This document shows positions 1 through 64,000 of a stretch of DNA of 64,000 bases, one piece after another; position 1 is the stretch's first letter, and every line of letters begins with the position of its first letter. Made by a program: the position numbers and the translations under genes. The notes under the pieces are model-generated. The model was not told where the DNA came from. It ran no database searches and worked only from the letters and a program-made list of their open reading frames with translations. This DNA comes from a virus, in IMG/VR virus record IMGVR_UViG_3300030202_003189, positions 22,739 through 86,738 of that record. One strand, given 5' to 3'.

Positions 1-1
1 G

Positions 2-481
2 ATGGATAACTGGTGGGGTAATGACTGGGGTAAAGTTGCTGATGATGGAGGAGGAAATAAAGGACATAAAGGAAAAGACTATAAAAAAATTGACCATGCT
101 AGAGGTAAGTTTGATGGGAGAGCATCTAAAGTTATAGGTGTTGACTCTGATATCGAAGACCAACGTTTTGAAAAAAACATGAAAGAAGGTTATAGGAAAT
201 ACGGTTGTAAGTTCTTACAAAGTCGTAAATCACTTAATGAGGACAAACTTACTCATTTGTACGAAACAAATAGAGATATTAAAAAACAAAATATCCTGTC
301 AAAGAAACTTAGATTTATAGAGTCTGCAATAAGACATAGTAAATGTGGAACAATCATAAGAGAACAAAAAGAAACAACTCCTAACACTAGAAACGATTAT
401 AGAAGAATAAGAAAGTTAATATATGAAAATATGGATTGGGACGCTGTAAGAAGAAATAACAATAGAAGGATAAGAAAATAA
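2..481 (+). CDS. hypothetical protein with YGCKFL module (possibly 5'-truncated)
   Basis: I do not recognise a family. The frame is open to the window edge, so the first Met at position 2 may be internal. The protein (159 aa as seen) is very basic and polar, with a Gly/Lys/Asp-rich N-terminus and an Arg-rich tail. Residues around 66-75 carry YRKYGCKFLQ, followed about 40 residues later by HSKCG; the gene at 6556 has the same pattern (YGCKFL ... EKCG), so the two share a module. The segment IIREQKETT near residue 120 resembles the (I/L)xE cleavage signature seen in other proteins of the window. The next gene starts 5 nt downstream, so the two are probably co-transcribed. Confidence 0.7.
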   Translation: MDNWWGNDWGKVADDGGGNKGHKGKDYKKIDHARGKFDGRASKVIGVDSDIEDQRFEKNMKEGYRKYGCKFLQSRKSLNEDKLTHLYETNRDIKKQNILSKKLRFIESAIRHSKCGTIIREQKETTPNTRNDYRRIRKLIYENMDWDAVRRNNNRRIRK

Positions 482-486
482 AAAAA

Positions 487-1407
487 ATGGGAAAAATTTA
501 TAACAATCCGATGAGTCGATTAAATGAGGCTAGAAATCATTATAAAGGACTATTAAATGAAGCACCTGGTTTTCCTGGTATGTGTTGTGATGGTGGACCT
601 GATTGTATACCAGTTACTTTTTCTAGTGCTAATGACGATTGTAGTACTTTAATGATGGATGACTGTGGTCATGCAGATTGTATGGGTGATGTAGGACCAA
701 GTGGTCCACTTGGATTAGATGATTTAGATTTAGAAATAGATGATAATGATAATGAACTAGGTACTTCTGCGGTTTCTTGTGATTTTTGCGATAATGGATT
801 TCCTGTTAGTCAAATGTTTCCAGGACCTAATTGTCCTCCAAACATGATTCCTAGTGGTACTGGTGACCCTTGTGATGGAATAACACCAACTAGTGACCCA
901 TGTGCTTTCCCAGATATTTCTGGTCCTTGCGCAACACAAGCAAATTTAGCAAGTCAGTTTGTTAGTGGGGATCCTACTCAATTTTTAAGTAATATGCTTA
1001 GTTGGTATACAAACCCACCAAACCCGATGAATTACCCATATCATAGAGGTTGTAATTTCCTTGAAGTTGTAAGACAAAAACATTTAGGACATCTATCAAC
1101 TGGAATAGTAATTAATACTAATAACCCTGCACCTGGGGTACCGATGGGTCCTGCTTGGATAGCACAAAAAACAGCTAAGGTAGCTTATTTAGATTGTGTT
1201 TTATCGGCGTTAAATGCTGATAACTGTTGTGGTAGTCCTAGTAACCCTAATGGAGGTTCAACTGGAACGGGAACTCCAGACCAACCAATGGTATCCGCGA
1301 TGATGGTGGGCAGTGGTAGAGATAAAAAATCAGCTACAGGTTCACCTTCAATGTCTTCAGTTGGAGGTACAAAAAGAGGAACAGAAAGAAAAGGAATGAG
1401 AAAATAG
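487..1407 (+). CDS. Cys-rich putative internal head protein with N-terminal targeting peptide
   Basis: Function unknown; 306 aa. The N-terminus is basic and helical and ends in KGLLNEAPG, with E25 a likely prohead-protease site by analogy with T4 internal proteins. The mature part is acidic and rich in Cys, Gly, Pro and Asn. Near residues 180-250 it has a two-part signature: RGCNFLEVVRQK, then GPAWIAQKTAKVAYLDC and a CC pair. The same arrangement recurs in proteins at 7546, 8628, 42704, 45639 and 46852, so I infer a paralogous family of cysteine-stapled helical hairpins. The tail is low-complexity Gly/Ser/Lys. A strong terminator follows directly. Virion location is inference. Confidence 0.75.
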   Translation: MGKIYNNPMSRLNEARNHYKGLLNEAPGFPGMCCDGGPDCIPVTFSSANDDCSTLMMDDCGHADCMGDVGPSGPLGLDDLDLEIDDNDNELGTSAVSCDFCDNGFPVSQMFPGPNCPPNMIPSGTGDPCDGITPTSDPCAFPDISGPCATQANLASQFVSGDPTQFLSNMLSWYTNPPNPMNYPYHRGCNFLEVVRQKHLGHLSTGIVINTNNPAPGVPMGPAWIAQKTAKVAYLDCVLSALNADNCCGSPSNPNGGSTGTGTPDQPMVSAMMVGSGRDKKSATGSPSMSSVGGTKRGTERKGMRK

Positions 1408-1430
1408 TCTCTATTCAAATATTATAATTA

Positions 1431-1455
1431 AAGACCTCTATCGAGGTCTTTTTTA
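1431..1455 (+). terminator. rho-independent terminator
   Basis: A perfect 8-bp stem (AAGACCTC/GAGGTCTT) with a 4-nt loop is followed by a T run. It lies 23 nt after the stop at 1407 and, in the other direction, just after the end of the small minus-strand gene at 1460-1606, so it may serve both. Confidence 0.85.
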
Positions 1456-1459
1456 TTAA

Positions 1460-1606
1460 CTAAGAGTTAGTTTTACTAATACGGTCGTCAAATCGTTTTT
1501 TCCAAACGGATTGTTCAACCGGACTTAATCCTTCATACCAATTTGGAAAGTCACCACCTTTTATCGTCATATATTTCTCCCACACTCTATTTTTAATTTT
1601 TTCCAT
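1460..1606 (-). CDS. small hypothetical protein (48 aa)
   Basis: An intact 48-residue frame on the minus strand, too short for most gene-callers, begins MEKIKNRVWEKYM and ends SKTNS. It has a protein-like composition with several Trp, Tyr and Phe residues (VWEKYM, FPNWYEGL, SVWKKRF) and neither a signal peptide nor a membrane segment. It fills the otherwise empty space between the terminator at 1431-1455 and the promoter of the next gene, which supports its reality. Its length and Trp-rich pattern resemble small phage proteins that bind host factors, but nothing specific can be assigned. Confidence 0.55.
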   Translation of the reverse strand: MEKIKNRVWEKYMTIKGGDFPNWYEGLSPVEQSVWKKRFDDRISKTNS

Positions 1607-1656
1607 AATTTTTTTTTATTAAATTTAAGTATATTATCTTATTAAGACAATGTTTA

Positions 1657-1664
1657 TATTTATA
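1657..1664 (+). promoter_or_regulatory. late-type promoter TATTTATA, 4 nt before ATG
   Basis: TATTTATA followed by GTAT and then the start codon of the gene at 1669. The same octamer plus 4-nt spacing recurs before many genes of this window, which makes it a promoter -10 element rather than chance AT richness. Transcripts would begin at or near the ATG. Confidence 0.7.
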
Positions 1665-1668
1665 GTAT

Positions 1669-2595
1669 ATGAAAAAATTTGTTACATTGAACGAAGAGGT
1701 GAGTAGAGTGAAAGTCCTAATGGGTCTTTTTGAAGAAGAGGTTATTTCAGTTTCTAGAGAAACGGAAGAACGTTTAGTAGAGTTGTTTAGAAGAATAGCA
1801 CCTAAATACGCCAGATATCTTACAATTCTTAATTTCTTTGACCCTTATAGTTTAGGTACAATCTCTGAAGTAATCTTAACCAAATTATTACGGGATGAAG
1901 GGGTAGACGCGGAAAATGTTGGGGGTAGTCAAGGAGTTACCGATATAAAATTAGGTGATTCTAATATTAGTCTTAAAACAACTAAAGCTGGTACAACGAT
2001 AGGACTAGGTTCTGACAGTGCTAATGTTAGTGGACAAGATATTAGAGATGTTGCAGAATTTATGAATTCTTCTGATTTTGAACAATTATTTATCGAGAGT
2101 GGTTTAACCTTAGGAGAAATATTAAGTACTCAGTTACAAACACAAGGTTCTACACCAGAGATAATGAGTAAAACTATGGATGGGTTAGAAAAAAGAATCG
2201 AGTCTATTATAAACAAAATTTCCGGAGAAAATAACGATGAAGAGTTTGTTTGGATTGAAAAGGTTTATGACGATGATTATTTAGCACAAATTATAATTCA
2301 TGTTTCTAGTTACGATAGAGATAAAGTAAGAAATGAATTTTATAGTATGATTCCTTATACCACAGGTAAGTCATGGGGATTACAAGATGAAAATGGTGTT
2401 AAAATGATACAAGCAGATTCTACAGCAAAAAAATTAAACATAAAACCAGCCTTTATTTACAAGACCACAACAGAGGATAAAAATATCCCTATCGATATCC
2501 CAGTTAAAGATATGAAAATTAACGACCCAAAGGATTATATAAGTGAAAAGATGTTTGATGCTTTAGATGCAATGTATCGAGAGTTATTTAACTAA
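1669..2595 (+). CDS. putative packaged nuclease-like protein with capsid-targeting leader
   Basis: 308 aa. The N-terminus (NEEVSRVKVLMGLFEEE) belongs to the recurrent leader type of this phage, with a cleavage-like Glu near residues 22-24. Residues about 66-105 hold an EVxLTxLL helix, then a glycine-rich stretch with TDIKLGDSNISLKTTK. This Glu-helix, Asp, (S/L)xK layout resembles the core of PD-(D/E)xK restriction-type endonucleases, though the exact catalytic triad cannot be confirmed by eye. The C-terminal half is mixed alpha/beta with no motif I know. A packaged nuclease would make sense for early attack on host DNA, but this is inference. It is expressed from its own TATTTATA promoter and converges with 2588-2788, overlapping by 8 nt. 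Confidence 0.6.
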   Translation: MKKFVTLNEEVSRVKVLMGLFEEEVISVSRETEERLVELFRRIAPKYARYLTILNFFDPYSLGTISEVILTKLLRDEGVDAENVGGSQGVTDIKLGDSNISLKTTKAGTTIGLGSDSANVSGQDIRDVAEFMNSSDFEQLFIESGLTLGEILSTQLQTQGSTPEIMSKTMDGLEKRIESIINKISGENNDEEFVWIEKVYDDDYLAQIIIHVSSYDRDKVRNEFYSMIPYTTGKSWGLQDENGVKMIQADSTAKKLNIKPAFIYKTTTEDKNIPIDIPVKDMKINDPKDYISEKMFDALDAMYRELFN

Positions 2596-2788
2596 ACAAA
2601 GATCTAAAAAAGGCAATAATAAACCATACTATACCTAAAGGCCAAAGTATAACACATAATATTCTTTGTGAGTTATCCCACATAATATCACGTTCAAAGT
2701 TAGGGAAATTAATACGTCCAAGAAAACTAATTAAAAGGTCAACCAAAAAAGTGAAAACTACACCAATAAAAAAATAAGTTAATATCAT
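2588..2788 (-). CDS. small two-TM membrane protein
   Basis: 66 aa with two hydrophobic helices: residues about 3-22 (FFIGVVFTFLVDLLISFL) and about 43-64 (ILCVILWPLGIVWFIIAFF), separated by a short polar loop. It lies 12 nt downstream of the gene at 2801-3895 on the same strand and probably shares its transcript. The length and topology fit many phage inner-membrane proteins (holin, superinfection exclusion or accessory), and nothing distinguishes between them. Confidence 0.6.
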   Translation of the reverse strand: MILTYFFIGVVFTFLVDLLISFLGRINFPNFERDIMWDNSQRILCVILWPLGIVWFIIAFFRSLFS

Positions 2789-2800
2789 ATATTAAGTATA

Positions 2801-3895
2801 CTAATAAATTTCCCCTTCACCAAACAAATCCTCTAGATATTCATTGTAACTATCTACAATTTCTTCATTCCCTTCATCTGGCCAATCCGGTTCTCCCGGA
2901 GTTAAATAACCTTTATGTGCTCTGATCAGGTCAAACGCTGTTGATTGTCCAGGGTCTTCCCCATCTTTGGTTGCTTGCCACAATATGGTTGACATTAAAT
3001 CGGTAACATCGTAAAAGGTTATTTTTGTGGAGTTCTCATTCTTAGGATCAACCTTACTTTCACCGACAGGTTTACCAATCAAACCTTCTAAAGCATCACG
3101 ATACATTTTTCGGTACTCATTCTCATAAACCCAATTATAACTATCACTGTATACCCACTCAACTTCGTTTAGGATATCTGATAATTTATCCGAACTATCT
3201 AATAAAACAGTAAAATTATATTTCCTACTTTCCAAATCCTGAGAAGGGTCTAAAAACCTATTAAGTCTATCTGGAGTTAAGAAAAAACTTCTATCCCCTA
3301 TTTTATCCGAGTCTACCCATGGATCAAACTCTTCTCTAAAAGTATCTATTTCTTCATTCATATGATGTTTACCAACATACCTTACCAAACCAATAAAATT
3401 TTCTTCAGTCATCATGTCAACCAAATCCTCAGCATTTAGCTTTATAAAATTTAGTTCCATAGGCATTGCATCTGGGTCAAATACTATTTCCGCTATATCT
3501 TCAGAGTCACCAACAAAAAGCTCAGTTTGTTCATTTCCAACAATTCCTAAGATTATCCTATCACCTTTCCTTGATAGTTCTATATTTTCCCACATAGGAA
3601 AAATCCAAGTCATAAATAAATCCATGTCTTCTTTTGAATATGTTGGTTTCCCTATTTGTAAAGCCTTGATTAAAAACATACCTCCGTGATAAACACGTTC
3701 TTGTAAATGTTCAAGAAATTCTAAACCTCTTCCTCTGTCATCAATGAAATGATAAAGTGATGCTATATCATAACCAAATAATTTAATTATTTCTTGGGCT
3801 TCACCATCTCTATACTCATCTTCGTAGAATAAGACATCAGTAATTTTATCAATAGACTTCCCCTCGTTTAATATTTTCTTAATTAGATACTTCAT
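2801..3895 (-). CDS. hypothetical acidic protein with capsid-targeting leader
   Basis: 364 aa, no family recognised. The leader MKYLIKKILNEGKS has the basic/hydrophobic pattern ending in ILNE (E11) shared with other putative head-packaged proteins. The body is acidic, rich in Asp, Glu, Tyr and Trp, and predicted to be largely helical, with no membrane segment. The Asp/Glu/Tyr/Trp-rich style resembles the products of 5579-6523 and of the giant gene at 19826. A TATAAATA element (reverse of TATTTATA) lies exactly 4 nt upstream of the ATG, so transcription should be late and leaderless. Confidence 0.75.
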   Translation of the reverse strand: MKYLIKKILNEGKSIDKITDVLFYEDEYRDGEAQEIIKLFGYDIASLYHFIDDRGRGLEFLEHLQERVYHGGMFLIKALQIGKPTYSKEDMDLFMTWIFPMWENIELSRKGDRIILGIVGNEQTELFVGDSEDIAEIVFDPDAMPMELNFIKLNAEDLVDMMTEENFIGLVRYVGKHHMNEEIDTFREEFDPWVDSDKIGDRSFFLTPDRLNRFLDPSQDLESRKYNFTVLLDSSDKLSDILNEVEWVYSDSYNWVYENEYRKMYRDALEGLIGKPVGESKVDPKNENSTKITFYDVTDLMSTILWQATKDGEDPGQSTAFDLIRAHKGYLTPGEPDWPDEGNEEIVDSYNEYLEDLFGEGEIY

Positions 3896-3899
3896 TTAA

Positions 3900-3907
3900 T
3901 ATAAATA
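3900..3907 (-). promoter_or_regulatory. late-type promoter for 3895 gene
   Basis: Minus-strand TATTTATA, spacer TTAA, then ATG at 3895. The octamer and 4-nt spacing match those before 1669, 7546 and others. Confidence 0.65.
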
Positions 3908-4024
3908 TCACATAAAACACAAGTTTTTTATTAACATTTTGGCCTTTTCCAAATCTCCGGCGTATATATATAATGCACAGGGGGAAAGGGGGTTAGAATA
4001 AAGAAAAAAAAGAGCGTTAATTAT

Positions 4025-4047
4025 ACACCTGTTGAGGGTGTTTTTTA
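4025..4047 (+). terminator. weak terminator-like hairpin in the 3908-4092 intergenic region
   Basis: ACACC/GGGTGT stem with T-rich 3' flank. It lies in a 185-nt gap that also holds a G-rich run (about 3980-3995, GGGGGAAAGGGGG). No open frame of note was found here. The hairpin does not obviously follow a plus-strand gene, so it could be an attenuator or a remnant of a lost gene. Confidence 0.45.
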
Positions 4048-4092
4048 TTTTGTACCCATACACTTTTCTCATAAAATCCCTATATTCTTATT

Positions 4093-4470
4093 ATGTTCAA
4101 AACAGAGTCTAAAATATTAAAATGGATGGGTAACAAGTACATCAACGAGATTGTTACCAAAGACCTTAACAAATTTCTTCAAGAGCTTGAGGAAGCACAG
4201 AATTCAATTTCAGTAAAACAAACTAAATCATTCGCAACTATCGACAAAGTAAAACTTGAGTCCAATGAGGAAGAACATTATTTAATTTTACGAGGTAATA
4301 AAGATCACAAAAGTAAACTTAAAGAAGTTGTGGAGATAATTGTTGCTCACTTAGAAAATGAGTTCAAGATACACACAAAATTTAATCTAAATGAAGTAAG
4401 ATATGGTGGAAGAGGAGCTGCGGGTTGGGAACTTCATCGAGAATTTTCACTTTTACTTAAAGTAATCTAA
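4093..4470 (+). CDS. hypothetical protein (125 aa)
   Basis: Unrecognised. It is a compact alpha/beta-looking protein: an N-terminal helix (SKILKWMGNKYINEIV), a Gln/Lys-rich middle, a strand pair and a final segment with GGRGAAGWELHREFSLLLKVI-like features (positions 105-125). It has no leader of the head-packaging type and no membrane segment. No clear TATTTATA lies before it; the upstream sequence is TATATTCTTATT. It precedes the PAP2 gene, which has its own promoter. Confidence 0.65.
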   Translation: MFKTESKILKWMGNKYINEIVTKDLNKFLQELEEAQNSISVKQTKSFATIDKVKLESNEEEHYLILRGNKDHKSKLKEVVEIIVAHLENEFKIHTKFNLNEVRYGGRGAAGWELHREFSLLLKVI

Positions 4471-4473
4471 TCA

Positions 4474-4481
4474 TATTTATT
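4474..4481 (+). promoter_or_regulatory. late-type promoter TATTTATT for 4487 gene
   Basis: TATTTATT followed by 5 nt and ATG at 4487; one mismatch from the consensus octamer and within 1 nt of the usual spacing. Confidence 0.55.
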
Positions 4482-4486
4482 ATAGT

Positions 4487-5227
4487 ATGGATGATTTAAT
4501 TAACAAAATAGTGGAGGAAACGATAGATAGTATGGTTTATAGGGAAAAACCTAAAAAGAAACATATTAAACGAATGGATAAGGATTTAGGTCCTCTAAAA
4601 GGTTTCCCAATAGAAAAATTTAAGAATGTATTCCCACCAAGTAACGAATCTAATGAGACTGAGGAAGAACTTAAAAAATTAGATGGTATTTTAATCGATG
4701 ATAAATTTGTCGATAGTGCTGATGACATAGACAATCACTTCAAAAATTATTTGGAGTCAAAAGACTTAGAATTTCCTTTGGAAAAAATTAAGAAGTATAT
4801 GCCAGGGGTTAGGTCAATAATTTTACAATTAAAATATCACTATAACCGTCCACGTCCAGGACAAATTGCACAAGCAAAAGGAATGGATAAGTTTGACCCT
4901 GAATCATTAAAATCTGCGTCAACACCATCATACCCATCAGGACATGCAACGCAAGGTAGATTTATTGGTAAACTTTTAGGTGATATATATCCAGAACATA
5001 AAGAACAATTAATAAAAATAGGTGATGATATAGCCTATAGTAGAAATATGGCAAAGGTACATTATCCAAGCGATACTAAATTTGGTAAAAAATTAGGTGA
5101 TGAATTGTATGATTATATTTCTCCAGATAAAGGTAGGGTTAAAGAGGTTAAAAATAGATACGGTGTTGAATTAGACGAAATGTTTAATACAATATGTAAA
5201 ATAATAGATGAAAGACAAAAAATATAA
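4487..5227 (+). CDS. soluble PAP2-family acid phosphatase-like protein
   Basis: 246 aa. All three PAP2 (phosphatidic acid phosphatase type 2 / vanadium haloperoxidase) motifs are visible: KxxxxxxRP as KYHYNRPRP near residue 115, PSGH near 150 (PSYPSGHATQG), and SRxxxxxHxxxD as SRNMAKVHYPSD near 185. The catalytic His residues and Arg pairs are therefore intact. There are no transmembrane helices, unlike lipid phosphatases, so it resembles soluble bacterial class A acid phosphatases. The N-terminus (DDLINKIVEETID) has a possible (I/V)xEE processing site, so the enzyme may be packaged in the head. The substrate is unknown (phosphomonoester, nucleotide or lipid head group). It is followed 2 nt later by a small basic gene. 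Confidence 0.8.
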   Translation: MDDLINKIVEETIDSMVYREKPKKKHIKRMDKDLGPLKGFPIEKFKNVFPPSNESNETEEELKKLDGILIDDKFVDSADDIDNHFKNYLESKDLEFPLEKIKKYMPGVRSIILQLKYHYNRPRPGQIAQAKGMDKFDPESLKSASTPSYPSGHATQGRFIGKLLGDIYPEHKEQLIKIGDDIAYSRNMAKVHYPSDTKFGKKLGDELYDYISPDKGRVKEVKNRYGVELDEMFNTICKIIDERQKI

Positions 5228-5229
5228 TT

Positions 5230-5388
5230 ATGGGGTGTGGATGTAAAAAGAAAGCTCAACAAAGAAAAGATAAAATAAGAGAGGAGAATCAAAATCCTGA
5301 ACTAAGGAGACGTAGAGAAGAGCAGTTGGTAAAACTTAGGGAAAGTGTTAAATCTAAACTCAACAACTTTAAGAGATTAAGTAGATAA
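5230..5388 (+). CDS. small basic Cys-containing protein (52 aa)
   Basis: An intact 52-codon frame starting 2 nt after the PAP2 stop. It begins MGCGCKKKAQQRKDK and continues as a strongly charged helix (REENQNPELRRRREEQLVK) to a Lys/Arg-rich end. The MGCGCKKK opening is found in many small structural proteins of T4-like marine phages, as I remember it; no function is known. Tight spacing suggests translation coupled to the upstream gene. Confidence 0.6.
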   Translation: MGCGCKKKAQQRKDKIREENQNPELRRRREEQLVKLRESVKSKLNNFKRLSR

Positions 5389-5414
5389 AATTTTTTTAAT
5401 TACTTTATTTTTAT

Positions 5415-5422
5415 TATCTTTG
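5415..5422 (+). promoter_or_regulatory. Bacteroidota-type -7 element (TATCTTTG)
   Basis: TATCTTTG matches the TAnnTTTG -7 consensus of the Bacteroidota primary sigma factor and lies 4 nt before the ATG at 5427. The -33 TTTG is not clear; only T-rich sequence lies at that distance. It differs from the TATTTATA class, so the gene may be read by the host polymerase early in infection. Confidence 0.5.
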
Positions 5423-5426
5423 TAGT

Positions 5427-5582
5427 ATGAAAAATAAAACTACAAAAATTGTTTCTATAGGGTGGAAAGAACACGACAGATTCGTCGCAATGGGTAAACT
5501 AATTCAACAAAAGAAAGCTAAAAAATTATATTATTCTTGTGATAAGTTTTATTACGAAGTAGAAAGAGGTAATAAAGTTTAA
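5427..5582 (+). CDS. small hypothetical protein (51 aa), possibly early
   Basis: An intact 51-residue frame: starts MKNKTTKIVSIGWKEHDR, ends YEVERGNKV. Basic, with a central Lys-rich helix (KLIQQKKAKKLYYSC). It converges with the minus-strand gene ending at 5579, overlapping by 4 nt. Its promoter looks host-like (TATCTTTG), unlike its neighbours, which fits an early host-interaction protein; that role is inference only. Confidence 0.6.
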   Translation: MKNKTTKIVSIGWKEHDRFVAMGKLIQQKKAKKLYYSCDKFYYEVERGNKV

Positions 5583-6523
5583 TGTACTTTAACCTCAACT
5601 TCACAGAATTGATTGAAGTAATCACCAAATATCCTATCATTATCCCCCCATATCTCTTCTATAATATCAAATTCAGACGAATCATAAGACCTATAACTCT
5701 GTAATGGATAATCTTTCCTCCAAAATAAGTCACTACCTATTTCTAATCCCTCCCACAACATAGGGGACCGTTTACTAGAAGGACGAAACTCCACAAAAAT
5801 ATTCCAACAAGAGTACCCATGTTCTCCGTAAGACTCGGATTCATCCATTAAGAAATCATACCCAACTGGCATTATTCGATATTCAAAGTCAGTAATACGG
5901 TCTGAACCAGAACCATCATGAAACATATGTCCCCATTGTTGACCATCATCATAAGCTTGAGTTCCTTTAATGCCTCCTTCCCATTCTATTCTTAAAATAG
6001 GATAAATAATATCTAGAACATTATTAAAAGGAGTATCCATATTTTCCATTTCAATACCAACAAACTTTAATATCGTCCAATCAGCATCGCCAACCTTATC
6101 CCATTGTTTGAAAAGGACTTTTTTCATTTCAGGAGTAATCCACTTTTCAGAGTTGGGAATATCCCCTAAACGAAGTTCTTGATGGGTACCAGCTTCGCTA
6201 ATCAAATTTTCATTACCAATATCTTTAATAAATTCTATTATCTCTGTGTATGAATCTGAATTTCTTAGTTCTTCGAACCCACCGACATTTACCATAAGTT
6301 CATGTTGTTGAGAGGGAAATTTTGAAACTAGTTTATCTAAATATTCTATTTGTTCCGGGGTTGCTTTCCTCGCAAAATTTCGTACATCGTCTAACTCTAT
6401 TTCTCCTAAGAAATGAACCAGAGTATAGAGAGAATTATCCAATTTTGTGGGTAAATCACGTGTTATGACATTACCGAAGTAACCTTCATGTTCCATAAGT
6501 AATTCTAGTATCCGTTTTTTCAT
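5579..6523 (-). CDS. hypothetical protein with capsid-targeting leader
   Basis: 314 aa from the ATG at 6523. A GTG one codon upstream is possible, but the ATG keeps the 4-nt spacing to the TATTTATT element. The leader KKRILELLMEHEG is short, basic and hydrophobic with a cleavage-like LLME. The body is acidic, aromatic-rich (Trp, Tyr, Phe) and without membrane segments or motifs I know. The Glu/Asp/Trp-rich style resembles 2801-3895. Virion location is inferred from leader and promoter class. Confidence 0.72.
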   Translation of the reverse strand: MKKRILELLMEHEGYFGNVITRDLPTKLDNSLYTLVHFLGEIELDDVRNFARKATPEQIEYLDKLVSKFPSQQHELMVNVGGFEELRNSDSYTEIIEFIKDIGNENLISEAGTHQELRLGDIPNSEKWITPEMKKVLFKQWDKVGDADWTILKFVGIEMENMDTPFNNVLDIIYPILRIEWEGGIKGTQAYDDGQQWGHMFHDGSGSDRITDFEYRIMPVGYDFLMDESESYGEHGYSCWNIFVEFRPSSKRSPMLWEGLEIGSDLFWRKDYPLQSYRSYDSSEFDIIEEIWGDNDRIFGDYFNQFCEVEVKVH

Positions 6524-6527
6524 CACT

Positions 6528-6535
6528 AATAAATA
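6528..6535 (-). promoter_or_regulatory. late-type promoter, minus arm of a divergent pair
   Basis: Minus-strand TATTTATT, spacer AGTG, ATG at 6523. It lies only 8 nt from the plus-strand element at 6544-6551; the two start codons are separated by 32 nt. Confidence 0.6.
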
Positions 6536-6543
6536 TCTCTAGG

Positions 6544-6551
6544 TATTTATA
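6544..6551 (+). promoter_or_regulatory. late-type promoter, plus arm of a divergent pair
   Basis: TATTTATA, spacer TGTG, ATG at 6556. With the minus-strand element at 6528-6535 it forms a near-symmetric divergent promoter in which both mRNAs would start at or near their start codons. Confidence 0.65.
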
Positions 6552-6555
6552 TGTG

Positions 6556-7515
6556 ATGAAACTAATGAACATTTATAAGGAACTAATTAAGGAGGAAACT
6601 GAAAAGGTAAAAGAAAAACCCGTATCCGATACCATAGATAAAGATATAGAAGTAAAAGAACCTAAAGAAAAAAAATTAGGAGAACCTATAACTAATGAAT
6701 GGAGAAAAATGATAGACAAAGGTTTAAGTAGTTATGGTTGTAAATTTTTATTTAGTATTGCGAATAAACTAAAAGATAAATCAAGAAAAGGTAGTAGAGA
6801 AGAGGTAAGATACCAAGAAACAAGATTAAAATATTTAACTTCCCTTCCTAGTTTTGAAAAATGTGGAGAGGAGAGAACTCAGGTAGTAAAACCTAAAGAG
6901 AAAAAACCTTCAGTTCAACAAAAACCAGAACCAACCCAACAAAAACCAACTTTAACAACTACTCAAACTCAAGAACCAGAGTTAACAACTACACAAACTC
7001 AAGAACCTACAGAAGTTAGTGTTGAAACCACCTATGATAACCCTAAGGTGGTACCGTTTCCTCTTTATGGGTCAGAAAGTGAGATAACTGACATAGAAAA
7101 TTTACAAACTGATGAATTTATAGATGACCTTGTTATTAACTTAGATTCGCAGATAATAAATCAAAAACCGGAAGTTCAAGAAAAATTAAAAGAATATAAT
7201 TTAGACGCAGAGAAAATGTCTAAGTTAATACCTTTAACTAAAGAAACTAGAGATTTTATGATGAAGTTGGATATGGAAGGGTTAAAATTACCTCATTTGA
7301 TGGTATTATATGATAACATTCCTGAATTTTATGAAGCAATAAGAAATAACCTTGAAGTTGATGTAAGTAAGTTATCTCCAGTAACGAAAGTTATGAATTA
7401 TAATGAGTTTTGGGAATGGACAAGAAAACTCTGGGATAAGACCTCAGATTATTTAATAACTAAAGTATCTGGGACAATTCCAGAACTTGGAGAAGAGTTT
7501 ACGGTTTTACCTTAA
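6556..7515 (+). CDS. hypothetical protein with YGCKFL module and TQ/P-rich linker
   Basis: 319 aa from the ATG at 6556, chosen over a GTG at 6553 because it keeps the 4-nt promoter spacing. The leader KLMNIYKELIKEETEK is of the head-packaging type. Residues about 50-95 repeat the module of the first gene in the window (SSYGCKFLFSIANKL ... FEKCG). Then comes a linker of Thr/Gln/Pro/Glu with a direct repeat (TTTQTQEPE, TTTQTQEPT), followed by an acidic helical domain of about 170 residues ending PELGEEFTVLP. No enzyme motif is visible. The shared module suggests a recurring structural or binding unit in this phage. Confidence 0.72.
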   Translation: MKLMNIYKELIKEETEKVKEKPVSDTIDKDIEVKEPKEKKLGEPITNEWRKMIDKGLSSYGCKFLFSIANKLKDKSRKGSREEVRYQETRLKYLTSLPSFEKCGEERTQVVKPKEKKPSVQQKPEPTQQKPTLTTTQTQEPELTTTQTQEPTEVSVETTYDNPKVVPFPLYGSESEITDIENLQTDEFIDDLVINLDSQIINQKPEVQEKLKEYNLDAEKMSKLIPLTKETRDFMMKLDMEGLKLPHLMVLYDNIPEFYEAIRNNLEVDVSKLSPVTKVMNYNEFWEWTRKLWDKTSDYLITKVSGTIPELGEEFTVLP

Positions 7516-7533
7516 ACTTTACGAAAACAATGA

Positions 7534-7541
7534 TATTTATA
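7534..7541 (+). promoter_or_regulatory. late-type promoter TATTTATA, 4 nt before ATG
   Basis: TATTTATA, spacer ATAT, ATG at 7546; perfect match to the recurring arrangement. It probably serves the three-gene run 7546-9245. Confidence 0.7.
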
Positions 7542-7545
7542 ATAT

Positions 7546-7905
7546 ATGAAAGCAAGAATTATACTAACCGAACAACAATTAAAAACTATTATTGCAGAAC
7601 AAGCGGCCAATCCTGATTGTGTGGTTAACACCCAAGCAGAATCTTCAGTGGTCGCTAATCCTCAAATGGGAGACCCAGGAATAAATCAAAACTTTGTAAA
7701 TAATATGCACGCTAAGCCAACTCAATTTTATAATGCAAGGATGAGTGCGATAACTCAGAAACTATCTTCATTAAGAACTGATTATCCTTTAGGTCCTAAT
7801 GGGTTTCAAGGATTTTGTCAAGGAGAGAATCCACTTTGGCAAGCAAAATTAAATAATAAATTGAATTACGTACAACAGTGTATGAATAACCCTGGTAGTT
7901 GCTAG
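7546..7905 (+). CDS. small internal head protein candidate, Cys-hairpin family
   Basis: 119 aa. The leader ILTEQQLKTIIAEQA ends in IIAE/Q (E18), a clear fit to the (I/L)xE prohead-protease signature and to the capsid protein site LINE/Q. The mature part carries a helix (NNMHAKPTQFYNARMSAI) and then NPLWQAKLNNKLNYVQQC with a final Cys. The NP-x-WQ-x-K element recurs in 487 and 45639. With only about 100 mature residues it may be close to the minimal form of the family. First gene of a run with 7927 and 8628. Confidence 0.75.
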   Translation: MKARIILTEQQLKTIIAEQAANPDCVVNTQAESSVVANPQMGDPGINQNFVNNMHAKPTQFYNARMSAITQKLSSLRTDYPLGPNGFQGFCQGENPLWQAKLNNKLNYVQQCMNNPGSC

Positions 7906-7926
7906 GAAAATAATAAATTAAAAATT

Positions 7927-8625
7927 ATGAGAACAAGATCTGAAATAAAAAGAAATAACATTAGAAAAGCAAACCTAATGGTAGAGGCTAAACAAAGAAC
8001 CAATAGAGGTAATATGAGTAGTAGTTTTGGTTTATTTAATGAACAATGTGTTACACCAAGAGATACCGAGGGTGTTTATATGGGAGCACCAGAAGGTACA
8101 GAACCAATGATGGATATGCCGATGGGTAACGATATGATGGGAGGAGGAAGTCCTTGTCCTGAATGTGGAGGATTACCATGTGGTTGTGGGGCTAATAATA
8201 GTCAAATGAACTCTTTATCAGCTGGGATGATGGGTGGTATGGAAGGAATAGACGATGATGATATGTTAATGGATGACCAAATGTTAATGATGTTTATGAA
8301 TGAAGATGAAGGAATGAAACCAGACTTTATAGACTTAGATAAAGATGGTAATACTACAGAACCAATGAAAACTGCCGCTAAAGATAAGATGGATGAAAAA
8401 TGTGGAGGTGGTTATGGTAAAGATTTAGAAGAAGGTTGTGGTGGTTACGCATCGGACGATGATGACTATGATGGTAGATATGATATGACAGAAAACTATA
8501 AAGCTGTTACTGCACAACCACTTACTGATTCATGGGGTAACAAATACAATCACATATTAAATGAATCCACAAAGGTTAATGGAGCAAAATCTTTAATGCA
8601 CAGAATGAAAAAGGTGATTAGATAA
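7927..8625 (+). CDS. Met/Gly/Asp-rich putative virion protein with zinc-ribbon-like Cys cluster
   Basis: 232 aa, unrecognised. The basic leader runs to FGLFNEQC (residue about 38), similar to other (L/F)xE/Q sites. Residues about 75-90 hold CPECGGLPCGCG, a tight cluster of four Cys (CxxC...CxC) that could bind a metal. The middle is unusually rich in Met, Gly and Asp (MMGGMEG, MLMDDQMLMMFM). Then comes DLDKDGNTTEP, which resembles a short Ca-binding or EF-hand loop, and a Cys/Gly pair. The C-terminal LMHRMKKVIR is a basic helix. Same transcript as 7546. Confidence 0.7.
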   Translation: MRTRSEIKRNNIRKANLMVEAKQRTNRGNMSSSFGLFNEQCVTPRDTEGVYMGAPEGTEPMMDMPMGNDMMGGGSPCPECGGLPCGCGANNSQMNSLSAGMMGGMEGIDDDDMLMDDQMLMMFMNEDEGMKPDFIDLDKDGNTTEPMKTAAKDKMDEKCGGGYGKDLEEGCGGYASDDDDYDGRYDMTENYKAVTAQPLTDSWGNKYNHILNESTKVNGAKSLMHRMKKVIR

Positions 8626-8627
8626 GG

Positions 8628-9245
8628 ATGAATAAAAAAATAATACTAAGAGAAGACCAATTAGAAGATTTAATCTCTAGTTTAGATGATTTCGAAAATG
8701 AGGAGGTTGATTCGGGAACACCTTGTAGGTGTAACGACTTTTCTTTAATTTATAATACCCCTAATTGTGAAGTGGGTTGTGAAGATCATGGAGGTCCAAA
8801 AATGGATGGTCTTGCTCCAATAACAGGTATGGGAGATGTTCAATATAGTTATGAACCAGGAGAGATTGCCTCATCCAACTCTAGTTCTTCATTCGGATAT
8901 ACTCCACTACAAGAAAGACAGAATAGAAGAAACATTAACAGATTCCTTAATGAACAAAGTAGTGGAACAACTGGAGGGTACGGATATGCAGTTTGTGCAA
9001 GTCCTTGTCTAAAGCATTGTGATGATTTACCTATACCACAATCATGGTACGATATGGTAGACACAAAAGGTTGTAACTTTGTTACTAATAGAATGAACAA
9101 TATGCAACAAAGGATGGCGACTATGGAAACAGACCCTACGAATCCTCAGGGTGAACATTGTAACTGTCAATACAAAAGACTAATGTGTAAAAAGCATTAC
9201 CTTAAAGATAGAAAGATATCACTAGGTTGTCAAGGAACAACATAA
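8628..9245 (+). CDS. Cys-rich putative internal head protein
   Basis: 205 aa. The N-terminal helix IILREDQLEDLISSLDD parallels the leaders of neighbours, but a second, stronger site (NRFLNEQSSG) lies near residue 107, preceded by a basic stretch (QNRRNINR). The part after it holds CASPCLKHC and KGCNFVTNRMNNMQQRM, followed by CNCQYKRLMC, which is the Cys-hairpin family signature. Processing at E107 would release this C-terminal domain; the acidic N-terminal part could be a propeptide. It overlaps neither neighbour and ends 2 nt before the convergent small gene at 9247. Confidence 0.72.
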   Translation: MNKKIILREDQLEDLISSLDDFENEEVDSGTPCRCNDFSLIYNTPNCEVGCEDHGGPKMDGLAPITGMGDVQYSYEPGEIASSNSSSSFGYTPLQERQNRRNINRFLNEQSSGTTGGYGYAVCASPCLKHCDDLPIPQSWYDMVDTKGCNFVTNRMNNMQQRMATMETDPTNPQGEHCNCQYKRLMCKKHYLKDRKISLGCQGTT

Positions 9246-9246
9246 C

Positions 9247-9432
9247 CTACTCCTCTTCGTTAAAAAAATCTATATCAACCTCCCTTTGATAACATTCATC
9301 CTCGAGCGACTCCATTTGTTCCTGAAGAAAATCCATTAAATCTTTTACACAAGCAATATCTTCACACTCATCTCTAGTTTGTAAAATCATATTTTGCAAT
9401 TCACTAAAGTCTACATTATTAACTCCAAACAT
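9247..9432 (-). CDS. small acidic helical protein (61 aa)
   Basis: Strongly acidic (many Asp/Glu) with heptad-like spacing (FSELQNMILQ, LMDFLQEQMESLEDE), suggesting a short coiled coil. Two Cys near the middle (DECEDIAC). No membrane segment. It is the only minus-strand gene in this stretch and is convergent with 8628. The AT-rich 9433-9559 gap upstream would hold its promoter, but no clear element is seen. Unknown function; acidic miniproteins in phages are often inhibitors or DNA mimics, which is speculation here. Confidence 0.55.
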   Translation of the reverse strand: MFGVNNVDFSELQNMILQTRDECEDIACVKDLMDFLQEQMESLEDECYQREVDIDFFNEEE

Positions 9433-9547
9433 TCTTAAAATTTTTATTATTATTATTTTATATGTATTAAATATGCTTTAGATTGTAAAAATTAATTTAA
9501 CCATTAAAAAAGACTCATTAGTAATCATTTTATTTTTGTTTGATATT

Positions 9548-9555
9548 TATTTATA
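9548..9555 (+). promoter_or_regulatory. late-type promoter TATTTATA, 4 nt before ATG
   Basis: TATTTATA, spacer AGAT, ATG at 9560. It lies at the end of the AT-rich 9433-9559 region, in which I see nothing else. Confidence 0.65.
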
Positions 9556-9559
9556 AGAT

Positions 9560-9820
9560 ATGAAAAAACGACGAGTAAATACCAAACTTAAATTGATGTC
9601 CATCATTACTGAGAGGATAAGTGACTTTGTGTGTTCAGAAGACGAAGACGCCTTTTTTGGTGATGGGGGTGAGAGAGTTAATCAGAAGTTAACAAAGGAA
9701 GAATTACAAGAAAGAGTAGAAGAAATAAACATAAATGAGGAAGTTGGATTTGTTAAGGTAAGGGAAATGAGAAAAATAATTAAACAGTTAATTAAAAAGG
9801 GTATAGATGAAGAATATTAA
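9560..9820 (+). CDS. small charged hypothetical protein (86 aa)
   Basis: Basic N-terminus (KKRRVNTKLKLMSIITERI) ending in IITE, consistent with a short targeting peptide, then an acidic middle with EDEDAFFGDGGERV and a charged C-terminal helix (REMRKIIKQLIKK). No known family. The next gene starts inside its last 14 nt in another frame, implying translational coupling. Confidence 0.6.
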   Translation: MKKRRVNTKLKLMSIITERISDFVCSEDEDAFFGDGGERVNQKLTKEELQERVEEININEEVGFVKVREMRKIIKQLIKKGIDEEY

Positions 9821-10271
9821 TGAAGAAGTAAAAAGAATGAGGGAATTAATGGGTTTGAATGAAAATATCCAACATAATAATTTTGCTCAAATGGGGTTAA
9901 CAAGAAAAACGATTAGTCGTGGTGGAGTGATGTACCAAGAACAAGATATGGTTGACGGTGTTGATACTTCAGAGGAACCGGAATCTGAATTCGATAAAGA
10001 GGTTGAAGCAAGAAAAGATGCTTTTGAAAAAGATGTAATGGACTATAGACAGGAAGTTTCTGATAAAATAGAAGATGTGGAAAGTGAAGAAGAAAAGAGA
10101 CAGGAAGATATAGTAGCCCAAAAAGAGAAAACAGAGGAGGAAAAGAAGAAAAAGGAGGAAGAGGAACTAGAAAAAAAGGAAGAAGAGAAAAGAAAAAAAG
10201 AAGAAGAAGAGTTACGAAAAAAGGAGGAATTAGAAGCTAGGTTAGCTGCTCAGAGAGAAAGAACCAAATAA
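9807..10271 (+). CDS. coiled-coil protein with canonical RMRELMG leader
   Basis: 154 aa. The leader INEEVKRMRELMGLNEN is the clearest example of the leader type shared with 18419 and 1669. Residues about 60-154 are an almost uninterrupted Glu/Lys/Arg coiled coil (EEKKKKEEEELEKKEEEK and so on). It may be an internal head or scaffold-associated protein. It overlaps the previous gene by 14 nt, and the T9SS repeat gene starts 11 nt after its stop. Confidence 0.65.
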   Translation: MKNINEEVKRMRELMGLNENIQHNNFAQMGLTRKTISRGGVMYQEQDMVDGVDTSEEPESEFDKEVEARKDAFEKDVMDYRQEVSDKIEDVESEEEKRQEDIVAQKEKTEEEKKKKEEEELEKKEEEKRKKEEEELRKKEELEARLAAQRERTK

Positions 10272-10282
10272 AAAACAAATCT

Positions 10283-13200
10283 ATGAAAAAATTATTTACA
10301 TCACTTTTAATATTTTTAACCCTATCCACCAGCGCTCAAAACAGCTGGATTAACATCCAATTATTAACAGATAATTACCCAACAGAAACGTCTTGGAACA
10401 TCACCCCTCCAGGAGGTTATCCTATTATTATTCAAAATGATTCAGCAATGTTACCTAATACCTTGTATGATACTACTATTGCCATTCAAGGTACAATTGT
10501 CGCATCTATTTTTGACCAATATGGTGATGGGTTAAGTGCTTCACAGTGGGGAGGTACTGATGGTTGGTTTCTTATACAAAATGATTGTCAAGATACAATT
10601 ATGTATGTAGCGGGTAATTTTGGTGATACTTTAGTTAATACACTACAAATTGCTCCATGCGCACCTCCTTCTGGTGGTTGTTTAGATTCATTAGCGACCA
10701 ATTATGATCCAACAGCTGCTTTTGATGATGGTTCATGTATCTACCCTCCCTGTGCTGGTTTAGATACATTTTATGTTATAAATTATTGTCAAGGGGCACA
10801 AAATAAAGTTCATTATAAATGGTCAAATATGGCTAACCCTAATTGTAGGATGGCCGCGTATACGAGGTCCACAGACCCTTATTCTTTAGGGTCACAATGG
10901 TACCCTTACCCAGGAAATTTTTCAAATACAGGAATATTATTTAGTAATAGTCAAAACAACACAACATATTATTTCTTAGGTATGTTAGCAGATTCTTCTT
11001 ATACCGATACATTAGTAGTTACAACACAAGAATGTATTCCAGGTTGTACCGACCCAACGGCACTAAATTACAATCCTTGGGCAAATTCAGATGATGGTAC
11101 ATGTCAAGCACCACCTGCAAATTGTATAACTGGAGAATCTAATATAGTAGTAACAGTAATGCCAGACACATACCCAGGGGAGACATCTTGGGAAATAGCA
11201 GATACAACCGGAACTGTATTAGCCACATCACCAGCTTACTCTACACCAGGTGTTCCTGTAATTACAGAAGTATGTATACCAAACGGTACGGTTATTGAAT
11301 TTACCTTGTTTGACTCATTCGGTGATGGTTTATGTGGTTCATGTTATGGAGGAGCTGATGGAGGAGCAGTAGTACAGACCCTTTGTGGTGATACTATATT
11401 AGCTATATTACCTGGGAATGCTAATTTTGGAAATGATACTTCTGTAGTATACACAGTGGCTCCTTGTACACCAAATGCTATATTAGGATGTACAACACCA
11501 GGATTTACAGAATATAATCCACAAGCAACAGTAGATGACTCATCTTGTGTAACACCAGTCATATTAGGATGTACTGATATAACTTCACCAGATTACGATT
11601 CATTAGCTAACACAATGTCAGTAATACCACAATGTCAATATACATTAGTAATTACGGATGAAGCCGAAGATGGATGGTTTGGGGCGTGGGTAGGTATATT
11701 ACAAGACACAACAATATTAGGTCCATTTATGATGGGTCCTCAAGATGGTTATTCAGAAACATTTACAATTAGTTTAAGTGCTTTAAGTCCAGTAGAGTTA
11801 ATGTTCTTTGCACCAGGTAATTCAGCTACCACAGCAAATCAATGTGGTTTCTTTTTAATAGGTCCTGAAGGGGACACTACCCTATCAGGAGGGACTAATC
11901 CTTGGACTGACCCAATGTTACAATTTCCTTATAGATATAATGGGGTACCTTACTGTGGTGACTTTTGTACAGATGGTGTTCTTGGTTGTATGGACCCAAC
12001 AGCCTTAAATTATAATCCATTGGCAAATATGCCTGACAATTGTACACCAGTTGTATTAGGTTGTACAAATAATTTAGCTTTTAATTATAACCCTTTAGCA
12101 AATACAGATGATAGTTCCTGTGTATCAATTATAATTGGATGTATGGACACCACAGCATTCAACTTTAACCCAACAGCTAATACAAACGACCCATCTTCAT
12201 GTATATCAGTAATATTAGGTTGTATGGATGATACAATGTTTAACTACAACGCTGCGGCTAACACCGACGATGGTAGTTGTATACCAGTAGTGTTTGGTTG
12301 TACAGATCCATTAGCATTTAACTATGATAGTTTATCTAACACAAATAATGGTACATGTACACCAGTCATATTAGGGTGTACGGATGCAACTGCTTTTAAT
12401 TACAACCCTAACGCAAATACTAATGATTTATCTTGTGTGGCTGTTGTTATTGGTTGTACCGATGCGTCGGCTCTTAATTATGATTCATTGGCGAACACAA
12501 ATAACGGATGTATATACCCAATTTTAGGTTGTACCGACCCTACCGCATTTAATTATAACCCCAACGCAAATACTAGTGATAGTACGTGTATACCAGTTAT
12601 TATCGGTTGTACTGACGCAACCGCGTTAAATTATGACTCAACAGCAAATACAAACAACGGTTGTGTTTATCCTATCTTAGGATGTACCGATGCCACTGCG
12701 TTTAATTATAATCCTAACGCAAATGTTAATGATTCTACCTGTGTCCCATTTATATATGGGTGTACAGATAACACGATGTTTAACTATGACCCAACCGCGA
12801 ACACAGACAATGGTTCTTGTATAGCGTTTGTTTACGGATGTACGGATAGTACAATGTTTAACTATGACCCATTAGCAAATACTAACAATAACACATGTGT
12901 ACCATTCATCTATGGTTGTACCGACTCCATAGCTTTTAACTATAACCCAGCGGCTAATACGGATAATAATACGTGTATTCCAGTATTATCAGGTTGTACC
13001 GACTCAATAGCGTTAAATTACAATCCATTGGCTAATACAGACAATGGTAGTTGTATTATACCATTATACGGGTGTACAGACTCGACAGCCTTAAATTATA
13101 ATTCACTCGCAAATACTGATGATGGATCATGTATTTTACCAATTTACGGATGTACGGATAGTACAATGTTTAACTATAATCCATTGGCAAATACAAATGA

Positions 13201-14071
13201 TGGTAGTTGTATATCCTTTATTTACGGTTGTACCGACCCAACAATGTTTAACTACGACCCTAGTGCAAACTCTGACGATGGGACCTGTATCCAATTTATA
13301 TATGGATGTACTGATAACACAATGTTTAACTATGACCCAACAGCAAATACCGATAATGGTTCATGTGAGCCTTTTATTTATGGATGTACTGATAGTACAA
13401 TGTTTAATTATGACCCAACAGCAAATACAGATAACGGATCTTGTATATCATTTATTTATGGATGTACCGATAATGCGGCACTTAACTTTAATCCTTTAGC
13501 GAACACATTAGATAATACGTGTTGTTACATAGGAGGATGTACTGATTCATTGGCAGTAAACTATAACCCTAATGCTTGTAATGATGACGGTTCATGTATA
13601 ACACCAATAGTTGGTTGTACGGATGTTGCGGCTTACAATTATAATCCATTAGCAAATGTATCAGATTCTGCATCTTGTTTGTATAATGCAGGATGTTATG
13701 GAGGACCTGGAATTCCTTATTGGTTAAATGATGGGTGTTACGCTTGGGTAATAAGTGTAGATGACTATTGTTGTACTACCGATTGGGATGCGTCATGTAT
13801 ATCAATGTATGATTATTGTCAACAAGGGTGGCCTACTTCAATTGAGGACATATCGGCTCTAGGGATTGTAGTATACCCTAATCCAACAACAGATATAATA
13901 ACAATAGAAACAAGGTTAGATATAGAAGTTGAGGTTTACGACATTATGGGTAAACTACTAGTAAATAAAGATTCTAAACGAGTTGATTTATCAGATTATC
14001 CAAATGGGGTCTATAATCTAATAATTAAACATAACGATAAACGATATACAACAAGAGTGATTAAACAATGA
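10283..14071 (+). CDS. giant secreted repeat protein with T9SS C-terminal sorting domain
   Basis: 1262 aa. Residues 1-18 (KKLFTSLLIFLTLSTSAQ) are a typical Bacteroidota signal peptide. Three larger beta-domains follow (about 20-125, 280-395 and 450-565) with TETSW and DxxGDGL motifs resembling Ca-binding loops of flavobacterial surface proteins. Next is a tandem array of about 22 units of about 27 residues, each GCTDxxAxNYNPxANTDDGSC with two Cys, plus about four scattered units earlier. Residues about 1180-1262 (VVYPNPTTD ... VYDIMGKLL ... YPNGVYNL) match the type A T9SS sorting domain (Por secretion tail). The protein should be exported and anchored on, or released from, the host surface. 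In a phage genome this is unusual. It heads the run 10283-17961. Confidence 0.85.
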   Translation: MKKLFTSLLIFLTLSTSAQNSWINIQLLTDNYPTETSWNITPPGGYPIIIQNDSAMLPNTLYDTTIAIQGTIVASIFDQYGDGLSASQWGGTDGWFLIQNDCQDTIMYVAGNFGDTLVNTLQIAPCAPPSGGCLDSLATNYDPTAAFDDGSCIYPPCAGLDTFYVINYCQGAQNKVHYKWSNMANPNCRMAAYTRSTDPYSLGSQWYPYPGNFSNTGILFSNSQNNTTYYFLGMLADSSYTDTLVVTTQECIPGCTDPTALNYNPWANSDDGTCQAPPANCITGESNIVVTVMPDTYPGETSWEIADTTGTVLATSPAYSTPGVPVITEVCIPNGTVIEFTLFDSFGDGLCGSCYGGADGGAVVQTLCGDTILAILPGNANFGNDTSVVYTVAPCTPNAILGCTTPGFTEYNPQATVDDSSCVTPVILGCTDITSPDYDSLANTMSVIPQCQYTLVITDEAEDGWFGAWVGILQDTTILGPFMMGPQDGYSETFTISLSALSPVELMFFAPGNSATTANQCGFFLIGPEGDTTLSGGTNPWTDPMLQFPYRYNGVPYCGDFCTDGVLGCMDPTALNYNPLANMPDNCTPVVLGCTNNLAFNYNPLANTDDSSCVSIIIGCMDTTAFNFNPTANTNDPSSCISVILGCMDDTMFNYNAAANTDDGSCIPVVFGCTDPLAFNYDSLSNTNNGTCTPVILGCTDATAFNYNPNANTNDLSCVAVVIGCTDASALNYDSLANTNNGCIYPILGCTDPTAFNYNPNANTSDSTCIPVIIGCTDATALNYDSTANTNNGCVYPILGCTDATAFNYNPNANVNDSTCVPFIYGCTDNTMFNYDPTANTDNGSCIAFVYGCTDSTMFNYDPLANTNNNTCVPFIYGCTDSIAFNYNPAANTDNNTCIPVLSGCTDSIALNYNPLANTDNGSCIIPLYGCTDSTALNYNSLANTDDGSCILPIYGCTDSTMFNYNPLANTNDGSCISFIYGCTDPTMFNYDPSANSDDGTCIQFIYGCTDNTMFNYDPTANTDNGSCEPFIYGCTDSTMFNYDPTANTDNGSCISFIYGCTDNAALNFNPLANTLDNTCCYIGGCTDSLAVNYNPNACNDDGSCITPIVGCTDVAAYNYNPLANVSDSASCLYNAGCYGGPGIPYWLNDGCYAWVISVDDYCCTTDWDASCISMYDYCQQGWPTSIEDISALGIVVYPNPTTDIITIETRLDIEVEVYDIMGKLLVNKDSKRVDLSDYPNGVYNLIIKHNDKRYTTRVIKQ
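11984..13678 (+). repeat. tandem coding repeat, about 22 units of about 81 nt
   Basis: Each unit encodes GCTD.(T/S)(A/M).NYNP.ANT.(D/N)(G/N)(S/T)C plus a 4-5 residue hydrophobic linker (for example PFIY or PVIL). Codon choice varies between units while the amino acids are conserved, so selection acts at protein level and the array is not a recent slippage product. Units near 12770-13480 with NTMFNYDP/STMFNYDP are the most alike, suggesting later local duplications. Confidence 0.9.
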
Positions 14072-15159
14072 GAAAACTGATATTAATAATACTTGCAGTC
14101 GTTAGCTTACAAGTTAATGCACAAGATAAGAAGATAGATTTTAAGAATATATTTAAGTTTGGAACAGTGTATGGTGCAATTAATGGAGGAACATCATTAT
14201 CCGATCAAGACGAATATTCTGTTATAGACGGATTACAAACATCTGTTAATAAAACCCCTTATGATTACTCAGTACTATTTGGAATAAGAAAGATTAAGAA
14301 ATTTGGTCACGAAGACAAAGAAAGATTCAAGAATGGAACTGAAAATTCTTTCTCAGATGCCGCAACTCTTGGTAGATGGAATAATAAAATTGAGTTTTTA
14401 TTTGAGGGTGAATATAAAAGACAGGAAGGAGAGACTTATCTAGACCAACATCACTTTATTAGATACGTTGGCACAGATGGGTGTACTGAAAAGTTATGTT
14501 GGAAACATTATATTATAAAGATAGAGTATCTTGAAGATGGGTTCGCTGATATAAAATATTTCGAGGCTTCCGAAAGACTCACCTATAAACCTACACAGGT
14601 AGAAAATTTAACATTTAATTTTGGTGCCGCTCAAAGACTAGCAGAACCTTATGGTTATGACCCATTAGCAGAATGGTTATTATCTAATGGAAATATACAT
14701 TATACTCATTTAGCCATACAAGAAGGTTATACAATGGAATTCGATGGTAATGGAGGGGTTGAGTATTTCGACCCATCTGGTAATTCAGTGGCTACAAGTC
14801 CAGAAGTTTGGGAAGCTGTTGTTATACCAACAGTATTAGCAGATTATACTGAAAAGAAACGTAATGAATTAGATAACACAATACAACACTCATTTGTAGT
14901 AGGATTTGATTACTACAAATACGAAAAGAAAAGTTGGTTACACGCTTGGGGTAATGTTATGCCCTACCATTATGATGCAGGTGGGGAGTTTAGTTATCAC
15001 AAATTTAATGGTGGTCAGTGGTTAGATTATTCGGCAGGATTGGTATATGGTCATTGGTTTAATAAAAATTTGGGTGTATTTATAGAAGGAACTTATAACA
15101 AGTATTGGAATAGAGAATGGCACGGATTTAGTGCTGGGATAAATTATAGAGTATTTTAG
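14068..15159 (+). CDS. probable outer-membrane beta-barrel protein
   Basis: 363 aa. Signal peptide at residues 1-18 (RKLILIILAVVSLQVNAQ). The remainder is rich in alternating hydrophobic/polar strands with many Tyr, Trp and Gly, and the last strand (HGFSAGINYRVF) ends in Phe, the usual BAM recognition signature of Gram-negative outer-membrane barrels. Two Cys (GCTEKLCW) sit in a likely loop. Its start overlaps the stop of the T9SS repeat gene by 4 nt, so the two are translationally coupled and probably functionally linked. It might be a surface partner or anchor for that protein. No specific porin family recognised. Confidence 0.65.
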   Translation: MRKLILIILAVVSLQVNAQDKKIDFKNIFKFGTVYGAINGGTSLSDQDEYSVIDGLQTSVNKTPYDYSVLFGIRKIKKFGHEDKERFKNGTENSFSDAATLGRWNNKIEFLFEGEYKRQEGETYLDQHHFIRYVGTDGCTEKLCWKHYIIKIEYLEDGFADIKYFEASERLTYKPTQVENLTFNFGAAQRLAEPYGYDPLAEWLLSNGNIHYTHLAIQEGYTMEFDGNGGVEYFDPSGNSVATSPEVWEAVVIPTVLADYTEKKRNELDNTIQHSFVVGFDYYKYEKKSWLHAWGNVMPYHYDAGGEFSYHKFNGGQWLDYSAGLVYGHWFNKNLGVFIEGTYNKYWNREWHGFSAGINYRVF

Positions 15160-15161
15160 AG

Positions 15162-15443
15162 ATGGCAAAAGAATTAAACGAAGACACAGGATTTCAGGTA
15201 AGTATAAAAACCTTATTGGGTATTGGGGCTGGAATGGCCACAGTTATTAGCATGTGGTTTATGTTACAAGCGGATATTGATGAAGCAAAACTATTACCAG
15301 AACCAACACCACCAGAAATTAGTCGTATGGAATTTGATATGAAAGACCAATTGGTTCGTCAAACTATTATGGACACTCAAAAAGATGTGGAAGAAATAAA
15401 GAAAACTCTAGAAAAGATAGAAGATAAGTTGTACGGTAGATAA
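15162..15443 (+). CDS. membrane-anchored coiled-coil protein A
   Basis: 93 aa. One transmembrane helix at residues about 16-36 (LLGIGAGMATVISMWFML), then a Pro-rich hinge (PEPTPPE) and a coiled coil containing MDTQKDVEEIKKTLEKIE. The coiled-coil motif (TQKDxxEIK) recurs in the next gene, so the pair probably arose by duplication or co-evolved as partners. The topology resembles Rz-type spanins or holin accessory proteins, but there is no lipobox; role uncertain. Confidence 0.6.
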   Translation: MAKELNEDTGFQVSIKTLLGIGAGMATVISMWFMLQADIDEAKLLPEPTPPEISRMEFDMKDQLVRQTIMDTQKDVEEIKKTLEKIEDKLYGR

Positions 15444-15450
15444 TATTAAA

Positions 15451-15792
15451 ATGTGGAATAAAAACATATGTTTAACATCTCGTAAAACACTACTGTTAAT
15501 TGTTGTGATATTATTCAGTACTTTGGTATTGGCAAGCGTTTGGTCTGGTTCTGAAAATATAATAGAAGAAGGTATCGAAGTTCCCGAAGAAATAGAAGGA
15601 ATGTGGATACCTACAGAAGAAGATATTGCATATCAAGACAGTATGTATCAAATAATACAAAATACTCAAAAAGATATAACAGAAATTAAAGACGATATAG
15701 TCTATATTTTAGAGAGATTAGATTATCCAGACGGTACTTGGGATAGTATTAGATATGTTAAAGGTGGTAAAATAGATCAGAGAATAAATTAG
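15451..15792 (+). CDS. membrane-anchored coiled-coil protein B
   Basis: 113 aa. Transmembrane or signal-anchor helix at residues about 11-30 (KTLLLIVVILFSTLVLASVW), an acidic spacer rich in Glu/Ile, and a coiled coil with NTQKDITEIKDDIVYILE, parallel to the motif in protein A. Seven nt separate the genes. Together they could form a membrane heterodimer bridging the periplasm; a spanin-like role is possible but unproven. Confidence 0.6.
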   Translation: MWNKNICLTSRKTLLLIVVILFSTLVLASVWSGSENIIEEGIEVPEEIEGMWIPTEEDIAYQDSMYQIIQNTQKDITEIKDDIVYILERLDYPDGTWDSIRYVKGGKIDQRIN

Positions 15793-15794
15793 TT

Positions 15795-16172
15795 ATGAAA
15801 AAAGATTATGCAGTTTGGAAAATATTTGGAGGATACCTATTAGTGTTATTATTAATGATATTATCTAGTACCGTGAACGCTCAAACATATACATGTGATG
15901 AAGATATATGTGTAGTTGAATTTAATGCGAGTTGGAACGCAAAAAATAATGTAGAGTGGTTGGATAAGTTAACAGACGTGGGGACAAAAAGAATCTTAAT
16001 TGACAAGGGTTCTTGGCAAAAAGATTTTAGTATAGTAGTTACACCGACCATTATAATATTTGTGGAGGGTAAAGAAACAAAAAGATACCAAGCAAATATT
16101 ATGATGGAGATGGAAGCTAAACAAACTGATGTACAAGATAAGATAGACGAAATTATAATGGAATTATTCTAA
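15795..16172 (+). CDS. secreted thioredoxin-fold protein lacking the CxxC motif
   Basis: 125 aa. Signal peptide or anchor at residues about 10-34 (GGYLLVLLLMILSSTVNAQ). The next segment (VVEFNASWNAKNNVEWLDKL) aligns with the thioredoxin active-site region FxAxWCxPC, but the two catalytic Cys are replaced (WNAKN). VTPTIIIFVEGKE matches the cis-Pro strand (VxPTxxxF). The fold is therefore recognisable but dithiol chemistry is absent; two Cys (TYTCDEDICVV) lie before it. It may be a chaperone or binding module for the Cys-rich proteins next door. Two nt after the previous stop. Confidence 0.65.
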   Translation: MKKDYAVWKIFGGYLLVLLLMILSSTVNAQTYTCDEDICVVEFNASWNAKNNVEWLDKLTDVGTKRILIDKGSWQKDFSIVVTPTIIIFVEGKETKRYQANIMMEMEAKQTDVQDKIDEIIMELF

Positions 16173-16943
16173 ATGAAAAAATTATTAACAGAACAAGGAG
16201 CAACACAAGCATGGACGTGTTGTTGTAATGGTCAATCACATGAGATAGGTGGAATACAAACACACTTCTATGCAAATGGGAATACTTGTAATAGTCAGCC
16301 TGGAGGGTGTGCGAACCAAACACTACAACCAAACGGATCATCAAATCAGATACCATGGAATTTACTAAATCCCAATTCAAATAGTGGTTATGGTCAAGGG
16401 GCAGGAACTTCTTTTCCGGGTACTGGACAACTTAATGGACAAACCCCTATTGGTATATGGAGTGTTAATAATACTTTTAGTAGTACAAATGGGGGTAATG
16501 ATTTTGGAGAACCTTACATTTGGTTTACTCAAAATTTAATGGATCCTAACGATCCTTCAAAATGTCTTCCAAACCCAGCTAATTGTAGAACAGAGACACC
16601 TCCACCACCTCCACCTCCGCCACAACACAAAGGTTGTATAGATCCAAACGCATTAAATGACGGAGAATGTTGTAATGGAAACCCAAATTGTACTCCTGTT
16701 GCTCATAGTCAGCAATGTTGTAAATATGAACGGATTGACGATCCTATAGTGAACGAATGTTGTAAGTGGTGTCAAACAGGTCCCTTCATAGGAAACCCTC
16801 CACAGGGATGTAAAGATTGGATGTGTACTGACCCGCAATGGTTAGCCCATAATTGTCCTGGTATAGAACCAATAGAACCAAAAGATAAAGACAAATTTTT
16901 AGAACTTAGGGAAGAAATAAAGAGAATTAAGGAGTTATTGTAG
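16173..16943 (+). CDS. Cys-rich putative virion protein with very short leader
   Basis: 256 aa. It opens MKKLLTEQGATQAWTCCCNG: the leader is only seven residues before the LLTE/Q site, and the same TEQQAT.AWSC sequence follows the site in the protein at 42704, so these two are related. The C-terminal part has 20 or more Cys including CC pairs and a degenerate GCIDPNALNDGECC unit that echoes the 10283 repeats. The last residues (LREEIKRIKELL) resemble the leader helix of other proteins but at the C-terminus. A Pro run (PPPPPPPP) separates the halves. Confidence 0.7.
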   Translation: MKKLLTEQGATQAWTCCCNGQSHEIGGIQTHFYANGNTCNSQPGGCANQTLQPNGSSNQIPWNLLNPNSNSGYGQGAGTSFPGTGQLNGQTPIGIWSVNNTFSSTNGGNDFGEPYIWFTQNLMDPNDPSKCLPNPANCRTETPPPPPPPPQHKGCIDPNALNDGECCNGNPNCTPVAHSQQCCKYERIDDPIVNECCKWCQTGPFIGNPPQGCKDWMCTDPQWLAHNCPGIEPIEPKDKDKFLELREEIKRIKELL

Positions 16944-16944
16944 T

Positions 16945-17553
16945 ATGTTAAAATTTTTATTAGCAACAATAATAAGTCTATCAGCAAGTGTCAGAGAACC
17001 TAGACAAGTTCCTACAGCTCCATTTGATTATGAACTTTCATATAAGATAGAGAATACCTACAAAGGATTCGAAGGATCATTCCAACATGATTATGAAAGA
17101 GAAGATGGAGAGATGTTTAACGACATTAAAAGTAGTATAAATTATACTCAAAATCTTAAACTCGGAAATGTACACCTCCCAAACCATGCAATAATCTTCA
17201 AAGAAGACTACAACCAAATAACGTCAAAAGAAATATATCAATTTAATAGTGATATGAGATTTCAATTTCACGGATTATCTATAGGGTATGGTATGACATG
17301 GGATTTAGAGGATAAATATCTTTATCACCCATCAGTAGGGTTTACTAAACAGATGACATTAGGTAATTGGGAGTTAGAGACGGAAAACGATGTGTACTTT
17401 ACTAAGGACATAACATACCAAACAGAGGGAAGTGTTTCTTATAACATAACAAAAAATGTTGGTTTGGGAATGTCAGGAAATTATATAAAAACATTAGATA
17501 ATTATGATTACTCGGCGAAAGTAATATTAACAATAAAATTAACACAAAATTAA
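16945..17553 (+). CDS. probable small outer-membrane beta-barrel protein
   Basis: 202 aa with a hydrophobic N-terminal segment (LKFLLATIISLSAS) that could be a signal peptide, then about ten amphipathic strands of alternating pattern (for example YELSYKIENTYKGFEGSF, YSAKVILTIKL). This fits an 8-10 strand barrel, though the final residue is Asn rather than Phe. One nt from the previous stop. It belongs to the envelope cassette starting at 10283. No family recognised. Confidence 0.55.
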   Translation: MLKFLLATIISLSASVREPRQVPTAPFDYELSYKIENTYKGFEGSFQHDYEREDGEMFNDIKSSINYTQNLKLGNVHLPNHAIIFKEDYNQITSKEIYQFNSDMRFQFHGLSIGYGMTWDLEDKYLYHPSVGFTKQMTLGNWELETENDVYFTKDITYQTEGSVSYNITKNVGLGMSGNYIKTLDNYDYSAKVILTIKLTQN

Positions 17554-17564
17554 AAAAAACAAAA

Positions 17565-17756
17565 ATGGATTCAATTACATGTTATATTAAATGCTATGGA
17601 GGTTATCTATTAGCAGTAGGAGCAGGATGTACATTTGGTACGAGCTTATTATGGGGTACAGCGTTATTAGCCGCGGCTGGATATTGGGGATGGCAAGTTA
17701 TTTGTCCTTGTAAACCATGTAAAAGTGGTGAAGGGGCTTGTTGTAAAACAAAGTAA
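17565..17756 (+). CDS. small Cys-rich membrane protein
   Basis: 63 aa. Central hydrophobic stretch (GYLLAVGAGCTFGTSLLWGTALLAAAGYWGW split over residues 14-43) of one or two transmembrane helices rich in Gly and Ala. It is flanked by Cys: ITCYIKC at the start and CPCKPCKSGEGACC at the end. The dense Cys tail could bind metal or be disulfide-linked. The next gene starts 1 nt after its stop. Hypothetical. Confidence 0.55.
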   Translation: MDSITCYIKCYGGYLLAVGAGCTFGTSLLWGTALLAAAGYWGWQVICPCKPCKSGEGACCKTK

Positions 17757-17757
17757 G

Positions 17758-17961
17758 ATGACGTTAGCGAGAATGTTAATAACCTTTGGTGTGCTATTAA
17801 TGTTTACTTGGTTGATATATCTTATATTCTTTGAAGAGGTTGCGGGAACTACCCGTGACCTTCTCTTTATTTTAGTTGGGGGATTTTTAAGTTCCTTCCA
17901 AAACATTATAGATTATTGGTTTAAGAAAGAGAAGAAAGAACAAAGGGAATGTAAAGAATGA
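17758..17961 (+). CDS. small two-TM protein, holin-like
   Basis: 67 aa from the ATG at 17758 (an upstream in-frame start at 17725 would overlap the previous gene). Two hydrophobic helices, residues about 4-25 (ARMLITFGVLLMFTWLIYLIF) and about 33-50 (LLFILVGGFLSSFQNIIDYW), followed by a charged tail KKEKKEQRECKE. Size, two helices and basic tail fit class II holins. The neighbouring membrane/coiled-coil genes give weak support for a lysis role, but the M23 peptidase is about 9 kb away. Confidence 0.55.
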   Translation: MTLARMLITFGVLLMFTWLIYLIFFEEVAGTTRDLLFILVGGFLSSFQNIIDYWFKKEKKEQRECKE

Positions 17962-17963
17962 TA

Positions 17964-17971
17964 TATTTATA
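17964..17971 (+). promoter_or_regulatory. late-type promoter TATTTATA, 4 nt before ATG
   Basis: TATTTATA, spacer GTAT, ATG at 17976; identical to the arrangement before 1669, 19826, 31916 and 37692. Confidence 0.7.
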
Positions 17972-17975
17972 GTAT

Positions 17976-18418
17976 ATGAAGAAGAAACAATTATTACAAA
18001 TAATAACAGAAAAAACCAAACGTAAACCTCAACCGGTCAAAGTTAAGTTAGATTTTGATAAAAATCAGGATGGATCACCAGATCACTATACTAGTGATAG
18101 TGAACATTCGAATAAAGAACAAAGTAATGAAACTCCAGATTTTTATTCTCAAAATTTTAATGATGAAGGTACAAATGTAAGACCTTTACATAAAAATACA
18201 AAAGGGGAAAAATTTAAGAAAAATAAACATACAGGAGATAATCATTTAACTAAAGGTAATGATTTTAAGATTAAAGATAGCGCAAAACCTAAAGTAGGTA
18301 ATGGAAATTGGAGTGGAGATGATCATATTTTTGAAGTAGTTGATGAAATATCCTCACAAATATTATATGAGGAGGCTTTTAGAAAAAATAAGAAGTATTT
18401 ATTAAAAAAGACATTATA

Positions 18419-18419
<1 letters not shown>
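17976..18419 (+). CDS. basic putative internal head protein
   Basis: 147 aa, Lys/Asn/Asp-rich, no known family. The leader KKKQLLQIITEKTKRKPQPVK ends in IITE (E12). DFDKNQDGSPDHY resembles a short Ca-binding loop (DxNxDGxxD). The remainder is hydrophilic, probably partly disordered, with His/Asn repeats. Basic DNA-bound proteins like this are typical of phage head interiors. It overlaps the next start by 1 nt (TAATG). Confidence 0.62.
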
Positions 18420-18979
<560 letters not shown>

Positions 18980-18985
18980 TAACAT

Positions 18986-19013
18986 AAAAAAGGGACTTAG
19001 GTCCCTTTTTTTT
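18986..19013. terminator. bidirectional terminator
   Basis: AAGGGACTTAGGTCCCTT stem with A-run on one side and T-run on the other. It ends the plus-strand unit (stop at 18979) and abuts the stop of the convergent minus-strand gene at 19012. Confidence 0.85.
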
Positions 19014-19227
19014 ATACCCCTTGTGATGGGGAAAAACCATATGTCTCTCCTTCAGGGGTTGATTCTTCTTTTTTAGTATTGGCCTCCTGTTGTATCTTAG
19101 CGTCTTCTAACAATTTTAACTGTTCATCCATCTGTTGTTTCTGGTATTTTTTAAGTTGAGCTTTTAGTTGGGTAGTCCTATTCTTAGATTTACTTTTCTG
19201 GTTTTTTCTATGTCTACTTTTTGGCAT
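19012..19227 (-). CDS. small basic coiled-coil protein (71 aa)
   Basis: Lys/Gln-rich N-terminus (PKSRHRKNQKSKSKNRT), a helix with heptad character (TTQLKAQLKKYQKQQMDEQL), then a polar tail. It is placed between a terminator and an AT-rich divergent promoter region (19228-19293) that contains TATAAATA-like sequence on the minus strand. Probably nucleic-acid binding by composition. No family recognised. Confidence 0.55.
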   Translation of the reverse strand: MPKSRHRKNQKSKSKNRTTQLKAQLKKYQKQQMDEQLKLLEDAKIQQEANTKKEESTPEGETYGFSPSQGV

Positions 19228-19293
19228 TTTAATATATTTATAATTATAACATGTTTATTTACTCAAATATACATAAAAAAAATTAAAAATAAA

Positions 19294-19749
19294 ATGGCAC
19301 GTATTAAAAAATTAAACGAAAGACAGTTAACCAATCTTGTTAGAAAAATGGTTATTGAAGAACAATTGACAGACCAAGGTGGCACTGAAGTTTTATCGGC
19401 ACAAGACAAAGAATTAAGTTGGGGTAAACTAAGGGCTTATCTAAAGGACTTGTACACTGACTATAAAAATAAGTTTGCCGATGTACAACCAAATGAATTT
19501 AATGAAGTTATGATGGTTTTAGATGGGGCAATTGATTTGGCGAAAGTTAAAAACATTAATAATAAAGGGGCCTCAGTTATCTCCCAATATCTAAAACAAC
19601 ACGTTAAACCTTTAGAGAGACAATACGATGCGGCACAATCAGATAGTACACCGGAAGCACCGCCAGCACCAAAATATGGTGAAGTAAATGAATCAAGAGG
19701 AAATAGAAGTAACTATAATCGACTTTATAAAAGACTAAAGAGAAAATAG
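19294..19749 (+). CDS. putative internal head protein with VIEEQ leader site
   Basis: 151 aa from the ATG at 19294. A longer frame begins at 19168 but would cross the divergent promoter and the start of the minus-strand gene. Leader KKLNERQLTNLVRKMVIEEQ has the targeting pattern ending in VIEE/Q (E22-E23). The body is helical (YLKDLYTDYKNKFADVQ), with a short Pro/Ala linker and a basic end (NRLYKRLKRK). No enzyme motif. A terminator follows 24 nt downstream. Confidence 0.68.
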   Translation: MARIKKLNERQLTNLVRKMVIEEQLTDQGGTEVLSAQDKELSWGKLRAYLKDLYTDYKNKFADVQPNEFNEVMMVLDGAIDLAKVKNINNKGASVISQYLKQHVKPLERQYDAAQSDSTPEAPPAPKYGEVNESRGNRSNYNRLYKRLKRK

Positions 19750-19773
19750 TTTCTTAAAAATATTAAATTAATT

Positions 19774-19798
19774 AAACCCCATTACTTGGGGTTTTTTT
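19774..19798 (+). terminator. rho-independent terminator
   Basis: AAACCCC/GGGGTTT stem with a 7-nt loop followed by a T-run, directly after the 19294 gene. Confidence 0.85.
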
Positions 19799-19813
19799 AT
19801 TACTTTTTTTGAG

Positions 19814-19821
19814 TATTTATA
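19814..19821 (+). promoter_or_regulatory. late-type promoter TATTTATA, 4 nt before ATG
   Basis: TATTTATA, spacer GTAT, ATG at 19826. It lies right after the terminator at 19774-19798, so the giant gene has its own promoter. Confidence 0.7.
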
Positions 19822-19825
19822 GTAT

Positions 19826-22800
19826 ATGAGAAATCACAATAAAGAAAATGTCAGTGTTGGGTCGTACACGTTCCCTATAGAAGACCTCGATAAAAGGATA
19901 TTAATCGAAGCTTTTAAGTTATATGATAGTAGTGTGGATGATCCAGAACGCATAGCGTCAGTAATACATGAATCATGGTGGAAAGAACTTGACAATATGT
20001 TAAGACTCTATGGTAAAAAAGGAATGGGTTTTTACTATGGTTATATGATGTATCTAAACCAAAACAAAAGTGGTGAGGAATTAAAAAATGGAGATATTAA
20101 TCCAGTTGTTGCCCCAGGATATAAAGTACAAGAACAAGAAGGTGCTGGAACACACAGAGTTGGAGAACTTGATGGTGTGCAAATGATAGAGATTGAGGGT
20201 GTGTTTGGGTTGGCGTCCTATGGAGGTGACAGATGGAAGGGATCAGCAGATGGTAAAACTAAAATGGAATGGTCAATAATCTTTGACGATATGGGAGAAA
20301 TGAAAGTCGGTCCTACATTTATTTATGATTATAAACAATATGAGTTGGAACCGGATGAGATTGATTACTGGAGTATAGGTGGAAGTAATACAGAAAATCT
20401 TTTAGCGGTTTTATTAAGTTTTTATAGAACATATGGCGATACTAATCTTATTACAGAAGAAATTGATACGGAAATAAAATATGCTATTGATCAACAATAC
20501 CGTAATGACCCAGAAGAAAGAAAAAACGTATTAGATTCTTTAGAGTTTGACCCTTATAAGGATAGAGATTTTTATGTGGGTGGTTATAAAGAATTACAAT
20601 TTGATGTTGAGCCTAGAACGTTAGTTAATAAATTAGCACAAGAAAAAGGTTACGGAAAAGTAGTAGATGAAATGCTAGGTGGGAACGGCACAGCTTATTT
20701 CACGTCAAAAGGAAATGTTATTAAAATAACTGGAGATAAAAGCGAATATGAAACCGCTAATGTAATTAAAGGAAAACAAAACAAATATATTGCCGATGTT
20801 TTCGAAAGTGGAAAATTAGATTCTTCTCATATTATTAGTGGTGACGCTTATATTATTATTATGGAAGAATTAGGATTACCTAAAAGAATATCAGAAATAT
20901 TTGAAGATTGTTGTTGTGGGGTTAATAAACCAATCTATATTGAATACAACGAAACTCCGGCAGTTATTCACCCTCCAGTTAATGGAAAAGAAGAATGTGA
21001 AAAATTACACAAAAATCTATTAATGATTAGACAAGAATTAACACAACATGGTATTAGTTGGAGTGATATTGGTATAGATAATTTAGGGATGAAAAATGGA
21101 AAGTTGGCTCTTCTTGATTTGGGAGAAACAACGGGTGGTATAGATACTGGGCAAACAATTGAATTAAATGAACAAGAACAACTAGAATTAGAATTACCAA
21201 CACCAATTGGAGAATTTGAATTTCCTGCAGGGTATGAAGATGTACACACCGAGACAGGTGAAGAGTATGCTGGCGCGGAACAAGAAACCGTAGATGCAAT
21301 TAGAGATGAAGTAAGAGATGAATCTGTAACATATCTTTTTAAGAAGTGGGATAAAACAGGTGTAAATTTTGATGACCTAAAATTAATAGGTATTCCAACA
21401 AACAATTCTTTAATTAAAATCATGTTAGCGAAGAGATACCTTAAAAATACAATGAGACCTATTCCAGTGTCCTATACTTTCGATTGTGAAGACCTTTCAA
21501 AAATGTTTATAAAAGACGCTAGAGATTATAGTGTAGATTATATTGAGCAATTTTTATGTGGAGAACACGAATGGGACGACTACGATAATTGGTATGATCA
21601 TGATTGGTATGATGGAATGTCTGACGATTTAGATGATAGAAATTGGAAAACTATAATGAATATTCTGGGTGTAACAACTCAAGAAGAAGCAGAAAATCTA
21701 GTCAATAATAGACCTCAAACGGAGGAAGAAGAAAGAATTGCCGAGGAAAAAGAAGAGGTAATTAGTGAAATTAGAAGCAGTATATTGTGGACACATAATG
21801 ACGAGGCAGAATGGAGAACCAAACGTGACATGGGTGATGACGTTATTGATAAATTGGGAGAACATTTTAATAACGATGGAAAATTAAGCCGAGATGACAA
21901 TGGAAAGTGGTCTTGGACAATTGAGGATAACTTATTAAATTGGTTGGGGGACGATATGTGGGATAATATCGACCTATATGAATATCATCCAGATTATGCA
22001 GGTTATACTTTAGAAGATTGGTTAACGGATTGGTCTGTAGGACCTATACAAGATGCGATATTTGAATCACTTATGTTAGAAGAATTTACCTTTGAAGACT
22101 ATGATTATGGTAAAAGAGGAGACCTACTAGAACCAAACACAAGATTCTTTGATAATTATTATCATCCTAATTACGATATCAATGACGGACTCTATGATAG
22201 ATTGGGTGAAATTGAACATTATTCATCGGCGAGCGCAACACCATTACTTAAAGAAGGATTATTCGAACAATCCGACGCATTTGATAAGGGAGAACTTATA
22301 ATATTAAAACACGTCCATAAAAATTTTAGCAAGAAAGAACTTGAAGATTTAGTATCGGAAACACCAATATATGGTGGTGCATCAAAAAAATGGACTACTC
22401 TCATGAAAATGTTTGGTATACCAACATCCTCAATGGAACAAGCCGCCATCTCAACTCAATATGCCAAATACGCTTTAGATAATTGGAATGAGGAGGGTAA
22501 TTATACCATGGAAAACCCAATAAGAGATATGATAAGTTGGTGGGATATTAGTCGTGACGAAACAGGGTCACAGGTTGAATATAAATCAGGTGGTACAGAT
22601 GTACTTGCCTTTGACGACGACGACGCTGAGGAGAGGGGAGATAATGAATTTCATGACTGGGATGGGGATATGGAGACCGTTGATTGGGGAGATTATGAGG
22701 CTTATGATTCTGAAGTAAGAGAAACAGAACCAACAGGGAAATATCCAGAGATCCCTAAAATATCGGAAGGGGTTGCTGGTGACCAAGAAAAACACACAGG

Positions 22801-23683
22801 TGAACAAGGAGGGTTTTTTACTCTAGATGGAAGTGATAACATAGGTAATACCGATTTATATAAAGGTGATGGTTTTGACATTATTCACCAACATAGAGGT
22901 AATGTGCACCTGTCCGACATCTCACCGGAAGAGAGTGAAACATCAATACCAAAAGGAAGTAAAAAAATTAAAAAGACCGTACTTAAACCAAGACTTGATA
23001 AAGGACCATTTAACATACCAGTACCTATGAAAGAACATTATGAGGATGTAGAAAGTAATCCGGATCTTAATCCAGAGGTAGAGGAAGGAGATGTTATTGA
23101 GCTTTTATATATGGATGATCCATATTCCATCCCTATAAAAACAAAAGGAGTCGTTATGGGATTTGAAGGTAAACCTGGGGATTTTGCTTATAAAATTCTA
23201 GTGAATTGGATTTTGGGACCAGAAAAGTTAACTCCTATGGCTCTTCTACCGGATGCCGATATATACAGATTCCCAAAAAAGAAAAAGGAGGGGATAAATG
23301 AGCAGTGGAAAAAACCCTACAAAGACCCAAAGGCCGTTGTAAATGGAAAAGAGATTGACTTAGACGTAGCAGATACAGAGTTTCTAAAACAAAAAGGAAT
23401 GATGTATAAAACTTCTTATCCAAGAAATAGAGGTATGTTATTTATTTGGGATGACATAGTTCCAATATCTATGTGGATGAAAAATACTTACCTTCCTTTG
23501 GATATTGTTTATATGGTAGATGGTGAAGTGGTTGATTATGATAAAGACGTACAACCTTGTGATAAACAACAATGTGAGACATACGGAGACGTTAATGCCA
23601 ATCAGGTAATAGAACTTCTCAGTGGAGGAGTAGATAATTATAATATATCAATTGGAGACCAAATTGAGTTAATGGATGTATAA
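19826..23683 (+). CDS. giant multidomain protein: kinase-like fold plus C-terminal DUF192
   Basis: 1285 aa. Residues about 272-435 look like a protein-kinase-like (or APH-like) fold: a glycine-rich loop GGNGTAYFTSKGNVIKIT with a VIK lysine, an acidic helix after it, then HGISWSDIGIDNLGMKNGKL and ALLDLGE in the places of the catalytic and metal-binding (DFG-like) loops. Residues about 1155-1285 match DUF192 (MLFIWDDIVPISMWMKNTY, LPLDIVYM, CDKQQCETYGD, GDQIEL). The long middle is acidic, Trp/Tyr-rich and repetitive in style. No secretion signal and no obvious cleavage leader. Late promoter and size suggest a virion or ejected protein, comparable in concept to T4 Alt. Kinase activity is a hypothesis. 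Confidence 0.72.
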   Translation: MRNHNKENVSVGSYTFPIEDLDKRILIEAFKLYDSSVDDPERIASVIHESWWKELDNMLRLYGKKGMGFYYGYMMYLNQNKSGEELKNGDINPVVAPGYKVQEQEGAGTHRVGELDGVQMIEIEGVFGLASYGGDRWKGSADGKTKMEWSIIFDDMGEMKVGPTFIYDYKQYELEPDEIDYWSIGGSNTENLLAVLLSFYRTYGDTNLITEEIDTEIKYAIDQQYRNDPEERKNVLDSLEFDPYKDRDFYVGGYKELQFDVEPRTLVNKLAQEKGYGKVVDEMLGGNGTAYFTSKGNVIKITGDKSEYETANVIKGKQNKYIADVFESGKLDSSHIISGDAYIIIMEELGLPKRISEIFEDCCCGVNKPIYIEYNETPAVIHPPVNGKEECEKLHKNLLMIRQELTQHGISWSDIGIDNLGMKNGKLALLDLGETTGGIDTGQTIELNEQEQLELELPTPIGEFEFPAGYEDVHTETGEEYAGAEQETVDAIRDEVRDESVTYLFKKWDKTGVNFDDLKLIGIPTNNSLIKIMLAKRYLKNTMRPIPVSYTFDCEDLSKMFIKDARDYSVDYIEQFLCGEHEWDDYDNWYDHDWYDGMSDDLDDRNWKTIMNILGVTTQEEAENLVNNRPQTEEEERIAEEKEEVISEIRSSILWTHNDEAEWRTKRDMGDDVIDKLGEHFNNDGKLSRDDNGKWSWTIEDNLLNWLGDDMWDNIDLYEYHPDYAGYTLEDWLTDWSVGPIQDAIFESLMLEEFTFEDYDYGKRGDLLEPNTRFFDNYYHPNYDINDGLYDRLGEIEHYSSASATPLLKEGLFEQSDAFDKGELIILKHVHKNFSKKELEDLVSETPIYGGASKKWTTLMKMFGIPTSSMEQAAISTQYAKYALDNWNEEGNYTMENPIRDMISWWDISRDETGSQVEYKSGGTDVLAFDDDDAEERGDNEFHDWDGDMETVDWGDYEAYDSEVRETEPTGKYPEIPKISEGVAGDQEKHTGEQGGFFTLDGSDNIGNTDLYKGDGFDIIHQHRGNVHLSDISPEESETSIPKGSKKIKKTVLKPRLDKGPFNIPVPMKEHYEDVESNPDLNPEVEEGDVIELLYMDDPYSIPIKTKGVVMGFEGKPGDFAYKILVNWILGPEKLTPMALLPDADIYRFPKKKKEGINEQWKKPYKDPKAVVNGKEIDLDVADTEFLKQKGMMYKTSYPRNRGMLFIWDDIVPISMWMKNTYLPLDIVYMVDGEVVDYDKDVQPCDKQQCETYGDVNANQVIELLSGGVDNYNISIGDQIELMDV

Positions 23684-24657
23684 TGAATAAGATAAGGATA
23701 ACAGAAAACCAGTTTAGAATATTAAATGGGGAGAATGATGAAAAGTTAATTTCTCTTCATGAGGAATACTTACATGAATTCATGAAGGGTGATCCATATA
23801 GTGATAAAAGTCTAATAAAAAAAGTAGGGGATCAGTTTGGAATGGATTTGACCTTTATGTTTACTTATGGGGCAGGAATAACTGCCTTAGTCGGACCAAC
23901 TACTGAGTTACTTCAAGGAGAATTTCCGAATATGAACGAAATTCAAATGGTGGCATTAATAATTGCCGCTGTTGGGGTCATAGTTTTTGGTAACAAACCA
24001 GAAATAACAAAGTTAGTAAAGAGTTTCAAAGACGAAGGATTAGGTAAGGCGTTTAATAAGGTACTTTCCTTTATTAGTAGTTTTGAAAGTCTAATGGAGA
24101 ATGTTCTCCGAACCGCAGGTATGACAGTTAGAGGACTATCAAAAATTATGGGATTTGCTTTTATTGTTCCAGTAATCTCTACTCTTTCTGAAATTATGTT
24201 AAATATGGGTGGGTCAATTGACCAAGTAGAGGATATAGTAACTAGAATGTTGGCTTATTTAGGGACAATAACTATAGGTGAAACATTTGCTAATGTTCTA
24301 GAAAAACTAAAATCTAAATTTACAAAGAATAGCCCACTAGAAGAAAAATTCTTAAGAGAACATTATGTAGGTGGAAGCTCAAAACGAGATAGGAGATTTC
24401 CAGACGAAATGTTTGAGAAATTCAAAAAAATGTTTAATAAAATCCTATTACGTAAAGAAGGAGGGTGGGGAAGACCATCCAAAACATATCTAATCTATAT
24501 TAGTCCCTTGGGTAAGGTGGCTCGTGTTGAAATGAATTCCTCAGCTTCTCTAAAAGACCTTCCATTTGAAGAGTTTGGGACTTACAAAATCAGTGAGTTT
24601 CGCAATTGGGCGGAAGAAAACGACTTCGAGATTGAAACGGAAGGAAGATTTCAATAA
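23683..24657 (+). CDS. membrane-associated putative internal virion protein
   Basis: 324 aa. The leader IRITENQFRILNGENDEK is of the recurrent type. Hydrophobic segments at residues about 50-68 (LTFMFTYGAGITALVGPT), 86-104 (MVALIIAAVGVIVFG) and about 155-180 (IMGFAFIVPVISTLSEIML) suggest several transmembrane or amphipathic helices. The C-terminal about 90 residues are soluble and basic (GGWGRPSKTYLIYISPLGK). A protein both packaged and membrane-active would suit DNA or protein delivery through the host inner membrane. Its start overlaps the stop of the giant gene (TAATG), so the two are coupled. Confidence 0.62.
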   Translation: MNKIRITENQFRILNGENDEKLISLHEEYLHEFMKGDPYSDKSLIKKVGDQFGMDLTFMFTYGAGITALVGPTTELLQGEFPNMNEIQMVALIIAAVGVIVFGNKPEITKLVKSFKDEGLGKAFNKVLSFISSFESLMENVLRTAGMTVRGLSKIMGFAFIVPVISTLSEIMLNMGGSIDQVEDIVTRMLAYLGTITIGETFANVLEKLKSKFTKNSPLEEKFLREHYVGGSSKRDRRFPDEMFEKFKKMFNKILLRKEGGWGRPSKTYLIYISPLGKVARVEMNSSASLKDLPFEEFGTYKISEFRNWAEENDFEIETEGRFQ

Positions 24658-24664
24658 CCCTTTA

Positions 24665-24693
24665 TTGACAACTAAATGTTTATATATTATTAT
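24665..24693 (+). promoter_or_regulatory. sigma70-like promoter candidate for glutamine synthetase
   Basis: TTGACA, 17 nt, TATTAT, located 43 nt before the GS start codon. This is a near-perfect sigma70 consensus, unlike the other promoters here; Bacteroidota do not usually rely on this form, so it could be coincidence in AT-rich DNA. There is no TATTTATA close to the start. Confidence 0.4.
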
Positions 24694-24735
24694 TATTAAG
24701 TAATTAATAATTTATTAAATTAAAAATCAAGAAAT

Positions 24736-25809
24736 ATGAGTAAAATTAAACTAGAGTATATTTGGTTGGATGGTTATAACCCAGAACAAAACATAAGAAG
24801 TAAGACTAAAATACTTGACGTAAAAGAATTAGATGGTGGAATTCTAGCACAAAATCTACCGGTGTGGTCTTTTGATGGTAGTTCTACAAAACAAGCGGCA
24901 GGAGATAATTCAGATTGTCTACTCCAACCGGTACACCTTATTAAAGACCCAACCAGAAACGAAGGTTATATCGTTTTATGTGAGGTATTAAATGCCGATT
25001 GGACTCCACATAAGAGTAATACACGACATAAATTAAGAGAATTAGAGAGGGTGGCTAAAAAACACAAGTTTTGGTTTGCTTTTGAACAGGAGTATGTATT
25101 AACTAATATACAGGGGAGGCCGTTAGGGTTTCCAACTATAGGATACCCAAAACCACAGGGAGAATTTTATTGTGGTCTTGGTTCAGAAAATGTAGAAGGA
25201 AGAGATGTGGTAGAAGAACACTTAGACTTATGTTTAGAGGCTGGTCTAGATATTACCGGAATAAACGCAGAAGTAATGATTGGACAATGGGAATACCAAC
25301 TCATGGGCAAAGATTCTCCTCTTAAGTCAGCTGACGACCTAATACTATCAAGATATCTTCTAATAAAATGTATGGAAAGATTCCAAGTAACGGTAGATTG
25401 GAAACCTAAACCAATTGAGGGCGATTGGAATGGTTCCGGGATGCATGTTAATTTTTCAACCAAGGAAACTAGAGAAAAGGGTGGAAAAGAGATGTTTGAT
25501 GATATTTGTGAGAGTCTAGGTTTATACCATAAAGAACACATAGAGGTTTATGGAAACGATAATGATAAGAGATTAACTGGACTACATGAGACTCAATCCA
25601 TAGAAAAGTTTAGTCACGGAGTAAGTGATAGAGGTGCAAGTATTAGAATACCAATATCGACAGTTAAAAATAACTGGAAGGGTTATCTAGAAGATAGAAG
25701 ACCAGCAAGTAATGGAGACCCGTACCTAATCATTGAAAAGTTAGTTTCGACTGTTTCAACATCCTTAACTAGTAAAGAAAAACAGAAATCTTTAGTCTTG
25801 AAAAAATAA
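24736..25809 (+). CDS. glnII: type II (eukaryote-like) glutamine synthetase
   Basis: 357 aa, the usual length of GSII enzymes, which make glutamine from glutamate, ammonia and ATP. The N-terminal beta-Grasp domain has IWLDGYN and VWSFDGSST. The catalytic domain shows FAFEQEYVL (about residue 115, metal-binding Glu residues), GINAEVMIGQWEYQ (about 175-188), NGSGMHVNFS (about 232-241), NDKRLTGLHET (about 275) and RGASIRIP (about 300). All key residues appear intact, so it is probably active. No capsid-targeting leader and no late octamer, so it is likely an intracellular metabolic gene. It could raise glutamine for nucleotide synthesis or change nitrogen signalling. Rare in phages as far as I know. 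Confidence 0.92.
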   Translation: MSKIKLEYIWLDGYNPEQNIRSKTKILDVKELDGGILAQNLPVWSFDGSSTKQAAGDNSDCLLQPVHLIKDPTRNEGYIVLCEVLNADWTPHKSNTRHKLRELERVAKKHKFWFAFEQEYVLTNIQGRPLGFPTIGYPKPQGEFYCGLGSENVEGRDVVEEHLDLCLEAGLDITGINAEVMIGQWEYQLMGKDSPLKSADDLILSRYLLIKCMERFQVTVDWKPKPIEGDWNGSGMHVNFSTKETREKGGKEMFDDICESLGLYHKEHIEVYGNDNDKRLTGLHETQSIEKFSHGVSDRGASIRIPISTVKNNWKGYLEDRRPASNGDPYLIIEKLVSTVSTSLTSKEKQKSLVLKK

Positions 25810-25824
25810 AGATAAATTATCTGA

Positions 25825-25832
25825 TATTTATC
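25825..25832 (+). promoter_or_regulatory. late-type promoter TATTTATC
   Basis: TATTTATC followed by 5 nt and ATG at 25838; one mismatch. It separates the DHH gene from the preceding glutamine synthetase gene. Confidence 0.55.
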
Positions 25833-25837
25833 TTTAT

Positions 25838-27241
25838 ATGAAACGAGTAAAACTAACCGAGTTTGAGATACATAGTTTAATAGATAGAGTTCTATTAAAA
25901 GAAACTGGTATTCGAGATATTAAGAAATTGGCTCAAAGATATCCTAAAGCTGAAATATATTTTCACCAAGATACTGATGGGGTTGCGACCGCAATCGCAA
26001 TGAGAGAATACTTAAAAAATAACGGTATAGAAACCGTGGATTCTCATGTTATACAATATGGGGAAAAGGAATTTCAAGTAAAGAAACCAGACGCAACGGG
26101 TGATGTTATGCCAGTTCTTGTAGATTTTGCACACGGTAAGCCACAATTCACAATCCATACTGATCACCATGACTCTCAGTCTGGGGTAGAAAAAGATACC
26201 TCAACGCAGTTTCGAGGTGCGAGATCAAATGTAGAGACTATTTCTCAAGTGGTTAGTCCTAGTGATATTTTTTCTAATGAGGATATCGCAATGATATCAG
26301 CGGTTGATTCTGCGGATTTTGTTAAACACGGTATAAAACCTGAAGACGTTATGAACTTTATGTTAAATATAGATAAACAGAAACCATCTTCAGAAAATAA
26401 AAAAATGATAGGACTTCTAACCAATAAGTTGTTATTGGCTTATAAAAATAAACCTGACTTTTTAGAAAGTTTAGTGATGAATTCCTCACCTTCACTCCTA
26501 AACATATTAATTAATATTAAAAAAATAGCGGCAGAAAAAGGATACGCAACACCAGAAGAGATGTTACAAAATCAAACAGATTACATTGAGCGACAAAAAA
26601 GTAGTGACAAGGTTAAGTATGAAGACGGTATTATTTCACAATACGGAGGTGGGTATTTAATGAAACCAGGATCGTACGATCGTTACGTACCATTTAAGAA
26701 TCATCCAGACGCTAATTTCTTTGTAATTGCGTGGCCAATGGGGTTAGTTCAAGCCTCATGTAATCCGTTTAAGGAAGAGAGAAGTCTAAAAGGTATTAAT
26801 TTAGGTGATATCGCTCAAGAAGTGTTAAATGAATATAGAACCGTTTTAGAAAATGAAAAGATAACAATAGATAGAATAAAATGGACTAGTGAACGTAAAA
26901 CAGAAGAATTTAGTTCTGGGTTTGGTTTAGCTGACCTTAAGGCTTTTTATGGGGACAATATAAAAGGAATAGACTTAAATAAAGATTCTAGTTATGTTAA
27001 TCTTTTTAAGAATATTATGGATAAACCACAAAATAAACTTTCTAATAAACAACAAAAAATCTTAAAAACTGGTTGGGTTTCTGCTTGGGACATTATCCAA
27101 GCAAATTCTGGAGGACATAAATGTATAACTAATATCAGCGGAATAATGTATTTACCTAAAGAAATGAAGAAAGACATGTTGGTAGGGTTTCAACAAGGTA
27201 TAATCTCAGTCCTCAAGGAAAGAATCAAAAACCAAAAATAA
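25838..27241 (+). CDS. DHH-family phosphoesterase with capsid-targeting leader
   Basis: 467 aa. The DHH superfamily (RecJ, NrnA, PDE-type Mn-dependent phosphoesterases) is shown by HQDTDGVATA near residue 42-51 (motif I), LVDFAHG near 92 (motif II) and HTDHHDSQ near 106-113 (the DHH motif), followed by AVDSADF near 153 (motif IV). The leader KRVKLTEFEIHSLIDRVLLKE ends LLKE (E22), as in head-packaged proteins. The C-terminal half has GGHK near residue 425, as in DHHA1-type domains. Substrate could be ssDNA, nanoRNA or a cyclic dinucleotide. If packaged it would act at the very start of infection; cleavage of cyclic signals in host defence is an attractive but untested idea. It converges with 27206-27805, overlapping by 36 nt. 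Confidence 0.85.
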   Translation: MKRVKLTEFEIHSLIDRVLLKETGIRDIKKLAQRYPKAEIYFHQDTDGVATAIAMREYLKNNGIETVDSHVIQYGEKEFQVKKPDATGDVMPVLVDFAHGKPQFTIHTDHHDSQSGVEKDTSTQFRGARSNVETISQVVSPSDIFSNEDIAMISAVDSADFVKHGIKPEDVMNFMLNIDKQKPSSENKKMIGLLTNKLLLAYKNKPDFLESLVMNSSPSLLNILINIKKIAAEKGYATPEEMLQNQTDYIERQKSSDKVKYEDGIISQYGGGYLMKPGSYDRYVPFKNHPDANFFVIAWPMGLVQASCNPFKEERSLKGINLGDIAQEVLNEYRTVLENEKITIDRIKWTSERKTEEFSSGFGLADLKAFYGDNIKGIDLNKDSSYVNLFKNIMDKPQNKLSNKQQKILKTGWVSAWDIIQANSGGHKCITNISGIMYLPKEMKKDMLVGFQQGIISVLKERIKNQK

Positions 27242-27805
27242 ATAAGGGTCTACTTTTTGTCCTTTAACACTAATTTCATAATGTAGGTGTTGTCCTGTTG
27301 ACGAACCAGTACTTCCACATTTTCCTAGTGGCGTTCCTTTATTAACAAATTGTCCTCTTTTTACAAAAATTCTAGAAAGATGTGCGTACTTACTGGAGTA
27401 CCCTAGTGTATGGTCAATTATCACACACTTACCGTATCCAGAGTTCCATCCAGACATTGTTACGACTCCCATTCCTGTGGCAAATACGGTGTCCCACCGT
27501 GTTCCTTTTAAGTCAATACCAGAATGCATTCTCCAACCACCTCCAAAAGGAGTTCTTCTAAATCCAAAATCTGAAGATATATGTATGGTGTCAAGAGGGG
27601 ATCCTAGGGGTAATGAATCTAAAGCGGTTTGATATACTTTATTTATACTATCTACTTGGTGTTTGAATAGGGTTTTTTCCACCTCTAAATCTAAAGTTAA
27701 ATTTTCTACATTTGTTTGAAACTTTTGGGTTTGATTCGTCGTATAATACAACAGACACCCCAATAAAGAAATTGTTATCACTGTTCTGAATGTCTTTTTA
27801 CTCAT
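27206..27805 (-). CDS. M23-family peptidase, membrane-anchored (candidate lysis enzyme)
   Basis: 199 aa. Residues about 7-23 form one membrane anchor or signal (TVITISLLGCLLYYTT), then a short coiled coil (about 30-60). The LytM/M23 domain carries HSGIDLKG (HxxxD, about 95-99) and HLHYE (HxH, about 171-173), with the intervening His (AHLSRI); zinc ligands are intact. M23 enzymes cut peptidoglycan cross-links. In a phage, export to the periplasm suggests a role in lysis or, less likely, wall remodelling. It lies on the minus strand opposite a host-type promoter region at 27806-27871 shared with the gene at 27872. The 36-nt overlap with the DHH gene indicates dense packing. Confidence 0.85.
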   Translation of the reverse strand: MSKKTFRTVITISLLGCLLYYTTNQTQKFQTNVENLTLDLEVEKTLFKHQVDSINKVYQTALDSLPLGSPLDTIHISSDFGFRRTPFGGGWRMHSGIDLKGTRWDTVFATGMGVVTMSGWNSGYGKCVIIDHTLGYSSKYAHLSRIFVKRGQFVNKGTPLGKCGSTGSSTGQHLHYEISVKGQKVDPYLFLVFDSFLED

Positions 27806-27809
27806 TTAA

Positions 27810-27841
27810 TTTGGTATTATCAACTATTTATTGTATCTTTG
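27810..27841 (+). promoter_or_regulatory. Bacteroidota-type promoter (TTTG-N20-TATCTTTG)
   Basis: TTTG at 27810-27813 and TATCTTTG at 27834-27841, spaced 20 nt, matching the -33 TTTG / -7 TAnnTTTG promoter of the Bacteroidota housekeeping sigma factor. The expected start lies about 25 nt before the ATG at 27872. This suggests host-polymerase (early) transcription. Confidence 0.65.
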
Positions 27842-27871
27842 TACTAATATTAATCACTTAAAATAAATACT

Positions 27872-28129
27872 ATGTTTGAATACATCCTTTACTACCTTCT
27901 AGTTTCAGCTTTAATTATGACTTACTTCGTTCAAGTTAATGAAAAAATGATATACGACGCTTATGTGAGATTCGAAGAGAAGAGAGGAGAAACTCCAAGT
28001 AAAGGATGGTTCAATTTTTATATATTCATTCAATATGTTAAATCTCCAGTTTACAGCCCTTTAATCCTTGTTAATATTTTATTAGGTGGAGGAGGAAAGA
28101 TACTAGAAGAAGACAGAAATGAAGCATAA
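27872..28129 (+). CDS. small N-terminally membrane-anchored protein
   Basis: 85 aa. Residues about 2-20 form a transmembrane helix (FEYILYYLLVSALIMTYF) and residues about 47-73 a second, weaker hydrophobic stretch (WFNFYIFIQYVKSPVYSPLI). Ends EDRNEA. Single gene between a host-type promoter and a strong terminator, an arrangement typical of an early accessory gene. No family recognised. Confidence 0.6.
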   Translation: MFEYILYYLLVSALIMTYFVQVNEKMIYDAYVRFEEKRGETPSKGWFNFYIFIQYVKSPVYSPLILVNILLGGGGKILEEDRNEA

Positions 28130-28156
28130 AAAAAACCCCGAAAGGGGTTTTTTATT
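28128..28156. terminator. strong terminator, probably bidirectional
   Basis: AACCCC-GAAA-GGGGTT stem with A-run and T-run flanks between the convergent genes at 27872-28129 and 28176-28724. Confidence 0.88.
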
Positions 28157-28175
28157 TTAATATTATTTCTATTGT

Positions 28176-28724
28176 CTAAAAATCGTCAAAATAAGTTTTT
28201 GAAGGACCAAACTCACAACTATCGGCATTACCTTCTTCACAACCTTCCGCTTTTTTATTCGTAATAGGTTTTAAGTCAGCTAATTGTGAATATAACCATT
28301 CCGGATCCACTTTTCTTTGTGATTGTCCAGAACCTACGTAAGTCCCAATAACTGTCATAGTGTTATATAATCTAATAATACTATTCTTAATCATATCACC
28401 AACTTGAGTCTCCTTCCACATTTCGTGAGCTTTTTCAAGACTCTTAATTATCTCCTCAATACCACTAGCAGCAGATGATCCTGGATTTCTACCTCCAGCC
28501 CACTCTGATTGATCTTCAGTAAGTAGCGGAGTGTAGTTTCTAAGGTTTAGTGGATATCCCTCTTTTATAATCCCAATTCTAATTTTATTGTATATATTAT
28601 TAACATCTTCCGTTAACGCTCTCCAATTTAATTGTGGTGTTCCAGAGGTAATTCTTTTTCCTCTATTAAGTGATTCGGAGATTAATTTTTGTAAGTCTTT
28701 CTTCTTTACGATAGTTTTTACCAT
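28176..28724 (-). CDS. putative head-packaged protein (182 aa)
   Basis: The basic leader VKTIVKKKDLQKLISESLNR ends in LISE (E17). The mature part is mostly helical (SGIEEIIKSLEKAHEMWKE, NSIIRLYNTMTVIGTYVGSG), with a few Cys near the end (EGCEEGNADSCEFG). No catalytic motif. A TATTTATT element lies 14 nt upstream of the ATG. Family unknown. Confidence 0.65.
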   Translation of the reverse strand: MVKTIVKKKDLQKLISESLNRGKRITSGTPQLNWRALTEDVNNIYNKIRIGIIKEGYPLNLRNYTPLLTEDQSEWAGGRNPGSSAASGIEEIIKSLEKAHEMWKETQVGDMIKNSIIRLYNTMTVIGTYVGSGQSQRKVDPEWLYSQLADLKPITNKKAEGCEEGNADSCEFGPSKTYFDDF

Positions 28725-28738
28725 GGTTTTGTTTTATT

Positions 28739-28746
28739 AATAAATA
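28739..28746 (-). promoter_or_regulatory. late-type promoter TATTTATT, 14-nt leader class
   Basis: Minus-strand TATTTATT followed by 14 nt (A/C-rich) before ATG at 28724. It belongs to the short-leader group also seen before 32700, 39529, 41375, 54238 and 57709. Confidence 0.5.
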
Positions 28747-28768
28747 TTGCAAATGTTAAGAATGTGCC

Positions 28769-31222
28769 TTAACTCACCTTAACTTTTATTTTATTTGTTT
28801 TTTTATCGTAACTTAATGATAGTGTTGATCCCTTTTTAACAGAAGATCTTAACATTTCTTCGGCTATGGCATCTTCTAGATAATTAGAAATTGCTCTATT
28901 CATTGGTCTAGCACCATACTTATCACTATATCCCTTTTTCATTACAAGATCTTTTGCGCTTTTATTGACCTTAATAGTGTAACCCATTTCTAACATTCTC
29001 TCTTTAAGGAACCCTAAATGTACTTCTAGTATCTTAGAAATATTATCTTTTGAGAGTTTATTGAAAACTACAATATCGTCTAACCTATTAATAAATTCAG
29101 GATTGAATCTCTTCTTCAAATTCTTGTCAATTATTGATTGTACTCTTTCTTCATAGTAGTCATCACTATTTGAAGTTCTAAATCCTACACCTTCTCCAAA
29201 ATCGTCTACTTCTCTCATACCGATATTTGAGGTTAAAACAACTAAACAATTTCTAAAATTAACTTTTCTTCCCATCCCATCTGTCATAAACCCATCATCT
29301 AAAAGTTGTAATAAAGAGTGAAATATATCCGGATGTGCTTTTTCCACCTCATCAAAAAGTACCAAAGAATACGGTTTACGTCTAACTTTTTCGGTTAATT
29401 GTCCCCCTTCATTGTATCCAACATAACCCGGAGGTGAACCTATCATTTTTGTTGCTGCAAACTTCTCAGCGTATTCCGACATATCTACCCTAATTAAAGA
29501 ATCCTCACTACCAAAAACTTCAAGAGCTAGTTGATTTGCTAATTCTGTTTTTCCAACACCTGTTGGACCCAAAAACATAAAACTACCTATTGGTTTATTA
29601 GGATTTTTAATACCGACTCTATTTCTTCTTAAAGATTTACAAACCTTATCAATTGCCAAATCTTGTCCGATAATCGAAGATTTTAGTACTTTATCTATAT
29701 CTAATAGTTTTTGGGACTCATCCTCACTAAGTTTAGTGACTGGGATATTAGTACTTGTAGATATAACCTTTAATATTTGTTCTTCGTCGACAATTGATCG
29801 GTCGTTCTGTAATTGGGTTTCCCAATGATCCACAAAGTTTTTTAAGTCAGTTTTTAGAGTTTTTTCTTTATCCCTAAGACTGGCAGCTTTTTCATATTGT
29901 TGTGAAATAACCACTTTATTTTTCTCTTCTTTTATCTGATCAATCTGCTTCTCAACCTCCTCGATTCTTTTAGGTGGTTGAGCATGAACAGCAACACTCG
30001 CCCCAGCTTCATCCAAAACATCTATCGCTTTATCTGGAAAATTTCTATCAGTAATGTATCTTTCAGATAACTCAACACACTTAATTATTGCTTCTTTAGT
30101 GTAAGATACTTTATGGTAATCTTCGTAGGTTTCTTTTATATTATTTAATATGGTAAGAGTTTCTTTTTTTGTTGGAGGATCAATCATAACTTTCTGAAAT
30201 CTTCTTTCTAAAGCACCATCCTTCTCAATGTGTTCTCTATATTCATCAAGAGTTGTTGCTCCAATACACTGTATTTGACCTCTAGAAAGGGCCGGTTTTA
30301 AGATATTGGCGGCGTCCATTGATCCGGAAGAATTCCCTGCCCCTACCATAGTGTGTAACTCGTCAATGAACATAATTATATCTTTATCGCCTCTTACTTC
30401 ATCTAATAATCCTTTTATTCGTTCCTCAAACTGACCTCGATATTTAGTACCCGCCACTAAAGAAGTTAAATCTAAAGAAACTACTCTTTTACCCATTAAG
30501 GGGCGAGGACACTTTTTCGTTATAATCTTAGTGGCCAATCCGTCAACAATTGAAGATTTCCCAACTCCTGGGTCCCCAATAAGAACAGGATTATTTTTCT
30601 TTCTTCTACTTAATATTTGTGCAATTCTATCTACTTCTTTTTCTCGCCCAATGACAGTGTCTAGTTTTCCATTTCTTGCTTCTTCTGTAACATCTAGACT
30701 AAAAGCATCTAAAATTGGTGTTCCACTCTTTTCTGTTGGGGTTTTTCCTGAGGGAGCTCCCTCCTCTTGACCAAACGGTTCTTCATTATACATCATACTC
30801 ATACTTATTAATTCTTTTTTATAGGTTTTATATTCGACTCCAAATTTAAGCAAAAAACGCGAGACTCCCGAGCTTTTTTGTGCTAAAATTGATAACATTA
30901 AATGATGGGAGTTTATTTTGTTATCTTTTAACAGTTTTCTTTCATCATTAACATGATCTAGAATTGATTGGGCGTCAGTGGTAAAAGGAATGACCATACG
31001 CAATTCCCGGTTCTCTGTGTCAATTGTTAATAACTCCTCTAATAAGGTAGTTATAGAGTCTAAATCTAACCCCAAATTCAATAATAGCTCACATGAGCTA
31101 TTCCTCTCATGTTTTAGTATTCCCATGAATAAATGAATAGGTCTAATATATTCTGACTTATAAACGGTTGCAACGTCTAGACCAGTTCTTATGATTTCTT
31201 TCAATGGATATAATTCTTTCAT
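28769..31222 (-). CDS. clpC: ClpC-type AAA+ unfoldase
   Basis: 817 aa, normal ClpC length. It has an N-terminal double Clp-N domain (about 1-140), D1 AAA+ with Walker [10 protein letters not shown] (about 217) and Walker [11 protein letters not shown], and a ClpC-type middle domain with the UVR-like [13 protein letters not shown] (about 440). D2 AAA+ follows with GPTGVGKTE (about 551), Walker [12 protein letters not shown] and arginine-finger region FINRLDD. The tripeptide VGF near residue 677 sits where ClpC carries its ClpP-docking loop, so this unfoldase can probably bind host ClpP and feed it substrates. Phage Clp ATPases are uncommon; roles could be host protein turnover, virion protein remodelling or defence removal. 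Its upstream TATATTTG is host-like. It stands alone on the minus strand. Confidence 0.93.
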
Positions 31223-31227
31223 ATAAT

Positions 31228-31235
31228 CAAATATA
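31228..31235 (-). promoter_or_regulatory. possible Bacteroidota-type -7 element (TATATTTG) for clpC
   Basis: Minus-strand TATATTTG fits TAnnTTTG and lies 5 nt before the clpC start codon. No clear -33 TTTG at the right distance. Confidence 0.4.
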
Positions 31236-31307
31236 GTAATAAAGTATCTTTAATAAAGAATTTATTTATTAAAGAAAATTAGTATTATTAAATAAATACT
31301 TATTATT

Positions 31308-31541
31308 ATGATAGACCCTATAACCAAAGACAAGAGTAAAATATATAAAAAGATTGAGTTACTCGTTAAAACGAAAGGTACACAAAGTCAATATAAATTA
31401 ACTTATGAAAATTCCGCGATGTTAATATCTGGTAATTTTATAATAATAATATCACTTAAAGAAGGACACCAAGAAGGAGAAATATATAATTTAGATGACA
31501 TTAAGTCTTATCGAACTAACCTAGAAAAAATAGTATTATAA
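31308..31541 (+). CDS. small hypothetical protein (77 aa)
   Basis: A small alpha/beta-type protein (KSKIYKKIELLVKTKGT, AMLISGNFIIIISLKEG), basic, without leader or membrane segment (the run FIIIISL looks like a buried strand). It is divergent from clpC; the 31223-31307 gap is AT-rich. The next gene starts 1 nt after its stop. No family recognised. Confidence 0.58.
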   Translation: MIDPITKDKSKIYKKIELLVKTKGTQSQYKLTYENSAMLISGNFIIIISLKEGHQEGEIYNLDDIKSYRTNLEKIVL

Positions 31542-31542
31542 T

Positions 31543-31890
31543 ATGTTAATAAAAAAAGTTACAGAAAAAAAAGACGTAATAGAATCGTATTATAATTCTT
31601 CTAATATACTTAAGTCAGTTTACCATGTAGACACTAAAGATTTAGACGTAGTGTTCAAAAGAGGGGCGGTATATCGTTATGTGGATGTTCCCCTCAAGTT
31701 ATTTGAACAGTTTGAAAGAGATCAAAGTCAAGGAAAATTCCTTAATAAAAGAATTAAGGATACCTACACAACTAATAAAGTGGCCGATGTTAATACACAA
31801 CAATTAGTAGAGTCTATAAATAAGATGATACAAAGAGATGGTAAGATAAACTCAATTATAGGAAATTCTACAGACACTGAAGTAAACTAA
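31543..31890 (+). CDS. KTSC-domain protein
   Basis: 115 aa. Residues about 15-75 match the KTSC domain: YYNSSNILKSVYHV, LDVVFKRGAVYRYVDVP, and GKFLNKRIKDTY near the end. This small beta-rich domain is found alone in many bacteria and phages and next to lysyl-tRNA synthetase; it may bind nucleic acid, but no activity is established. It is probably co-transcribed with the gene just upstream. Confidence 0.75.
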   Translation: MLIKKVTEKKDVIESYYNSSNILKSVYHVDTKDLDVVFKRGAVYRYVDVPLKLFEQFERDQSQGKFLNKRIKDTYTTNKVADVNTQQLVESINKMIQRDGKINSIIGNSTDTEVN

Positions 31891-31903
31891 TTAATTTATT
31901 TAA

Positions 31904-31911
31904 TATTTATA
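31904..31911 (+). promoter_or_regulatory. late-type promoter TATTTATA, 4 nt before ATG
   Basis: TATTTATA, spacer GTAT, ATG at 31916; perfect copy of the recurring arrangement. Confidence 0.7.
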
Positions 31912-31915
31912 GTAT

Positions 31916-32671
31916 ATGGAAGACTATAATTTAGACAAAGCATCCTCAAGTACATTACAGGATAATAATACCCTTTCCCCAGAAGTGTGGAATGAAGAAG
32001 GGGATTCATATATCATGAAACCAGAAATTCGTGAGAGATTAATAGAAATTGCGGATGACTTTTATGAATTTCTTAAAGTGGATGTTGGATTGATGGATAT
32101 TACACTTACCGGTAGTTTATCAAACTACAACTACTCAAAATATTCAGATTTCGACCTTCATTTAATTATTGATTATAATAAAGTAGATGCTGACCATGAA
32201 TTAGTTGATGATTTTTTTAATATGAAAAAGACTATTTGGAATACAAGACATGATATAACAATTAAAGACTTCGATGTTGAGGTTTATGCTCAAGACGTAA
32301 ATGAGCCTCACCACTCAACTGGAGTTTATTCCGTTAAAGATGACGAATGGATAGTCGAACCTAAGAAAGAAGAAGTAAAAGTAGATAAGAATGAGGTTTA
32401 TAAGAAATCAAAATCTTGGTCTAAACAAATAGACAATATAGAAAAGTTCTATAAAAAGGGAAAATATGATAAGGTCATTGGATTAGTAGATAAACTGAAA
32501 GAAAAATTAAAGAATTATCGATCAATCGGATTAGATAAAAAGGGAGAGTATGCGATTGAAAATTTAGTGTTCAAAGTACTAAGGAGAAGTGGGTATATTG
32601 GTCGGTTAAATGATATGAAAGAGGATTCATATGATGAAAAGATGACAATAAAAGAATATAACAGAAAATAA
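31916..32671 (+). CDS. nucleotidyltransferase-fold protein
   Basis: 251 aa. Residues about 66-85 carry LTGSLSNYNYSKYSDFDLHL, the GS...DxD signature of the polymerase-beta nucleotidyltransferase superfamily, and KDFDVEVYAQD near 123 provides the third acidic residue. The C-terminal half is charged and helical (KKSKSWSKQIDNIEKFYKK). Such minimal NTases act on nucleic acids, small molecules or as toxins modifying tRNA or protein, and the target here is unknown. No (L/I)xE leader is evident, but expression is from a perfect late promoter. Confidence 0.75.
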   Translation: MEDYNLDKASSSTLQDNNTLSPEVWNEEGDSYIMKPEIRERLIEIADDFYEFLKVDVGLMDITLTGSLSNYNYSKYSDFDLHLIIDYNKVDADHELVDDFFNMKKTIWNTRHDITIKDFDVEVYAQDVNEPHHSTGVYSVKDDEWIVEPKKEEVKVDKNEVYKKSKSWSKQIDNIEKFYKKGKYDKVIGLVDKLKEKLKNYRSIGLDKKGEYAIENLVFKVLRRSGYIGRLNDMKEDSYDEKMTIKEYNRK

Positions 32672-32674
32672 ACA

Positions 32675-32682
32675 TATTTATA
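32675..32682 (+). promoter_or_regulatory. late-type promoter TATTTATA, 17-nt leader
   Basis: TATTTATA followed by a 17-nt A-rich leader and ATG at 32700. The first of the head-region genes with this longer spacing. Confidence 0.55.
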
Positions 32683-32699
32683 TAAAAAGAATTAAATAG

Positions 32700-33197
32700 A
32701 TGGCAAGTAACGCATGGAATAATTATTACGGAAGTTTACCTCAATATCTTATTGATTTGGGGGCTTTAACTATAGGAACTACTGGAGGCACTGCTTCATA
32801 CGGGGCTCTAGATATCGACCTAACACACAAACCTTATAGTGGTTTTGTTTGTACTGACCTATATTTACAAATACCAGCAGTTGTTGGTCAAATAACTACT
32901 TCTCAAACAGTGGCTGGCGGATTGGGTACTGCAGGGATAACATTAACTGTACCAGCAGAAGGGTTAAGATGGACTTTTAATGGAGGGTCTATTAGATCTT
33001 ACACTGCCGGCGAATTAGCCGCTGGGTGTTTCTGTCCTAATCCATGTAGTATAGAAGGTACTACATTCGAAATGCAACCATTGGGAGCTGGGGCGGCTAA
33101 GAGAGTAAGACAAGTCAACCAAGCGGGTCAATCTGAAACACTTATTGGTGGTGGTTCATTTAATAACACAACTTGGCCAGGACAAGGAACAATATAA
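32700..33197 (+). CDS. putative beta-rich virion protein (165 aa)
   Basis: A Gly/Thr/Ala-rich protein with short beta-strand periodicity (ITTSQTVAGGLGTAGITLTV, LRWTFNGGSIRSYTAG) and CFCPNPC near residue 110. The composition fits a capsid decoration, neck or fibre-type protein. No family recognised. It lies upstream of the head genes on the same strand. Confidence 0.6.
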   Translation: MASNAWNNYYGSLPQYLIDLGALTIGTTGGTASYGALDIDLTHKPYSGFVCTDLYLQIPAVVGQITTSQTVAGGLGTAGITLTVPAEGLRWTFNGGSIRSYTAGELAAGCFCPNPCSIEGTTFEMQPLGAGAAKRVRQVNQAGQSETLIGGGSFNNTTWPGQGTI

Positions 33198-33207
33198 AAA
33201 TAGATAG

Positions 33208-34470
33208 ATGAGTTTACAAGGAAGAAAACAAATAGATAGAATGCATGAGTTAATGAATTCTATGAGTAGTAGTAAGGTAATCAAAAATCCAGTAGTACCT
33301 AAAGAAAAGAACGCTGTAGACGGAAAGACATATGGTATAGTAAAAGAAAATTCATACTATGTGATAAAAGAACACAATGGTAGAGGATATACTTACATAA
33401 ACGGATTAAAAAATAAAACCGACTTCAAGTACAATTCTTATTCGGAGGCGATGAAACAAATGAATTTAATGTTTGGTTCTCTTAATGAAGCTTACGGATA
33501 TAGAGAAGGGGTGGATCTATTTTCAGAAGATAAGAGATATGTTATAAGAAGACCAAAAACACAAAAAGAGCAAGAAGAGATTGATGTTGCAGTTACTGAC
33601 GACGAATTTGTGGATCCAAATCCATCTGTTGGTGCTGGACAAGTACCACAAGGACCTCCTCCACCTACTACACCAAGAGATAACAGTAGAGCGAAGGCTA
33701 CAGAGCCTGCACAACCAGATACACCACCAAAGGCACCAGGAGGTGGACCAGGGGCACCAACACCAGCGGGAAAACCAGGGGCACCAACACCAGCGGGAAA
33801 ACCAGGGATGCCGACACCAGCAGGAAAACCAAATATACCAACACCAGCAGGAAAACCAAATATACCAACACCAGCAGGAAGACCTACATCTACGGGAAGT
33901 GTGGATTTTGATTCAGAAGTTGCTTCAATAGAAAGAGAACTAGGAGGAGGTGAAGAAACACCAGAGAAAGAGATACAATCGTTAACTGGTAAGTTAGGAC
34001 AAGCTTTAAGACAGGGTGAGGATCAGGATTTAGTAGATACCGAATTAACTAAATATGTTGTTAATTCAGTATTTTCGGCACTTAACTTAGGTGAGTTAAC
34101 TGATGAAGATAAGTTAGATATTATTAAGAAAGTTAAAAATGCTGGTACAGGTGAAGAAGAGTTTGGTACTCCAGACACACCAGATATGGGTGGAACACCT
34201 AATAATTCACCACAAATTGGAATGCCGGGGGGTCATCCTGAAGAAGAAGATGACACTGAAATGGAAATCGATGGGTTAGACACTGGAATGGATGACGAGT
34301 TAAATATAGATATCGATGATTTTGAGGACGAAGAAATGGCAGGAATGGAAGAAGATATGTTATATGGTGATGGAGAAGAAAGTGATGGTGGGATTACAGA
34401 TTTAACTCAGAGTTTAAGAGATTTTGTTGTAAAAACAGTTGATTCGTATATCGATACTAAACAAGTCTAA
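33208..34470 (+). CDS. putative scaffold-like or internal protein with GxPTPAGKP repeats
   Basis: 420 aa. N-terminus GRKQIDRMHELMNSMSSS is another RMxELM leader. Residues about 40-100 form a compact domain (DGKTYGIVKENSYYVIKE ... SYSEAMKQMNLMFGSLNE), and the SLNE end could be a second processing site. A Pro/Ala/Gly linker with five 9-residue repeats follows (182-226). The C-terminal part is strongly acidic with Met/Gly (EEEDDTEMEIDGLDTGMDD), like the scaffold at 48187. It may be a scaffold-associated or prohead core component. Confidence 0.66.
   Translation: MSLQGRKQIDRMHELMNSMSSSKVIKNPVVPKEKNAVDGKTYGIVKENSYYVIKEHNGRGYTYINGLKNKTDFKYNSYSEAMKQMNLMFGSLNEAYGYREGVDLFSEDKRYVIRRPKTQKEQEEIDVAVTDDEFVDPNPSVGAGQVPQGPPPPTTPRDNSRAKATEPAQPDTPPKAPGGGPGAPTPAGKPGAPTPAGKPGMPTPAGKPNIPTPAGKPNIPTPAGRPTSTGSVDFDSEVASIERELGGGEETPEKEIQSLTGKLGQALRQGEDQDLVDTELTKYVVNSVFSALNLGELTDEDKLDIIKKVKNAGTGEEEFGTPDTPDMGGTPNNSPQIGMPGGHPEEEDDTEMEIDGLDTGMDDELNIDIDDFEDEEMAGMEEDMLYGDGEESDGGITDLTQSLRDFVVKTVDSYIDTKQV
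33751..33885 (+). repeat. five tandem 27-nt coding repeats (GxPTPAGKP)
   Basis: Units encode GAPTPAGKP, GAPTPAGKP, GMPTPAGKP, NIPTPAGKP and NIPTPAGRP. Nucleotide identity between neighbouring units is very high (units 1-2 and 4-5 nearly identical), consistent with recent slippage or unequal exchange. The product is an extended flexible linker. Confidence 0.9.
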
Positions 34471-34481
34471 AACGTTTATAT

Positions 34482-34907
34482 ATGGAAACCTATCTTTGTT
34501 ATATAAATAAAATGGGGGTTAACTATAAAGGGGAAAATCTCTATGAATTTATTTTCACTAGTAAAAATAATTTACCTTTGGTTGATGGTGAATCATGGGA
34601 TAAGACTCCAGCAGATGGATTCCCATCCCCACCAAGTCCTAATTTCATAAAAGAAGTGTCATCTTTAACTACGAGTGAAATAACTCTAAACGTTATTCAG
34701 GACTCCAATTTTTTTGGAGTTTATGATGCCGTAGATAATATAATTGCGTTGGGGTGGGAGAATCTAGAGGAGGATTTTGAAGGTATGGAGAATGTAAAGA
34801 GATTAGTTTTTCACTATGGTGAAAATTCTCAGTCGGTGGCGGATAAACTCTATAGTAGAGATATAATCTTAGAAAGAACAAAAAGTAATAACTTAGTAAC
34901 TAAATAA
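34482..34907 (+). CDS. hypothetical protein (141 aa)
   Basis: Alpha/beta-looking protein with a strand-rich N-terminus (TYLCYINKMGVNYKGENLYEFIF), a Pro-rich loop (DGFPSPPSPNF) and an acidic C-terminal half. No leader and no motif. Eleven nt after the previous stop and 1 nt before the next start, inside the head-gene run. Such genes in T4-like phages can encode head completion or neck proteins, but there is nothing specific to support this. Confidence 0.6.
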   Translation: METYLCYINKMGVNYKGENLYEFIFTSKNNLPLVDGESWDKTPADGFPSPPSPNFIKEVSSLTTSEITLNVIQDSNFFGVYDAVDNIIALGWENLEEDFEGMENVKRLVFHYGENSQSVADKLYSRDIILERTKSNNLVTK

Positions 34908-34908
34908 T

Positions 34909-37650
34909 ATGGGTTTACGAACTTTACATTCTTTATTAAATGAACAGAATTCTGTGACTGCGTTAAGAGCCCAATTAAAAACTCTTAATAAACAAATAAA
35001 GGATGCTCAGACGCAACTAAAGGCGGCATCATCAAAAGGTGCAGAGGTTAGCGATATTAGTGACCAACTAAGTTCCATATATAAACAAATAGCCGATAAG
35101 AATAGAGCCAATACTGAAACAGTAGAGTTAAACTACTATATTAAATTAGTTAATGATCTTACTGATAAAGTAACATCAATAAGACATCATAAAGAAACTC
35201 CAGAAGCGGAACCCAATGCTTTTTTGTCTGAGGCGAAAGAACTACACTCTTCAGTTACTAACTGTTTATCACAAATACCTCCATTAAAGTCACAACTAAG
35301 TCAACTAAAAAAACAATACTACGAAGCTAAGAAAGGTGCGGTAATACAAAAGAAAATTAATACCAAAACTAAAAAGTTGGCAGATATACAAAAAGACATG
35401 GAAGTTATAGAAAAAGTAAAGTCGGACCAGAGTACTAAAATAAGTGATGCCGAATCTAAAAAGGTTGCAAATGCACAGAAAGCTTTAGATAGAATATCCT
35501 TAATTGAACCTATTAGTGAACAGCAACAACCTTTAACACCAGAGGACGAAAGGGCGAAAAAAGAATGTGAGTTAAATCTTAAGGGATTACAAAATGAAAT
35601 GGCTAATTGGAATGCTCTTTTGGCTAAAGTACAAGCGTCGGCTACTGCAGAACCAGTTAAAGAGGATACAATGTCAGGGTGGCAATCAGGTTACCCAGAT
35701 GCAACCGGAGGAGACAGTTATACATTTCAAAGTAAAGGTCCTCTAGGGTCACAACCAGATTTAGAGGATGAAGGATTTACCACTTTTTATGGAGATTCTG
35801 ATGAGCATGAACAGGGTTATAATTTTGATGGTGATGGACCTGAACTCGGTGAAGATCCAGAAACAATAGAAGAAAGATATCAGGTAAACTATAACACAAA
35901 ATTACAAGAGAAATTTGCAAGTAAGGACCAAATGAAGTATTTATATAGTAACGAACCTGAGGCGGCTAAGAAATTAGCATCAAAAATGACAAAGAAGGAC
36001 TATAAGAAGTTACCAAAAAAGGTAAAGAAAAATAAAAAGGATGGTAGGATTAAAGAATTACAGGTATGGGGAGTTAACTCCAACCCAGGGTTCGGTCTCG
36101 GAGACGTACCACGAGATAGTATGATAGACTACCAAACAAAAAATCAAAGCGCTTATAATATGATAGGTTTAGGAGAAAACAACAGACCAAAAATGAAAAA
36201 AGGGAAGTTATTAGAATATGTTTCAGAGTTAACCACAAGAGGTGGGGCTAATGGAAAAGTTTACAAGAAAAAAGATATAATAAAATCTTCGGCTCCATTT
36301 ATAACTGAGGCTCCTATTGACTATGGGGATAGACCTGAAAGAATTAATCCTGATATTGCGGCAAAATTATCCTCACAAGATACACCATTTGGACAAGACC
36401 ACCCGGCTTTCCCAAAAGTAGGAGAAGATGAAGTTTATAGTAACTATGAAGAGTTGATAGCGTCAAAAAGATTCAAAGATGTTGTAGACACTTTTAAGAG
36501 GTACACAGGAGTTGAGGGAAATGCTACCGATATGCAAAATCTAATGGGTCTACAAGGTATGATGATGCAGTCTTTACAAAATACATTAAGGATAGAGAGT
36601 TCTAATAAACAAAGATTAGAAGATTTAGCCGTAGAGATTGTTACTAAAGACTTAAACGTACCTGAGGGATCTTTACAGTTTGATGTTGAGATAACAGGCA
36701 TGCAGAAATTGAGTAAAGACGACATGAAACAAAAACCTAAAAACCAAGAACAGTCTCTTGAAATGGAAGAAGACACTCTAGAGCATATGGAGGAGTTGGA
36801 TCTTGAGGTTTCTAAACGAAGGTTTATTAATTCTATGATGCAAGGTTCTGCTAAGAAAGCTCTTTATTTATACCATATGGTTAGTGATGAACTTAATGGA
36901 ATTGACCCTAATCTTATGAATCTATATGGAGTGGTTATTTCAGCTAATGACCTTATGTACTGGATTATGCCGGATATGATGGGTGGAGGTGGTGGAGAAG
37001 GTGCACAAGTTTTTGGTAAAGAAAAAATTGACTTATCTACAAACCCACCTACAGTAGTTGCTAAAGGAATGACGTTTCCAGTATTAGTACATGAATTACA
37101 CAAAGGAGTTATGGAATATCTTTCTTTACATGGACTTCCTGGAGATAAAGAGTTAAGACAAAAGGTTATGGATAAAACAGACTTTTTAGAAGATGAAATG
37201 TGGGACTTAAGATTAGGACCAGGTTTATGGGAAAGATTTATAGATGCAATAGGGGCCGACGACTTTGATGTTAAAAATCATCTATATACGGAAATCATTC
37301 AAATGCCAGCTAAAGAATTCTTGGAGTTTATGAAAGAAATACAATCTGGTAGTCCAGAGGGAAAATACAAAATGGTAAATTTGGCTAAGAAAATTAAAAG
37401 TGAGATTCAACAAGACGAATATGAGGAAGCAACAGGTGAATATAAGGAAGATGACGAACCAATTAGAGATATACCTGGTTCTGAAGGAACTGATGTGTTA
37501 GACGATATAAATGTTAAAGATTTATTTCCACCTGGTAGTGAATTAGGCGACGAAGAAGAAATGGATATCGACTCTCTTCTAGACAAAATATCTGATACCG
37601 GAATGGAGTCTCTAACACCTGAGGAACTACAATTCTTAAAAGACCAATAG
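34909..37650 (+). CDS. large putative internal head protein with LLNE/Q leader
   Basis: 913 aa. The leader GLRTLHSLLNEQNS ends LLNE/Q (E12). Residues about 15-200 are coiled coil (ALRAQLKTLNKQIKDAQTQL and similar), followed by Glu/Gly/Asp-rich linkers, a Lys-rich segment (KKLPKKVKKNKKDGR) and a helical C-terminal domain (about 510-850) with LVHELHKGVMEYLSLHG. The HELHKGVMEY segment faintly resembles a metal-binding HExxH, but it is HELHK and is not taken as a protease. Its tail is acidic. Located directly upstream of the terminase, it is probably one of the major ejected or internal proteins. Confidence 0.65.
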   Translation: MGLRTLHSLLNEQNSVTALRAQLKTLNKQIKDAQTQLKAASSKGAEVSDISDQLSSIYKQIADKNRANTETVELNYYIKLVNDLTDKVTSIRHHKETPEAEPNAFLSEAKELHSSVTNCLSQIPPLKSQLSQLKKQYYEAKKGAVIQKKINTKTKKLADIQKDMEVIEKVKSDQSTKISDAESKKVANAQKALDRISLIEPISEQQQPLTPEDERAKKECELNLKGLQNEMANWNALLAKVQASATAEPVKEDTMSGWQSGYPDATGGDSYTFQSKGPLGSQPDLEDEGFTTFYGDSDEHEQGYNFDGDGPELGEDPETIEERYQVNYNTKLQEKFASKDQMKYLYSNEPEAAKKLASKMTKKDYKKLPKKVKKNKKDGRIKELQVWGVNSNPGFGLGDVPRDSMIDYQTKNQSAYNMIGLGENNRPKMKKGKLLEYVSELTTRGGANGKVYKKKDIIKSSAPFITEAPIDYGDRPERINPDIAAKLSSQDTPFGQDHPAFPKVGEDEVYSNYEELIASKRFKDVVDTFKRYTGVEGNATDMQNLMGLQGMMMQSLQNTLRIESSNKQRLEDLAVEIVTKDLNVPEGSLQFDVEITGMQKLSKDDMKQKPKNQEQSLEMEEDTLEHMEELDLEVSKRRFINSMMQGSAKKALYLYHMVSDELNGIDPNLMNLYGVVISANDLMYWIMPDMMGGGGGEGAQVFGKEKIDLSTNPPTVVAKGMTFPVLVHELHKGVMEYLSLHGLPGDKELRQKVMDKTDFLEDEMWDLRLGPGLWERFIDAIGADDFDVKNHLYTEIIQMPAKEFLEFMKEIQSGSPEGKYKMVNLAKKIKSEIQQDEYEEATGEYKEDDEPIRDIPGSEGTDVLDDINVKDLFPPGSELGDEEEMDIDSLLDKISDTGMESLTPEELQFLKDQ

Positions 37651-37679
37651 ACTATTTATAAGTGTTCCTAAGTCCTTTA

Positions 37680-37687
37680 TATTTATA
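37680..37687 (+). promoter_or_regulatory. late-type promoter TATTTATA, 4 nt before ATG
   Basis: TATTTATA, spacer GTAT, ATG at 37692. A second TATTTATA at 37653-37660 lies just after the preceding stop, without an ATG behind it. Confidence 0.68.
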
Positions 37688-37691
37688 GTAT

Positions 37692-39461
37692 ATGGGAGAG
37701 ACTAAAAGAAACGCAAGATTAGAAACAGTAATGTTATGGGGTAAATGTAAGTATGACCCAGCATATTTTATTGAAAACTTTTTACAGACTTTTGATAAAA
37801 CAAAAGGAACCTTTGTTAAGTTTAGTCCATTTCCCAAACAACTTGAAGCTATAAAATCTTATAAAGATAATCGTTATAATATTGTTCTAAAATATCGACA
37901 GGCGGGTATATCCACACTAACAGCTGCTTATATTACATGGTTAGTATCTTTTGCATCCAAAGATAATCCAGAAAAAGTCTTAATCTTAGCGAATAAACGA
38001 GAGACCGCAATGGAATTTCTTAATAAAGCAAAAGTGTTTCATTCGCAATTACCTAAGTGGATATCCGTAGATATTGGAGATACAAACTCAAAACAACATG
38101 TTAGATTTAGTAATGGATGTGAAATAAAAGCGGTGGCAACTTCTGCAGATGCTCTTAGAGGGTACACACCATCTTTGTTAATTTTAGACGAGGCGGCCTT
38201 TATTGAGGGTGGTCAGGATGTGTGGGCGGCTTGCCAAGCTTCACTTTCAACAGGAGGGGACGCAATTTTAGTATCAACACCTAATGGATATGACCCTATA
38301 TACCACACTACCTACGATGGTGCGAAAAAAGGAGTAAATGATTTTAAGATTGTTGAAATGAGGTGGTATGAAGACCCAAGATTCAATAAGGATTTGGAGT
38401 GGGAAAAGGATGGAGAAGAAAATATTATATGTGGAACAGAAGATCTTAAATCATATGAGCAATATGTTATCGATGGTTACAAACCAACATCACCATGGTA
38501 TTCGGAGATGATACGACAAATGAATGGTAACATGAGATTAGTTAATCAGGAAATTAATTGTGATTTTTTAGGTTCTGGAGAAACTGTAATTGATAAAGAG
38601 TGGATAGAGTTACAGGAAAAGGAAAATAAAAGAGACCCAATTAGAAAAGAAGGGATAGAAAAAGAACTGTGGATATGGAAGGATCCAGAACCAGGGAAAA
38701 AATATGTTATGGGTGTAGATGTTTCTACTGGACAGTCTGATGATTTTAGTGCTTTTAGTATAATATGTTTGGACTGTCAGGATGGGGAAGAACAAGTTGC
38801 GGAATATTACGGAAAGATGCCTCCAGATGAGTTAGCTAATTATGTGTGGCATGCAGGTACAAGATACAATGCTTATGTTATAATTGATATAACAGGAGGG
38901 GTTGGGTTGCCAACTTCTCTAAAATTAAAAGAAATGGGGTATACCCAATTACATTACCCAAATGGGGATAGGAATAAAAATCCAGGTTTTAATATCGACT
39001 CTAATAGAAGAATAGTTGTTAGTGAGTTAGAGGAATCAGTTAGAACAAATAGAGTTAAAATACGTTCTGAAAGAACTATTGCAGAAATGACTACTTTTAT
39101 TTTTAGGAATGGAAGACCTGACCATATGGTAGGTTATCATGATGATCTTTTATGGGGATTAGCCATGGGATTATATGTTGCGAATACCACTTTTAAGGAA
39201 ATACAAAAGAATAAAAATCACTCAGCGGCAATAATGGATAGTTGGATGACAACTACACAAGCAAATGAACATATAGAATCTATAAAACCTATGGGTGAAA
39301 AAATGTCTTTATCAACCCCACCAAGTAACACACCAGAAAAAATGAATGAAAGATTTCCTGACCCTATGCACCCTTTTGGTGCTCCGAATCAGGATGCGAG
39401 ACACATGTATAAAGAACATGGTTGGTTATTCGGAAATATGATGAGAGGAAAACGTTCTTAA
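37692..39461 (+). CDS. large terminase subunit (T4 gp17-like)
   Basis: 589 aa. DNA-packaging motor with N-terminal ATPase and C-terminal nuclease. The P-loop-like segment is YRQAGIST (68-75), which lacks the Lys at the usual Walker A position (compare SRQLGKTT in T4). Walker B is LLILDEAAF near 162, with a coupling motif VSTPNG near 198. The RNase H-like nuclease shows VMGVDVSTGQSDDFSA (about 338), VIIDITGG (about 395) and HDDLLWGLAMG (about 482), supplying the three metal-binding Asp. C-terminal about 80 residues are polar. It packages concatemeric DNA by a headful mechanism in T4 relatives. Own late promoter. Confidence 0.95.
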   Translation: MGETKRNARLETVMLWGKCKYDPAYFIENFLQTFDKTKGTFVKFSPFPKQLEAIKSYKDNRYNIVLKYRQAGISTLTAAYITWLVSFASKDNPEKVLILANKRETAMEFLNKAKVFHSQLPKWISVDIGDTNSKQHVRFSNGCEIKAVATSADALRGYTPSLLILDEAAFIEGGQDVWAACQASLSTGGDAILVSTPNGYDPIYHTTYDGAKKGVNDFKIVEMRWYEDPRFNKDLEWEKDGEENIICGTEDLKSYEQYVIDGYKPTSPWYSEMIRQMNGNMRLVNQEINCDFLGSGETVIDKEWIELQEKENKRDPIRKEGIEKELWIWKDPEPGKKYVMGVDVSTGQSDDFSAFSIICLDCQDGEEQVAEYYGKMPPDELANYVWHAGTRYNAYVIIDITGGVGLPTSLKLKEMGYTQLHYPNGDRNKNPGFNIDSNRRIVVSELEESVRTNRVKIRSERTIAEMTTFIFRNGRPDHMVGYHDDLLWGLAMGLYVANTTFKEIQKNKNHSAAIMDSWMTTTQANEHIESIKPMGEKMSLSTPPSNTPEKMNERFPDPMHPFGAPNQDARHMYKEHGWLFGNMMRGKRS

Positions 39462-39502
39462 GGTTTATATTATGAATTTTTTAGTTTATTATTAGTAATA
39501 AG

Positions 39503-39510
39503 TATTTATA
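39503..39510 (+). promoter_or_regulatory. late-type promoter TATTTATA, 18-nt leader
   Basis: TATTTATA followed by 18 nt of A-rich leader and ATG at 39529 (portal). Confidence 0.58.
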
Positions 39511-39528
39511 TTAAACAATACGAATTAA

Positions 39529-41346
39529 ATGGCCAAGAGAAATTTAACAATATATCAGAAATTACAACAAGTATTTGGTGCGGGGGCAATGAGAAGGACC
39601 CCACCAAGTTATAATGTTGACCCAAGTAAAATACTACTTAAAACACCATCAAAGTCTGAGTTCGATCAAGAAAAACTACAGGCTCAACAACAAGCTTTTC
39701 TAAAAGGACAATGGAATAAAGTAGATAGTGAGTTATATAACCAAGCCATTTATTATGAAACAACTAGACTAGCATCATTTTATGATTTTGAGTCGATGGA
39801 ATTTACACCAGAAATTGCCGCAGCTTTAGATATATACGCAGAAGAAAGTTGTACTCCAGATGAAACAGGAACTTTACTTACTGTAGAATCAGACTCTAGT
39901 AGAATAAAAGATATACTAGATAATCTCTTCCATAAGGTTCTTGACCTACACGCGGTATTACCAGCTTGGACAAGAAATACCTGTAAGTATGGGGATAATT
40001 TTGTTTACCTAAAAATTGACCCAAAACAAGGTATTATTGGGGCATCACAATTACCAAACATTGAGATAGAGAGAAAGGATGAAAGTAGTTATCTTACCTC
40101 ACGAAAATCCGGGACCTATGGAGTTGAGGGGGAGGAAGAAAAAGATAAGAACATTAAGTTTGAATGGAGAAATAAATCAATCTCTTTTAACGCTTGGGAA
40201 ATTGCTCATTTTAGGTTACTAGGAGATGATAGAAGACTACCATATGGAACTTCTTTATTAGAAAAAGTAAGACGAATCTGGAAACAATTATTATTATCGG
40301 AAGATGCTATGATGATATACAGGGTAACTAGAGCGCCGGAAAGAAGAGTCTTTAAGATAAATGTTGGTAATATTGATGATCAAGATGTACAAGCATATGT
40401 GAATAAGATTGCTAATAATTTCAAAAGAAGTCATGCTATAGATCAAAATACAGGTCAGGCAGATTTAAGATATAACGCATTAGCGGTTGACCAAGACTTT
40501 TTTGTTCCAGTTCGTAATGACGGAGCTGCTAATCCAATTGAGACACTACCAGGGGCTGGTAATTTAGATCAGATTGCTGATATCGAGTACATCCAAAAGA
40601 AAATGTTATCAGCTTTAAGAATCCCAAAACCTTTTTTAGGGTTTGAAGAACCAGCGGGAGAAGGAAAGAATTTAGCACTTCAGGATATTCGTTTTGCTCG
40701 AACAATCAACAGAGTTCAACAATCAATGATTCAAGAACTTAATAAGATTGCTATAATACATCTTTATATTTTAGGTTTTGAGGATGAGTTGGAGAACTTT
40801 ACCCTAAGATTGCAGAATCCATCAACACAAGCCGAAATGTTAAAAATAGAACAGTTCCAATCAAAAGTGGCGTTGTATAGAGATTCGGTGTCTGATGCAG
40901 GTAATGGTTTTGGTGCAACTTCTATGACTTGGGCAAAGAAAAATATATTAGGTTTTAGTGATGATGATATTCTTCTAGATTTAGAAAGACAAAGAATGGA
41001 AAAAGCCGCAGCGGCAGAGATGGAGAACACTGCGGAAGTGATAAAAAGTACTGGTATTTTTGATGAGGTAGATAAACTATATGGACAGGCGGCGGAAGGT
41101 GAAGATGTACCAGCAGAAGATAGCGGTGACGAACCACCAACTCCAGGAGAAGCAACTGGTGATGTACCCCCACCGGCAGACGTAGATATGGATGATGATA
41201 TGATGATGGAAAAGAAGAGTAGTTATGAAAATCTAGTTGATATTGTAAATCTTGATACAAAAAAGAAAGGTAAAAATACAAAAAGTAATTTAATTAAAGA
41301 AGACCTAGAGTACCTAAAAGATAATTTGGACAAACTTTTAGAATAG
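39529..41346 (+). CDS. portal vertex protein (T4 gp20-like)
   Basis: 605 aa. Typical features of T4-type portals: an early AAALDIYAEESCTPDETG (residues about 98-115), then RNTCKYGDNFVYLKI (about 145), a central ILAHFRLLG-like segment seen here as EIAHFRLLGDDRRLPYG (about 224), RAPERRVFKINVGN (about 268) and a clip/crown region with PGAGNLDQIADIEY. The C-terminal about 60 residues are acidic and end with DLEYLKDNLDKLLE, a helix similar to those at the ends of other proteins here. The dodecamer is the DNA gate and the nucleation site of the prohead. It is followed by core genes, then protease, scaffold and capsid, as in T4. Confidence 0.93.
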   Translation: MAKRNLTIYQKLQQVFGAGAMRRTPPSYNVDPSKILLKTPSKSEFDQEKLQAQQQAFLKGQWNKVDSELYNQAIYYETTRLASFYDFESMEFTPEIAAALDIYAEESCTPDETGTLLTVESDSSRIKDILDNLFHKVLDLHAVLPAWTRNTCKYGDNFVYLKIDPKQGIIGASQLPNIEIERKDESSYLTSRKSGTYGVEGEEEKDKNIKFEWRNKSISFNAWEIAHFRLLGDDRRLPYGTSLLEKVRRIWKQLLLSEDAMMIYRVTRAPERRVFKINVGNIDDQDVQAYVNKIANNFKRSHAIDQNTGQADLRYNALAVDQDFFVPVRNDGAANPIETLPGAGNLDQIADIEYIQKKMLSALRIPKPFLGFEEPAGEGKNLALQDIRFARTINRVQQSMIQELNKIAIIHLYILGFEDELENFTLRLQNPSTQAEMLKIEQFQSKVALYRDSVSDAGNGFGATSMTWAKKNILGFSDDDILLDLERQRMEKAAAAEMENTAEVIKSTGIFDEVDKLYGQAAEGEDVPAEDSGDEPPTPGEATGDVPPPADVDMDDDMMMEKKSSYENLVDIVNLDTKKKGKNTKSNLIKEDLEYLKDNLDKLLE

Positions 41347-41351
41347 TTTTA

Positions 41352-41359
41352 TATTTATT
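41352..41359 (+). promoter_or_regulatory. late-type promoter TATTTATT, 15-nt leader
   Basis: TATTTATT, 15 nt and ATG at 41375. Confidence 0.5.
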
Positions 41360-41374
41360 ATATAAACATACTGT

Positions 41375-42130
41375 ATGAAAAATTTCGGTGATTTACTAGA
41401 TTCACTATACTCTAAAGCGTCGTCACAATTTGCTAATGATAAAAAAAATTGTAGCAAAATACTCAAAGAGTGTATAAACACAATAAAAACAGATAAAATC
41501 TTATCTGATCAATTCATAATTTTTAATAATCTTAAAACTTCAGTTGTTGACGAAAAACAAGTTAACGATTATATAAATGAAAATGTCAATTCAATAAAGT
41601 TACATAGAACCAAGGATATTATTAATTCTAATCATAAATTAGAAAGATTATGTAATAAGTTAGGGACAAAAATTAAGAAAGATGAGTTAAATGAGTCGAT
41701 ATCAAATCTATGTTTCTTAATGAATACGGCTAAGAATGTTAATTCACTACACAAATCAAAGAATATAATAAAGGAAAATTTATTGACTAATGAAAAAACA
41801 AAGAAAAGTGACACACCGTCAATTCCTTTGGCTTTAATGAGTAAACTTGTTAGTAAAAAGTACAATAAAAAATATAGTGATTTAAGTGAATCAGATAAAA
41901 AATTACTTAAAACAATTCTTGAAAATAACGAGGGAGACGAAAAACTTTTCCAATCCTATAAAGAAAACGCAACAAAATTATTATCAAATAAGATAGTTGA
42001 GAATGATGACCCTACCTTACATACAAATTTGAAAAAAAGTTATAAGAAGGTATCTAGTATGGAGTATATAAGTGAGAGTTTAATAAACGATGTGAGTAAA
42101 TTACATTATTTAATAGAAGGTTTAGGATAG
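41375..42130 (+). CDS. hypothetical prohead-region protein (251 aa)
   Basis: Lys/Asn/Ser-rich, all-helical, no family recognised. Contains several NE and SE sites (LLTNE near residue 140, YISESLI near 230) that may be protease targets. Its location between portal and prohead protease matches the site of the T4 core genes 67 and 68, so a minor prohead-core role is a reasonable guess. The next gene starts 1 nt after the stop. Confidence 0.6.
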   Translation: MKNFGDLLDSLYSKASSQFANDKKNCSKILKECINTIKTDKILSDQFIIFNNLKTSVVDEKQVNDYINENVNSIKLHRTKDIINSNHKLERLCNKLGTKIKKDELNESISNLCFLMNTAKNVNSLHKSKNIIKENLLTNEKTKKSDTPSIPLALMSKLVSKKYNKKYSDLSESDKKLLKTILENNEGDEKLFQSYKENATKLLSNKIVENDDPTLHTNLKKSYKKVSSMEYISESLINDVSKLHYLIEGLG

Positions 42131-42131
42131 A

Positions 42132-42386
42132 ATGGGAAGACTAACAAACGAAAATCTACACAGTGAGATTAAAATAGTGAAGAATGATATGATTTACCTT
42201 AAAGAAGGTCAAGCAAAAATGCAAGAAGACATTACTATGATTAAAAAAGTATTATTGAATCCAGACAACGGTACGGTATCAAGAGTAAATAAAAATACAG
42301 AGTTTAGAAAATCAACAGGAAAAGTTCTATGGTCCTTATGGATTGCTGTATTAGGGATAATAGGAAAAATAATATTCTGGAACTAA
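42132..42386 (+). CDS. tail-anchored coiled-coil protein (84 aa)
   Basis: The N-terminal two thirds form a short coiled coil (LHSEIKIVKNDMIYLKEGQ, MQEDITMIKKVL). The C-terminus is a single transmembrane helix (VLWSLWIAVLGIIGKIIFW, residues about 65-83). This is the layout of small phage haemolysin/XhlA-like or spanin-type proteins often placed before holins. The next gene is holin-like, so the two may form a lysis pair. Confidence 0.6.
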   Translation: MGRLTNENLHSEIKIVKNDMIYLKEGQAKMQEDITMIKKVLLNPDNGTVSRVNKNTEFRKSTGKVLWSLWIAVLGIIGKIIFWN

Positions 42387-42398
42387 AAAATTAAAATT

Positions 42399-42692
42399 AT
42401 GAACTTTTTCAAAAACATGTTAAGTAGTGAAGGTAAAGTCTCAAGTAAGAGATTTGTAACTTTTGTTTGCTTATTATTTATGTTAATAGGATACACAGCT
42501 AATCTATTTTGGGATTTTACAATTGAGCCTGACCTATTTGCATCACTACAATGGATTGTAATGGCAGGACTTGGTTTTACCGCGGCAGAGAATTTTTCAC
42601 CTAAAGGTGAGGAATCTCCAGAAGAACCACCGGCACCAACACATACTACGGTAACTCATGAATATGACTACCATAATGACGATGACATATAA
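42399..42692 (+). CDS. two-TM holin-like protein (97 aa)
   Basis: Two hydrophobic helices, residues about 19-38 (FVTFVCLLFMLIGYTANLFW) and about 47-66 (LFASLQWIVMAGLGFTA), then a hydrophilic acidic tail (SPEEPPAPTHTTVTHEYD). It resembles phage holin families with two helices and a long polar C-terminus. The pairing with 42132 supports a membrane role. A conserved N-terminal GKVSSKRF before the first helix is common in such proteins. Confidence 0.6.
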   Translation: MNFFKNMLSSEGKVSSKRFVTFVCLLFMLIGYTANLFWDFTIEPDLFASLQWIVMAGLGFTAAENFSPKGEESPEEPPAPTHTTVTHEYDYHNDDDI

Positions 42693-42703
42693 AGAATAAA
42701 AAA

Positions 42704-44341
42704 ATGGGTAGACAAAAATATAATAAAAGAAATCATATAGAAAAATCCAATATAATTTTGGAAAATAATTACTCTAAGAGTAAAGGGTTATTAACTGAAC
42801 AACAAGCAACACTGGCTTGGTCATGTAATGGGTCACAACTAGTTAGTCATAGTTTTGATGCTAACATGGTACAACTTGGATTTACTGGTTATTGGGCCTC
42901 TGCATCGGGAGCGTTGCCTGTAATATTTGAGGCACAACTACCAACCGGTCCCGGAACTCCTACAATGATAAACCAAGGTTTATATAATCAACCAGACGTT
43001 ACATTAAGTTTTACGGGACCACAACCATCATTAGTGACTAACAACCAAGCATGGTTTCCAGATGATTATCCTGGTTTTATGGCACCAGGCGTTATGCAGG
43101 GTATTGTAGGAGATATATGTGCTAGTGGTGGAACAATAACAAATGATACAGATTGTTACGATTGTGTAAACGGAGTACCAACTGTAGTAGAAATTATAGG
43201 ACCTAATTCATCTTGGTGTCAAAATGTACCAGGTGGTCCACAATGTGGAACTGATTGTACCTTAATACCTATGAATGCTGTAGGTGGAGTACTTCAATTC
43301 CCTCTAGTAAACGACCCTAACCTAGCTTGTGGACAAAACCAAGCAGATTGGTGGTGTCCAACAGGAGTAGCAGGACCAGGTCCTTGTATACAATCACCAA
43401 CAAACCCTCAACCAGGAATGGCAACAGGACCTTATCCAGATCAACAAACTTGTGACGCTCAATGTGGCGGAATCGGACAAGTATCTGGTTGTTTAGATCC
43501 AAATTTACCAAATTATGACCCTAATGCAACTTTAGACTGTTCAGGAAATCCACAACCAGCGGCTGGATACGGAGATACTAATTGTTGTGGTATGCCACCA
43601 CCGCCACCACCAAGTGGAGGTTGTATGGAATTATGGGTAACCAAATGTGCAGGAACTAGTCCTGGACACCAAATTGGACAATCAAATCTTCATTTCCCAT
43701 GTCCAATGGTAGATGGATCATTTGCAGACCCAACTCTTGTTGGACAAGAAGTTGGTATAGACCCATCATCAGGACAAGGAGGAGATGACGTATATACGGT
43801 AGATGTGGTTAACCCAAACCCTAATTACCCGTCACAATATACACCAAATTCTTATCTAACAACTAATGTTAGTTGTACAACAAATCCAGCTAATGCTTCA
43901 TGTGATTTTTCATGGACTAGTTCTTGTGCACAACAACACTTAAATACAGGAGGACAAAATTCTTGGCAGAATTTCCTTGACCTACGAGAAACCGGTTTTA
44001 ATGGGGCGGGATGTCAACATCTACAAAATGTAGTAAATTGGACAACTGACCAGTTAAATTCAGGAGTTACTGGAGCAGGTGCACCATTAACCCCGAATCA
44101 AATAGCTAGAAAAACAGAACAGAGAGACTGGGCACAATGTCAAGCGGCGGAGTGTGGATGTAGTACACTTAATCTCCCAGCATTAACAGGAGGACCAACA
44201 CCACCTCCACCAACAGATCCAGATTTAATCGATCCTGAAGTACCTACAGATAAACCAAAAAAACCAAAACCAGGTGAAGAAGGAGGATTAAATGAACAGT
44301 TTACTAGAATGAAAGAACTGTGGAAGTACAATAAACTATAA
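42704..44341 (+). CDS. large Cys-rich putative virion protein, LLTE/Q leader
   Basis: 545 aa. Long basic leader (GRQKYNKRNHIEKSN and on) ending KGLLTEQQ (E32). The sequence after the site, QATLAWSCNG, is also seen in the 16173 product. About 25 Cys are spread through Gly/Pro/Asn-rich regions. One unit (SGCLDPNLPNYDPNAT) resembles the 10283 repeats. The C-terminal third carries the hairpin signature GAGCQHLQNVVNW ... ARKTEQRDWAQCQAAECGC. The last residues, LNEQFTRMKELWKYNKL, form a leader-like helix at the C-terminus. The role is unknown; internal head or decoration protein is my best guess. A terminator follows. Confidence 0.72.
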   Translation: MGRQKYNKRNHIEKSNIILENNYSKSKGLLTEQQATLAWSCNGSQLVSHSFDANMVQLGFTGYWASASGALPVIFEAQLPTGPGTPTMINQGLYNQPDVTLSFTGPQPSLVTNNQAWFPDDYPGFMAPGVMQGIVGDICASGGTITNDTDCYDCVNGVPTVVEIIGPNSSWCQNVPGGPQCGTDCTLIPMNAVGGVLQFPLVNDPNLACGQNQADWWCPTGVAGPGPCIQSPTNPQPGMATGPYPDQQTCDAQCGGIGQVSGCLDPNLPNYDPNATLDCSGNPQPAAGYGDTNCCGMPPPPPPSGGCMELWVTKCAGTSPGHQIGQSNLHFPCPMVDGSFADPTLVGQEVGIDPSSGQGGDDVYTVDVVNPNPNYPSQYTPNSYLTTNVSCTTNPANASCDFSWTSSCAQQHLNTGGQNSWQNFLDLRETGFNGAGCQHLQNVVNWTTDQLNSGVTGAGAPLTPNQIARKTEQRDWAQCQAAECGCSTLNLPALTGGPTPPPPTDPDLIDPEVPTDKPKKPKPGEEGGLNEQFTRMKELWKYNKL

Positions 44342-44347
44342 ACATTA

Positions 44348-44372
44348 GAAAAACCCCAATCGGGGTTTTTTT
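44348..44372 (+). terminator. rho-independent terminator
   Basis: AAACCCC-AAT-CGGGGTTT stem with a T-run, just after the 42704 gene. Confidence 0.85.
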
Positions 44373-44432
44373 ATTCAATAATATTTCATAATATTAAGTA
44401 TCAATAACACTTAGAGAAAAAGAATATGAAAA

Positions 44433-44864
44433 ATGAAATTAGGAAAAGAATTATCTTTGAAAACGGAAAAACCATTCAAAATATATATTGGAACGGTCAA
44501 TAATAAAGAACCAAGAACCTTGTACATGGTTCTATCTAGCTGGGTTGAACCTCTACAAGATTTAGAAAACTACCAACCACACTTAAATAAAATTACAAAA
44601 AACATTAAACGGTTCCTAAGTGAAGTGGTACCTAAAGAAAGTTTCAATAAAGAAAAGATAATTGTAGACTTCGACTTACGTTCATCAGGTATAACAAAAA
44701 ATAAAAAGTCTTTTATGTCATGTGAGGTGACACTTTTTCAAAAGGAACTACGAAAGATAAACTCCCCATCAGTTATTATGGAACTTCAATGGTTATCAAC
44801 TAAATTAATCGGAGAGGTTTTCGAGCCGGATATTGGATTTAGGTACCACTTAAATAAAAAATAA
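44433..44864 (+). CDS. hypothetical protein (143 aa)
   Basis: Unrecognised; alpha/beta composition. Starts KLGKELSLKTEKPFKIYIGT; a strand-rich middle with IIVDFDLRSSGITKNKKSF; ends DIGFRYHLNKK. No leader, no membrane segment, no cysteine cluster apart from one Cys. Enclosed by two terminators, so it is transcribed alone; its promoter would lie in 44373-44432, where a weak TATTTCATA-like sequence is seen. Its isolated position inside the head region suggests a late insertion. Confidence 0.62.
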   Translation: MKLGKELSLKTEKPFKIYIGTVNNKEPRTLYMVLSSWVEPLQDLENYQPHLNKITKNIKRFLSEVVPKESFNKEKIIVDFDLRSSGITKNKKSFMSCEVTLFQKELRKINSPSVIMELQWLSTKLIGEVFEPDIGFRYHLNKK

Positions 44865-44878
44865 TAAATAACTAACAT

Positions 44879-44907
44879 AAAACCCACTCTGGTGGGTTTT
44901 ATTTTTT
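44879..44907 (+). terminator. rho-independent terminator
   Basis: AAAACCCAC-TCT-GTGGGTTTT stem followed by a T-rich run, 14 nt after the stop at 44864. Confidence 0.85.
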
Positions 44908-44915
44908 CCCCCTTA

Positions 44916-44941
44916 TATTTATAATAAAAACAATATTTATT
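44916..44941 (+). promoter_or_regulatory. two tandem late-type octamers before the prohead protease
   Basis: TATTTATA at 44916-44923 and TATTTATT at 44934-44941, the latter 3 nt before the ATG at 44945. Two starts, one with a short leader and one leaderless, are possible. Confidence 0.6.
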
Positions 44942-44944
44942 AAT

Positions 44945-45634
44945 ATGGAACTTAAATTATTAAAAGAAGGTGAGGTAGGTTATGGGTTATTAGTAGAAAA
45001 GGATTCTGGTTATATTTCACCACAAACTACAGAGAATAAAAAAATTATAAAAGAAATGAATGAGATGGGTACTAGTTATGGACCTATCCAAATGGTTGCT
45101 GTCCTACAGAAATGTGGTGTACAAAATAGAAACGGAAGAGTTTATCCAGAAAACATTCTAAGAAAAGAAGTAGATAAACATCAGGAAGTAATACAGAATG
45201 GTAGGGCGATTTCAGAACTAAATCATCCTGACTCTTCTATTATTGATTTGGAGAGAACGTCACATAAGTTGGACGAAACTTGGTGGGATGGTAATACCTT
45301 AATGGGAAAACTAACTTTGATAACTTCACCAGCTTACGAATCTAATGGTACTGCAACTACACCAGGAGATTTGGCCGCTAATTTACTAAGACATGGAGTA
45401 CAGTTAGGTATTTCATCTAGAGGGGTAGGGTCCTTATCAAATGTAGGAGGACAGAATATGGTACAAGATGATTTTGAATTAATTTGTTTTGATTTGGTCT
45501 CGTCTCCGTCAACACCAGGGGCCTACCTATTCAATCAGGTTGAAGAAGCGAAACCTTATGTGGAATCAAGAAGACCACAAAAAATAATGGAGTCAAAATT
45601 AGACGAAACAATTAAAAATTTCTTAAAAGATTAA
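44945..45634 (+). CDS. prohead core serine protease (T4 gp21-like)
   Basis: 229 aa, the normal size. Herpesvirus-assemblin-type fold inferred from NRNGRVYPENIL (about 60), ELNHPDSS (catalytic His, about 97), GKLTLITSPAYES (about 120-135) and GISSRGVGSL (catalytic Ser, about 158). In T4 this enzyme matures the capsid, scaffold and internal proteins by cleaving after (I/L)xE. Many products in this window have such sites, including the capsid protein (LINE/Q). It is the obvious candidate to process them all. Its own N-terminus KLLKEGE has a similar sequence, possibly self-cleaved. Confidence 0.9.
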   Translation: MELKLLKEGEVGYGLLVEKDSGYISPQTTENKKIIKEMNEMGTSYGPIQMVAVLQKCGVQNRNGRVYPENILRKEVDKHQEVIQNGRAISELNHPDSSIIDLERTSHKLDETWWDGNTLMGKLTLITSPAYESNGTATTPGDLAANLLRHGVQLGISSRGVGSLSNVGGQNMVQDDFELICFDLVSSPSTPGAYLFNQVEEAKPYVESRRPQKIMESKLDETIKNFLKD

Positions 45635-45638
45635 AATT

Positions 45639-46850
45639 ATGAGTAATAGAATTAGAAAAGCAAAATATGACAATATGGTAAAATTAAATAGAACTCTATT
45701 GTCAGAAGAGAACCTAAACATCAATAATGAGCCAGATGTAGAAGAATATATAGGTTTAGAAGAAGAGAATCATGATTATGGAGGAACACCTCCATATACA
45801 AAAAAGACTAAAGGTAAAAAACTAAATGAAGGATGTGGTTGTGGAGAATCAAAAGAAACAAGTGAAAAGTCATATATGGCGGCATCACAGTTACATAGTA
45901 TTTCTAATAAAGCAGAAGACATGTATAATAAATTAGAAAAAGATGAGGTCTTAGATGATTGGGTTGAAAGTCACTTAGCCAAAATTGATCAAATGATGGA
46001 TAGTGTTAGTGATTCATTTAATCATCACGAATCAAAAGATGCTGGTGATATGGGTACAGGTGGATGTCCTCCAGGTCATCATTGGTGTGCGGCGTCTGAT
46101 TCATGTAGATCAGATGATGCCCCACAAATCGAACCTATGACTTTAATGGGAGCAGATGTGATTAACTTAGAAGAATCAATTAGAAGAAAATTAAACTTAA
46201 GTGAACAAACAAATCCATTCGCTGGTGGTGGTTCAGGACCAAATTGGGCTGCGGCTGAAGCTGCTTGGACTGATTGGAACGCTTCAAATCAAACAGGAGC
46301 CCCTGAACCGGATGCAACTTTTTTATCTAATATGGATGGTAAAGGTTGTGGATTTTACCAAAAACGTTTAGACGCTCAAGTAAATTCTTTTGTTAACAAT
46401 TTTGGTGGTAGTTTTGGTGCTGGTTCAAACGCTTCAAATGCACAACATCAAGGTCAAAACCCAGCTTGGCAGAGTCAAAAATATGCTAGAATAATGTGGT
46501 TATCAGACGCGGTATATAATTGTAACAATTCTAATACTACAGGAGGTTCTTTAACTACTACTTCTAGTGCTCAAGAATCTAATGCAAATTGTTTCTATAC
46601 TTTCCTTAATGACCCAGCAAATGACCCATTACTTACTAACGCAGTATGTCCTAATGGTAATCAAGCAATAAAACCAAATAATATGGAACAAACTAAATTT
46701 AGGTGGCAATCAATATCCGACTGTCAAATGTTAAATACCAAAATAGCAAAAATGTTAAATTTGGCACAAACCACAACAGGGTGTGAACAGGTTAGGAAAT
46801 CTGCAAAACATGAGTATTTGGTTGAATTAAGACAAAGTTGTTGTAATTAA
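45639..46850 (+). CDS. Cys-hairpin family protein, LLSE leader
   Basis: 403 aa. The basic leader SNRIRKAKYDNMVKLNRTLL ends LLSE (E23). A second site, LNLSEQTNP, lies near residue 188 and could release the C-terminal domain, as proposed for 8628. That domain has GKGCGFYQKRLDAQVNSF and NPAWQSQKYARIMWL, the clearest example of the family signature, and closes with RQSCCN. The first half is acidic with CGCG (EGCGCGESK) and CPPGHHWCAASDSC, possibly metal-binding. It lies between protease and scaffold, which strongly suggests head localisation. Confidence 0.73.
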   Translation: MSNRIRKAKYDNMVKLNRTLLSEENLNINNEPDVEEYIGLEEENHDYGGTPPYTKKTKGKKLNEGCGCGESKETSEKSYMAASQLHSISNKAEDMYNKLEKDEVLDDWVESHLAKIDQMMDSVSDSFNHHESKDAGDMGTGGCPPGHHWCAASDSCRSDDAPQIEPMTLMGADVINLEESIRRKLNLSEQTNPFAGGGSGPNWAAAEAAWTDWNASNQTGAPEPDATFLSNMDGKGCGFYQKRLDAQVNSFVNNFGGSFGAGSNASNAQHQGQNPAWQSQKYARIMWLSDAVYNCNNSNTTGGSLTTTSSAQESNANCFYTFLNDPANDPLLTNAVCPNGNQAIKPNNMEQTKFRWQSISDCQMLNTKIAKMLNLAQTTTGCEQVRKSAKHEYLVELRQSCCN

Positions 46851-46851
46851 T

Positions 46852-47628
46852 ATGAATTTAATAGAAAATATAAAAAAAGAATTAAGATTATTAACTGAGC
46901 AAAGCTCTTGGTGGACAACTATGACCTCATGGGCAACAGCAGCAGATGCAGTTAATACTTCAAATGCACCAGCCACTTCAGATCCAAATACTCCTGCAGC
47001 CCCAGGTGTAACAGGTTCATACTCTTCAAATGGTGTGTGTTTTGATTCAGCAGCTAGTACGTGTCAATTAAATAATAGTTTATCTCACACTCAGAAATGG
47101 AATCAATATGTTGCCTGTTTAGATCCTTATGCAACTCCTTGTACTTTAGGTACGAAAGTACAACAGGGGACTCCCGGATATAATTCTCAATACGCAGGAC
47201 AACAGTTATGTATTACACATACCGCTCCCTCCAATGTGACAGGGGGATATTCGCCATATGAAATACTTGAACTTAATTCTCCTGATTGTGCAATTGCATC
47301 AACTCCATGTGACACAACACCATCTTCACCATGTGCACAACAGTGGTTCCAAAACCCTAACGCGACATGGGCATCAACTTGGATAACTAATAGAGATTGT
47401 TCAAATTACAATTGGCCATCAATTAATTTAGAACAACAAGCAATGGATATAATGAATGACCCAACAACTCCAAACCCACAAAGTGGTCCTTTTAATAATT
47501 GGAATGACATATGGTCAGCAGGTAACGTCGCATGGCCAAATACTACAGGAGCTCCTAAAACCCAATTCATTGCAAAAATGGCGAAAGCTAAATATGCGCA
47601 ATGTCAAATACAAGCATGTAACTGTTAA
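46852..47628 (+). CDS. Cys-hairpin family protein, LLTE/Q leader
   Basis: 258 aa. The leader NLIENIKKELRLLTEQSS ends LLTE/Q (E16). The body is Ser/Thr/Ala/Pro/Asn-rich and without charge for long stretches, with 13 or more Cys (CQLNNSLSHTQKW, CITHTAPSN). It closes with the family signature FIAKMAKAKYAQCQIQACNC. The neighbour at 47632 has a nearly identical leader, so leader peptides have been duplicated independently of the bodies. Starts 1 nt after the previous stop. Confidence 0.73.
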   Translation: MNLIENIKKELRLLTEQSSWWTTMTSWATAADAVNTSNAPATSDPNTPAAPGVTGSYSSNGVCFDSAASTCQLNNSLSHTQKWNQYVACLDPYATPCTLGTKVQQGTPGYNSQYAGQQLCITHTAPSNVTGGYSPYEILELNSPDCAIASTPCDTTPSSPCAQQWFQNPNATWASTWITNRDCSNYNWPSINLEQQAMDIMNDPTTPNPQSGPFNNWNDIWSAGNVAWPNTTGAPKTQFIAKMAKAKYAQCQIQACNC

Positions 47629-47631
47629 ACT

Positions 47632-48057
47632 ATGAATTTAAGAAAAAACATAAAAAAACAATTACGTCTATTAAAAGAAACGGATGATAGACCAGACAAT
47701 TGGAGAGAACTACCAGGATATAATCCTGATGCTTTTTATCCGATAACGAATTATGGTGATGATGATTTAAGGTTAGAACCTGAGGATGACGATACTTCTT
47801 CTAGACTACCAGCTCATTTCTATGAGGATGATTATGATTTAGATGAGGGGGACTTAGATGAAATTTTTGACGAAACTCAAAGAGGAGACAGGGTTAGATA
47901 TTTCGTAGACGTTTATTATGATACTATGTTACCAAGTTCTGGAAATGCAGAAAAAGATAAAGTTTTGGCGGAAAAAATTGCTAGAGCTGATCTTCGTAGT
48001 CTTAAAAATCGAGAGTATATTATAGGACCTGTAGAATTAAGAGGATACTATAATTAA
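47632..48057 (+). CDS. acidic putative head protein, leader duplicated from 46852
   Basis: 141 aa. Leader NLRKNIKKQLRLLKETDD differs from that of the upstream gene at only a few positions, but the following sequence is unrelated: Asp/Glu/Tyr-rich (DDDLRLEPEDDDTSSR, EDDYDLDEGDLDEIFD), then a folded-looking end (RVRYFVDVYYDTMLPSSGN ... YIIGPVELRGYYN). This is direct evidence that the leader is a mobile module. Confidence 0.7.
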   Translation: MNLRKNIKKQLRLLKETDDRPDNWRELPGYNPDAFYPITNYGDDDLRLEPEDDDTSSRLPAHFYEDDYDLDEGDLDEIFDETQRGDRVRYFVDVYYDTMLPSSGNAEKDKVLAEKIARADLRSLKNREYIIGPVELRGYYN

Positions 48058-48108
48058 TATTTACTGACAAAATTTCATGTGAACACGTCTTTTTTATGTT
48101 CTCAGGTA

Positions 48109-48116
48109 TATTTATT
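48109..48116 (+). promoter_or_regulatory. late-type promoter TATTTATT with 70-nt structured leader (scaffold)
   Basis: TATTTATT lies 70 nt before the scaffold start at 48187. The intervening sequence contains two small hairpins (48121-48136 AACTCC-CTAC-GGAGTT and 48144-48155 ACGC-TTTT-GCGT), so this mRNA, unlike most here, would have a structured 5' UTR; the first hairpin with its short T-rich tail may also act as a terminator for the upstream genes. Confidence 0.45.
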
Positions 48117-48186
48117 AAAAAACTCCCTACGGAGTTCTTTACGCTTTTGCGTATATTAATAACAAAGATTAAAAAAATTAAGTCAA

Positions 48187-49596
48187 ATGGCAGAAAAATC
48201 TTTAGTAGAACAAGCTCTTCTTGAAGCGAAAACAATCGAGGAATCAGTTAAGAGGAGTGCAAAAGAAATACTACCTTCAGTTTTGAAGAAAGAAATTAAC
48301 GACCTAGTAAAAGAATCCATCAACGAAGTTGATGAGATTGATTTAGATTCAGACACACTTGACATTACTGACGATGAAATGGACATGGATATGGAACCAA
48401 TAAGTGGTGACATGGATATGGGTATGGATTCAATTGAATTAGACTTGACAGCGTCATCAGATGATGAAGTTATGAAAGTATTCAAAAAAATGGGCCCAGA
48501 AGACGAAATCGAAGTTGTAAAGACTGGCGATGGCGTAACGCTTACAGATGGTAATGAAGAGTATGAGATAAAAAACGTTTCAGAAGGAAAAAAGAACGAA
48601 CCAATTTATGAAATTGAATTGGACGACGACATGATGGAAATGGAAGACATGGATGAAATGGAAGACATGGACGAAATGGAAGACGACATGATGGAAGGAC
48701 ACCATGGAATGAAAAAGGGAGACCAATCAAAAACTCGTAGTGATTATAAAAACTACAAAGGGACTGATAAAGGATACCACGGTAAAACTGGAGCTTCACA
48801 TGGTGATCAAGGACATCCTGATGACTTTATGACTGAATACGATGACATGGATGAAATGTATGGTGGTAAAAAAGGCGATGAGTCTAAAAGTCACAGAGAT
48901 TACATGGATGAAATGCATAGTAAAAAACGTCATATGGAAATGCACGACGAACAAATGTATGAAATTGAACTTGATGAGGAGGACGATTTAGAAGAAGGAA
49001 CAGCTAGAAGTCACGCAAAAGGACAAAGAGCATCTTCTGGTGAAAGAAAAGGCTCCCCAAAACCAAGTGCAATTCCAAATAAAGCTCTTTACAAAAAGAA
49101 CATAAAGGAATCAAGAAAACCACAAAGAACAATTTCACCAAGAGTTATTAAGGAAAACAAAGCGTTAAGAGGTACGTTGGCTAAGTATGGTGACGAAGTT
49201 AAGACTCTAAAAGGAAAGAATGAAGAATATAGAAAAGCTCTTTCTTTATTTAGAGAAAAACTAAACGAAGTTGCAGTATTTAATTCAAATTTAGCTTACA
49301 CAACAAAATTGTTTACTGATCACTCAACAACAAAGAAAGAAAAGTTAAATATACTTTCTAGATTTGATGAGGTTAATTCATTAAAAGAATCTAAGTCTCT
49401 TTACAAACAAATAAATTCTGAAGTTGGTACAGGTAAATCATCTGCAAGACTTAAAGAAGTTATTTCTCGTAAAGGTGGAACTAAGGTTATAACAGAAAGT
49501 AATAATAGTGCTAATAATAGTACTATAAGAGAAAATAAAGTTTACCAAGATCCTCAAATGAAAAGAATGATGGATCTAATGAGTAAAATAAAATAA
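48187..49596 (+). CDS. prohead scaffold protein (T4 gp22-like)
   Basis: 469 aa. Identified by position (after protease, before capsid) and character: acidic, Met/Asp/Glu-rich middle with repeats (MEDMDEMEDMDEMEDD; MDEM) and DYMDEMHSKKRHMEMH, a basic Ser/Lys segment (about 280-320), a helical C-terminal domain (RALSLFREKLNEVAVF-type) and the terminal QMKRMMDLMSKIK. Numerous (I/L)xE sites fit degradation by the prohead protease. The last helix resembles the LMG-type leaders of putative cargo, so leader and scaffold end may share a binding site on the shell or form a coiled coil with each other. Confidence 0.82.
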   Translation: MAEKSLVEQALLEAKTIEESVKRSAKEILPSVLKKEINDLVKESINEVDEIDLDSDTLDITDDEMDMDMEPISGDMDMGMDSIELDLTASSDDEVMKVFKKMGPEDEIEVVKTGDGVTLTDGNEEYEIKNVSEGKKNEPIYEIELDDDMMEMEDMDEMEDMDEMEDDMMEGHHGMKKGDQSKTRSDYKNYKGTDKGYHGKTGASHGDQGHPDDFMTEYDDMDEMYGGKKGDESKSHRDYMDEMHSKKRHMEMHDEQMYEIELDEEDDLEEGTARSHAKGQRASSGERKGSPKPSAIPNKALYKKNIKESRKPQRTISPRVIKENKALRGTLAKYGDEVKTLKGKNEEYRKALSLFREKLNEVAVFNSNLAYTTKLFTDHSTTKKEKLNILSRFDEVNSLKESKSLYKQINSEVGTGKSSARLKEVISRKGGTKVITESNNSANNSTIRENKVYQDPQMKRMMDLMSKIK

Positions 49597-49621
49597 CACA
49601 TTTATAAAAAATAATTAAAAA

Positions 49622-51559
49622 ATGGGACAATTATTAAATTCAGGACAAGTTGGAAACATTGGAACTAATTCAATGAAACTTATCCGTGAGGATGTAATCA
49701 ATAAATGGGACAAACTAGGTTTCCTAGATGGTCTTAATGGTTACTCTAAAGACAACGTTGCTCAATTATTTGAGAACCAAGCTTCTTATCTAATTAACGA
49801 GCAAACAACATCAACTGACTCAGGTTCATTCGAAACAGTTGTATTCCCAATCGTAAGGAGAGTATTCTCTAAACTTTTGGCTAACGATATTGTTTCTGTA
49901 CAAGCACTTAACTTACCAATTGGTAAATTATTCTACTTTGTACCGGAAATATCTACTAACAGACCAGGATTCAACGCTGGTGGATTTGACGCGTCAACTC
50001 CTTCATCAGTTGATTTATATGACCAATTCTATGAAGGTAGAACTGGAGATCCAGAAGGAGGATTATTTGATGCTTCAAGAGGACTTGCAACTGTAAATAT
50101 CATTAGACCTTCAGGAGCTGGAGCTGCTGCTAACGGTAACATCGGTTTATACGACTCTTCAGGAGCGTTCTCTGCAGCAACTGAGGATATGGATACTAGA
50201 GATCACAGATACATCGTATTAAAAATCGATTCTGCTACTTTAGTTACTACTGGAACTATGGTAGGTGCTGATGGTCAATTGGCTGATACTGAAGCTTTCT
50301 TAGCTTCATTAAACATCTACTTAACAGGATCTACAACTTCTGCTTCTGCAGCTGATTTAGCGGCATCTATCGGAACTACTTATGGTATGCCATGTAACGT
50401 TTCTGATTCAGTAACTGCAAACACTTACTTAAGAGCTACTGGTATTGTTGGAAATAATGGAGATGGTATATTTACACAAGTTGGTAATACTACTGGTGTA
50501 CTTTCAGGAGGTACTAGACTTAAGTACAGAATGATTACACAAAAGTATGGTCAAGGTATTGTTGATTCTGCTGGTGATTTATATGTTGAGGTAGACTTCG
50601 GTTGTCCAGCATGTCCAGACTGTCAAACTGTTGCTGGTAGAGGTTATGGTAATCCAGGTACTGCGGCAGGTGTTGGGGCTACTGTACCAAATACTTTTAT
50701 TACTGCTGATGGTGCGGCTGAGGCTTTAGGTGCGGCTAATAACGGAGCACAAAAACATGGTTTAGCTGTTGAGTTTAAGAACTACGCAACTTTAGAATTA
50801 GAAGACAACATGGCTGAGGTAACTTTCAGATTGGATTCTGTAACTGTAGCGGTAACAGAAAGAAAATTAAGAGCTACTTGGTCTCCGGAACTTGCACAAG
50901 ACGTTTCTGCATTCCATAACATTGATGCTGAGGCTGAATTAACAGCTTTATTATCAGAACAAGTTGCTGCTGAGATTGATAGAGAAATCTTGAAAGACCT
51001 TAGAAATGGTGCGGCTTGGTCATTAAGATGGGACGCTAACGGATGGAAAAGATCTAATAACGCTCAAGGTTACGCAGCTTATACTCAAAAAGATTGGAAT
51101 CAAACGTTAATTACTACAATTAACCAATTATCTGCACAAATACATAAATCAACACTTAGAGGTGGTGCTAACTGGATCGTATGTTCAGCTGAAGCTTCTG
51201 CTATCTTTGATGATTTAGAGTATTTCCACGTTTCTAACGCGGCTCCAGATCAAGATTCTTATAACATGGGTATTGAGAAAGTTGGTTCTTTATCAGGTAG
51301 ATATACTGTATATAGAGACCCTTACTTCCCAGCTGGTTCAGTTTTAGTTGGACATAAAGGAAAATCATTACTAGATACTGGTTATGTTTACGCTCCTTAT
51401 GTACCGTTACAACTTACACCAACTATGTATAACCCTTTCAATTTTGCTCCTATCAAAGGAATCATGACTAGATACGCTAAGAAAATGGTCAACAACAGAT
51501 TCTATGGTAAGATTACTATTGATGGAATACAAACGTTCTCTGTTAATGAGTTAAGATAA
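49622..51559 (+). CDS. major capsid protein (T4 gp23-like)
   Basis: 645 aa, longer than T4 gp23 (521). The N-terminus is typical (KDNVAQLFENQASYLINEQ), with LINE/Q at residue 60 equivalent to the T4 maturation site at about 65. VVFPIVRRVFSKLLANDIVSVQALNLPIG matches the HK97-fold start in pieces (VFPIVRRVF; VQALNLPIGK). The extra length is a Gly/Ala/Thr-rich insert at about 120-360, containing CPACPDC at residues 328-334, absent from T4. YRDPYFPAGSVLVGHKG and YAPYVPLQLTPTMYNP near the C-terminus are standard gp23 signatures. Codon use looks optimised, as expected for the most abundant product. A strong terminator follows. Confidence 0.95.
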   Translation: MGQLLNSGQVGNIGTNSMKLIREDVINKWDKLGFLDGLNGYSKDNVAQLFENQASYLINEQTTSTDSGSFETVVFPIVRRVFSKLLANDIVSVQALNLPIGKLFYFVPEISTNRPGFNAGGFDASTPSSVDLYDQFYEGRTGDPEGGLFDASRGLATVNIIRPSGAGAAANGNIGLYDSSGAFSAATEDMDTRDHRYIVLKIDSATLVTTGTMVGADGQLADTEAFLASLNIYLTGSTTSASAADLAASIGTTYGMPCNVSDSVTANTYLRATGIVGNNGDGIFTQVGNTTGVLSGGTRLKYRMITQKYGQGIVDSAGDLYVEVDFGCPACPDCQTVAGRGYGNPGTAAGVGATVPNTFITADGAAEALGAANNGAQKHGLAVEFKNYATLELEDNMAEVTFRLDSVTVAVTERKLRATWSPELAQDVSAFHNIDAEAELTALLSEQVAAEIDREILKDLRNGAAWSLRWDANGWKRSNNAQGYAAYTQKDWNQTLITTINQLSAQIHKSTLRGGANWIVCSAEASAIFDDLEYFHVSNAAPDQDSYNMGIEKVGSLSGRYTVYRDPYFPAGSVLVGHKGKSLLDTGYVYAPYVPLQLTPTMYNPFNFAPIKGIMTRYAKKMVNNRFYGKITIDGIQTFSVNELR

Positions 51560-51582
51560 GTATTTCTAAACTTTATATAATG

Positions 51583-51610
51583 AAAAACCCCTCTTCGGAG
51601 GGGTTTTTTT
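51583..51610. terminator. bidirectional terminator between capsid and cysteine synthase genes
   Basis: AAACCCCTC-TTC-GGAGGGGTTT stem with A-run and T-run flanks. It ends the plus-strand head transcript and the minus-strand block that finishes at 51612. Confidence 0.92.
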
Positions 51611-51611
51611 G

Positions 51612-52523
51612 TTATAAACAACTTAGATATCTATTTCCTCTATCACAGAGTATGGTAATTCCCTCTCTTTCGTTATTGTCTCTTAACCATTGAAAGGTTG
51701 CCATTACATTCGCACCTCCACTAATACCAATAAACAAACCATAGTTTTTAGCTAGGTGTTTAGTAATACTTTTCGCACATTCGGTCTTGATGACTCGTAT
51801 GTCATCAACTAAATCTAAATCGACTAAGAACTTACTACCATCACCAATACCTTGTATCCCATGTAATCCAACTTCCCCTCCACTCATTACTGGAGATTCT
51901 GCTGGCTCCACGGCAACAATTTTTATATCTTCCCATTTTTCTTTTAGAAATTTACGAGTTCCCATTAAGGTACCACCAGTACCTGTCCCAGCAACAAAAA
52001 CTGCAGGAGAATCATTTCTCCTATAACTTCCCCTCTCTTTAGGTAAAGACCAATCCTCATAGATTTCTGGTCCAGTAGTTTGATAATGAGCCTCAATGTT
52101 TAAGGGATTATGAAATTGATTACAATTAAACCAACCATTTCGTTTACAAAGATTATCTCTAAGTTCGATAGCCCCATCAAAATCTCCTTCATCTACTTCT
52201 ATTAATGTCGCCCCATAATACTTAAACATTTTTTTACGTTCCTCGGACATATTTGATGGCATAATAATTACCATTTTATAACCTCTTTCTGACGCTAACA
52301 TAGCAAACGCAATGCCACTATTACCACTAGTTGCTTCACATATCGTACTGTTTTTTTGGATAACACCTTTTTGTTGGGCATCATTAAGTATAAAAGATGC
52401 CATACGGTCTTTTACAGAGCCAGAAGGGTTCATAAATTCAGCTTTACCCCAAACGGTAAGGTTACCTAAAGTAATAGGGATTAACGGTGTTTTACCAATG
52501 TGGTCAGATAATTTCATATTCAT
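51612..52523 (-). CDS. cysteine synthase-like PLP enzyme
   Basis: 303 aa, the length of CysK/CysM (O-acetylserine sulfhydrylase), fold type II. PLP Lys38 lies in NPSGSVKDRMA; TSGNSG at 65-70 is the substrate loop (usually TSGNTG); GTGTGGT near 178 binds the PLP phosphate; the PLP pyridine contact SGGAN is near 268. The protein is otherwise complete, ending NRYLSCL. It converts O-acetylserine plus sulfide to cysteine, or could use a related substrate. Cysteine supply would match this phage's many Cys-rich structural proteins. An in-frame second Met two codons in is an alternative start. It stands between the capsid and baseplate genes; such an enzyme in a phage is unusual. Confidence 0.9.
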   Translation of the reverse strand: MNMKLSDHIGKTPLIPITLGNLTVWGKAEFMNPSGSVKDRMASFILNDAQQKGVIQKNSTICEATSGNSGIAFAMLASERGYKMVIIMPSNMSEERKKMFKYYGATLIEVDEGDFDGAIELRDNLCKRNGWFNCNQFHNPLNIEAHYQTTGPEIYEDWSLPKERGSYRRNDSPAVFVAGTGTGGTLMGTRKFLKEKWEDIKIVAVEPAESPVMSGGEVGLHGIQGIGDGSKFLVDLDLVDDIRVIKTECAKSITKHLAKNYGLFIGISGGANVMATFQWLRDNNEREGITILCDRGNRYLSCL

Positions 52524-52558
52524 ATGTTAAGAATATAAAAAATATTTGATAATGGAAA

Positions 52559-54238
52559 TTAAATAATTACTCTACTTTTTAAGTTATCTGGTAACCCCTG
52601 ATTGGCGACAATAAATCTTAATTCCTGGTCATAGGTCATAACCCTTTGATTAGAGGTTAGTCTTAAATCAATATAATAAGTGTTTGGTATTAACCATGAC
52701 GTGTCAATAATAAAATAGTTACGAGTAGGGGTTCTATTAACATCAGTATAGTCAATAACCGTGTATTCACTAGTACCATCTTTAATATAGAGTCTATATT
52801 TTAATGAATCGATAATCTGAGTCTGGTTAACTGTATATGGTACTCTGGCACTAACCAATACCTTTCTTAAGTCTCCCCTTTTGATTTTTTCATCACTTTT
52901 AATCCCAGAAACTGAAAGTCCATAAGAACGTGGTAAATCAGTGTCCGTACCAATGTTATAATACTCACTTTGTTCCCTAATAGTAATATAATTTGTTACA
53001 TTGTCGAGATTTTGAGTTATCCCATTTTGTGTAATTGACATACCCGACCATACATCACTATACTGGACTAATGGACAAGCACATGTAGATGGAACCGTAA
53101 GGTCAATACAATATATACCAGTATTAACATGTTGTACACTAGTGTATGGTGTGTATAATGAAGCATTTTGGTGATCAGTATTTACAGAAATGAATCTTTG
53201 GTATACATCCCCATCAGAATCATATACAACCGCACCAGGTAAGTCATCTAAATTTGTTGGTTCACTACCCACATTCACATATAAACAAATTCTATTAGTT
53301 TTACCCATATAGAATTTCTCTCTATCGTCAATTATGGTGTCCATATACGTGGTTTCGATATATGGTTCAAAGAATGTATTTGTGCCCTCATTAAAGAATC
53401 CAACATACCTCTTCTCATCAGTTGTTATTGCTTCATATCGTGAGTTAAACGCAATCCCCAACCCATAGTTCTTTATTCCAGTAAATGCATCCTCTTGAGC
53501 CGCATTTTGTAAAGGTTGGTATTGTCCAGCGGCTAAAGCAACAGGAGTTAAAGAAGTGCCTGTTAACATATCATTTATTACCGTAGTTACATCCATATCA
53601 AGATCTTCATTACCTCTTATAAAGTGTTGAGTTGCAACCATAGTAGTTGCGGTTGTATTGGTCATGGCTGTATATGGGAATAACGCGTATCTTGTATAAT
53701 TACTAGCATTTGAACCGCTACTACCATCATAAATTCCACAAGTAGGAATACCTACATTATCATATGTACCTCCACTCCACACAGTGTTAGTTTTACCAAA
53801 ACACCAATTACTAACTCCTTTAGTATCAAATTTAACACCAGCATCCCAATCTTGTCCCATTTTGAAAGCGACTAAATCGAAAGAGTTTGCACGAGTAGCT
53901 GAATTAAATAGGGTATCTTTTCCTAATAAGGCATCATTATTAAAAATAGTATTGGTCATTTTTAATTTATGGACTGCCTTATGTTGTATTCCACTAGTTG
54001 CACTAAAACCACTAAGTGTTATTCTTTTATCTGAAATTCTCGTTTGTATCCCAGAAAGGTCAAATTTGAAAATATTCCTACTATAGTTGGTGTTTACTAC
54101 TGTGGTTCCGGTTCCGGCCCCATAGAATAGTTCTGTTACAGGATTAAGAGCGAAATTAGATATCGCTTCTGTTGATCCAGTCGAGAATCCTTTCACTATT
54201 GTATTACTCTCGGTAAAATATGTTCTATATACTCCCAT
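52559..54238 (-). CDS. large putative tail/baseplate or fibre-type structural protein
   Basis: 559 aa, no family recognised. The sequence is beta-rich, with many Tyr, Asn, Thr and Gly (NYSRNIFKFDLSGIQTRIS, GVYSTN-like segments), no signal peptide and no coiled coil. Its C-terminal about 150 residues (SVSGIKSDEKIKRGDLRKVL, VSARVPYTVNQTQIIDSLKY, IDLRLTSNQRVMTYD) look like immunoglobulin-like strands. Expressed from a minus-strand TATTTATA element 12 nt upstream. Adjacent to the hub gene, hence a tail assignment. Confidence 0.62.
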   Translation of the reverse strand: MGVYRTYFTESNTIVKGFSTGSTEAISNFALNPVTELFYGAGTGTTVVNTNYSRNIFKFDLSGIQTRISDKRITLSGFSATSGIQHKAVHKLKMTNTIFNNDALLGKDTLFNSATRANSFDLVAFKMGQDWDAGVKFDTKGVSNWCFGKTNTVWSGGTYDNVGIPTCGIYDGSSGSNASNYTRYALFPYTAMTNTTATTMVATQHFIRGNEDLDMDVTTVINDMLTGTSLTPVALAAGQYQPLQNAAQEDAFTGIKNYGLGIAFNSRYEAITTDEKRYVGFFNEGTNTFFEPYIETTYMDTIIDDREKFYMGKTNRICLYVNVGSEPTNLDDLPGAVVYDSDGDVYQRFISVNTDHQNASLYTPYTSVQHVNTGIYCIDLTVPSTCACPLVQYSDVWSGMSITQNGITQNLDNVTNYITIREQSEYYNIGTDTDLPRSYGLSVSGIKSDEKIKRGDLRKVLVSARVPYTVNQTQIIDSLKYRLYIKDGTSEYTVIDYTDVNRTPTRNYFIIDTSWLIPNTYYIDLRLTSNQRVMTYDQELRFIVANQGLPDNLKSRVII

Positions 54239-54250
54239 AATTTCTTTTAT

Positions 54251-54258
54251 TATAAATA
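54251..54258 (-). promoter_or_regulatory. late-type promoter TATTTATA, 12-nt leader
   Basis: Minus-strand TATTTATA, 12 nt, ATG at 54238. It lies between the stop of the hub gene at 54260 and the next start, so it allows independent expression. Confidence 0.58.
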
Positions 54259-54259
54259 C

Positions 54260-55165
54260 CTAATTAATTCTAATGTTTTGACTTTTTAACGTCTCTAAGT
54301 TATATGACTGTATTTTTTTTAGACTACCGGTTCCTGAAATCGGTTTTCCCTCACCATCTTTATGTTCATGGTTAGTTATATAATCCTTAATTAGAGTTAA
54401 GAAATTAACTAATTTATTACCGTAAATAATCGGTTCAGTCTTACTATCTAGAAAATTTTGTAGTGTAAGGTTCGGAGTACCTCCTTCGATTCCTGTATTC
54501 ATCCCGTAAAAATCTAAGTTATCAAACGATAATGCATTCTGTCCTTCATACGAAACAAGATGTATTTTTGTTGCAACAACAGTAGCACTACTAGTATCGT
54601 TATTTACTGATCTTAATTGTATGCGTGGTTGTTGACCAGTGTTTAACACCATTGGGTTACCCGTTGCATGTTTTCCTGCTCTTATGTTAACCTCTCGACT
54701 ATTTAATACTATGTCAGAATTATCTCTACCTTGTATTGCAACATCTTGTACTTGAGGATAAAGCCCCTTGGCCAAATCTGCGACATCTGGGGCTTCTTCG
54801 GCTTCTCCAGGACCAATATCCGAACCAAGAATCATAGCATTATCTTTTGGGTCTTTAAGTAGATTCTGGGGTTGACCAATAACGGGTCCTATGTAGGCCC
54901 TATTGATGTCTGTTTTATTTTTATTTGTTGTGTACATGAGGACACGAACTACCTCACCTACTTTCGGTACCACATTAAAGAATTTAGGGATTAGGGGATA
55001 ACATAAAGGTAAGTCACTATCATATTCATAATCCTTATCATCAGGTGTTATACGTACTTGAATTCTACCAGCCATTGTAAGATCCTCTACAGAAGTAACT
55101 TTACCATAGTAAAAAATATGGTCTCTAGAAAAATCTATTTTTAGTCCTCTATTAATAAATCCCAT
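54260..55165 (-). CDS. baseplate hub protein with gp5-type OB fold
   Basis: 301 aa. Residues about 15-110 resemble the OB-fold of T4 gp5 / VgrG-type hubs: FYYGKVTSVEDLTMAGRIQVR, DLPLCYPLIPKFFNVVP, VGEVVRVLMYT, and RAYIGPVIGQPQ. No lysozyme domain follows, unlike T4 gp5; the C-terminal half instead holds INIRAGKHATGNPMVLNT and a helical end (LVNFLTLIKDYITNHEHKDGEGKPIS) typical of such hubs in marine T4-like phages. Forms the central spike-support at the tail tip. Minus-strand operon with 55168 and following genes. Confidence 0.8.
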   Translation of the reverse strand: MGFINRGLKIDFSRDHIFYYGKVTSVEDLTMAGRIQVRITPDDKDYEYDSDLPLCYPLIPKFFNVVPKVGEVVRVLMYTTNKNKTDINRAYIGPVIGQPQNLLKDPKDNAMILGSDIGPGEAEEAPDVADLAKGLYPQVQDVAIQGRDNSDIVLNSREVNIRAGKHATGNPMVLNTGQQPRIQLRSVNNDTSSATVVATKIHLVSYEGQNALSFDNLDFYGMNTGIEGGTPNLTLQNFLDSKTEPIIYGNKLVNFLTLIKDYITNHEHKDGEGKPISGTGSLKKIQSYNLETLKSQNIRIN

Positions 55166-55167
55166 TG

Positions 55168-55341
55168 TTAGTCTATTTTATATCTATTCTTTAACTCAGT
55201 AATAACTTCTCGATAGTCTTTCTCAATTACGTCTAACTTCTCAACTAAAAAAAGAATCTCATTTTTTATACTAATGTGTTTATCACTTAATTCCTTTAGT
55301 GACTCACTTAATTTTTTATTACTTTTATTCTCGTTATTCAT
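55168..55341 (-). CDS. small coiled-coil protein (57 aa)
   Basis: From the ATG at 55341 (a longer frame upstream would overlap the next gene). Entirely charged heptad-like sequence: NKKLSESLKELSDKHISIK, LVEKLDVIEKDYREVIT. It sits 2 nt from the hub gene and 10 nt from the gene before it. Probably a baseplate accessory or chaperone; unknown family. Confidence 0.55.
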   Translation of the reverse strand: MNNENKSNKKLSESLKELSDKHISIKNEILFLVEKLDVIEKDYREVITELKNRYKID

Positions 55342-55351
55342 TTTATTTATG

Positions 55352-55834
55352 TTATACCGATGCAGTAGATGCAAAACCAGGTGCCATTGTTGCACCAAAT
55401 ACCTGTACAGGTCCACCACCGTTAGCACCAGTTGCTGTGATAGAAATACCAGGTGGTATTCCTACATCCACTCTTAAGTTTCTTGTTATCTCTCCTACTG
55501 TTTCCTCAGCAGTTATTCTTATCATTTGTTCTCTAACAGACATTGAACCGTCAGCCCTAGGTCCTAATTTAGCTCCAGTCTCTTCTAATCTACCCATTAT
55601 GTTTCCAGCTAGTCTTCTAGCACTAAGACCACCTCTTTGTTTACCTAATAGAGTAACTGGAGGAGGTATAGGAGGTGTAGGTATAGAATCAAGGTCACAT
55701 AAGAATAACAGTGCTTGTAGAACGCTTAAAGCAACCCCAAAGTTTATACCCTCCTCTTCCCGGTCATGAGGTCTACGAGTGTTATTTGTTCTAACCCCTA
55801 ATTCTGAGGGTTTATATGTCATTCCACATCCCAT
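55352..55834 (-). CDS. hypothetical baseplate-region protein with Pro-rich segment (160 aa)
   Basis: Opens MGCGMTYKPSELG, then a helix with LQALLFLCDLDSIPTPP and a polyproline stretch (PTPPIPPPV). The C-terminal half is a compact domain (SVREQMIRITAEETVGEIT, VDVGIPPGISITATG). Overlaps the upstream gene by 1 nt. No motif assigned; the MGCGM start recalls the small gene at 5230. Structural role by context. Confidence 0.6.
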   Translation of the reverse strand: MGCGMTYKPSELGVRTNNTRRPHDREEEGINFGVALSVLQALLFLCDLDSIPTPPIPPPVTLLGKQRGGLSARRLAGNIMGRLEETGAKLGPRADGSMSVREQMIRITAEETVGEITRNLRVDVGIPPGISITATGANGGGPVQVFGATMAPGFASTASV

Positions 55835-57330
55835 TATAAAATTCTTTTACTTGCTTTATCGACAGCCTTACCAAATCTACCCATAGTTGCCTTTATTGAT
55901 TGTACCCAAATATCTAATTTTTCTTTTAGTATCCCGAGTGCAATATTTGCCATTAGTCGTTGAATATAGTAACTTAGATGTTGAAAAAAGTTTTTTACAA
56001 TAAGTTCGTATAGTATTTTAACAATTTCTCTAATGGCTCCACCTAAAGAGGCGAATATCTTTAGTCTTTCAGGTCCAATATCTATTTTTTTAGGTTCTCC
56101 CCAACCTTGGTCTTCTAATTCGCTATCATCTACTAAAGCATAACCAACTAATATTAACATCACTAATGTTTGTGGACTCAATGCTTGTTTAAGGAAAACA
56201 TTCTTCAATTGGTCGAGTAAATTTTTTATTATATCGTCCTTGATTGTTTCGTCTGTCTCATCAGCAGATATTGTTGAACCAGCAAAAACCATACCACCTA
56301 TCATTAAGTCCGCGACTCCGTCTATTAAGTTTTTAGTTGCTCCTCTTCTGGCAGATTTGGTTATAAATAATTCGGTCGAGACTTCTTCCCTATATTTATC
56401 AAGTAGATTTTTCACTTGTATTGGATCTACTTCAGTTGTTAAAGTTCCACAATTAAGATTAAATGAAACTCTTCCGTTAACTCTATCACTTGCATTAAAT
56501 CTAAATAACTCTAATTCATCTCTACTAAATTTATAGAAAGCAGTTTCTTCATTGACGACTTCTCCACAATCAGTGTCAGCCATTTTATTTATTGTACCGT
56601 CTATCTGTTGCATCTCCATCACGTCTTGGAAAGATTTACCTGATTGTTTATCGAATACACCAGTGAGTAAGTTAACAATTGCAGTAACAATGGCATCAAT
56701 AGGAAATAACTCCAGACCATCAAAGTAATCATCAATAAAGTTCTCCACCGTTTTATTGGTATAGTCCACACCAATTTCAAAAATAAAACCACTACCTGTA
56801 TATGTTACAGTCATTATTTGTTTCCCGTTATACTCCATTGGGATAGCATTATTTAGCATATCCACGGACTCCATAATTTTTCTATTAAAATCATCGACAT
56901 CACCAAGGATATTACCGGCGTAATCTGCTGCGACCCCACCGGTACCCTGTATAGTCTTTAATAAATCAAAGATATCAAGATTAACAAAATTAATTTCTAA
57001 ACCACCACCTCCCATCCAAGCAGGGAATCCTGAGTTAAGAACAGCTTCACCACACTTAGCCTTTAGTGAGTTTCGTAACTGAATTCTAACCATATTATCG
57101 ATCTCCTGTAGTTGAGAACCTAATAGATTATATAGTAGGTCTTCTAGTGATTTACCTCCAGCTAACATAGAAAGAATATCCATTAAGAATGGAATGAGGT
57201 CTTTTTTTCTGGTACCAAACCCATCGATACCTAACTGACCCGCCAGATCTAATGGTTGAGTATTGTTAATTACCTGCAATACATTAAGTATTTTTTTTAA
57301 TCTACTTTTTTCTTGTTGAGTTCCAGCCAT
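55834..57330 (-). CDS. large putative baseplate structural protein (498 aa)
   Basis: Mostly helical with repeated hydrophobic segments: IPFLMDILSMLAGGKSLEDL, FPIDAIVTAIVNLLTGV, VLMILVGYALV-like stretch near residue 400 (QTLVMLILVGYALVDD). A central EEVSTELFITKSARRGAT. No signal peptide. Position between the coiled-coil gene at 57338 and the hub suggests a baseplate wedge or tail-tube initiator, but no T4 counterpart was recognised. Hydrophobic segments might allow membrane contact at DNA ejection. Confidence 0.6.
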   Translation of the reverse strand: MAGTQQEKSRLKKILNVLQVINNTQPLDLAGQLGIDGFGTRKKDLIPFLMDILSMLAGGKSLEDLLYNLLGSQLQEIDNMVRIQLRNSLKAKCGEAVLNSGFPAWMGGGGLEINFVNLDIFDLLKTIQGTGGVAADYAGNILGDVDDFNRKIMESVDMLNNAIPMEYNGKQIMTVTYTGSGFIFEIGVDYTNKTVENFIDDYFDGLELFPIDAIVTAIVNLLTGVFDKQSGKSFQDVMEMQQIDGTINKMADTDCGEVVNEETAFYKFSRDELELFRFNASDRVNGRVSFNLNCGTLTTEVDPIQVKNLLDKYREEVSTELFITKSARRGATKNLIDGVADLMIGGMVFAGSTISADETDETIKDDIIKNLLDQLKNVFLKQALSPQTLVMLILVGYALVDDSELEDQGWGEPKKIDIGPERLKIFASLGGAIREIVKILYELIVKNFFQHLSYYIQRLMANIALGILKEKLDIWVQSIKATMGRFGKAVDKASKRIL

Positions 57331-57337
57331 GGTAAGT

Positions 57338-57709
57338 TTATATGTCGAATTTTATACCATCCCCACTTTCTTCCTGAGATTTGTTGATCATATCTTCTAT
57401 TAATTGTTTATCTTCATCTGTAATTGACATAGGGTTTGATTCAGCAGTTGAGTCACTTTTTACTAGACTTATCTGTAACTTAACAATGTCTAATTTTTTA
57501 GAGATACACGAATCCACTATTCTAAGAAGTTCATTATTAACTTTCCCAACCTGTTGTATGTCGGTGTTATCGCTAACGTCTCTTAATTGTTTATTAAGTA
57601 TGTGAATTGCTTTTGATCTATTTTCACAGGTTTCATTATAACTTTCCTGTAAGAGTTGTTCGATACTCTCTTTATCTAATAAAACATTTTTTCTTTTTGG
57701 TCGTGGCAT
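57338..57709 (-). CDS. small coiled-coil protein (123 aa)
   Basis: Basic N-terminus (PRPKRKNVLLDKESIEQLL), then almost continuous helix with polar heptads (NELLRIVDSCISKKLDIVKL, LVKSDSTAESNP) and an acidic tail. It precedes the 498-aa gene by 7 nt and follows the sigma factor gene. A minus-strand TATTTATA lies 14 nt upstream, within the end of the sigma gene, so it begins a separate late transcript. Function unknown. Confidence 0.62.
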   Translation of the reverse strand: MPRPKRKNVLLDKESIEQLLQESYNETCENRSKAIHILNKQLRDVSDNTDIQQVGKVNNELLRIVDSCISKKLDIVKLQISLVKSDSTAESNPMSITDEDKQLIEDMINKSQEESGDGIKFDI

Positions 57710-57722
57710 ATCATTTCTTTTA

Positions 57723-58442
57723 CTATAAATATTCTGAACTGAACTTATCTCGTATTGATTTGTATATCCTCTTATATCTTCTCATACCATTTCTAATTTC
57801 TTTTGTTGTAAGGGATGTCATTTCACGTATATTATGTAATACTAAGTTTTTGTTAAATTTATTATTTCCATTGTTATCACTAAATATAATTTCCCAGTTT
57901 TCAAACATATATACTAAAGATTCACCAACAGAACGTTCATTATCTGTAAGTTTTGGGTGTTTAAGTTCCTCAGTTATTTCATTTATGATATTTGACATTA
58001 ACTTTTTTAGTGCTTCCTCCTTTTCAATAGAATCTTCGCCTTGAAACTCGACCATGTCATCTCTTTCCTCTAAGTCTGATGCATAATCCTCATAAGATAA
58101 TAGAGTCTTAGTTTTTTTACTGTCCTTAATTAATTGCCCTAGTAGATAGTTTTTACAAATAGTACCAAAATATGAATATGCTTTTTTTCCTTTTTCAGGT
58201 TTGAACTTATCACATTTAGTTATTAGAAAAGACAAGGTATCGTTATGGGTATTAATAAAAGACATATCATCTCGATAGAGTTTGTATTTTCTTATAATAC
58301 TTTCCACCATTTTATTTAGAGGGGCGCGTAAATGATCATTATACGCCTTATGTTTTTCAGTATAGGTGCTTGCCGTTAGAAAAACCCTAACTGCGGCTTC
58401 CTGTTCCTGACCAAAATAAGGTTTTTTCTTACTTCTAGGCAT
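57723..58442 (-). CDS. late-transcription sigma factor (T4 gp55-like)
   Basis: 239 aa. A minimal sigma-70-family protein: LRAPLNKMVESIIRKYKLY (about 38-56) and DKFKPEKGKKAYSYFGTICK (about 77-96) resemble region 2, with the YSYFGTICKNYLL segment corresponding to the DNA-melting/-10 region. A second helical part near the C-terminus (SLTTKEIRNGMRRYKRIYKSI) is basic. T4 gp55 directs RNA polymerase to the TATAAATA late promoter, aided by a sliding clamp. This window has a recurring TATTTATA element before late-type genes, so this protein is the likely reader. No sigma region 4 is obvious, as in gp55. Confidence 0.78.
   Translation of the reverse strand: MPRSKKKPYFGQEQEAAVRVFLTASTYTEKHKAYNDHLRAPLNKMVESIIRKYKLYRDDMSFINTHNDTLSFLITKCDKFKPEKGKKAYSYFGTICKNYLLGQLIKDSKKTKTLLSYEDYASDLEERDDMVEFQGEDSIEKEEALKKLMSNIINEITEELKHPKLTDNERSVGESLVYMFENWEIIFSDNNGNNKFNKNLVLHNIREMTSLTTKEIRNGMRRYKRIYKSIRDKFSSEYL
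57724..57731 (-). promoter_or_regulatory. late-type promoter TATTTATA inside the sigma gene end
   Basis: Minus-strand TATTTATA, 14 nt, ATG at 57709. It overlaps the 3' end of the late sigma factor gene (57723-58442), so it drives the tail genes downstream. Confidence 0.6.
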
Positions 58443-58443
58443 T

Positions 58444-59232
58444 CTACAATTCTTTTACCTCAATACTCCTATCTTCAGTAAAGAAATATTCTTTTTTTGC
58501 CGTTTCTAACCAGAAAGGACCCGCATCATCACCAATTAGGTGAGCTGGGTGGTTTTTATAATTAAAAAATAGAGAACCAACTCTCATATTCACGTGTTTA
58601 TATCCAACTTTCGGTATTGTCATAATTCTAGCATCCATGAATACTGACCTTAATAAAAATTCATAAACAAAGGTTAATTTAATATTATTCTTTAATCCCC
58701 CTATTTCCTTAAATAAATCCACTCTCATTACCATCCCGTCAATATTAAAGTTAGGGTAGTTTAATAACGAATCTAAGTCAAGAACCCCAATCTCCTCGGA
58801 AAAGTTCAACGCCCAAACAGGTTCGTTTGTCCATCCTATAAATTTATTTTTAGGGTCAACGTTAGTTATTAAAGGTAAAAAGATATCTACGTCTTCATAG
58901 AATCCCATGTAATCTTTAGCTTTTCTTATCCATAGGTTAGATAATTCATCATCTACCTCTAAGATACAGAAAAATTCTGTGCCACAATTATCCACCGCAA
59001 AGTTTATTTGTGATGCGAAATTATAAGACCCAGTAGTGTTAACTAAAATGTTATAATCTAAATCTCCAAACTCTGATTTTTTTATTTCAGACTCTAATTC
59101 TGGGGTACAAACTACTACAAGTTTCTCAGCGTGAGTTTGTTGATCTTTCACACTACCTAAAGCAGTGTTCAAAAGTTCCAACTCTTTATTTTCGTTGGTG
59201 TGTATTGGTATAATAATAGTAATATCTTTCAT
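58444..59232 (-). CDS. GT-A (family 2-like) glycosyltransferase
   Basis: 262 aa. Opens ITIIIPIHTNENKELELL, a typical GT2 first strand; EVDDEL near residue 93 supplies the DxD-like metal site; NIDGMVMRVDLFKEIGG near 160 matches the acceptor region. Lacks membrane helices, so soluble. It would transfer a sugar onto an acceptor, which could be virion protein, modified DNA or host glycan; the acceptor is unknown. One nt from the sigma gene and from the next glycosyltransferase, forming a block. Confidence 0.75.
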   Translation of the reverse strand: MKDITIIIPIHTNENKELELLNTALGSVKDQQTHAEKLVVVCTPELESEIKKSEFGDLDYNILVNTTGSYNFASQINFAVDNCGTEFFCILEVDDELSNLWIRKAKDYMGFYEDVDIFLPLITNVDPKNKFIGWTNEPVWALNFSEEIGVLDLDSLLNYPNFNIDGMVMRVDLFKEIGGLKNNIKLTFVYEFLLRSVFMDARIMTIPKVGYKHVNMRVGSLFFNYKNHPAHLIGDDAGPFWLETAKKEYFFTEDRSIEVKEL

Positions 59233-59233
59233 T

Positions 59234-60328
59234 TTAATTCATTTGTTTTGATGCTTCAAGAGCTTGTACCTTTTCATTCTGTTCTTGATTATTTAGTGCT
59301 ATAACTAGTTCTTCTATCCTTTCCTCAAATAGTTCATTATAGAAAGAGGCTACTTCTCCAGCTTCTTTCGCTTCGCTAAACTCGGATGAGGTTTTTTCCA
59401 TTTCCTCATATAACTCTTGTGGGACAGAATCTTCTAACCAGTTTTTCATCACACTTGCTGCGGTGTCAACTAACGTTAATTTATTGTTAGTCCAAATTCC
59501 ATTCTTTTCGGTTAACCAATTAGGGGTTAAATCAGGAACTAAACCAATAACTGGAGTTCCAGACTTCATAGACTCAATCGGGAAAGTACCAAACCCAGCA
59601 ATAGGGTCTATCCAAACTGAAAGAGCACATTCCCTTAATGCTTCAGCGAATTCTGGTCTAGTTAAACCTCTCATATCTCTAAACGTAATCCATTTTAGGA
59701 ATGGGTGTTTAATGTAGAAACTTTTAATAAAATTAGCGGTCTCTCTAGACTCACGACAATGTATAGCAATAAAAGGTTTTTTTGGTTCCTTACTTTTTAC
59801 AAAATAATCAGGTATTGTTGGACTAACAATTGAGGTTTTAATATTTGGAAATAATGAGTTGACGTAGTTCTCTTGAGATTTAGTTGTTGTAAGACATCTT
59901 CTAACAGCGAATTGTCCCCAAGTTATCCCCGGTTTCATTAATTCAAATATGTAATCGTAAGCTTGAACAAACATGATTTTCTCGCAGTTTGCATCTTTTA
60001 ATTGATCTAAAACTCCACCATAAATCTCTGGGAGAATTAGAAAATCTTGTGGTCCGATTAGTGCTCCTTGATTACTTTCTCCACTAACAGCCTCATGAGG
60101 AATTTTTTCATATCCATCACCTAACCAGGTTGGTTTAACAAAATCATCCTTCTCTGTTAGTATTATTGCGTTATATCCTAGTTCGCGTAGAATCTTAACG
60201 TGTTCATATATAGTCGATACGGCAGCCATTGCCGATCCTTTAGAATCCATACAGAAAAAATAAATTTTATTTGTTTTGGTTTCTAGGGTTTTAATTGCGC
60301 TTTTTACTTTTTGTATTATTTCACTCAT
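59234..60328 (-). CDS. GT-B (family 4-like) glycosyltransferase
   Basis: 364 aa. N-terminal half has a Rossmann-like opening (KIYFFCMDSKGSAMAAVSTI) and a His/Arg segment PFIAIHCRESRETAN; the C-terminal half contains GFGTFPIESMKSGTPVIGLVPDL near residues 245-268, the usual donor-binding signature of GT-B enzymes. Ends in a coiled-coil-like tail (NNQEQNEKVQALEASKQMN). Donor and acceptor unknown. Adjacent to another glycosyltransferase and upstream sugar-nucleotide genes, so it probably works with them. Confidence 0.72.
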   Translation of the reverse strand: MSEIIQKVKSAIKTLETKTNKIYFFCMDSKGSAMAAVSTIYEHVKILRELGYNAIILTEKDDFVKPTWLGDGYEKIPHEAVSGESNQGALIGPQDFLILPEIYGGVLDQLKDANCEKIMFVQAYDYIFELMKPGITWGQFAVRRCLTTTKSQENYVNSLFPNIKTSIVSPTIPDYFVKSKEPKKPFIAIHCRESRETANFIKSFYIKHPFLKWITFRDMRGLTRPEFAEALRECALSVWIDPIAGFGTFPIESMKSGTPVIGLVPDLTPNWLTEKNGIWTNNKLTLVDTAASVMKNWLEDSVPQELYEEMEKTSSEFSEAKEAGEVASFYNELFEERIEELVIALNNQEQNEKVQALEASKQMN

Positions 60329-60333
60329 TTTAT

Positions 60334-60927
60334 TTAATTTAATTCTTTATGTTCTACCGTTTTGGTATTAATTATTTTATTAATATAACCCGATTCAAAT
60401 AAATCTACAGTGTTGTCTATATTATAATCAGATTTAATATCTTTATTGTATAGTCGGTTAATCTTTATAGATTTTTTATCTACTGGTTTGTTTTGTAGTG
60501 CCTTGGGAAAGGTGGTAACTAAAATATCACAGTGGTCCCACATCTCCTCATAAGAACTAACAAATTTTATTTCCTTTATCATACATCCTGTCTTTGAGAG
60601 AAAAAATAGTGTTGAGGGGATTGCTCTACCGCATTCCCTAGACAATAAAATAATCTCGTTCTCACCAAGGTTTTCTCTAATAAAATTATTTAGTTTGGTA
60701 ACCACTTGATCCTCAATCTCATTAGAATAACCGAATATTTCCAGAGAACAATCCTCATATAAAAGTTTATCCAAATTATCTTCTCCCTTAAAATCAAAAT
60801 ACTTTTCTAAGTCATAATCTTTAATATCCTCAACCAAAACCTCCTTCTCAAAGTATTTCTCAAATGTCTTTGTTAATTTACCAAGTAAATTTCTTAAAAC
60901 GCCATCTATGTTTAATCCTATTCTCAT
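60334..60927 (-). CDS. HAD-like hydrolase family protein (197 aa)
   Basis: Opens MRIGLNIDGVLRNLLGKL. In HAD-like phosphatases the first motif is DxDGT/V; here the first Asp is replaced by Asn (NIDGVL), so catalytic competence is doubtful. Later segments (EIILLSRECGRAIPSTLFFL, WDHCDILVTTFPKAL) fit the alpha/beta core of 5'-nucleotidase/NagD-type HADs. A phosphoesterase for sugar or nucleotide phosphate is possible, but the missing nucleophile makes a regulatory or inactive role equally likely. Confidence 0.55.
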   Translation of the reverse strand: MRIGLNIDGVLRNLLGKLTKTFEKYFEKEVLVEDIKDYDLEKYFDFKGEDNLDKLLYEDCSLEIFGYSNEIEDQVVTKLNNFIRENLGENEIILLSRECGRAIPSTLFFLSKTGCMIKEIKFVSSYEEMWDHCDILVTTFPKALQNKPVDKKSIKINRLYNKDIKSDYNIDNTVDLFESGYINKIINTKTVEHKELN

Positions 60928-60968
60928 TATAATGAAATTTATTTCTAATCTTGTTAAAGTAAAGTTAA

Positions 60969-61634
60969 TTACATTCCATTTAATAACTCAAAAACCGCGT
61001 CTATTGCTTCATGACGATGGTTATCAGTTAATAATGATTTATATACGAATTTTGACGTAGATATTTTTGGTACCTCATGTATCGCAGAGTAATTTTTATC
61101 TTTAAGATCAATCTGTTGGTTATCCCCAGTAAATATCATAGTGGAATTCTTACCCAACCTACTTAATACCATAGATAACTGAGATTTAGTTAAGTTTTGA
61201 AATTCGTCGATAATACACACACTGTCCTCAAAAGTTCTTCCTCTAAAGTGAGCCAACGAAACCAACTCAATCTGCTCCTCCCTTTCCATTTTATCAAGAA
61301 TAGGTGGTTTATTATAAACCTTTCTCATATTCGATCTAATCGGTACCAACCAAGGTTCCATTTTTTCTCTTTCAGAACCAGGTAAAAATCCATTATCTTC
61401 TGTAGAGACCGTTGGTCTAGTGATAATGATTTTATTACATTGTTTCTTAAAGAATTGGTCAAGTGCGATTTGTACCGCTAATAATGTCTTACCACTACCC
61501 GGTTTTCCAACAATAAAATTAAAAGGGTGTTTCAGTATTTCTGTTTTGGCCTTTTTTTGTTCCGGTGAAAGAGAAAGTGAAAATCTCACAGATCCCTTTG
61601 GTGGAGTTTTATCTTTATTATTTTTTGGTGACAT
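60969..61634 (-). CDS. phoH: PhoH-like P-loop ATPase
   Basis: 221 aa, the short PhoH type common in marine phages. Walker A is GKPGSGKT (about 39-46), followed by KIIITRPTVSTEDNGFLPG (PhoH signature), Walker B VCIIDEFQNLT (about 138) and FTGDNQQIDL (about 170). PhoH is thought to be an RNA helicase/ATPase or phosphate-stress factor; its phage role is unresolved. Overlaps the preceding 2-epimerase gene by 17 nt, so co-translated. Confidence 0.93.
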   Translation of the reverse strand: MSPKNNKDKTPPKGSVRFSLSLSPEQKKAKTEILKHPFNFIVGKPGSGKTLLAVQIALDQFFKKQCNKIIITRPTVSTEDNGFLPGSEREKMEPWLVPIRSNMRKVYNKPPILDKMEREEQIELVSLAHFRGRTFEDSVCIIDEFQNLTKSQLSMVLSRLGKNSTMIFTGDNQQIDLKDKNYSAIHEVPKISTSKFVYKSLLTDNHRHEAIDAVFELLNGM

Positions 61635-62640
61635 CTAGTATTTTTTTTATGTTATCTATTATTATTTTAGAAGGTCTTCCATTTTTCATGTAGAAATCCT
61701 TCATTCTTGTACTCTTAGTATTAGTTGCCCAGTTTATGGGGTTGATAATATTTTTATATCTTACTCCGTAATCCGCTGACTCTACTTCTGTCCACTCAAT
61801 ATTATTTCTCATAACTATACATTTTTTAGAAAAAAATGGACAAGTCTTCATTAAACCTCCTGAGTCTGTAATGATAAATTTACAGCTTGATAATGCGTCT
61901 ATCATTTCACTATATTTTGCGGGTGGTTTTATGGTTATATTTTTTGGAAGGACGATGTTGTTACCTTCAATAAAGGATTCTGTACTGTGATGTAAGTAAA
62001 AGTCTATAGGTTTATTGTATTTTTCACAGAAAGAAAGAATTTTAGAAAAACTTTCAACATTCTGATTCTCTTTTCTATGAATTGTCATAACAGGAGGACC
62101 AACAAAAGTAATATCTTTATCGTAATGTTTATTAAGTAATTCGTATTCTAAATCACCAGACACTATTTCATTATTAAAAAAGTCCTGTATGTATCCTGTT
62201 TCTCTAGGTGTGAATTGAATCTGTGATGCCAAGTCTGCGACTATCCTGTTTAATTCCTCCGGAACTTTAATATCGTTACATCTTCGACCGGCTTCTACAT
62301 GACCAAAAGGGATTTTGTGTTTATAACAAACTAAAGAGGAAGATAAAGTGCTATTTGTATCTCCGTATATTAAAACAAAATCAGGTTTTTCTTTTTTTAA
62401 TATTTCACTAAACCTTTCCATAGTTTGTGATATGAAAGATACTTCATCATTATTAGATATTTGTAAATCGTGATCTATAATAAGGGAAAACTCTTCTATA
62501 AAGTAATCAGAAACATTTTCACTATAGTGTTGGTTGGTGTCAACAATGATATGGTTAATCTTATTTTCGTTACAATAATCAAAAATAGGTTTTACTTTTA
62601 CGTATTGAGGTCTAGTTCCTATTATGCTAAGAATCTTCAT
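61618..62640 (-). CDS. UDP-N-acetylglucosamine 2-epimerase family enzyme (WecB/WbpI-like)
   Basis: 340 aa. MKILSIIGTRPQYVKVKPIF is the standard start; VLIYGDTNSTLSS (about 94) and GHVEAGRRCNDIKVPEELNR (about 113) supply the UDP-sugar and catalytic Asp/Glu/Arg region; ITDSGGLMKTCPFF near 265 is the uridine-binding loop. Gives ManNAc-type or diacetamido-mannuronate sugar nucleotides. Considering the WbpA/WbpB/WbpD-like neighbours, the WbpI branch (UDP-GlcNAc(3NAc)A 2-epimerase) is the best fit. Overlaps the next upstream gene by 14 nt. Confidence 0.9.
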   Translation of the reverse strand: MKILSIIGTRPQYVKVKPIFDYCNENKINHIIVDTNQHYSENVSDYFIEEFSLIIDHDLQISNNDEVSFISQTMERFSEILKKEKPDFVLIYGDTNSTLSSSLVCYKHKIPFGHVEAGRRCNDIKVPEELNRIVADLASQIQFTPRETGYIQDFFNNEIVSGDLEYELLNKHYDKDITFVGPPVMTIHRKENQNVESFSKILSFCEKYNKPIDFYLHHSTESFIEGNNIVLPKNITIKPPAKYSEMIDALSSCKFIITDSGGLMKTCPFFSKKCIVMRNNIEWTEVESADYGVRYKNIINPINWATNTKSTRMKDFYMKNGRPSKIIIDNIKKILDVTKK

Positions 62641-63439
62641 TTTTTCTCATTTTGTTTCTTTCGCTTATTGTTGCTCCTAATACTTCACAAATACTACCAT
62701 TTTCTAACATTGTGTTATAAAGGGCTTGGGTGTCTTTGGGGAAACACGCACCTCCATAACTTAATCTTCCGTCTGGACCCGGTACGTTTGTGTGCATCTC
62801 ATTTACCCATCCATTTCTAAGTATCAGATCTTTTACCACGTCATAACTAGAATCTAGTTTACCACATAAATCATACATTTCATTAAAGAATTGTACCTTA
62901 ACCGAATAAAAGGAATTTGCAAATATCTTCATAAGTTCTGATTCTGTAGAGGTACAAATAGAGATTTTAACATCCGGAAAACCAGACTTATATAGTTCTA
63001 TAATATCCTCCAACTGTTCTTCATTTTCAGTATAACCTAATACAATATGTTTTTGTTGTGCGAAATCTTTTTCACTAGTTCTGGCGGTTAGAAATTCAGG
63101 GTTGTGTACGATATTAAGATTGTAAAGGTGAGAAATATTCAAACAAGTATTAGGTTGTGTTGTGCTTTTTATTACGATAGTTCCCCTATACTCTTTTTTA
63201 TTTAGTCTATTTAATATTTCATGTATTGCACTATAGTCATATCCTCTTAATTCATTCGAAAAAAGTGTTGGTAGACATAAGAACATTATATCAGACTCAA
63301 GAGTAGAGTCAAAAGAATCAAAACTTTTATATTTGTCATAACTTCTGGTTTCATATCCTTTATTCCTAAACCAGGAGTAAACGGCGTTACCAACAAACCC
63401 TCTACCAATAACGCTAATTATTTTCTTAGTACTTTTCAT
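62627..63439 (-). CDS. short UDP-sugar 6-dehydrogenase (WbpA/Ugd family)
   Basis: 270 aa from the ATG at 63439. A longer frame begins at 63568 but would lie within the acetyltransferase gene. Rossmann start ISVIGRGFVGNAVYSWF (GxGxxG), catalytic Cys in GGACFPKDT near 240, and the Lys of FANSFYSVKVQFFNE near 180. The usual family length is 390-430, so the C-terminal UDP-binding domain is missing, as in a number of phage homologues I recall. It oxidises a UDP-hexose C6 to the uronic acid. Could be partially functional as a truncated dimer or be a binding protein; the catalytic residues are present. Confidence 0.86.
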   Translation of the reverse strand: MKSTKKIISVIGRGFVGNAVYSWFRNKGYETRSYDKYKSFDSFDSTLESDIMFLCLPTLFSNELRGYDYSAIHEILNRLNKKEYRGTIVIKSTTQPNTCLNISHLYNLNIVHNPEFLTARTSEKDFAQQKHIVLGYTENEEQLEDIIELYKSGFPDVKISICTSTESELMKIFANSFYSVKVQFFNEMYDLCGKLDSSYDVVKDLILRNGWVNEMHTNVPGPDGRLSYGGACFPKDTQALYNTMLENGSICEVLGATISERNKMRKNEDS

Positions 63440-63842
63440 TGTGCATCCTTTGTGCTGGTACTCCCAACCATATTTCATTATTCGGTACGTTTTTGGTGAC
63501 CACTGACCCAGCACCAATTTTACAATCATTTCCCAAAATGATATTAGGTAATAGTGTGGAATTGGCACCTATTGCTGCTCCTTCCTTTACTAGTGTTGGG
63601 GGTTCTTTTCTCCAAGCACCATTAGAAGGTGGATTTTTATCGTTCGTAAAAACAGTATGAGGTCCAACAAAAACATTATCTTCAATAATAATGTTTTCTG
63701 GAATAAATGAACCACAACCAATCCTACAGTTCTTACCTATTTTAACTTTATGACCAATCTCGACAAAGGCTCCAATTCTAGTACCTTCCCCTATCTCTGC
63801 ACTATCATAAATGTTACTACTTTCATGTATATAAGTTTCCAT
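63426..63842 (-). CDS. hexapeptide-repeat N-acetyltransferase (WbpD/WlbB-like)
   Basis: 138 aa from the ATG at 63842. An upstream Met at 63869 is inside the preceding gene. Left-handed beta-helix shown by repeated [LIV]-G-x-x turns (IGEGTRIGAFVEIGHKVKIG). FVGPHTVFTNDKNPPSNG, PTLVKEGAAIGANSTLLP and IGAGSVVTKNVPNNE match the WbpD group that acetylates the 3-amino group of UDP-GlcNAc(3NH2)A, including the conserved Asn/His region. Fits with neighbours as a pathway. Overlap with 62627-63439 of 14 nt. Confidence 0.85.
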   Translation of the reverse strand: METYIHESSNIYDSAEIGEGTRIGAFVEIGHKVKIGKNCRIGCGSFIPENIIIEDNVFVGPHTVFTNDKNPPSNGAWRKEPPTLVKEGAAIGANSTLLPNIILGNDCKIGAGSVVTKNVPNNEIWLGVPAQRMHNEKY

Positions 63843-63846
63843 ATTT

Positions 63847-64000
63847 CTAAATGTAAAAAGTTTGACCATCTAATTTAACTTCTTTCTGTCTTAGACCGTC
63901 GATTAATTTTATTGTGGGTTCCACATCTTCAAGGGTAAACCCATTCCCTTTTAATATCTCTTCGTAACTAACTTTGTGTAAGTCAGTAAATCCTGTTGAG
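63847..64000 (-). CDS. C-terminus of an oxidoreductase, probably Gfo/Idh/MocA type (WbpB/WlbA-like), partial
   Basis: Only the last 51 residues are in the window. The segment LHKVSYEEILKGNGFTLED followed by PTIKLIDGLR resembles the end of WbpB/WlbA-type UDP-sugar 3-dehydrogenases, which catalyse the first modification after WbpA. Ends at the stop at 63847, 4 nt before the acetyltransferase start. If correct, the missing 3-aminotransferase (WbpE) should lie near, just outside the window. The family call is by sequence likeness to memory only. Confidence 0.5.
   Translation of the reverse strand, partial: STGFTDLHKVSYEEILKGNGFTLEDVEPTIKLIDGLRQKEVKLDGQTFYI

What the first reader, a model, noticed from the sequence alone, without database searches (positions are those of the whole stretch)
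487..51559. A portable capsid-targeting leader on about twenty unrelated proteins, matched to the capsid maturation site
Many products open with a short basic/amphipathic peptide ending in (L/I)(L/I)xE, often followed by Q: LLTE/Q (16173, 42704, 46852), LLNE/Q (34909), IIAE/Q (7546), VIEE/Q (19294), LLSE (45639), LLKE (25838, 47632), LISE (28176), IITE (17976), ILNE (2801), LLNE (487). The capsid protein has LINE/Q at residue 60, the place of T4 gp23 maturation. T4 internal proteins carry a cleaved N-terminal targeting sequence cut by gp21 after (I/L)xE, and a gp21-like protease is present. The simplest reading is a large head-packaged proteome, unusually rich in enzymes (DHH phosphoesterase, PAP2 phosphatase, nuclease-like protein), delivered with the DNA. 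Leaders at 46852 and 47632 are near identical while their bodies are unrelated, so the leader moves as a module.
Basis: partly seen in the sequence, partly recalled or inferred. Interest (0 to 1): 0.92.

Follow-up and report, generated by a model that had tools for sequence, protein, structure and literature searches.

The report
Portable head-packaging leaders in jumbo phages
A large uncultivated T4-like virus of bacteria puts short interchangeable address tags on dozens of unrelated proteins, each ending in the same cutting site as its own shell protein, which suggests it packs these proteins inside its head beside its DNA.

Summary
The window is part of a 231 kb T4-like phage with an S77 prohead protease and a gp23 capsid whose LINE|Q60 site is confirmed; 79 relatives all have LINE|A/Q there. 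All 13 cited leaders exist. N-terminal hhxE motifs exceed chance in this genome (hhxE[QAGST] 29 observed, 8.7 expected) and in relatives (21 versus 4.6).

One leader family (class A, MKKVIKLTESDLTRIVKRVIKE|) sits on about 70 unrelated bodies, and conservation collapses right after Glu22. A DNA pattern omitting Glu22 gave 64 viral sites, 63 N-terminal and 64 with Glu22, and none in 84,980 cellular genomes. Orthologous proteins carry swapped leaders; in two aligned families the leader Glu column is invariant although leaders differ in type or length, and one family has a second invariant Glu between its domains.

Best reading: capsid-targeting propeptides cut by the prohead protease, as in T4 internal proteins but in far greater number and variety, with several leader families and polyprotein cargo. 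One leader class may mimic the scaffold C-terminus. Packaging, cutting and injection are not shown experimentally. New variant of a known kind.

The parts
49622..51559 (+). Major capsid protein gp23; propeptide 49622-49801, predicted cut after Glu60 (LINE|Q)
   Evidence: PF07068 2.9e-71; LINE column invariant in 79 relatives
44945..45634 (+). Prohead core protease gp21 (S77), likely cuts all leaders; own N-terminus has LLKE|G and LLVE|K
   Evidence: PF03420 3.8e-25; NHP and SSRG blocks aligned with T4 gp21
48187..49596 (+). Scaffold/core protein (gp22 position); many (I/L/V)xE sites; C-terminus DPQMKRMMDLMSKIK
   Evidence: position between protease and MCP; 80-member family; site list
39529..41346 (+). 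Portal protein gp20
   Evidence: PF07230 3.6e-75
37692..39461 (+). Large terminase gp17
   Evidence: phrog_2 7.6e-50
487..561 (+). Leader MGKIYNNPMSRLNEARNHYKGLLNE| of 306-aa protein
3863..3895 (-). Leader MKYLIKKILNE| of 364-aa protein (gene 2801-3895)
4487..4519 (+). Leader MDDLINKIVEE| of PAP2 phosphatase (gene 4487-5227)
   Evidence: PAP2 1.2e-7 over cut-off; motifs readable; leader assigned by inspection, rejected by the rule
6553..6594 (+). Leader MMKLMNIYKELIKE| of 320-aa protein
7546..7599 (+). Leader MKARIILTEQQLKTIIAE|Q of 119-aa protein
7927..7986 (+). Leader ...ANLMVE|A of 232-aa protein; second possible site LFNE|Q about 20 residues on
9560..9613 (+). Leader MKKRRVNTKLKLMSIITE| of 86-aa protein
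9807..9863 (+). Class B leader MKNINEEVKRMRELMGLNE|N, resembles scaffold C-terminus
   Evidence: scaffold-C profile hit
16173..16193 (+). Leader MKKLLTE|Q of 256-aa protein whose C-terminus is REEIKRIKELL
17976..18011 (+). Leader MKKKQLLQIITE|
18419..18484 (+). Class B-like leader MKKEQILSEELNRMRQLMGMNG
   Evidence: by inspection of the sequence
19294..19362 (+). Class A leader MARIKKLNERQLTNLVRKMVIEE|Q
   Evidence: class A HMM 25.3 bits
25838..25903 (+). Leader MKRVKLTEFEIHSLIDRVLLKE|T (class A-like) of DHH-like protein (gene 25838-27241)
   Evidence: DHH 0.0025 below cut-off, DTDG and DHH motifs in sequence
28674..28724 (-). Leader MVKTIVKKKDLQKLISE|S (gene 28176-28724)
34909..34944 (+). Leader MGLRTLHSLLNE|Q of 913-aa protein; clusters with the relatives' ERMDP protein upstream of terminase
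42704..42799 (+). Leader ending GLLTE|Q of 545-aa protein; its C-terminus LNEQFTRMKELW resembles scaffold C-terminus
45639..45707 (+). Leader ...LNRTLLSE| of 403-aa protein, next to protease gene
46852..46899 (+). Leader MNLIENIKKELRLLTE|Q
47632..47679 (+). Leader MNLRKNIKKQLRLLKE|T, twin of the preceding leader on another body

Best explanation
The short N-terminal peptides are capsid-targeting propeptides. During prohead assembly they dock otherwise unrelated proteins onto the inner core, around or with which the gp23 shell assembles. The S77 protease (44945) then cuts after the Glu of hhxE, the same site it uses to mature the capsid protein, freeing the cargo inside the head; the leader fragment is lost and DNA is packaged. 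The cargo is then probably ejected with the DNA. Leaders come in several unrelated sequence families that can replace one another on the same cargo, and some cargo proteins are polyproteins with further hhxE sites between domains. Shown here: the leaders, their sharp end at Glu, their modularity, virus specificity, the co-present protease and the shared capsid site. Inferred: docking, cutting, packaging and injection.
For: N-terminal enrichment in this genome and independently in relatives. MCP site LINE invariant in 79 relatives. S77 protease with conserved blocks. Class A leader: selecting with a model of residues 1-17 only, Glu follows at residue 22 in 62 of 70 distinct bodies, with a steep fall of conservation afterwards. 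Pattern without the Glu: 64 viral sites, 63 N-terminal, 64/64 with Glu22; the strict pattern is absent from 84,980 cellular genomes. Leader swapping: RYMFFSNLEQM family carries class A, short basic or other leaders, with the leader Glu and a linker Glu among the invariant columns. ERMDP family: leaders from about 5 to 37 residues, invariant Glu followed by nearly invariant Ala, then conserved body; the model puts helices before the site and disorder (pLDDT below 50) at residues 36-43, where the site lies. Records found by leader alone and at least 149 kb all carry an S77 protease (8 of 8, two of them apparently near-identical viruses), with several class A copies each. T4 control shows the same architecture at experimentally known sites (PMC9026906, PMC5694885). 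Cargo includes hydrolases plausible as entry or takeover factors: PAP2, an NT5C-like nucleotidase in the Flavobacterium isolate immuto (weak Pfam 4.7e-5, PHROG 3.6e-21), a peptidoglycan-binding protein.
Against: No virion proteomics exist for this phage and none was found for a near relative. hhxE is a weak motif, so several assignments in the window could be accidental. A few class A elements are internal or C-terminal, so the element is not strictly an N-terminal leader. Of 21 leader-bearing records tested, 8 lack the protease, most being short fragments but including ones of 129 and 138 kb. Leader sequences are not homologous to T4's. Function of most cargo is unknown. One member of the RYMFFSNLEQM family (L025) was called without a leader, with only METRQESQ before the body; its start was not checked.
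Confidence: 0.83

Rival explanations
1. The leaders are propeptides cut by the prohead protease but only as assembly or folding devices of structural head and neck proteins; nothing is injected.
For: Some leader proteins are conserved beside terminase and portal, suggesting structural roles; no ejection evidence.
Against: Bodies are too many and variable, and include hydrolases such as PAP2 and an NT5C-like nucleotidase and a peptidoglycan-binding protein.
Confidence: 0.2
2. The leaders are amphipathic docking helices for some phage-made compartment or the host membrane; hhxE is a by-product of helix composition and is not cut.
For: Leaders are basic and amphipathic; docking helices often look alike.
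Against: Glu is the most constrained residue at the leader end and conservation stops there; in swapped-leader families the Glu is kept while the rest changes; shuffled N-termini of equal composition have far fewer sites; same site in MCP.
Confidence: 0.06
3. Chance: hhxE is common and the reader selected matches.
For: 24-33 of 215 proteins would carry hhxE in the first 40 residues by chance.
Against: Observed 59, and 29 versus 8.7 for the stricter motif; near-identical 22-residue leaders on dozens of bodies cannot be chance.
Confidence: 0.02

Closest known systems
T4 internal proteins IPI-III and Alt with capsid targeting sequence (CTS), cut by gp21
   Same: 10-20 residue N-terminal propeptide ending in (I/L)xE; S77 protease; same motif in gp23; leader shared by unrelated bodies; CTS sufficient to package foreign proteins in T4 (PMC9026906); at least 10 Ips reported in T-even relatives, T4's Ip1-3 sharing only the leader (PMC12373910).
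   Different: T4 has three Ips plus Alt; here dozens of candidates, several unrelated leader families, swapped leaders on orthologous cargo, internal and C-terminal copies, and protease sites between cargo domains. No recognisable sequence similarity to the T4 leader beyond hhxE.
phiKZ / 201phi2-1 / SPN3US inner-body and ejection proteins
   Same: Large head-packaged proteome cut after Glu by a diverged gp21-like protease; multiple sites in propeptides; two SPN3US paralogues with identical N-termini (PMC5694885).
   Different: SPN3US propeptides mostly over 100 residues, motif AxE or SxE; no portable short leader on unrelated bodies described; head genes here are of the gp20/gp23 T4 type.
Phage P1 DarB capsid targeting signal
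   Same: N-terminal 30 residues direct a reporter protein to the capsid (PMC9024508).
   Different: Described for one large protein, no gp22-like scaffold; no relation in sequence was tested.

Membership tests
T4-type CTS internal proteins | Short N-terminal propeptide ending in hydrophobic-x-Glu | tested here: met
   T4 positive control
T4-type CTS internal proteins | Genome encodes gp21-type S77 prohead protease with catalytic blocks | tested here: met
T4-type CTS internal proteins | Capsid protein matured at the same motif | tested here: met
   sequence motif only: LINE at residue 60, invariant in 79 relatives
T4-type CTS internal proteins | Same leader on bodies without recognisable common ancestry | tested here: met
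   (bodies separated by k-mer overlap)
T4-type CTS internal proteins | Leader homologous in sequence to T4 MKTYQEFIAE | tested here: not met
   by inspection, no resemblance beyond hhxE; homology is not required for the analogous role
T4-type CTS internal proteins | Leader sufficient to package a foreign protein | not testable with these tools
   needs fusion experiment
T4-type CTS internal proteins | Mature proteins in virion beginning after the Glu, injected into the cell | not testable with these tools
   needs virion mass spectrometry and injection assay
phiKZ-like ejection proteome | SxE / AxE cleavage motif and propeptides over 100 residues | tested here: not met
   motif here is hhxE and leaders are mostly about 7-40 residues

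The most novel reading that the evidence does not exclude
These phages use a set of interchangeable address tags rather than one signal. One tag class imitates the extreme C-terminus of the phage's own scaffold protein, so cargo enters by posing as scaffold; other classes dock elsewhere in the core. Cargo can be strung as polyproteins separated by capsid-maturation sites, so one protease step both matures the shell and releases a large injected proteome. Support: class B leaders INEEVKRMRELMGLNE against scaffold C-termini NPQFLRMKDLMSKIK (12 profile hits, one of them itself a scaffold, against 2 in reversed sequences), and in immuto leaders MQKLAGIITE|S and MQFLAGIITE|S against scaffold C-terminus WQKLAGIIK. 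Not seen in Mel-JY01 or T4.
Probability: 0.35. Interest if true: 0.87.

Novelty: new variant of a known kind. Interest (0 to 1): 0.76.

Why it matters
If right, what a phage injects can be read straight from sequence in a large group of uncultivated viruses: any protein behind one of these leaders is a candidate virion cargo. That turns dozens of unknown genes per genome into testable injected factors (cell-wall enzymes, nucleotide and phosphate hydrolases, possible anti-defence proteins), gives short tags for packaging proteins into heads, and shows how a packaging signal spreads by recombination onto unrelated genes.

Tried and rejected
Short tblastn of the 23-residue class A consensus against named phages: no match, uninformative for diverged copies. 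Covariation of P1' between MCP and leaders: dropped, since MCP P1' is nearly always Ala in relatives and class A leaders favour Gln anyway. Fold comparison of the ERMDP protein: confident model (pLDDT 80) but no PDB match at E <= 0.001. Model of the RYMFFSNLEQM protein too weak (pLDDT 61) for a fold search. Literature search for leader peptides and for capsid targeting in Bacteroidetes phages found no description; the library is open-access papers only. Mel-JY01 as a third test of scaffold mimicry: no such leaders. I considered and rejected a host secretion signal: the strict class A core is absent from cellular genomes, and of 18 relaxed matches only four look like leaders.

Full report
Setting. 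The window is bases 22739-86738 of a 231,285-base virus record. It holds a T4-type head block: terminase 37692, portal 39529, S77 protease 44945, scaffold-like protein 48187 and gp23 capsid protein 49622. Three leader-bearing genes (45639, 46852, 47632) lie between protease and scaffold.

Observation. Of 215 proteins called in the genome, 59 carry hhxE in the first 40 residues against 33.3 +/- 5.2 for shuffled N-termini, and 29 carry hhxE[QAGST] against 8.7 +/- 2.9. In relatives chosen by capsid protein alone, with one protein per family and head-core proteins removed, the same excess appears (21 of 105 against 4.6 +/- 2.0). By a simple rule 31 of 77 proteins in the late/head blocks and 11 of 138 elsewhere have leaders; the blocks were defined after looking, so the Fisher value should not be taken at face value. 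The rule misses some cases and admits others; the leader on the PAP2 gene (4487) was assigned by inspection because its preceding residues fail the charge condition.

The capsid site. In all 79 relatives recovered with the capsid protein, the column is LINE, followed by Ala or, in this phage and one other, Gln. T4 (LTE|A), immuto (IVSE|A) and Mel-JY01 (LISE|A) fit the pattern. The protease aligns with T4 gp21 over its NHP, SSRG and Asp blocks.

A portable module. One family of leaders, class A, has the consensus MKKVIKLTESDLTRIVKRVIKE followed often by Gln. A profile of it hits 107 places in 1354 proteins and 8 in reversed sequences (these loci were themselves fetched with a class A query). 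In one search, 47 of 54 distinct bodies had Glu at residue 22, but the regular expression required a Glu near there. To avoid that bias I selected with residues 1-17 only: among 70 distinct bodies, 62 have Glu at residue 22, and no later position is conserved beyond Gln at residue 23 (24 of 70). Independently, a DNA pattern for KLTESDLTRIVK, which does not contain the Glu, found 64 sites in viral contigs: 63 lie within eight codons of an ATG and all 64 have Glu at the predicted place; many of these 64 are orthologues of one another, so they are not 64 independent bodies. The same pattern has no match in 84,980 cellular genomes. A relaxed pattern gave 18 cellular matches, of which four look like real leaders, two of them on one Prochlorococcus single-cell contig.

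Leaders are exchanged on the same cargo. In the RYMFFSNLEQM family (24 aligned), some members have class A, others a short basic leader such as MKNLNNIIKRVLKEE, another MKKIILNKDQYKILEKLVSEQ. The leader Glu and a second Glu in the otherwise variable linker between its two domains are invariant, the second reading hMxE|G in many members, as a second protease site would. One member (L025) was called with only METRQESQ in front of the body; its start was not checked, and its Glu falls in the column only by alignment. In the ERMDP family (11 aligned) leaders range from about 5 to 37 residues, Glu is invariant and the next residue Ala in all but one, after which the bodies align. The model of one member shows helices 2-17 and 22-34 and a disordered stretch at 36-43, where the site lies. 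A domain found alone behind a class A leader (L167) also appears embedded in the middle of a longer protein after VLEQ (L051), consistent with polyprotein cargo.

Link to the protease. Records fetched by leader sequence alone and of at least 149 kb all hold an S77 protease, 8 of 8, with several class A copies each; smaller records are mixed, as fragments would be. Two of the eight look like the same virus, and I did not measure the background rate of the protease in large viral contigs.

Cargo. PAP2 phosphatase at 4487 is above the Pfam cut-off. The DHH-like protein at 25838 is below it, with DTDG and DHH motifs readable. Elsewhere: an NT5C-like nucleotidase in the cultured phage immuto (Pfam 4.7e-5, just below cut-off; PHROG 3.6e-21), a peptidoglycan-binding protein and a possible lytic transglycosylase (weak, below cut-off) behind class A leaders. 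Most bodies are unknown.

Mechanism. The established T4 system explains the anatomy: leader docks cargo to the core, protease cuts after Glu, cargo stays in the head (PMC9026906, PMC5694885). In T4 the freed proteins are injected and block restriction enzymes (PMC12373910). What is new here is scale, variety of leaders, exchange on orthologous cargo, internal sites and class A copies that are internal or C-terminal.

A further idea with moderate support is that class B leaders imitate the scaffold's C-terminus. The scaffold ends NPQFLRMKDLMSKIK in relatives and DPQMKRMMDLMSKIK here; class B leaders read INEEVKRMRELMGLNE. A profile of the scaffold end found 12 places outside the scaffold cluster, one of which is itself a scaffold, against 2 in reversed sequences. 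In immuto the scaffold ends WQKLAGIIK and two leaders read MQKLAGIITE and MQFLAGIITE. T4 and Mel-JY01 do not show it.

Verdict. Observation confirmed; interpretation supported at sequence level; experiments lacking. It works like the T4 CTS system; as a member it meets the architectural features tested and fails only sequence similarity of the leader, while packaging and cutting could not be tested.

Noticed in passing
G000 genome 21328-21933 and 146041-146778 (outside window): Two proteins with class A leader, a hydrophobic segment and a C-terminal Peptidase_S74-like (endosialidase chaperone) end (4e-4 below cut-off and 1.2e-5 above it); odd for a head-packaged protein.
   Followed up: partly
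G000 genome 9469-11424, residue about 336; L036, L037, L065, L080 class A copies: Class A element in the middle or at the C-terminus of proteins rather than the N-terminus.
   Followed up: partly
window 24736-25809: Phage-encoded glutamine synthetase with both Gln-synt domains.
   Followed up: partly
window 28769-31222 (-): Phage-encoded ClpB/ClpC-type double AAA unfoldase of 817 aa.
   Followed up: partly
window 51612-52523 (-): PALP-family pyridoxal-phosphate enzyme, cysteine-synthase-like by sequence, beside the capsid gene.
   Followed up: partly
window 19826-23683: 1285-aa protein ending in a DUF192 domain.
   Followed up: no
L190, L192 (QCKH01000009.1): Two class A leaders on one 64 kb contig of a Prochlorococcus single-cell genome, perhaps a captured phage contig.
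   Followed up: no
G000 genome 22356-23219, spanning the window start: Gene with four undetermined residues (XXXX) and a repeated MDNWWGNDWGKVADDGGG segment: likely an assembly gap or repeat.
   Followed up: no

Follow-up and report, generated by a model that had tools for sequence, protein, structure and literature searches.

A stretch of virus DNA, referred to below as the window (64,000 nucleotides, positions 22739-86738 of a 231,285-base virus record), encodes a strongly conserved DHH-superfamily phosphoesterase that begins with a capsid-targeting-type leader, and the presence of this leader is beyond chance. What appears to be new, by comparison with phage T4, is a probable T4-style capsid cargo which has a DHH enzyme as its payload. 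The gene, its leader and its motifs are located in the window as follows.

25838-27241, plus strand: gene of the DHH-superfamily phosphoesterase (ATG start, 467 aa; based on the ORF, a weak Pfam DHH match, AlphaFold2 and Foldseek)
25838-25903, plus strand: N-terminal leader of 22 aa, MKRVKLTEFEIHSLIDRVLLKE, with a predicted prohead-protease cut after E22
25964-25981, plus strand: motif I, H43-Q-D45-T-D47-G48 (H43, D45, D47 and G48 invariant)
26120-26134, plus strand: motif II, V-D96-F-A-H (invariant)
26162-26170, plus strand: motif III, D109-H110-H111 (invariant)
26300-26314, plus strand: motif IV, around D157 (D157 and A159 invariant)
27107-27121, plus strand: S424-G-G-H-K428, DHHA1-type substrate motif, a diverged GGGH (S424 to H427 invariant)

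The product of ORF 25838-27241 is a real DHH-superfamily phosphoesterase. Pfam DHH (PF01368) matches its residues 40-140 at 18.5 bits, under the curated cut-off of 28.1 (E 0.0025), and also matches all 23 aligned relatives (best E 9.6e-6); since motifs and fold agree, the sub-cut-off score is taken as a limit of profile sensitivity and not as a defining feature. When the AlphaFold2 model of the protein (pLDDT 84, pTM 0.83) was compared with the PDB by Foldseek, many DHH enzymes were retrieved at probability 1.00, with E-values down to 7e-7. PDB sequence searches with the single protein and with a 23-sequence profile retrieved no DHH enzyme, and PHROGs holds no family for this protein. The preliminary description had reported intact DHH-type motifs, and all the metal-binding motifs are indeed present: D45, D47, D96, D109-H110-H111, D157 and G425-G426-H427 do not vary among 29 sequences, one of them bacterial. 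Its C-terminal "GGHK" motif exists too, but in the form N-S-G-G-H-K, the first G of GGGH being a serine; the invariant element is S-G-G-H in place of the usual G-G-G-H, K428 is replaced by R in the bacterial homologue, and Pfam DHHA1 gives no match. Selection on the DHH body is strongly purifying: compared with the nearest relatives, dN is 0.038 and dS 1.17. Judged by its motifs, the protein is very likely to use two-metal phosphodiesterase chemistry, and it can be predicted with good confidence to be an active phosphodiesterase.

The protein starts with MKRVKLTEFEIHSLIDRVLLKE followed by TG, its leader ending in L-K-E just before T-G. Scored against a matrix made from seven other leaders of the genome, with the DHH leader left out, it reaches 16.4 bits, a value equalled or exceeded by 3 of 55,619 internal 18-residue windows (about 0.001 after offset correction); the top internal matches are themselves leader-like sites within long ORFs. 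In the relatives, the leader ends in [L/I]-x-E in 48 of 48 distinct N-termini and the next residue is S, G or T (one Y), with leader lengths that run from 6 up to 34 residues and are most often 7 or 20. Some leader calls in general depend on the assumed start codon. The segment that follows the relatives' leaders is a conserved (S/T/G)-G-I-R-D-I. The amino acids of the leader change 3 to 10 times faster than those of the body, and the L/I-x-E end is retained. Two megaphage relatives carry a leader of the T4 internal-protein kind, MISKYNQFINE or MLRKYGQFINE, in both cases followed by EVG. The earlier proposal of a DHH enzyme with a capsid-targeting-type leader is supported, and the phage encodes the matching prohead protease.

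This protease belongs to a T4-like head module in the window, comprising terminase, portal, S77 prohead protease and major head protein. A slash marks the end of a leader here and below.

25825-25831, plus strand: TATTTAT promoter-like motif, 13 nt before the DHH start codon
37692-39461, plus strand: terminase large subunit, also with the TATTTAT motif (PHROG 2, E 7.6e-50)
39529-41346, plus strand: portal protein (PHROG 213, E 8.9e-66)
44945-45634, plus strand: T4 gp21-type prohead protease, Peptidase S77, starting MELKLLKE/G (Pfam S77 E 3.8e-25; PHROG head maturation protease E 4.6e-45)
49622-51559, plus strand: major head protein (PHROG 138, E 6.3e-67)

The position of TATTTAT peaks at -11 to -13 before the ATG in 19 ORFs (p 9e-10 versus an even spread), a set which includes the terminase, prohead protease and DHH genes and which suggests that the DHH gene is co-regulated with the other two. 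Leaders are more frequent among ORFs that have the motif (22 of 38) than among those that lack it (29 of 160; p 2e-6). Many relatives with a short, 7-residue leader are devoid of the promoter-like motif. At exactly -12, TATTTAT occurs in 13 of the 198 ORFs of genome G000. The motif TATTTATA-N-TAT, which is the reverse complement of the T4 late box TATAAATA, runs right up to the ATG in many late-type ORFs (e.g. window starts 1669, 17976, 19826, 31916 and 37692); if it is the late promoter, the 5' leader of the corresponding mRNAs would be almost nil.

The gene directly upstream of DHH is leader-bearing in 74 of 83 loci (89%, 12 clusters), compared with 16-38% at other positions, and one of these upstream leader-bearing families is a phage lysozyme. 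In the L003-L027 group a lysozyme-family gene lies just upstream of DHH (e.g. L017:4365-4967) and carries the N-terminal leader-like peptide MHITITENQYDRLLE/Q. Genes found near DHH include DUF3310, DNA methylase and glutamine synthetase; the last adjoins DHH in the window (24736-25809) and recurs near it in 47 related loci (cluster 3), while in the megaphages a different, 464-residue protein is encoded two genes upstream of DHH. Downstream, a convergent DUF192 gene is present in 55 loci; in the window DUF192 is instead the C-terminal part of a 1285-residue ORF (19826-23683). The window also encodes, on the minus strand at 28769-31222, a Clp-type double AAA unfoldase (PHROG ATP-dependent protease, E 1.9e-245).

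Related leaders occur on unrelated ORFs of the genome, e.g. MARVIKLKESDITKIVKKILKE/RK and MKKIRLSESDLTNLIERVVKE/QA, and the following are found in the window.

7546-7905, plus strand: ORF with the related N-terminal leader MKARIILTEQQLKTIIAE/QA (weak matrix score, 5.6)
16173-16943, plus strand: ORF with the short leader MKKLLTE/QG
46852-48057, plus strand: two ORFs that follow the protease gene and precede that of the major head protein; their leaders are ELRLLTE/QS and QLRLLKE/TD

In the contigs of the relatives (1262 ORFs), matches to the leader matrix lay at the N-terminus 58 times and at internal sites 6 times. A simple genome-wide count of [L/I]-x-E in N-termini shows mild enrichment only (42% versus 24-27%), and the claim therefore rests on the stricter tests based on the leader family and on the relatives. 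A second, internal leader is found in ORFs of genome G000, e.g. at residue 354 of 9469-11475 (minus strand) and at residue 161 of 225871-226560, as would be expected of cargo polyproteins. Two other leader-bearing ORFs of this genome (21328-21933 and 146041-146778) contain a chaperone domain of the Peptidase S74 family, which is characteristic of tail spikes, so that the leader perhaps does not always lead to the inside of the capsid. A Pfam search of 20 leader-bearing ORFs returned S77 and S74 and almost no other known domains, and the cargo list is therefore one without names.

In several relatives the DHH body is followed by a second domain. A SET domain (protein lysine methyltransferase-like) is fused behind DHH in L025 and L056, as detected by Pfam, and in L079, as detected by similarity; an unnamed domain of ~170 residues occupies this place in L058, L066, L072, L075, L077 and L078, and an extension of ~500 residues in L059. 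The junctions between the domains read INEIKYNIKKTLLE/TS, KVNEIYSTLKTKLVE/IS or SLSECSLLGVLTE/MV, peptides that look like leaders set between cargo domains.

DHH relatives number at least 505 in IMG/VR. Full-length relatives with 40-44% identity are encoded by the 634-642 kb megaphages LR745206 and LR756502, and a weaker, partial one by LR756501. Matches in the phage collection are to uncultured records only, and the closest models in UniProt likewise come from uncultured phages and are proteins without a name; A0A6J5L671 and A0A8D9FS97 share the fold of the window protein (TM 0.86-0.91). Two cellular relatives were found, both from Myxococcota and 31-33% identical over the body: a collection of 84,980 species yielded one homologue, and Myxococcota genomes (290 from the class and 379 from the phylum) one more, found in the class. 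These proteins begin with LALFALLAASAFAPVASA followed by KHG and LLIAILLAFVSSSALA followed by APR, stretches which lack the L-x-E segment and which read as Sec-type signal peptides. A scan of viral contigs with the Myxococcota protein gave no matches. As an apparent Sec-type signal peptide replaces the leader in these homologues, the enzyme seems to be built for export or delivery by two routes. It is conceivable, and put forward here as a rather speculative generalisation, that the whole family acts outside the producing cell, which it would leave by Sec export in Myxococcota and by injection from the capsid in large phages, and that in some phages it forms part of a cargo polyprotein (e.g. 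with SET) whose internal leaders are cut by the prohead protease.

The processing of internal head proteins in T4 provides the precedent for the phage route. T4 gp21 cuts after L/I-x-E; the propeptides are between 7 and 65 residues long, and for IPIII a ten-residue stretch is enough for targeting to the head (PMC9026906). For the DHH protein, the fold and motifs, the leader family, the protease gene and the promoter-like motif are observed, and cleavage, packaging, ejection, catalysis and substrate are inferred. The enzyme would be a head cargo of a large T4-like phage, made late together with the head proteins. Its 22-residue leader would dock it into the prohead core, where the gp21-type protease would cut after L-K-E, leaving the mature enzyme, from T23 onwards, in the capsid with the DNA. 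At infection it would be injected and work in the new host as a two-metal DHH phosphodiesterase, the likeliest substrates being short linear oligonucleotides (nanoRNA, linearised dinucleotides or ssDNA ends). The strict [L/I]-x-E end, the shared and internal leaders, the S77 protease, the promoter-like motif and the leader on the upstream gene together make packaging likely and ejection plausible. By analogy with T4, the protein is probably packaged in the head, and its ejection into the host is favoured with less assurance; the T4 precedent gives good reason to expect that it arrives with the DNA (PMC9026906). Delivery and enzyme activity taken jointly are given an even chance, the substrate being the least secure step.

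As to the substrate, motif I has the form H-x-D-x-D-G, with Y41 four residues before the first Asp and H43 two residues before D45. The NrnA-type motif I, by comparison, is H-x3-D-x-D and belongs to enzymes that cleave c-di-AMP, the ligands being H34, D38 and D40 in DrNrnA (PMC11229311). In profile searches with the window protein and 23 relatives, NrnA and GdpP families gave no matches. TIGR00644 (RecJ) was weakly matched by 16 of the 23 relatives (best E 6.7e-4), and the window protein itself matched a single RecJ model, NF053576 (E 0.11, 11.3 bits versus a cut-off of 360). Foldseek matches range across pGpG hydrolase, DhhP, RecJ and PAP phosphatase with TM values of about 0.3-0.5, the best E-values belonging to pGpG hydrolase and DhhP; because all TM scores are low, they do not place the protein within a DHH family. 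NrnB enzymes that have been tested work on linear RNA but leave c-di-AMP uncut (PMC12709177). On the grounds of motif I spacing, RecJ matches and NrnB activity, linear oligonucleotides are as likely as cyclic signals or somewhat likelier, and they are tentatively regarded as the main substrate; a cyclic defence signal seems an unlikely one.

The preliminary description had gone further and suggested that the injected enzyme degrades a cyclic-oligonucleotide alarm to counter CBASS. Neither sequence nor structure nor neighbourhood gives evidence for cyclic nucleotides, and a direct anti-CBASS assignment was dropped for want of support. In its broader form, destruction of cyclic di- or oligonucleotides of CBASS or type III CRISPR at DNA entry, this explanation can appeal to the known cleavage of c-di-AMP and cyclic oligoadenylates by DHH and DHH-DHHA1 enzymes, to the anti-restriction proteins among the T4 internal proteins (PMC3012670), to the best Foldseek E-values, and to the role against cyclic-nucleotide defence that Iyer and colleagues proposed for jumbo-phage DHH enzymes generally, without a delivery element (PMC7824862). 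The tyrosine at the place of the NrnA-type histidine, the missing NrnA and GdpP matches, the inactivity of the tested NrnB enzymes on c-di-AMP and the lack of any counter-defence hint among the neighbouring genes make it improbable.

Two further explanations accept the enzyme and dispute its journey. The leader might not be a packaging signal at all, the N-terminal helix being otherwise used, and DHH might be a late cytoplasmic auxiliary enzyme of nucleotide recycling, which would suit the DUF3310, DNA methylase and glutamine synthetase genes around it, the leaders on S74 proteins and the current filing of phosphoesterases common to Mar_Mega_1, LR745206 and others as auxiliary metabolic genes (PMC9723777). 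Such a reading is rather unlikely in view of an [L/I]-x-E end kept strict despite variable leader length, leaders common to unrelated proteins and placed internally at domain junctions, an encoded prohead protease, and an adjoining leader gene in 89% of loci. Alternatively, DHH could be a head-assembly factor of the prohead core with no role in the next host, e.g. one that trims nucleic acid during packaging; its leader type recurs on the ORFs at window 46852-48057, located between the genes for the protease and the major head protein, and the TATTTAT motif suggests co-regulation with terminase and protease. The DHH gene lies outside the head module, however, the SET-domain and other fusions look like cargo, and the bacterial homologues, being apparently secreted, point to a task at a distance from the cell that makes them, which leaves this explanation quite improbable.

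If delivery by the capsid is true, a very common group of uncultivated large phages injects a phosphodiester-cutting enzyme at entry, and the T4-like cargo system is open to many proteins. The leader would then allow host-delivered proteins to be listed from sequence alone, a question otherwise out of reach in phages that are beyond culture, and would single out a few enzymes as candidates for screens for early host takeover or counter-defence.

Among known DHH enzymes, RecJ and archaeal RecJ/GAN share the D-x-D-G motif I, the DHH motif and weak profile matches with the window protein, and give the highest query-normalised Foldseek TM (0.40-0.42); they differ by an identity of ~7-13%, by an extra OB-fold domain, none being evident here, and by the ~80 residues inserted here between the DHHA1-like strands and the SGGH motif. 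NrnB nanoRNases (COG2404) are alike in the stand-alone DHH plus DHHA1 layout and the GGH motif, with SGGH here instead of GGGH; NrnB of Bacillus phage AR9 was a Foldseek match (TM by target 0.51, 14% identity). The cyclic-dinucleotide type represented by NrnA, GdpP and DhhP has its own histidine spacing, absent from the window protein (Y41). The phage nucleases Acb1 and Apyc1 have the 2H and metallo-beta-lactamase folds, unlike DHH, and neither is known to be packaged. Being anti-CBASS and anti-Pycsar nucleases (PMC9117128), they would have a common purpose with this enzyme only if the anti-CBASS reading were right. The phosphoesterases of LR745206 and LR756502 are full-length homologues with T4-like leaders; together with that of Mar_Mega_1, which is a candidate relative only, they are uncharacterised and have been filed as unknown protein or auxiliary metabolic gene. 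The closest system as regards delivery is that of T4 IPI, IPII, IPIII and Alt with gp21, which is alike in the short propeptide ending in L/I-x-E, the S77 protease, the late-looking genes and the unrelated bodies behind similar leaders. It differs in that the cargo here is a DHH enzyme whose packaging is predicted from genes, in that the leader (~22 aa, with a KLTES-L-x-x-I-I-type helix) is longer than those of T4 and different in sequence, and in that some relatives, unlike T4, chain two domains through an internal leader.
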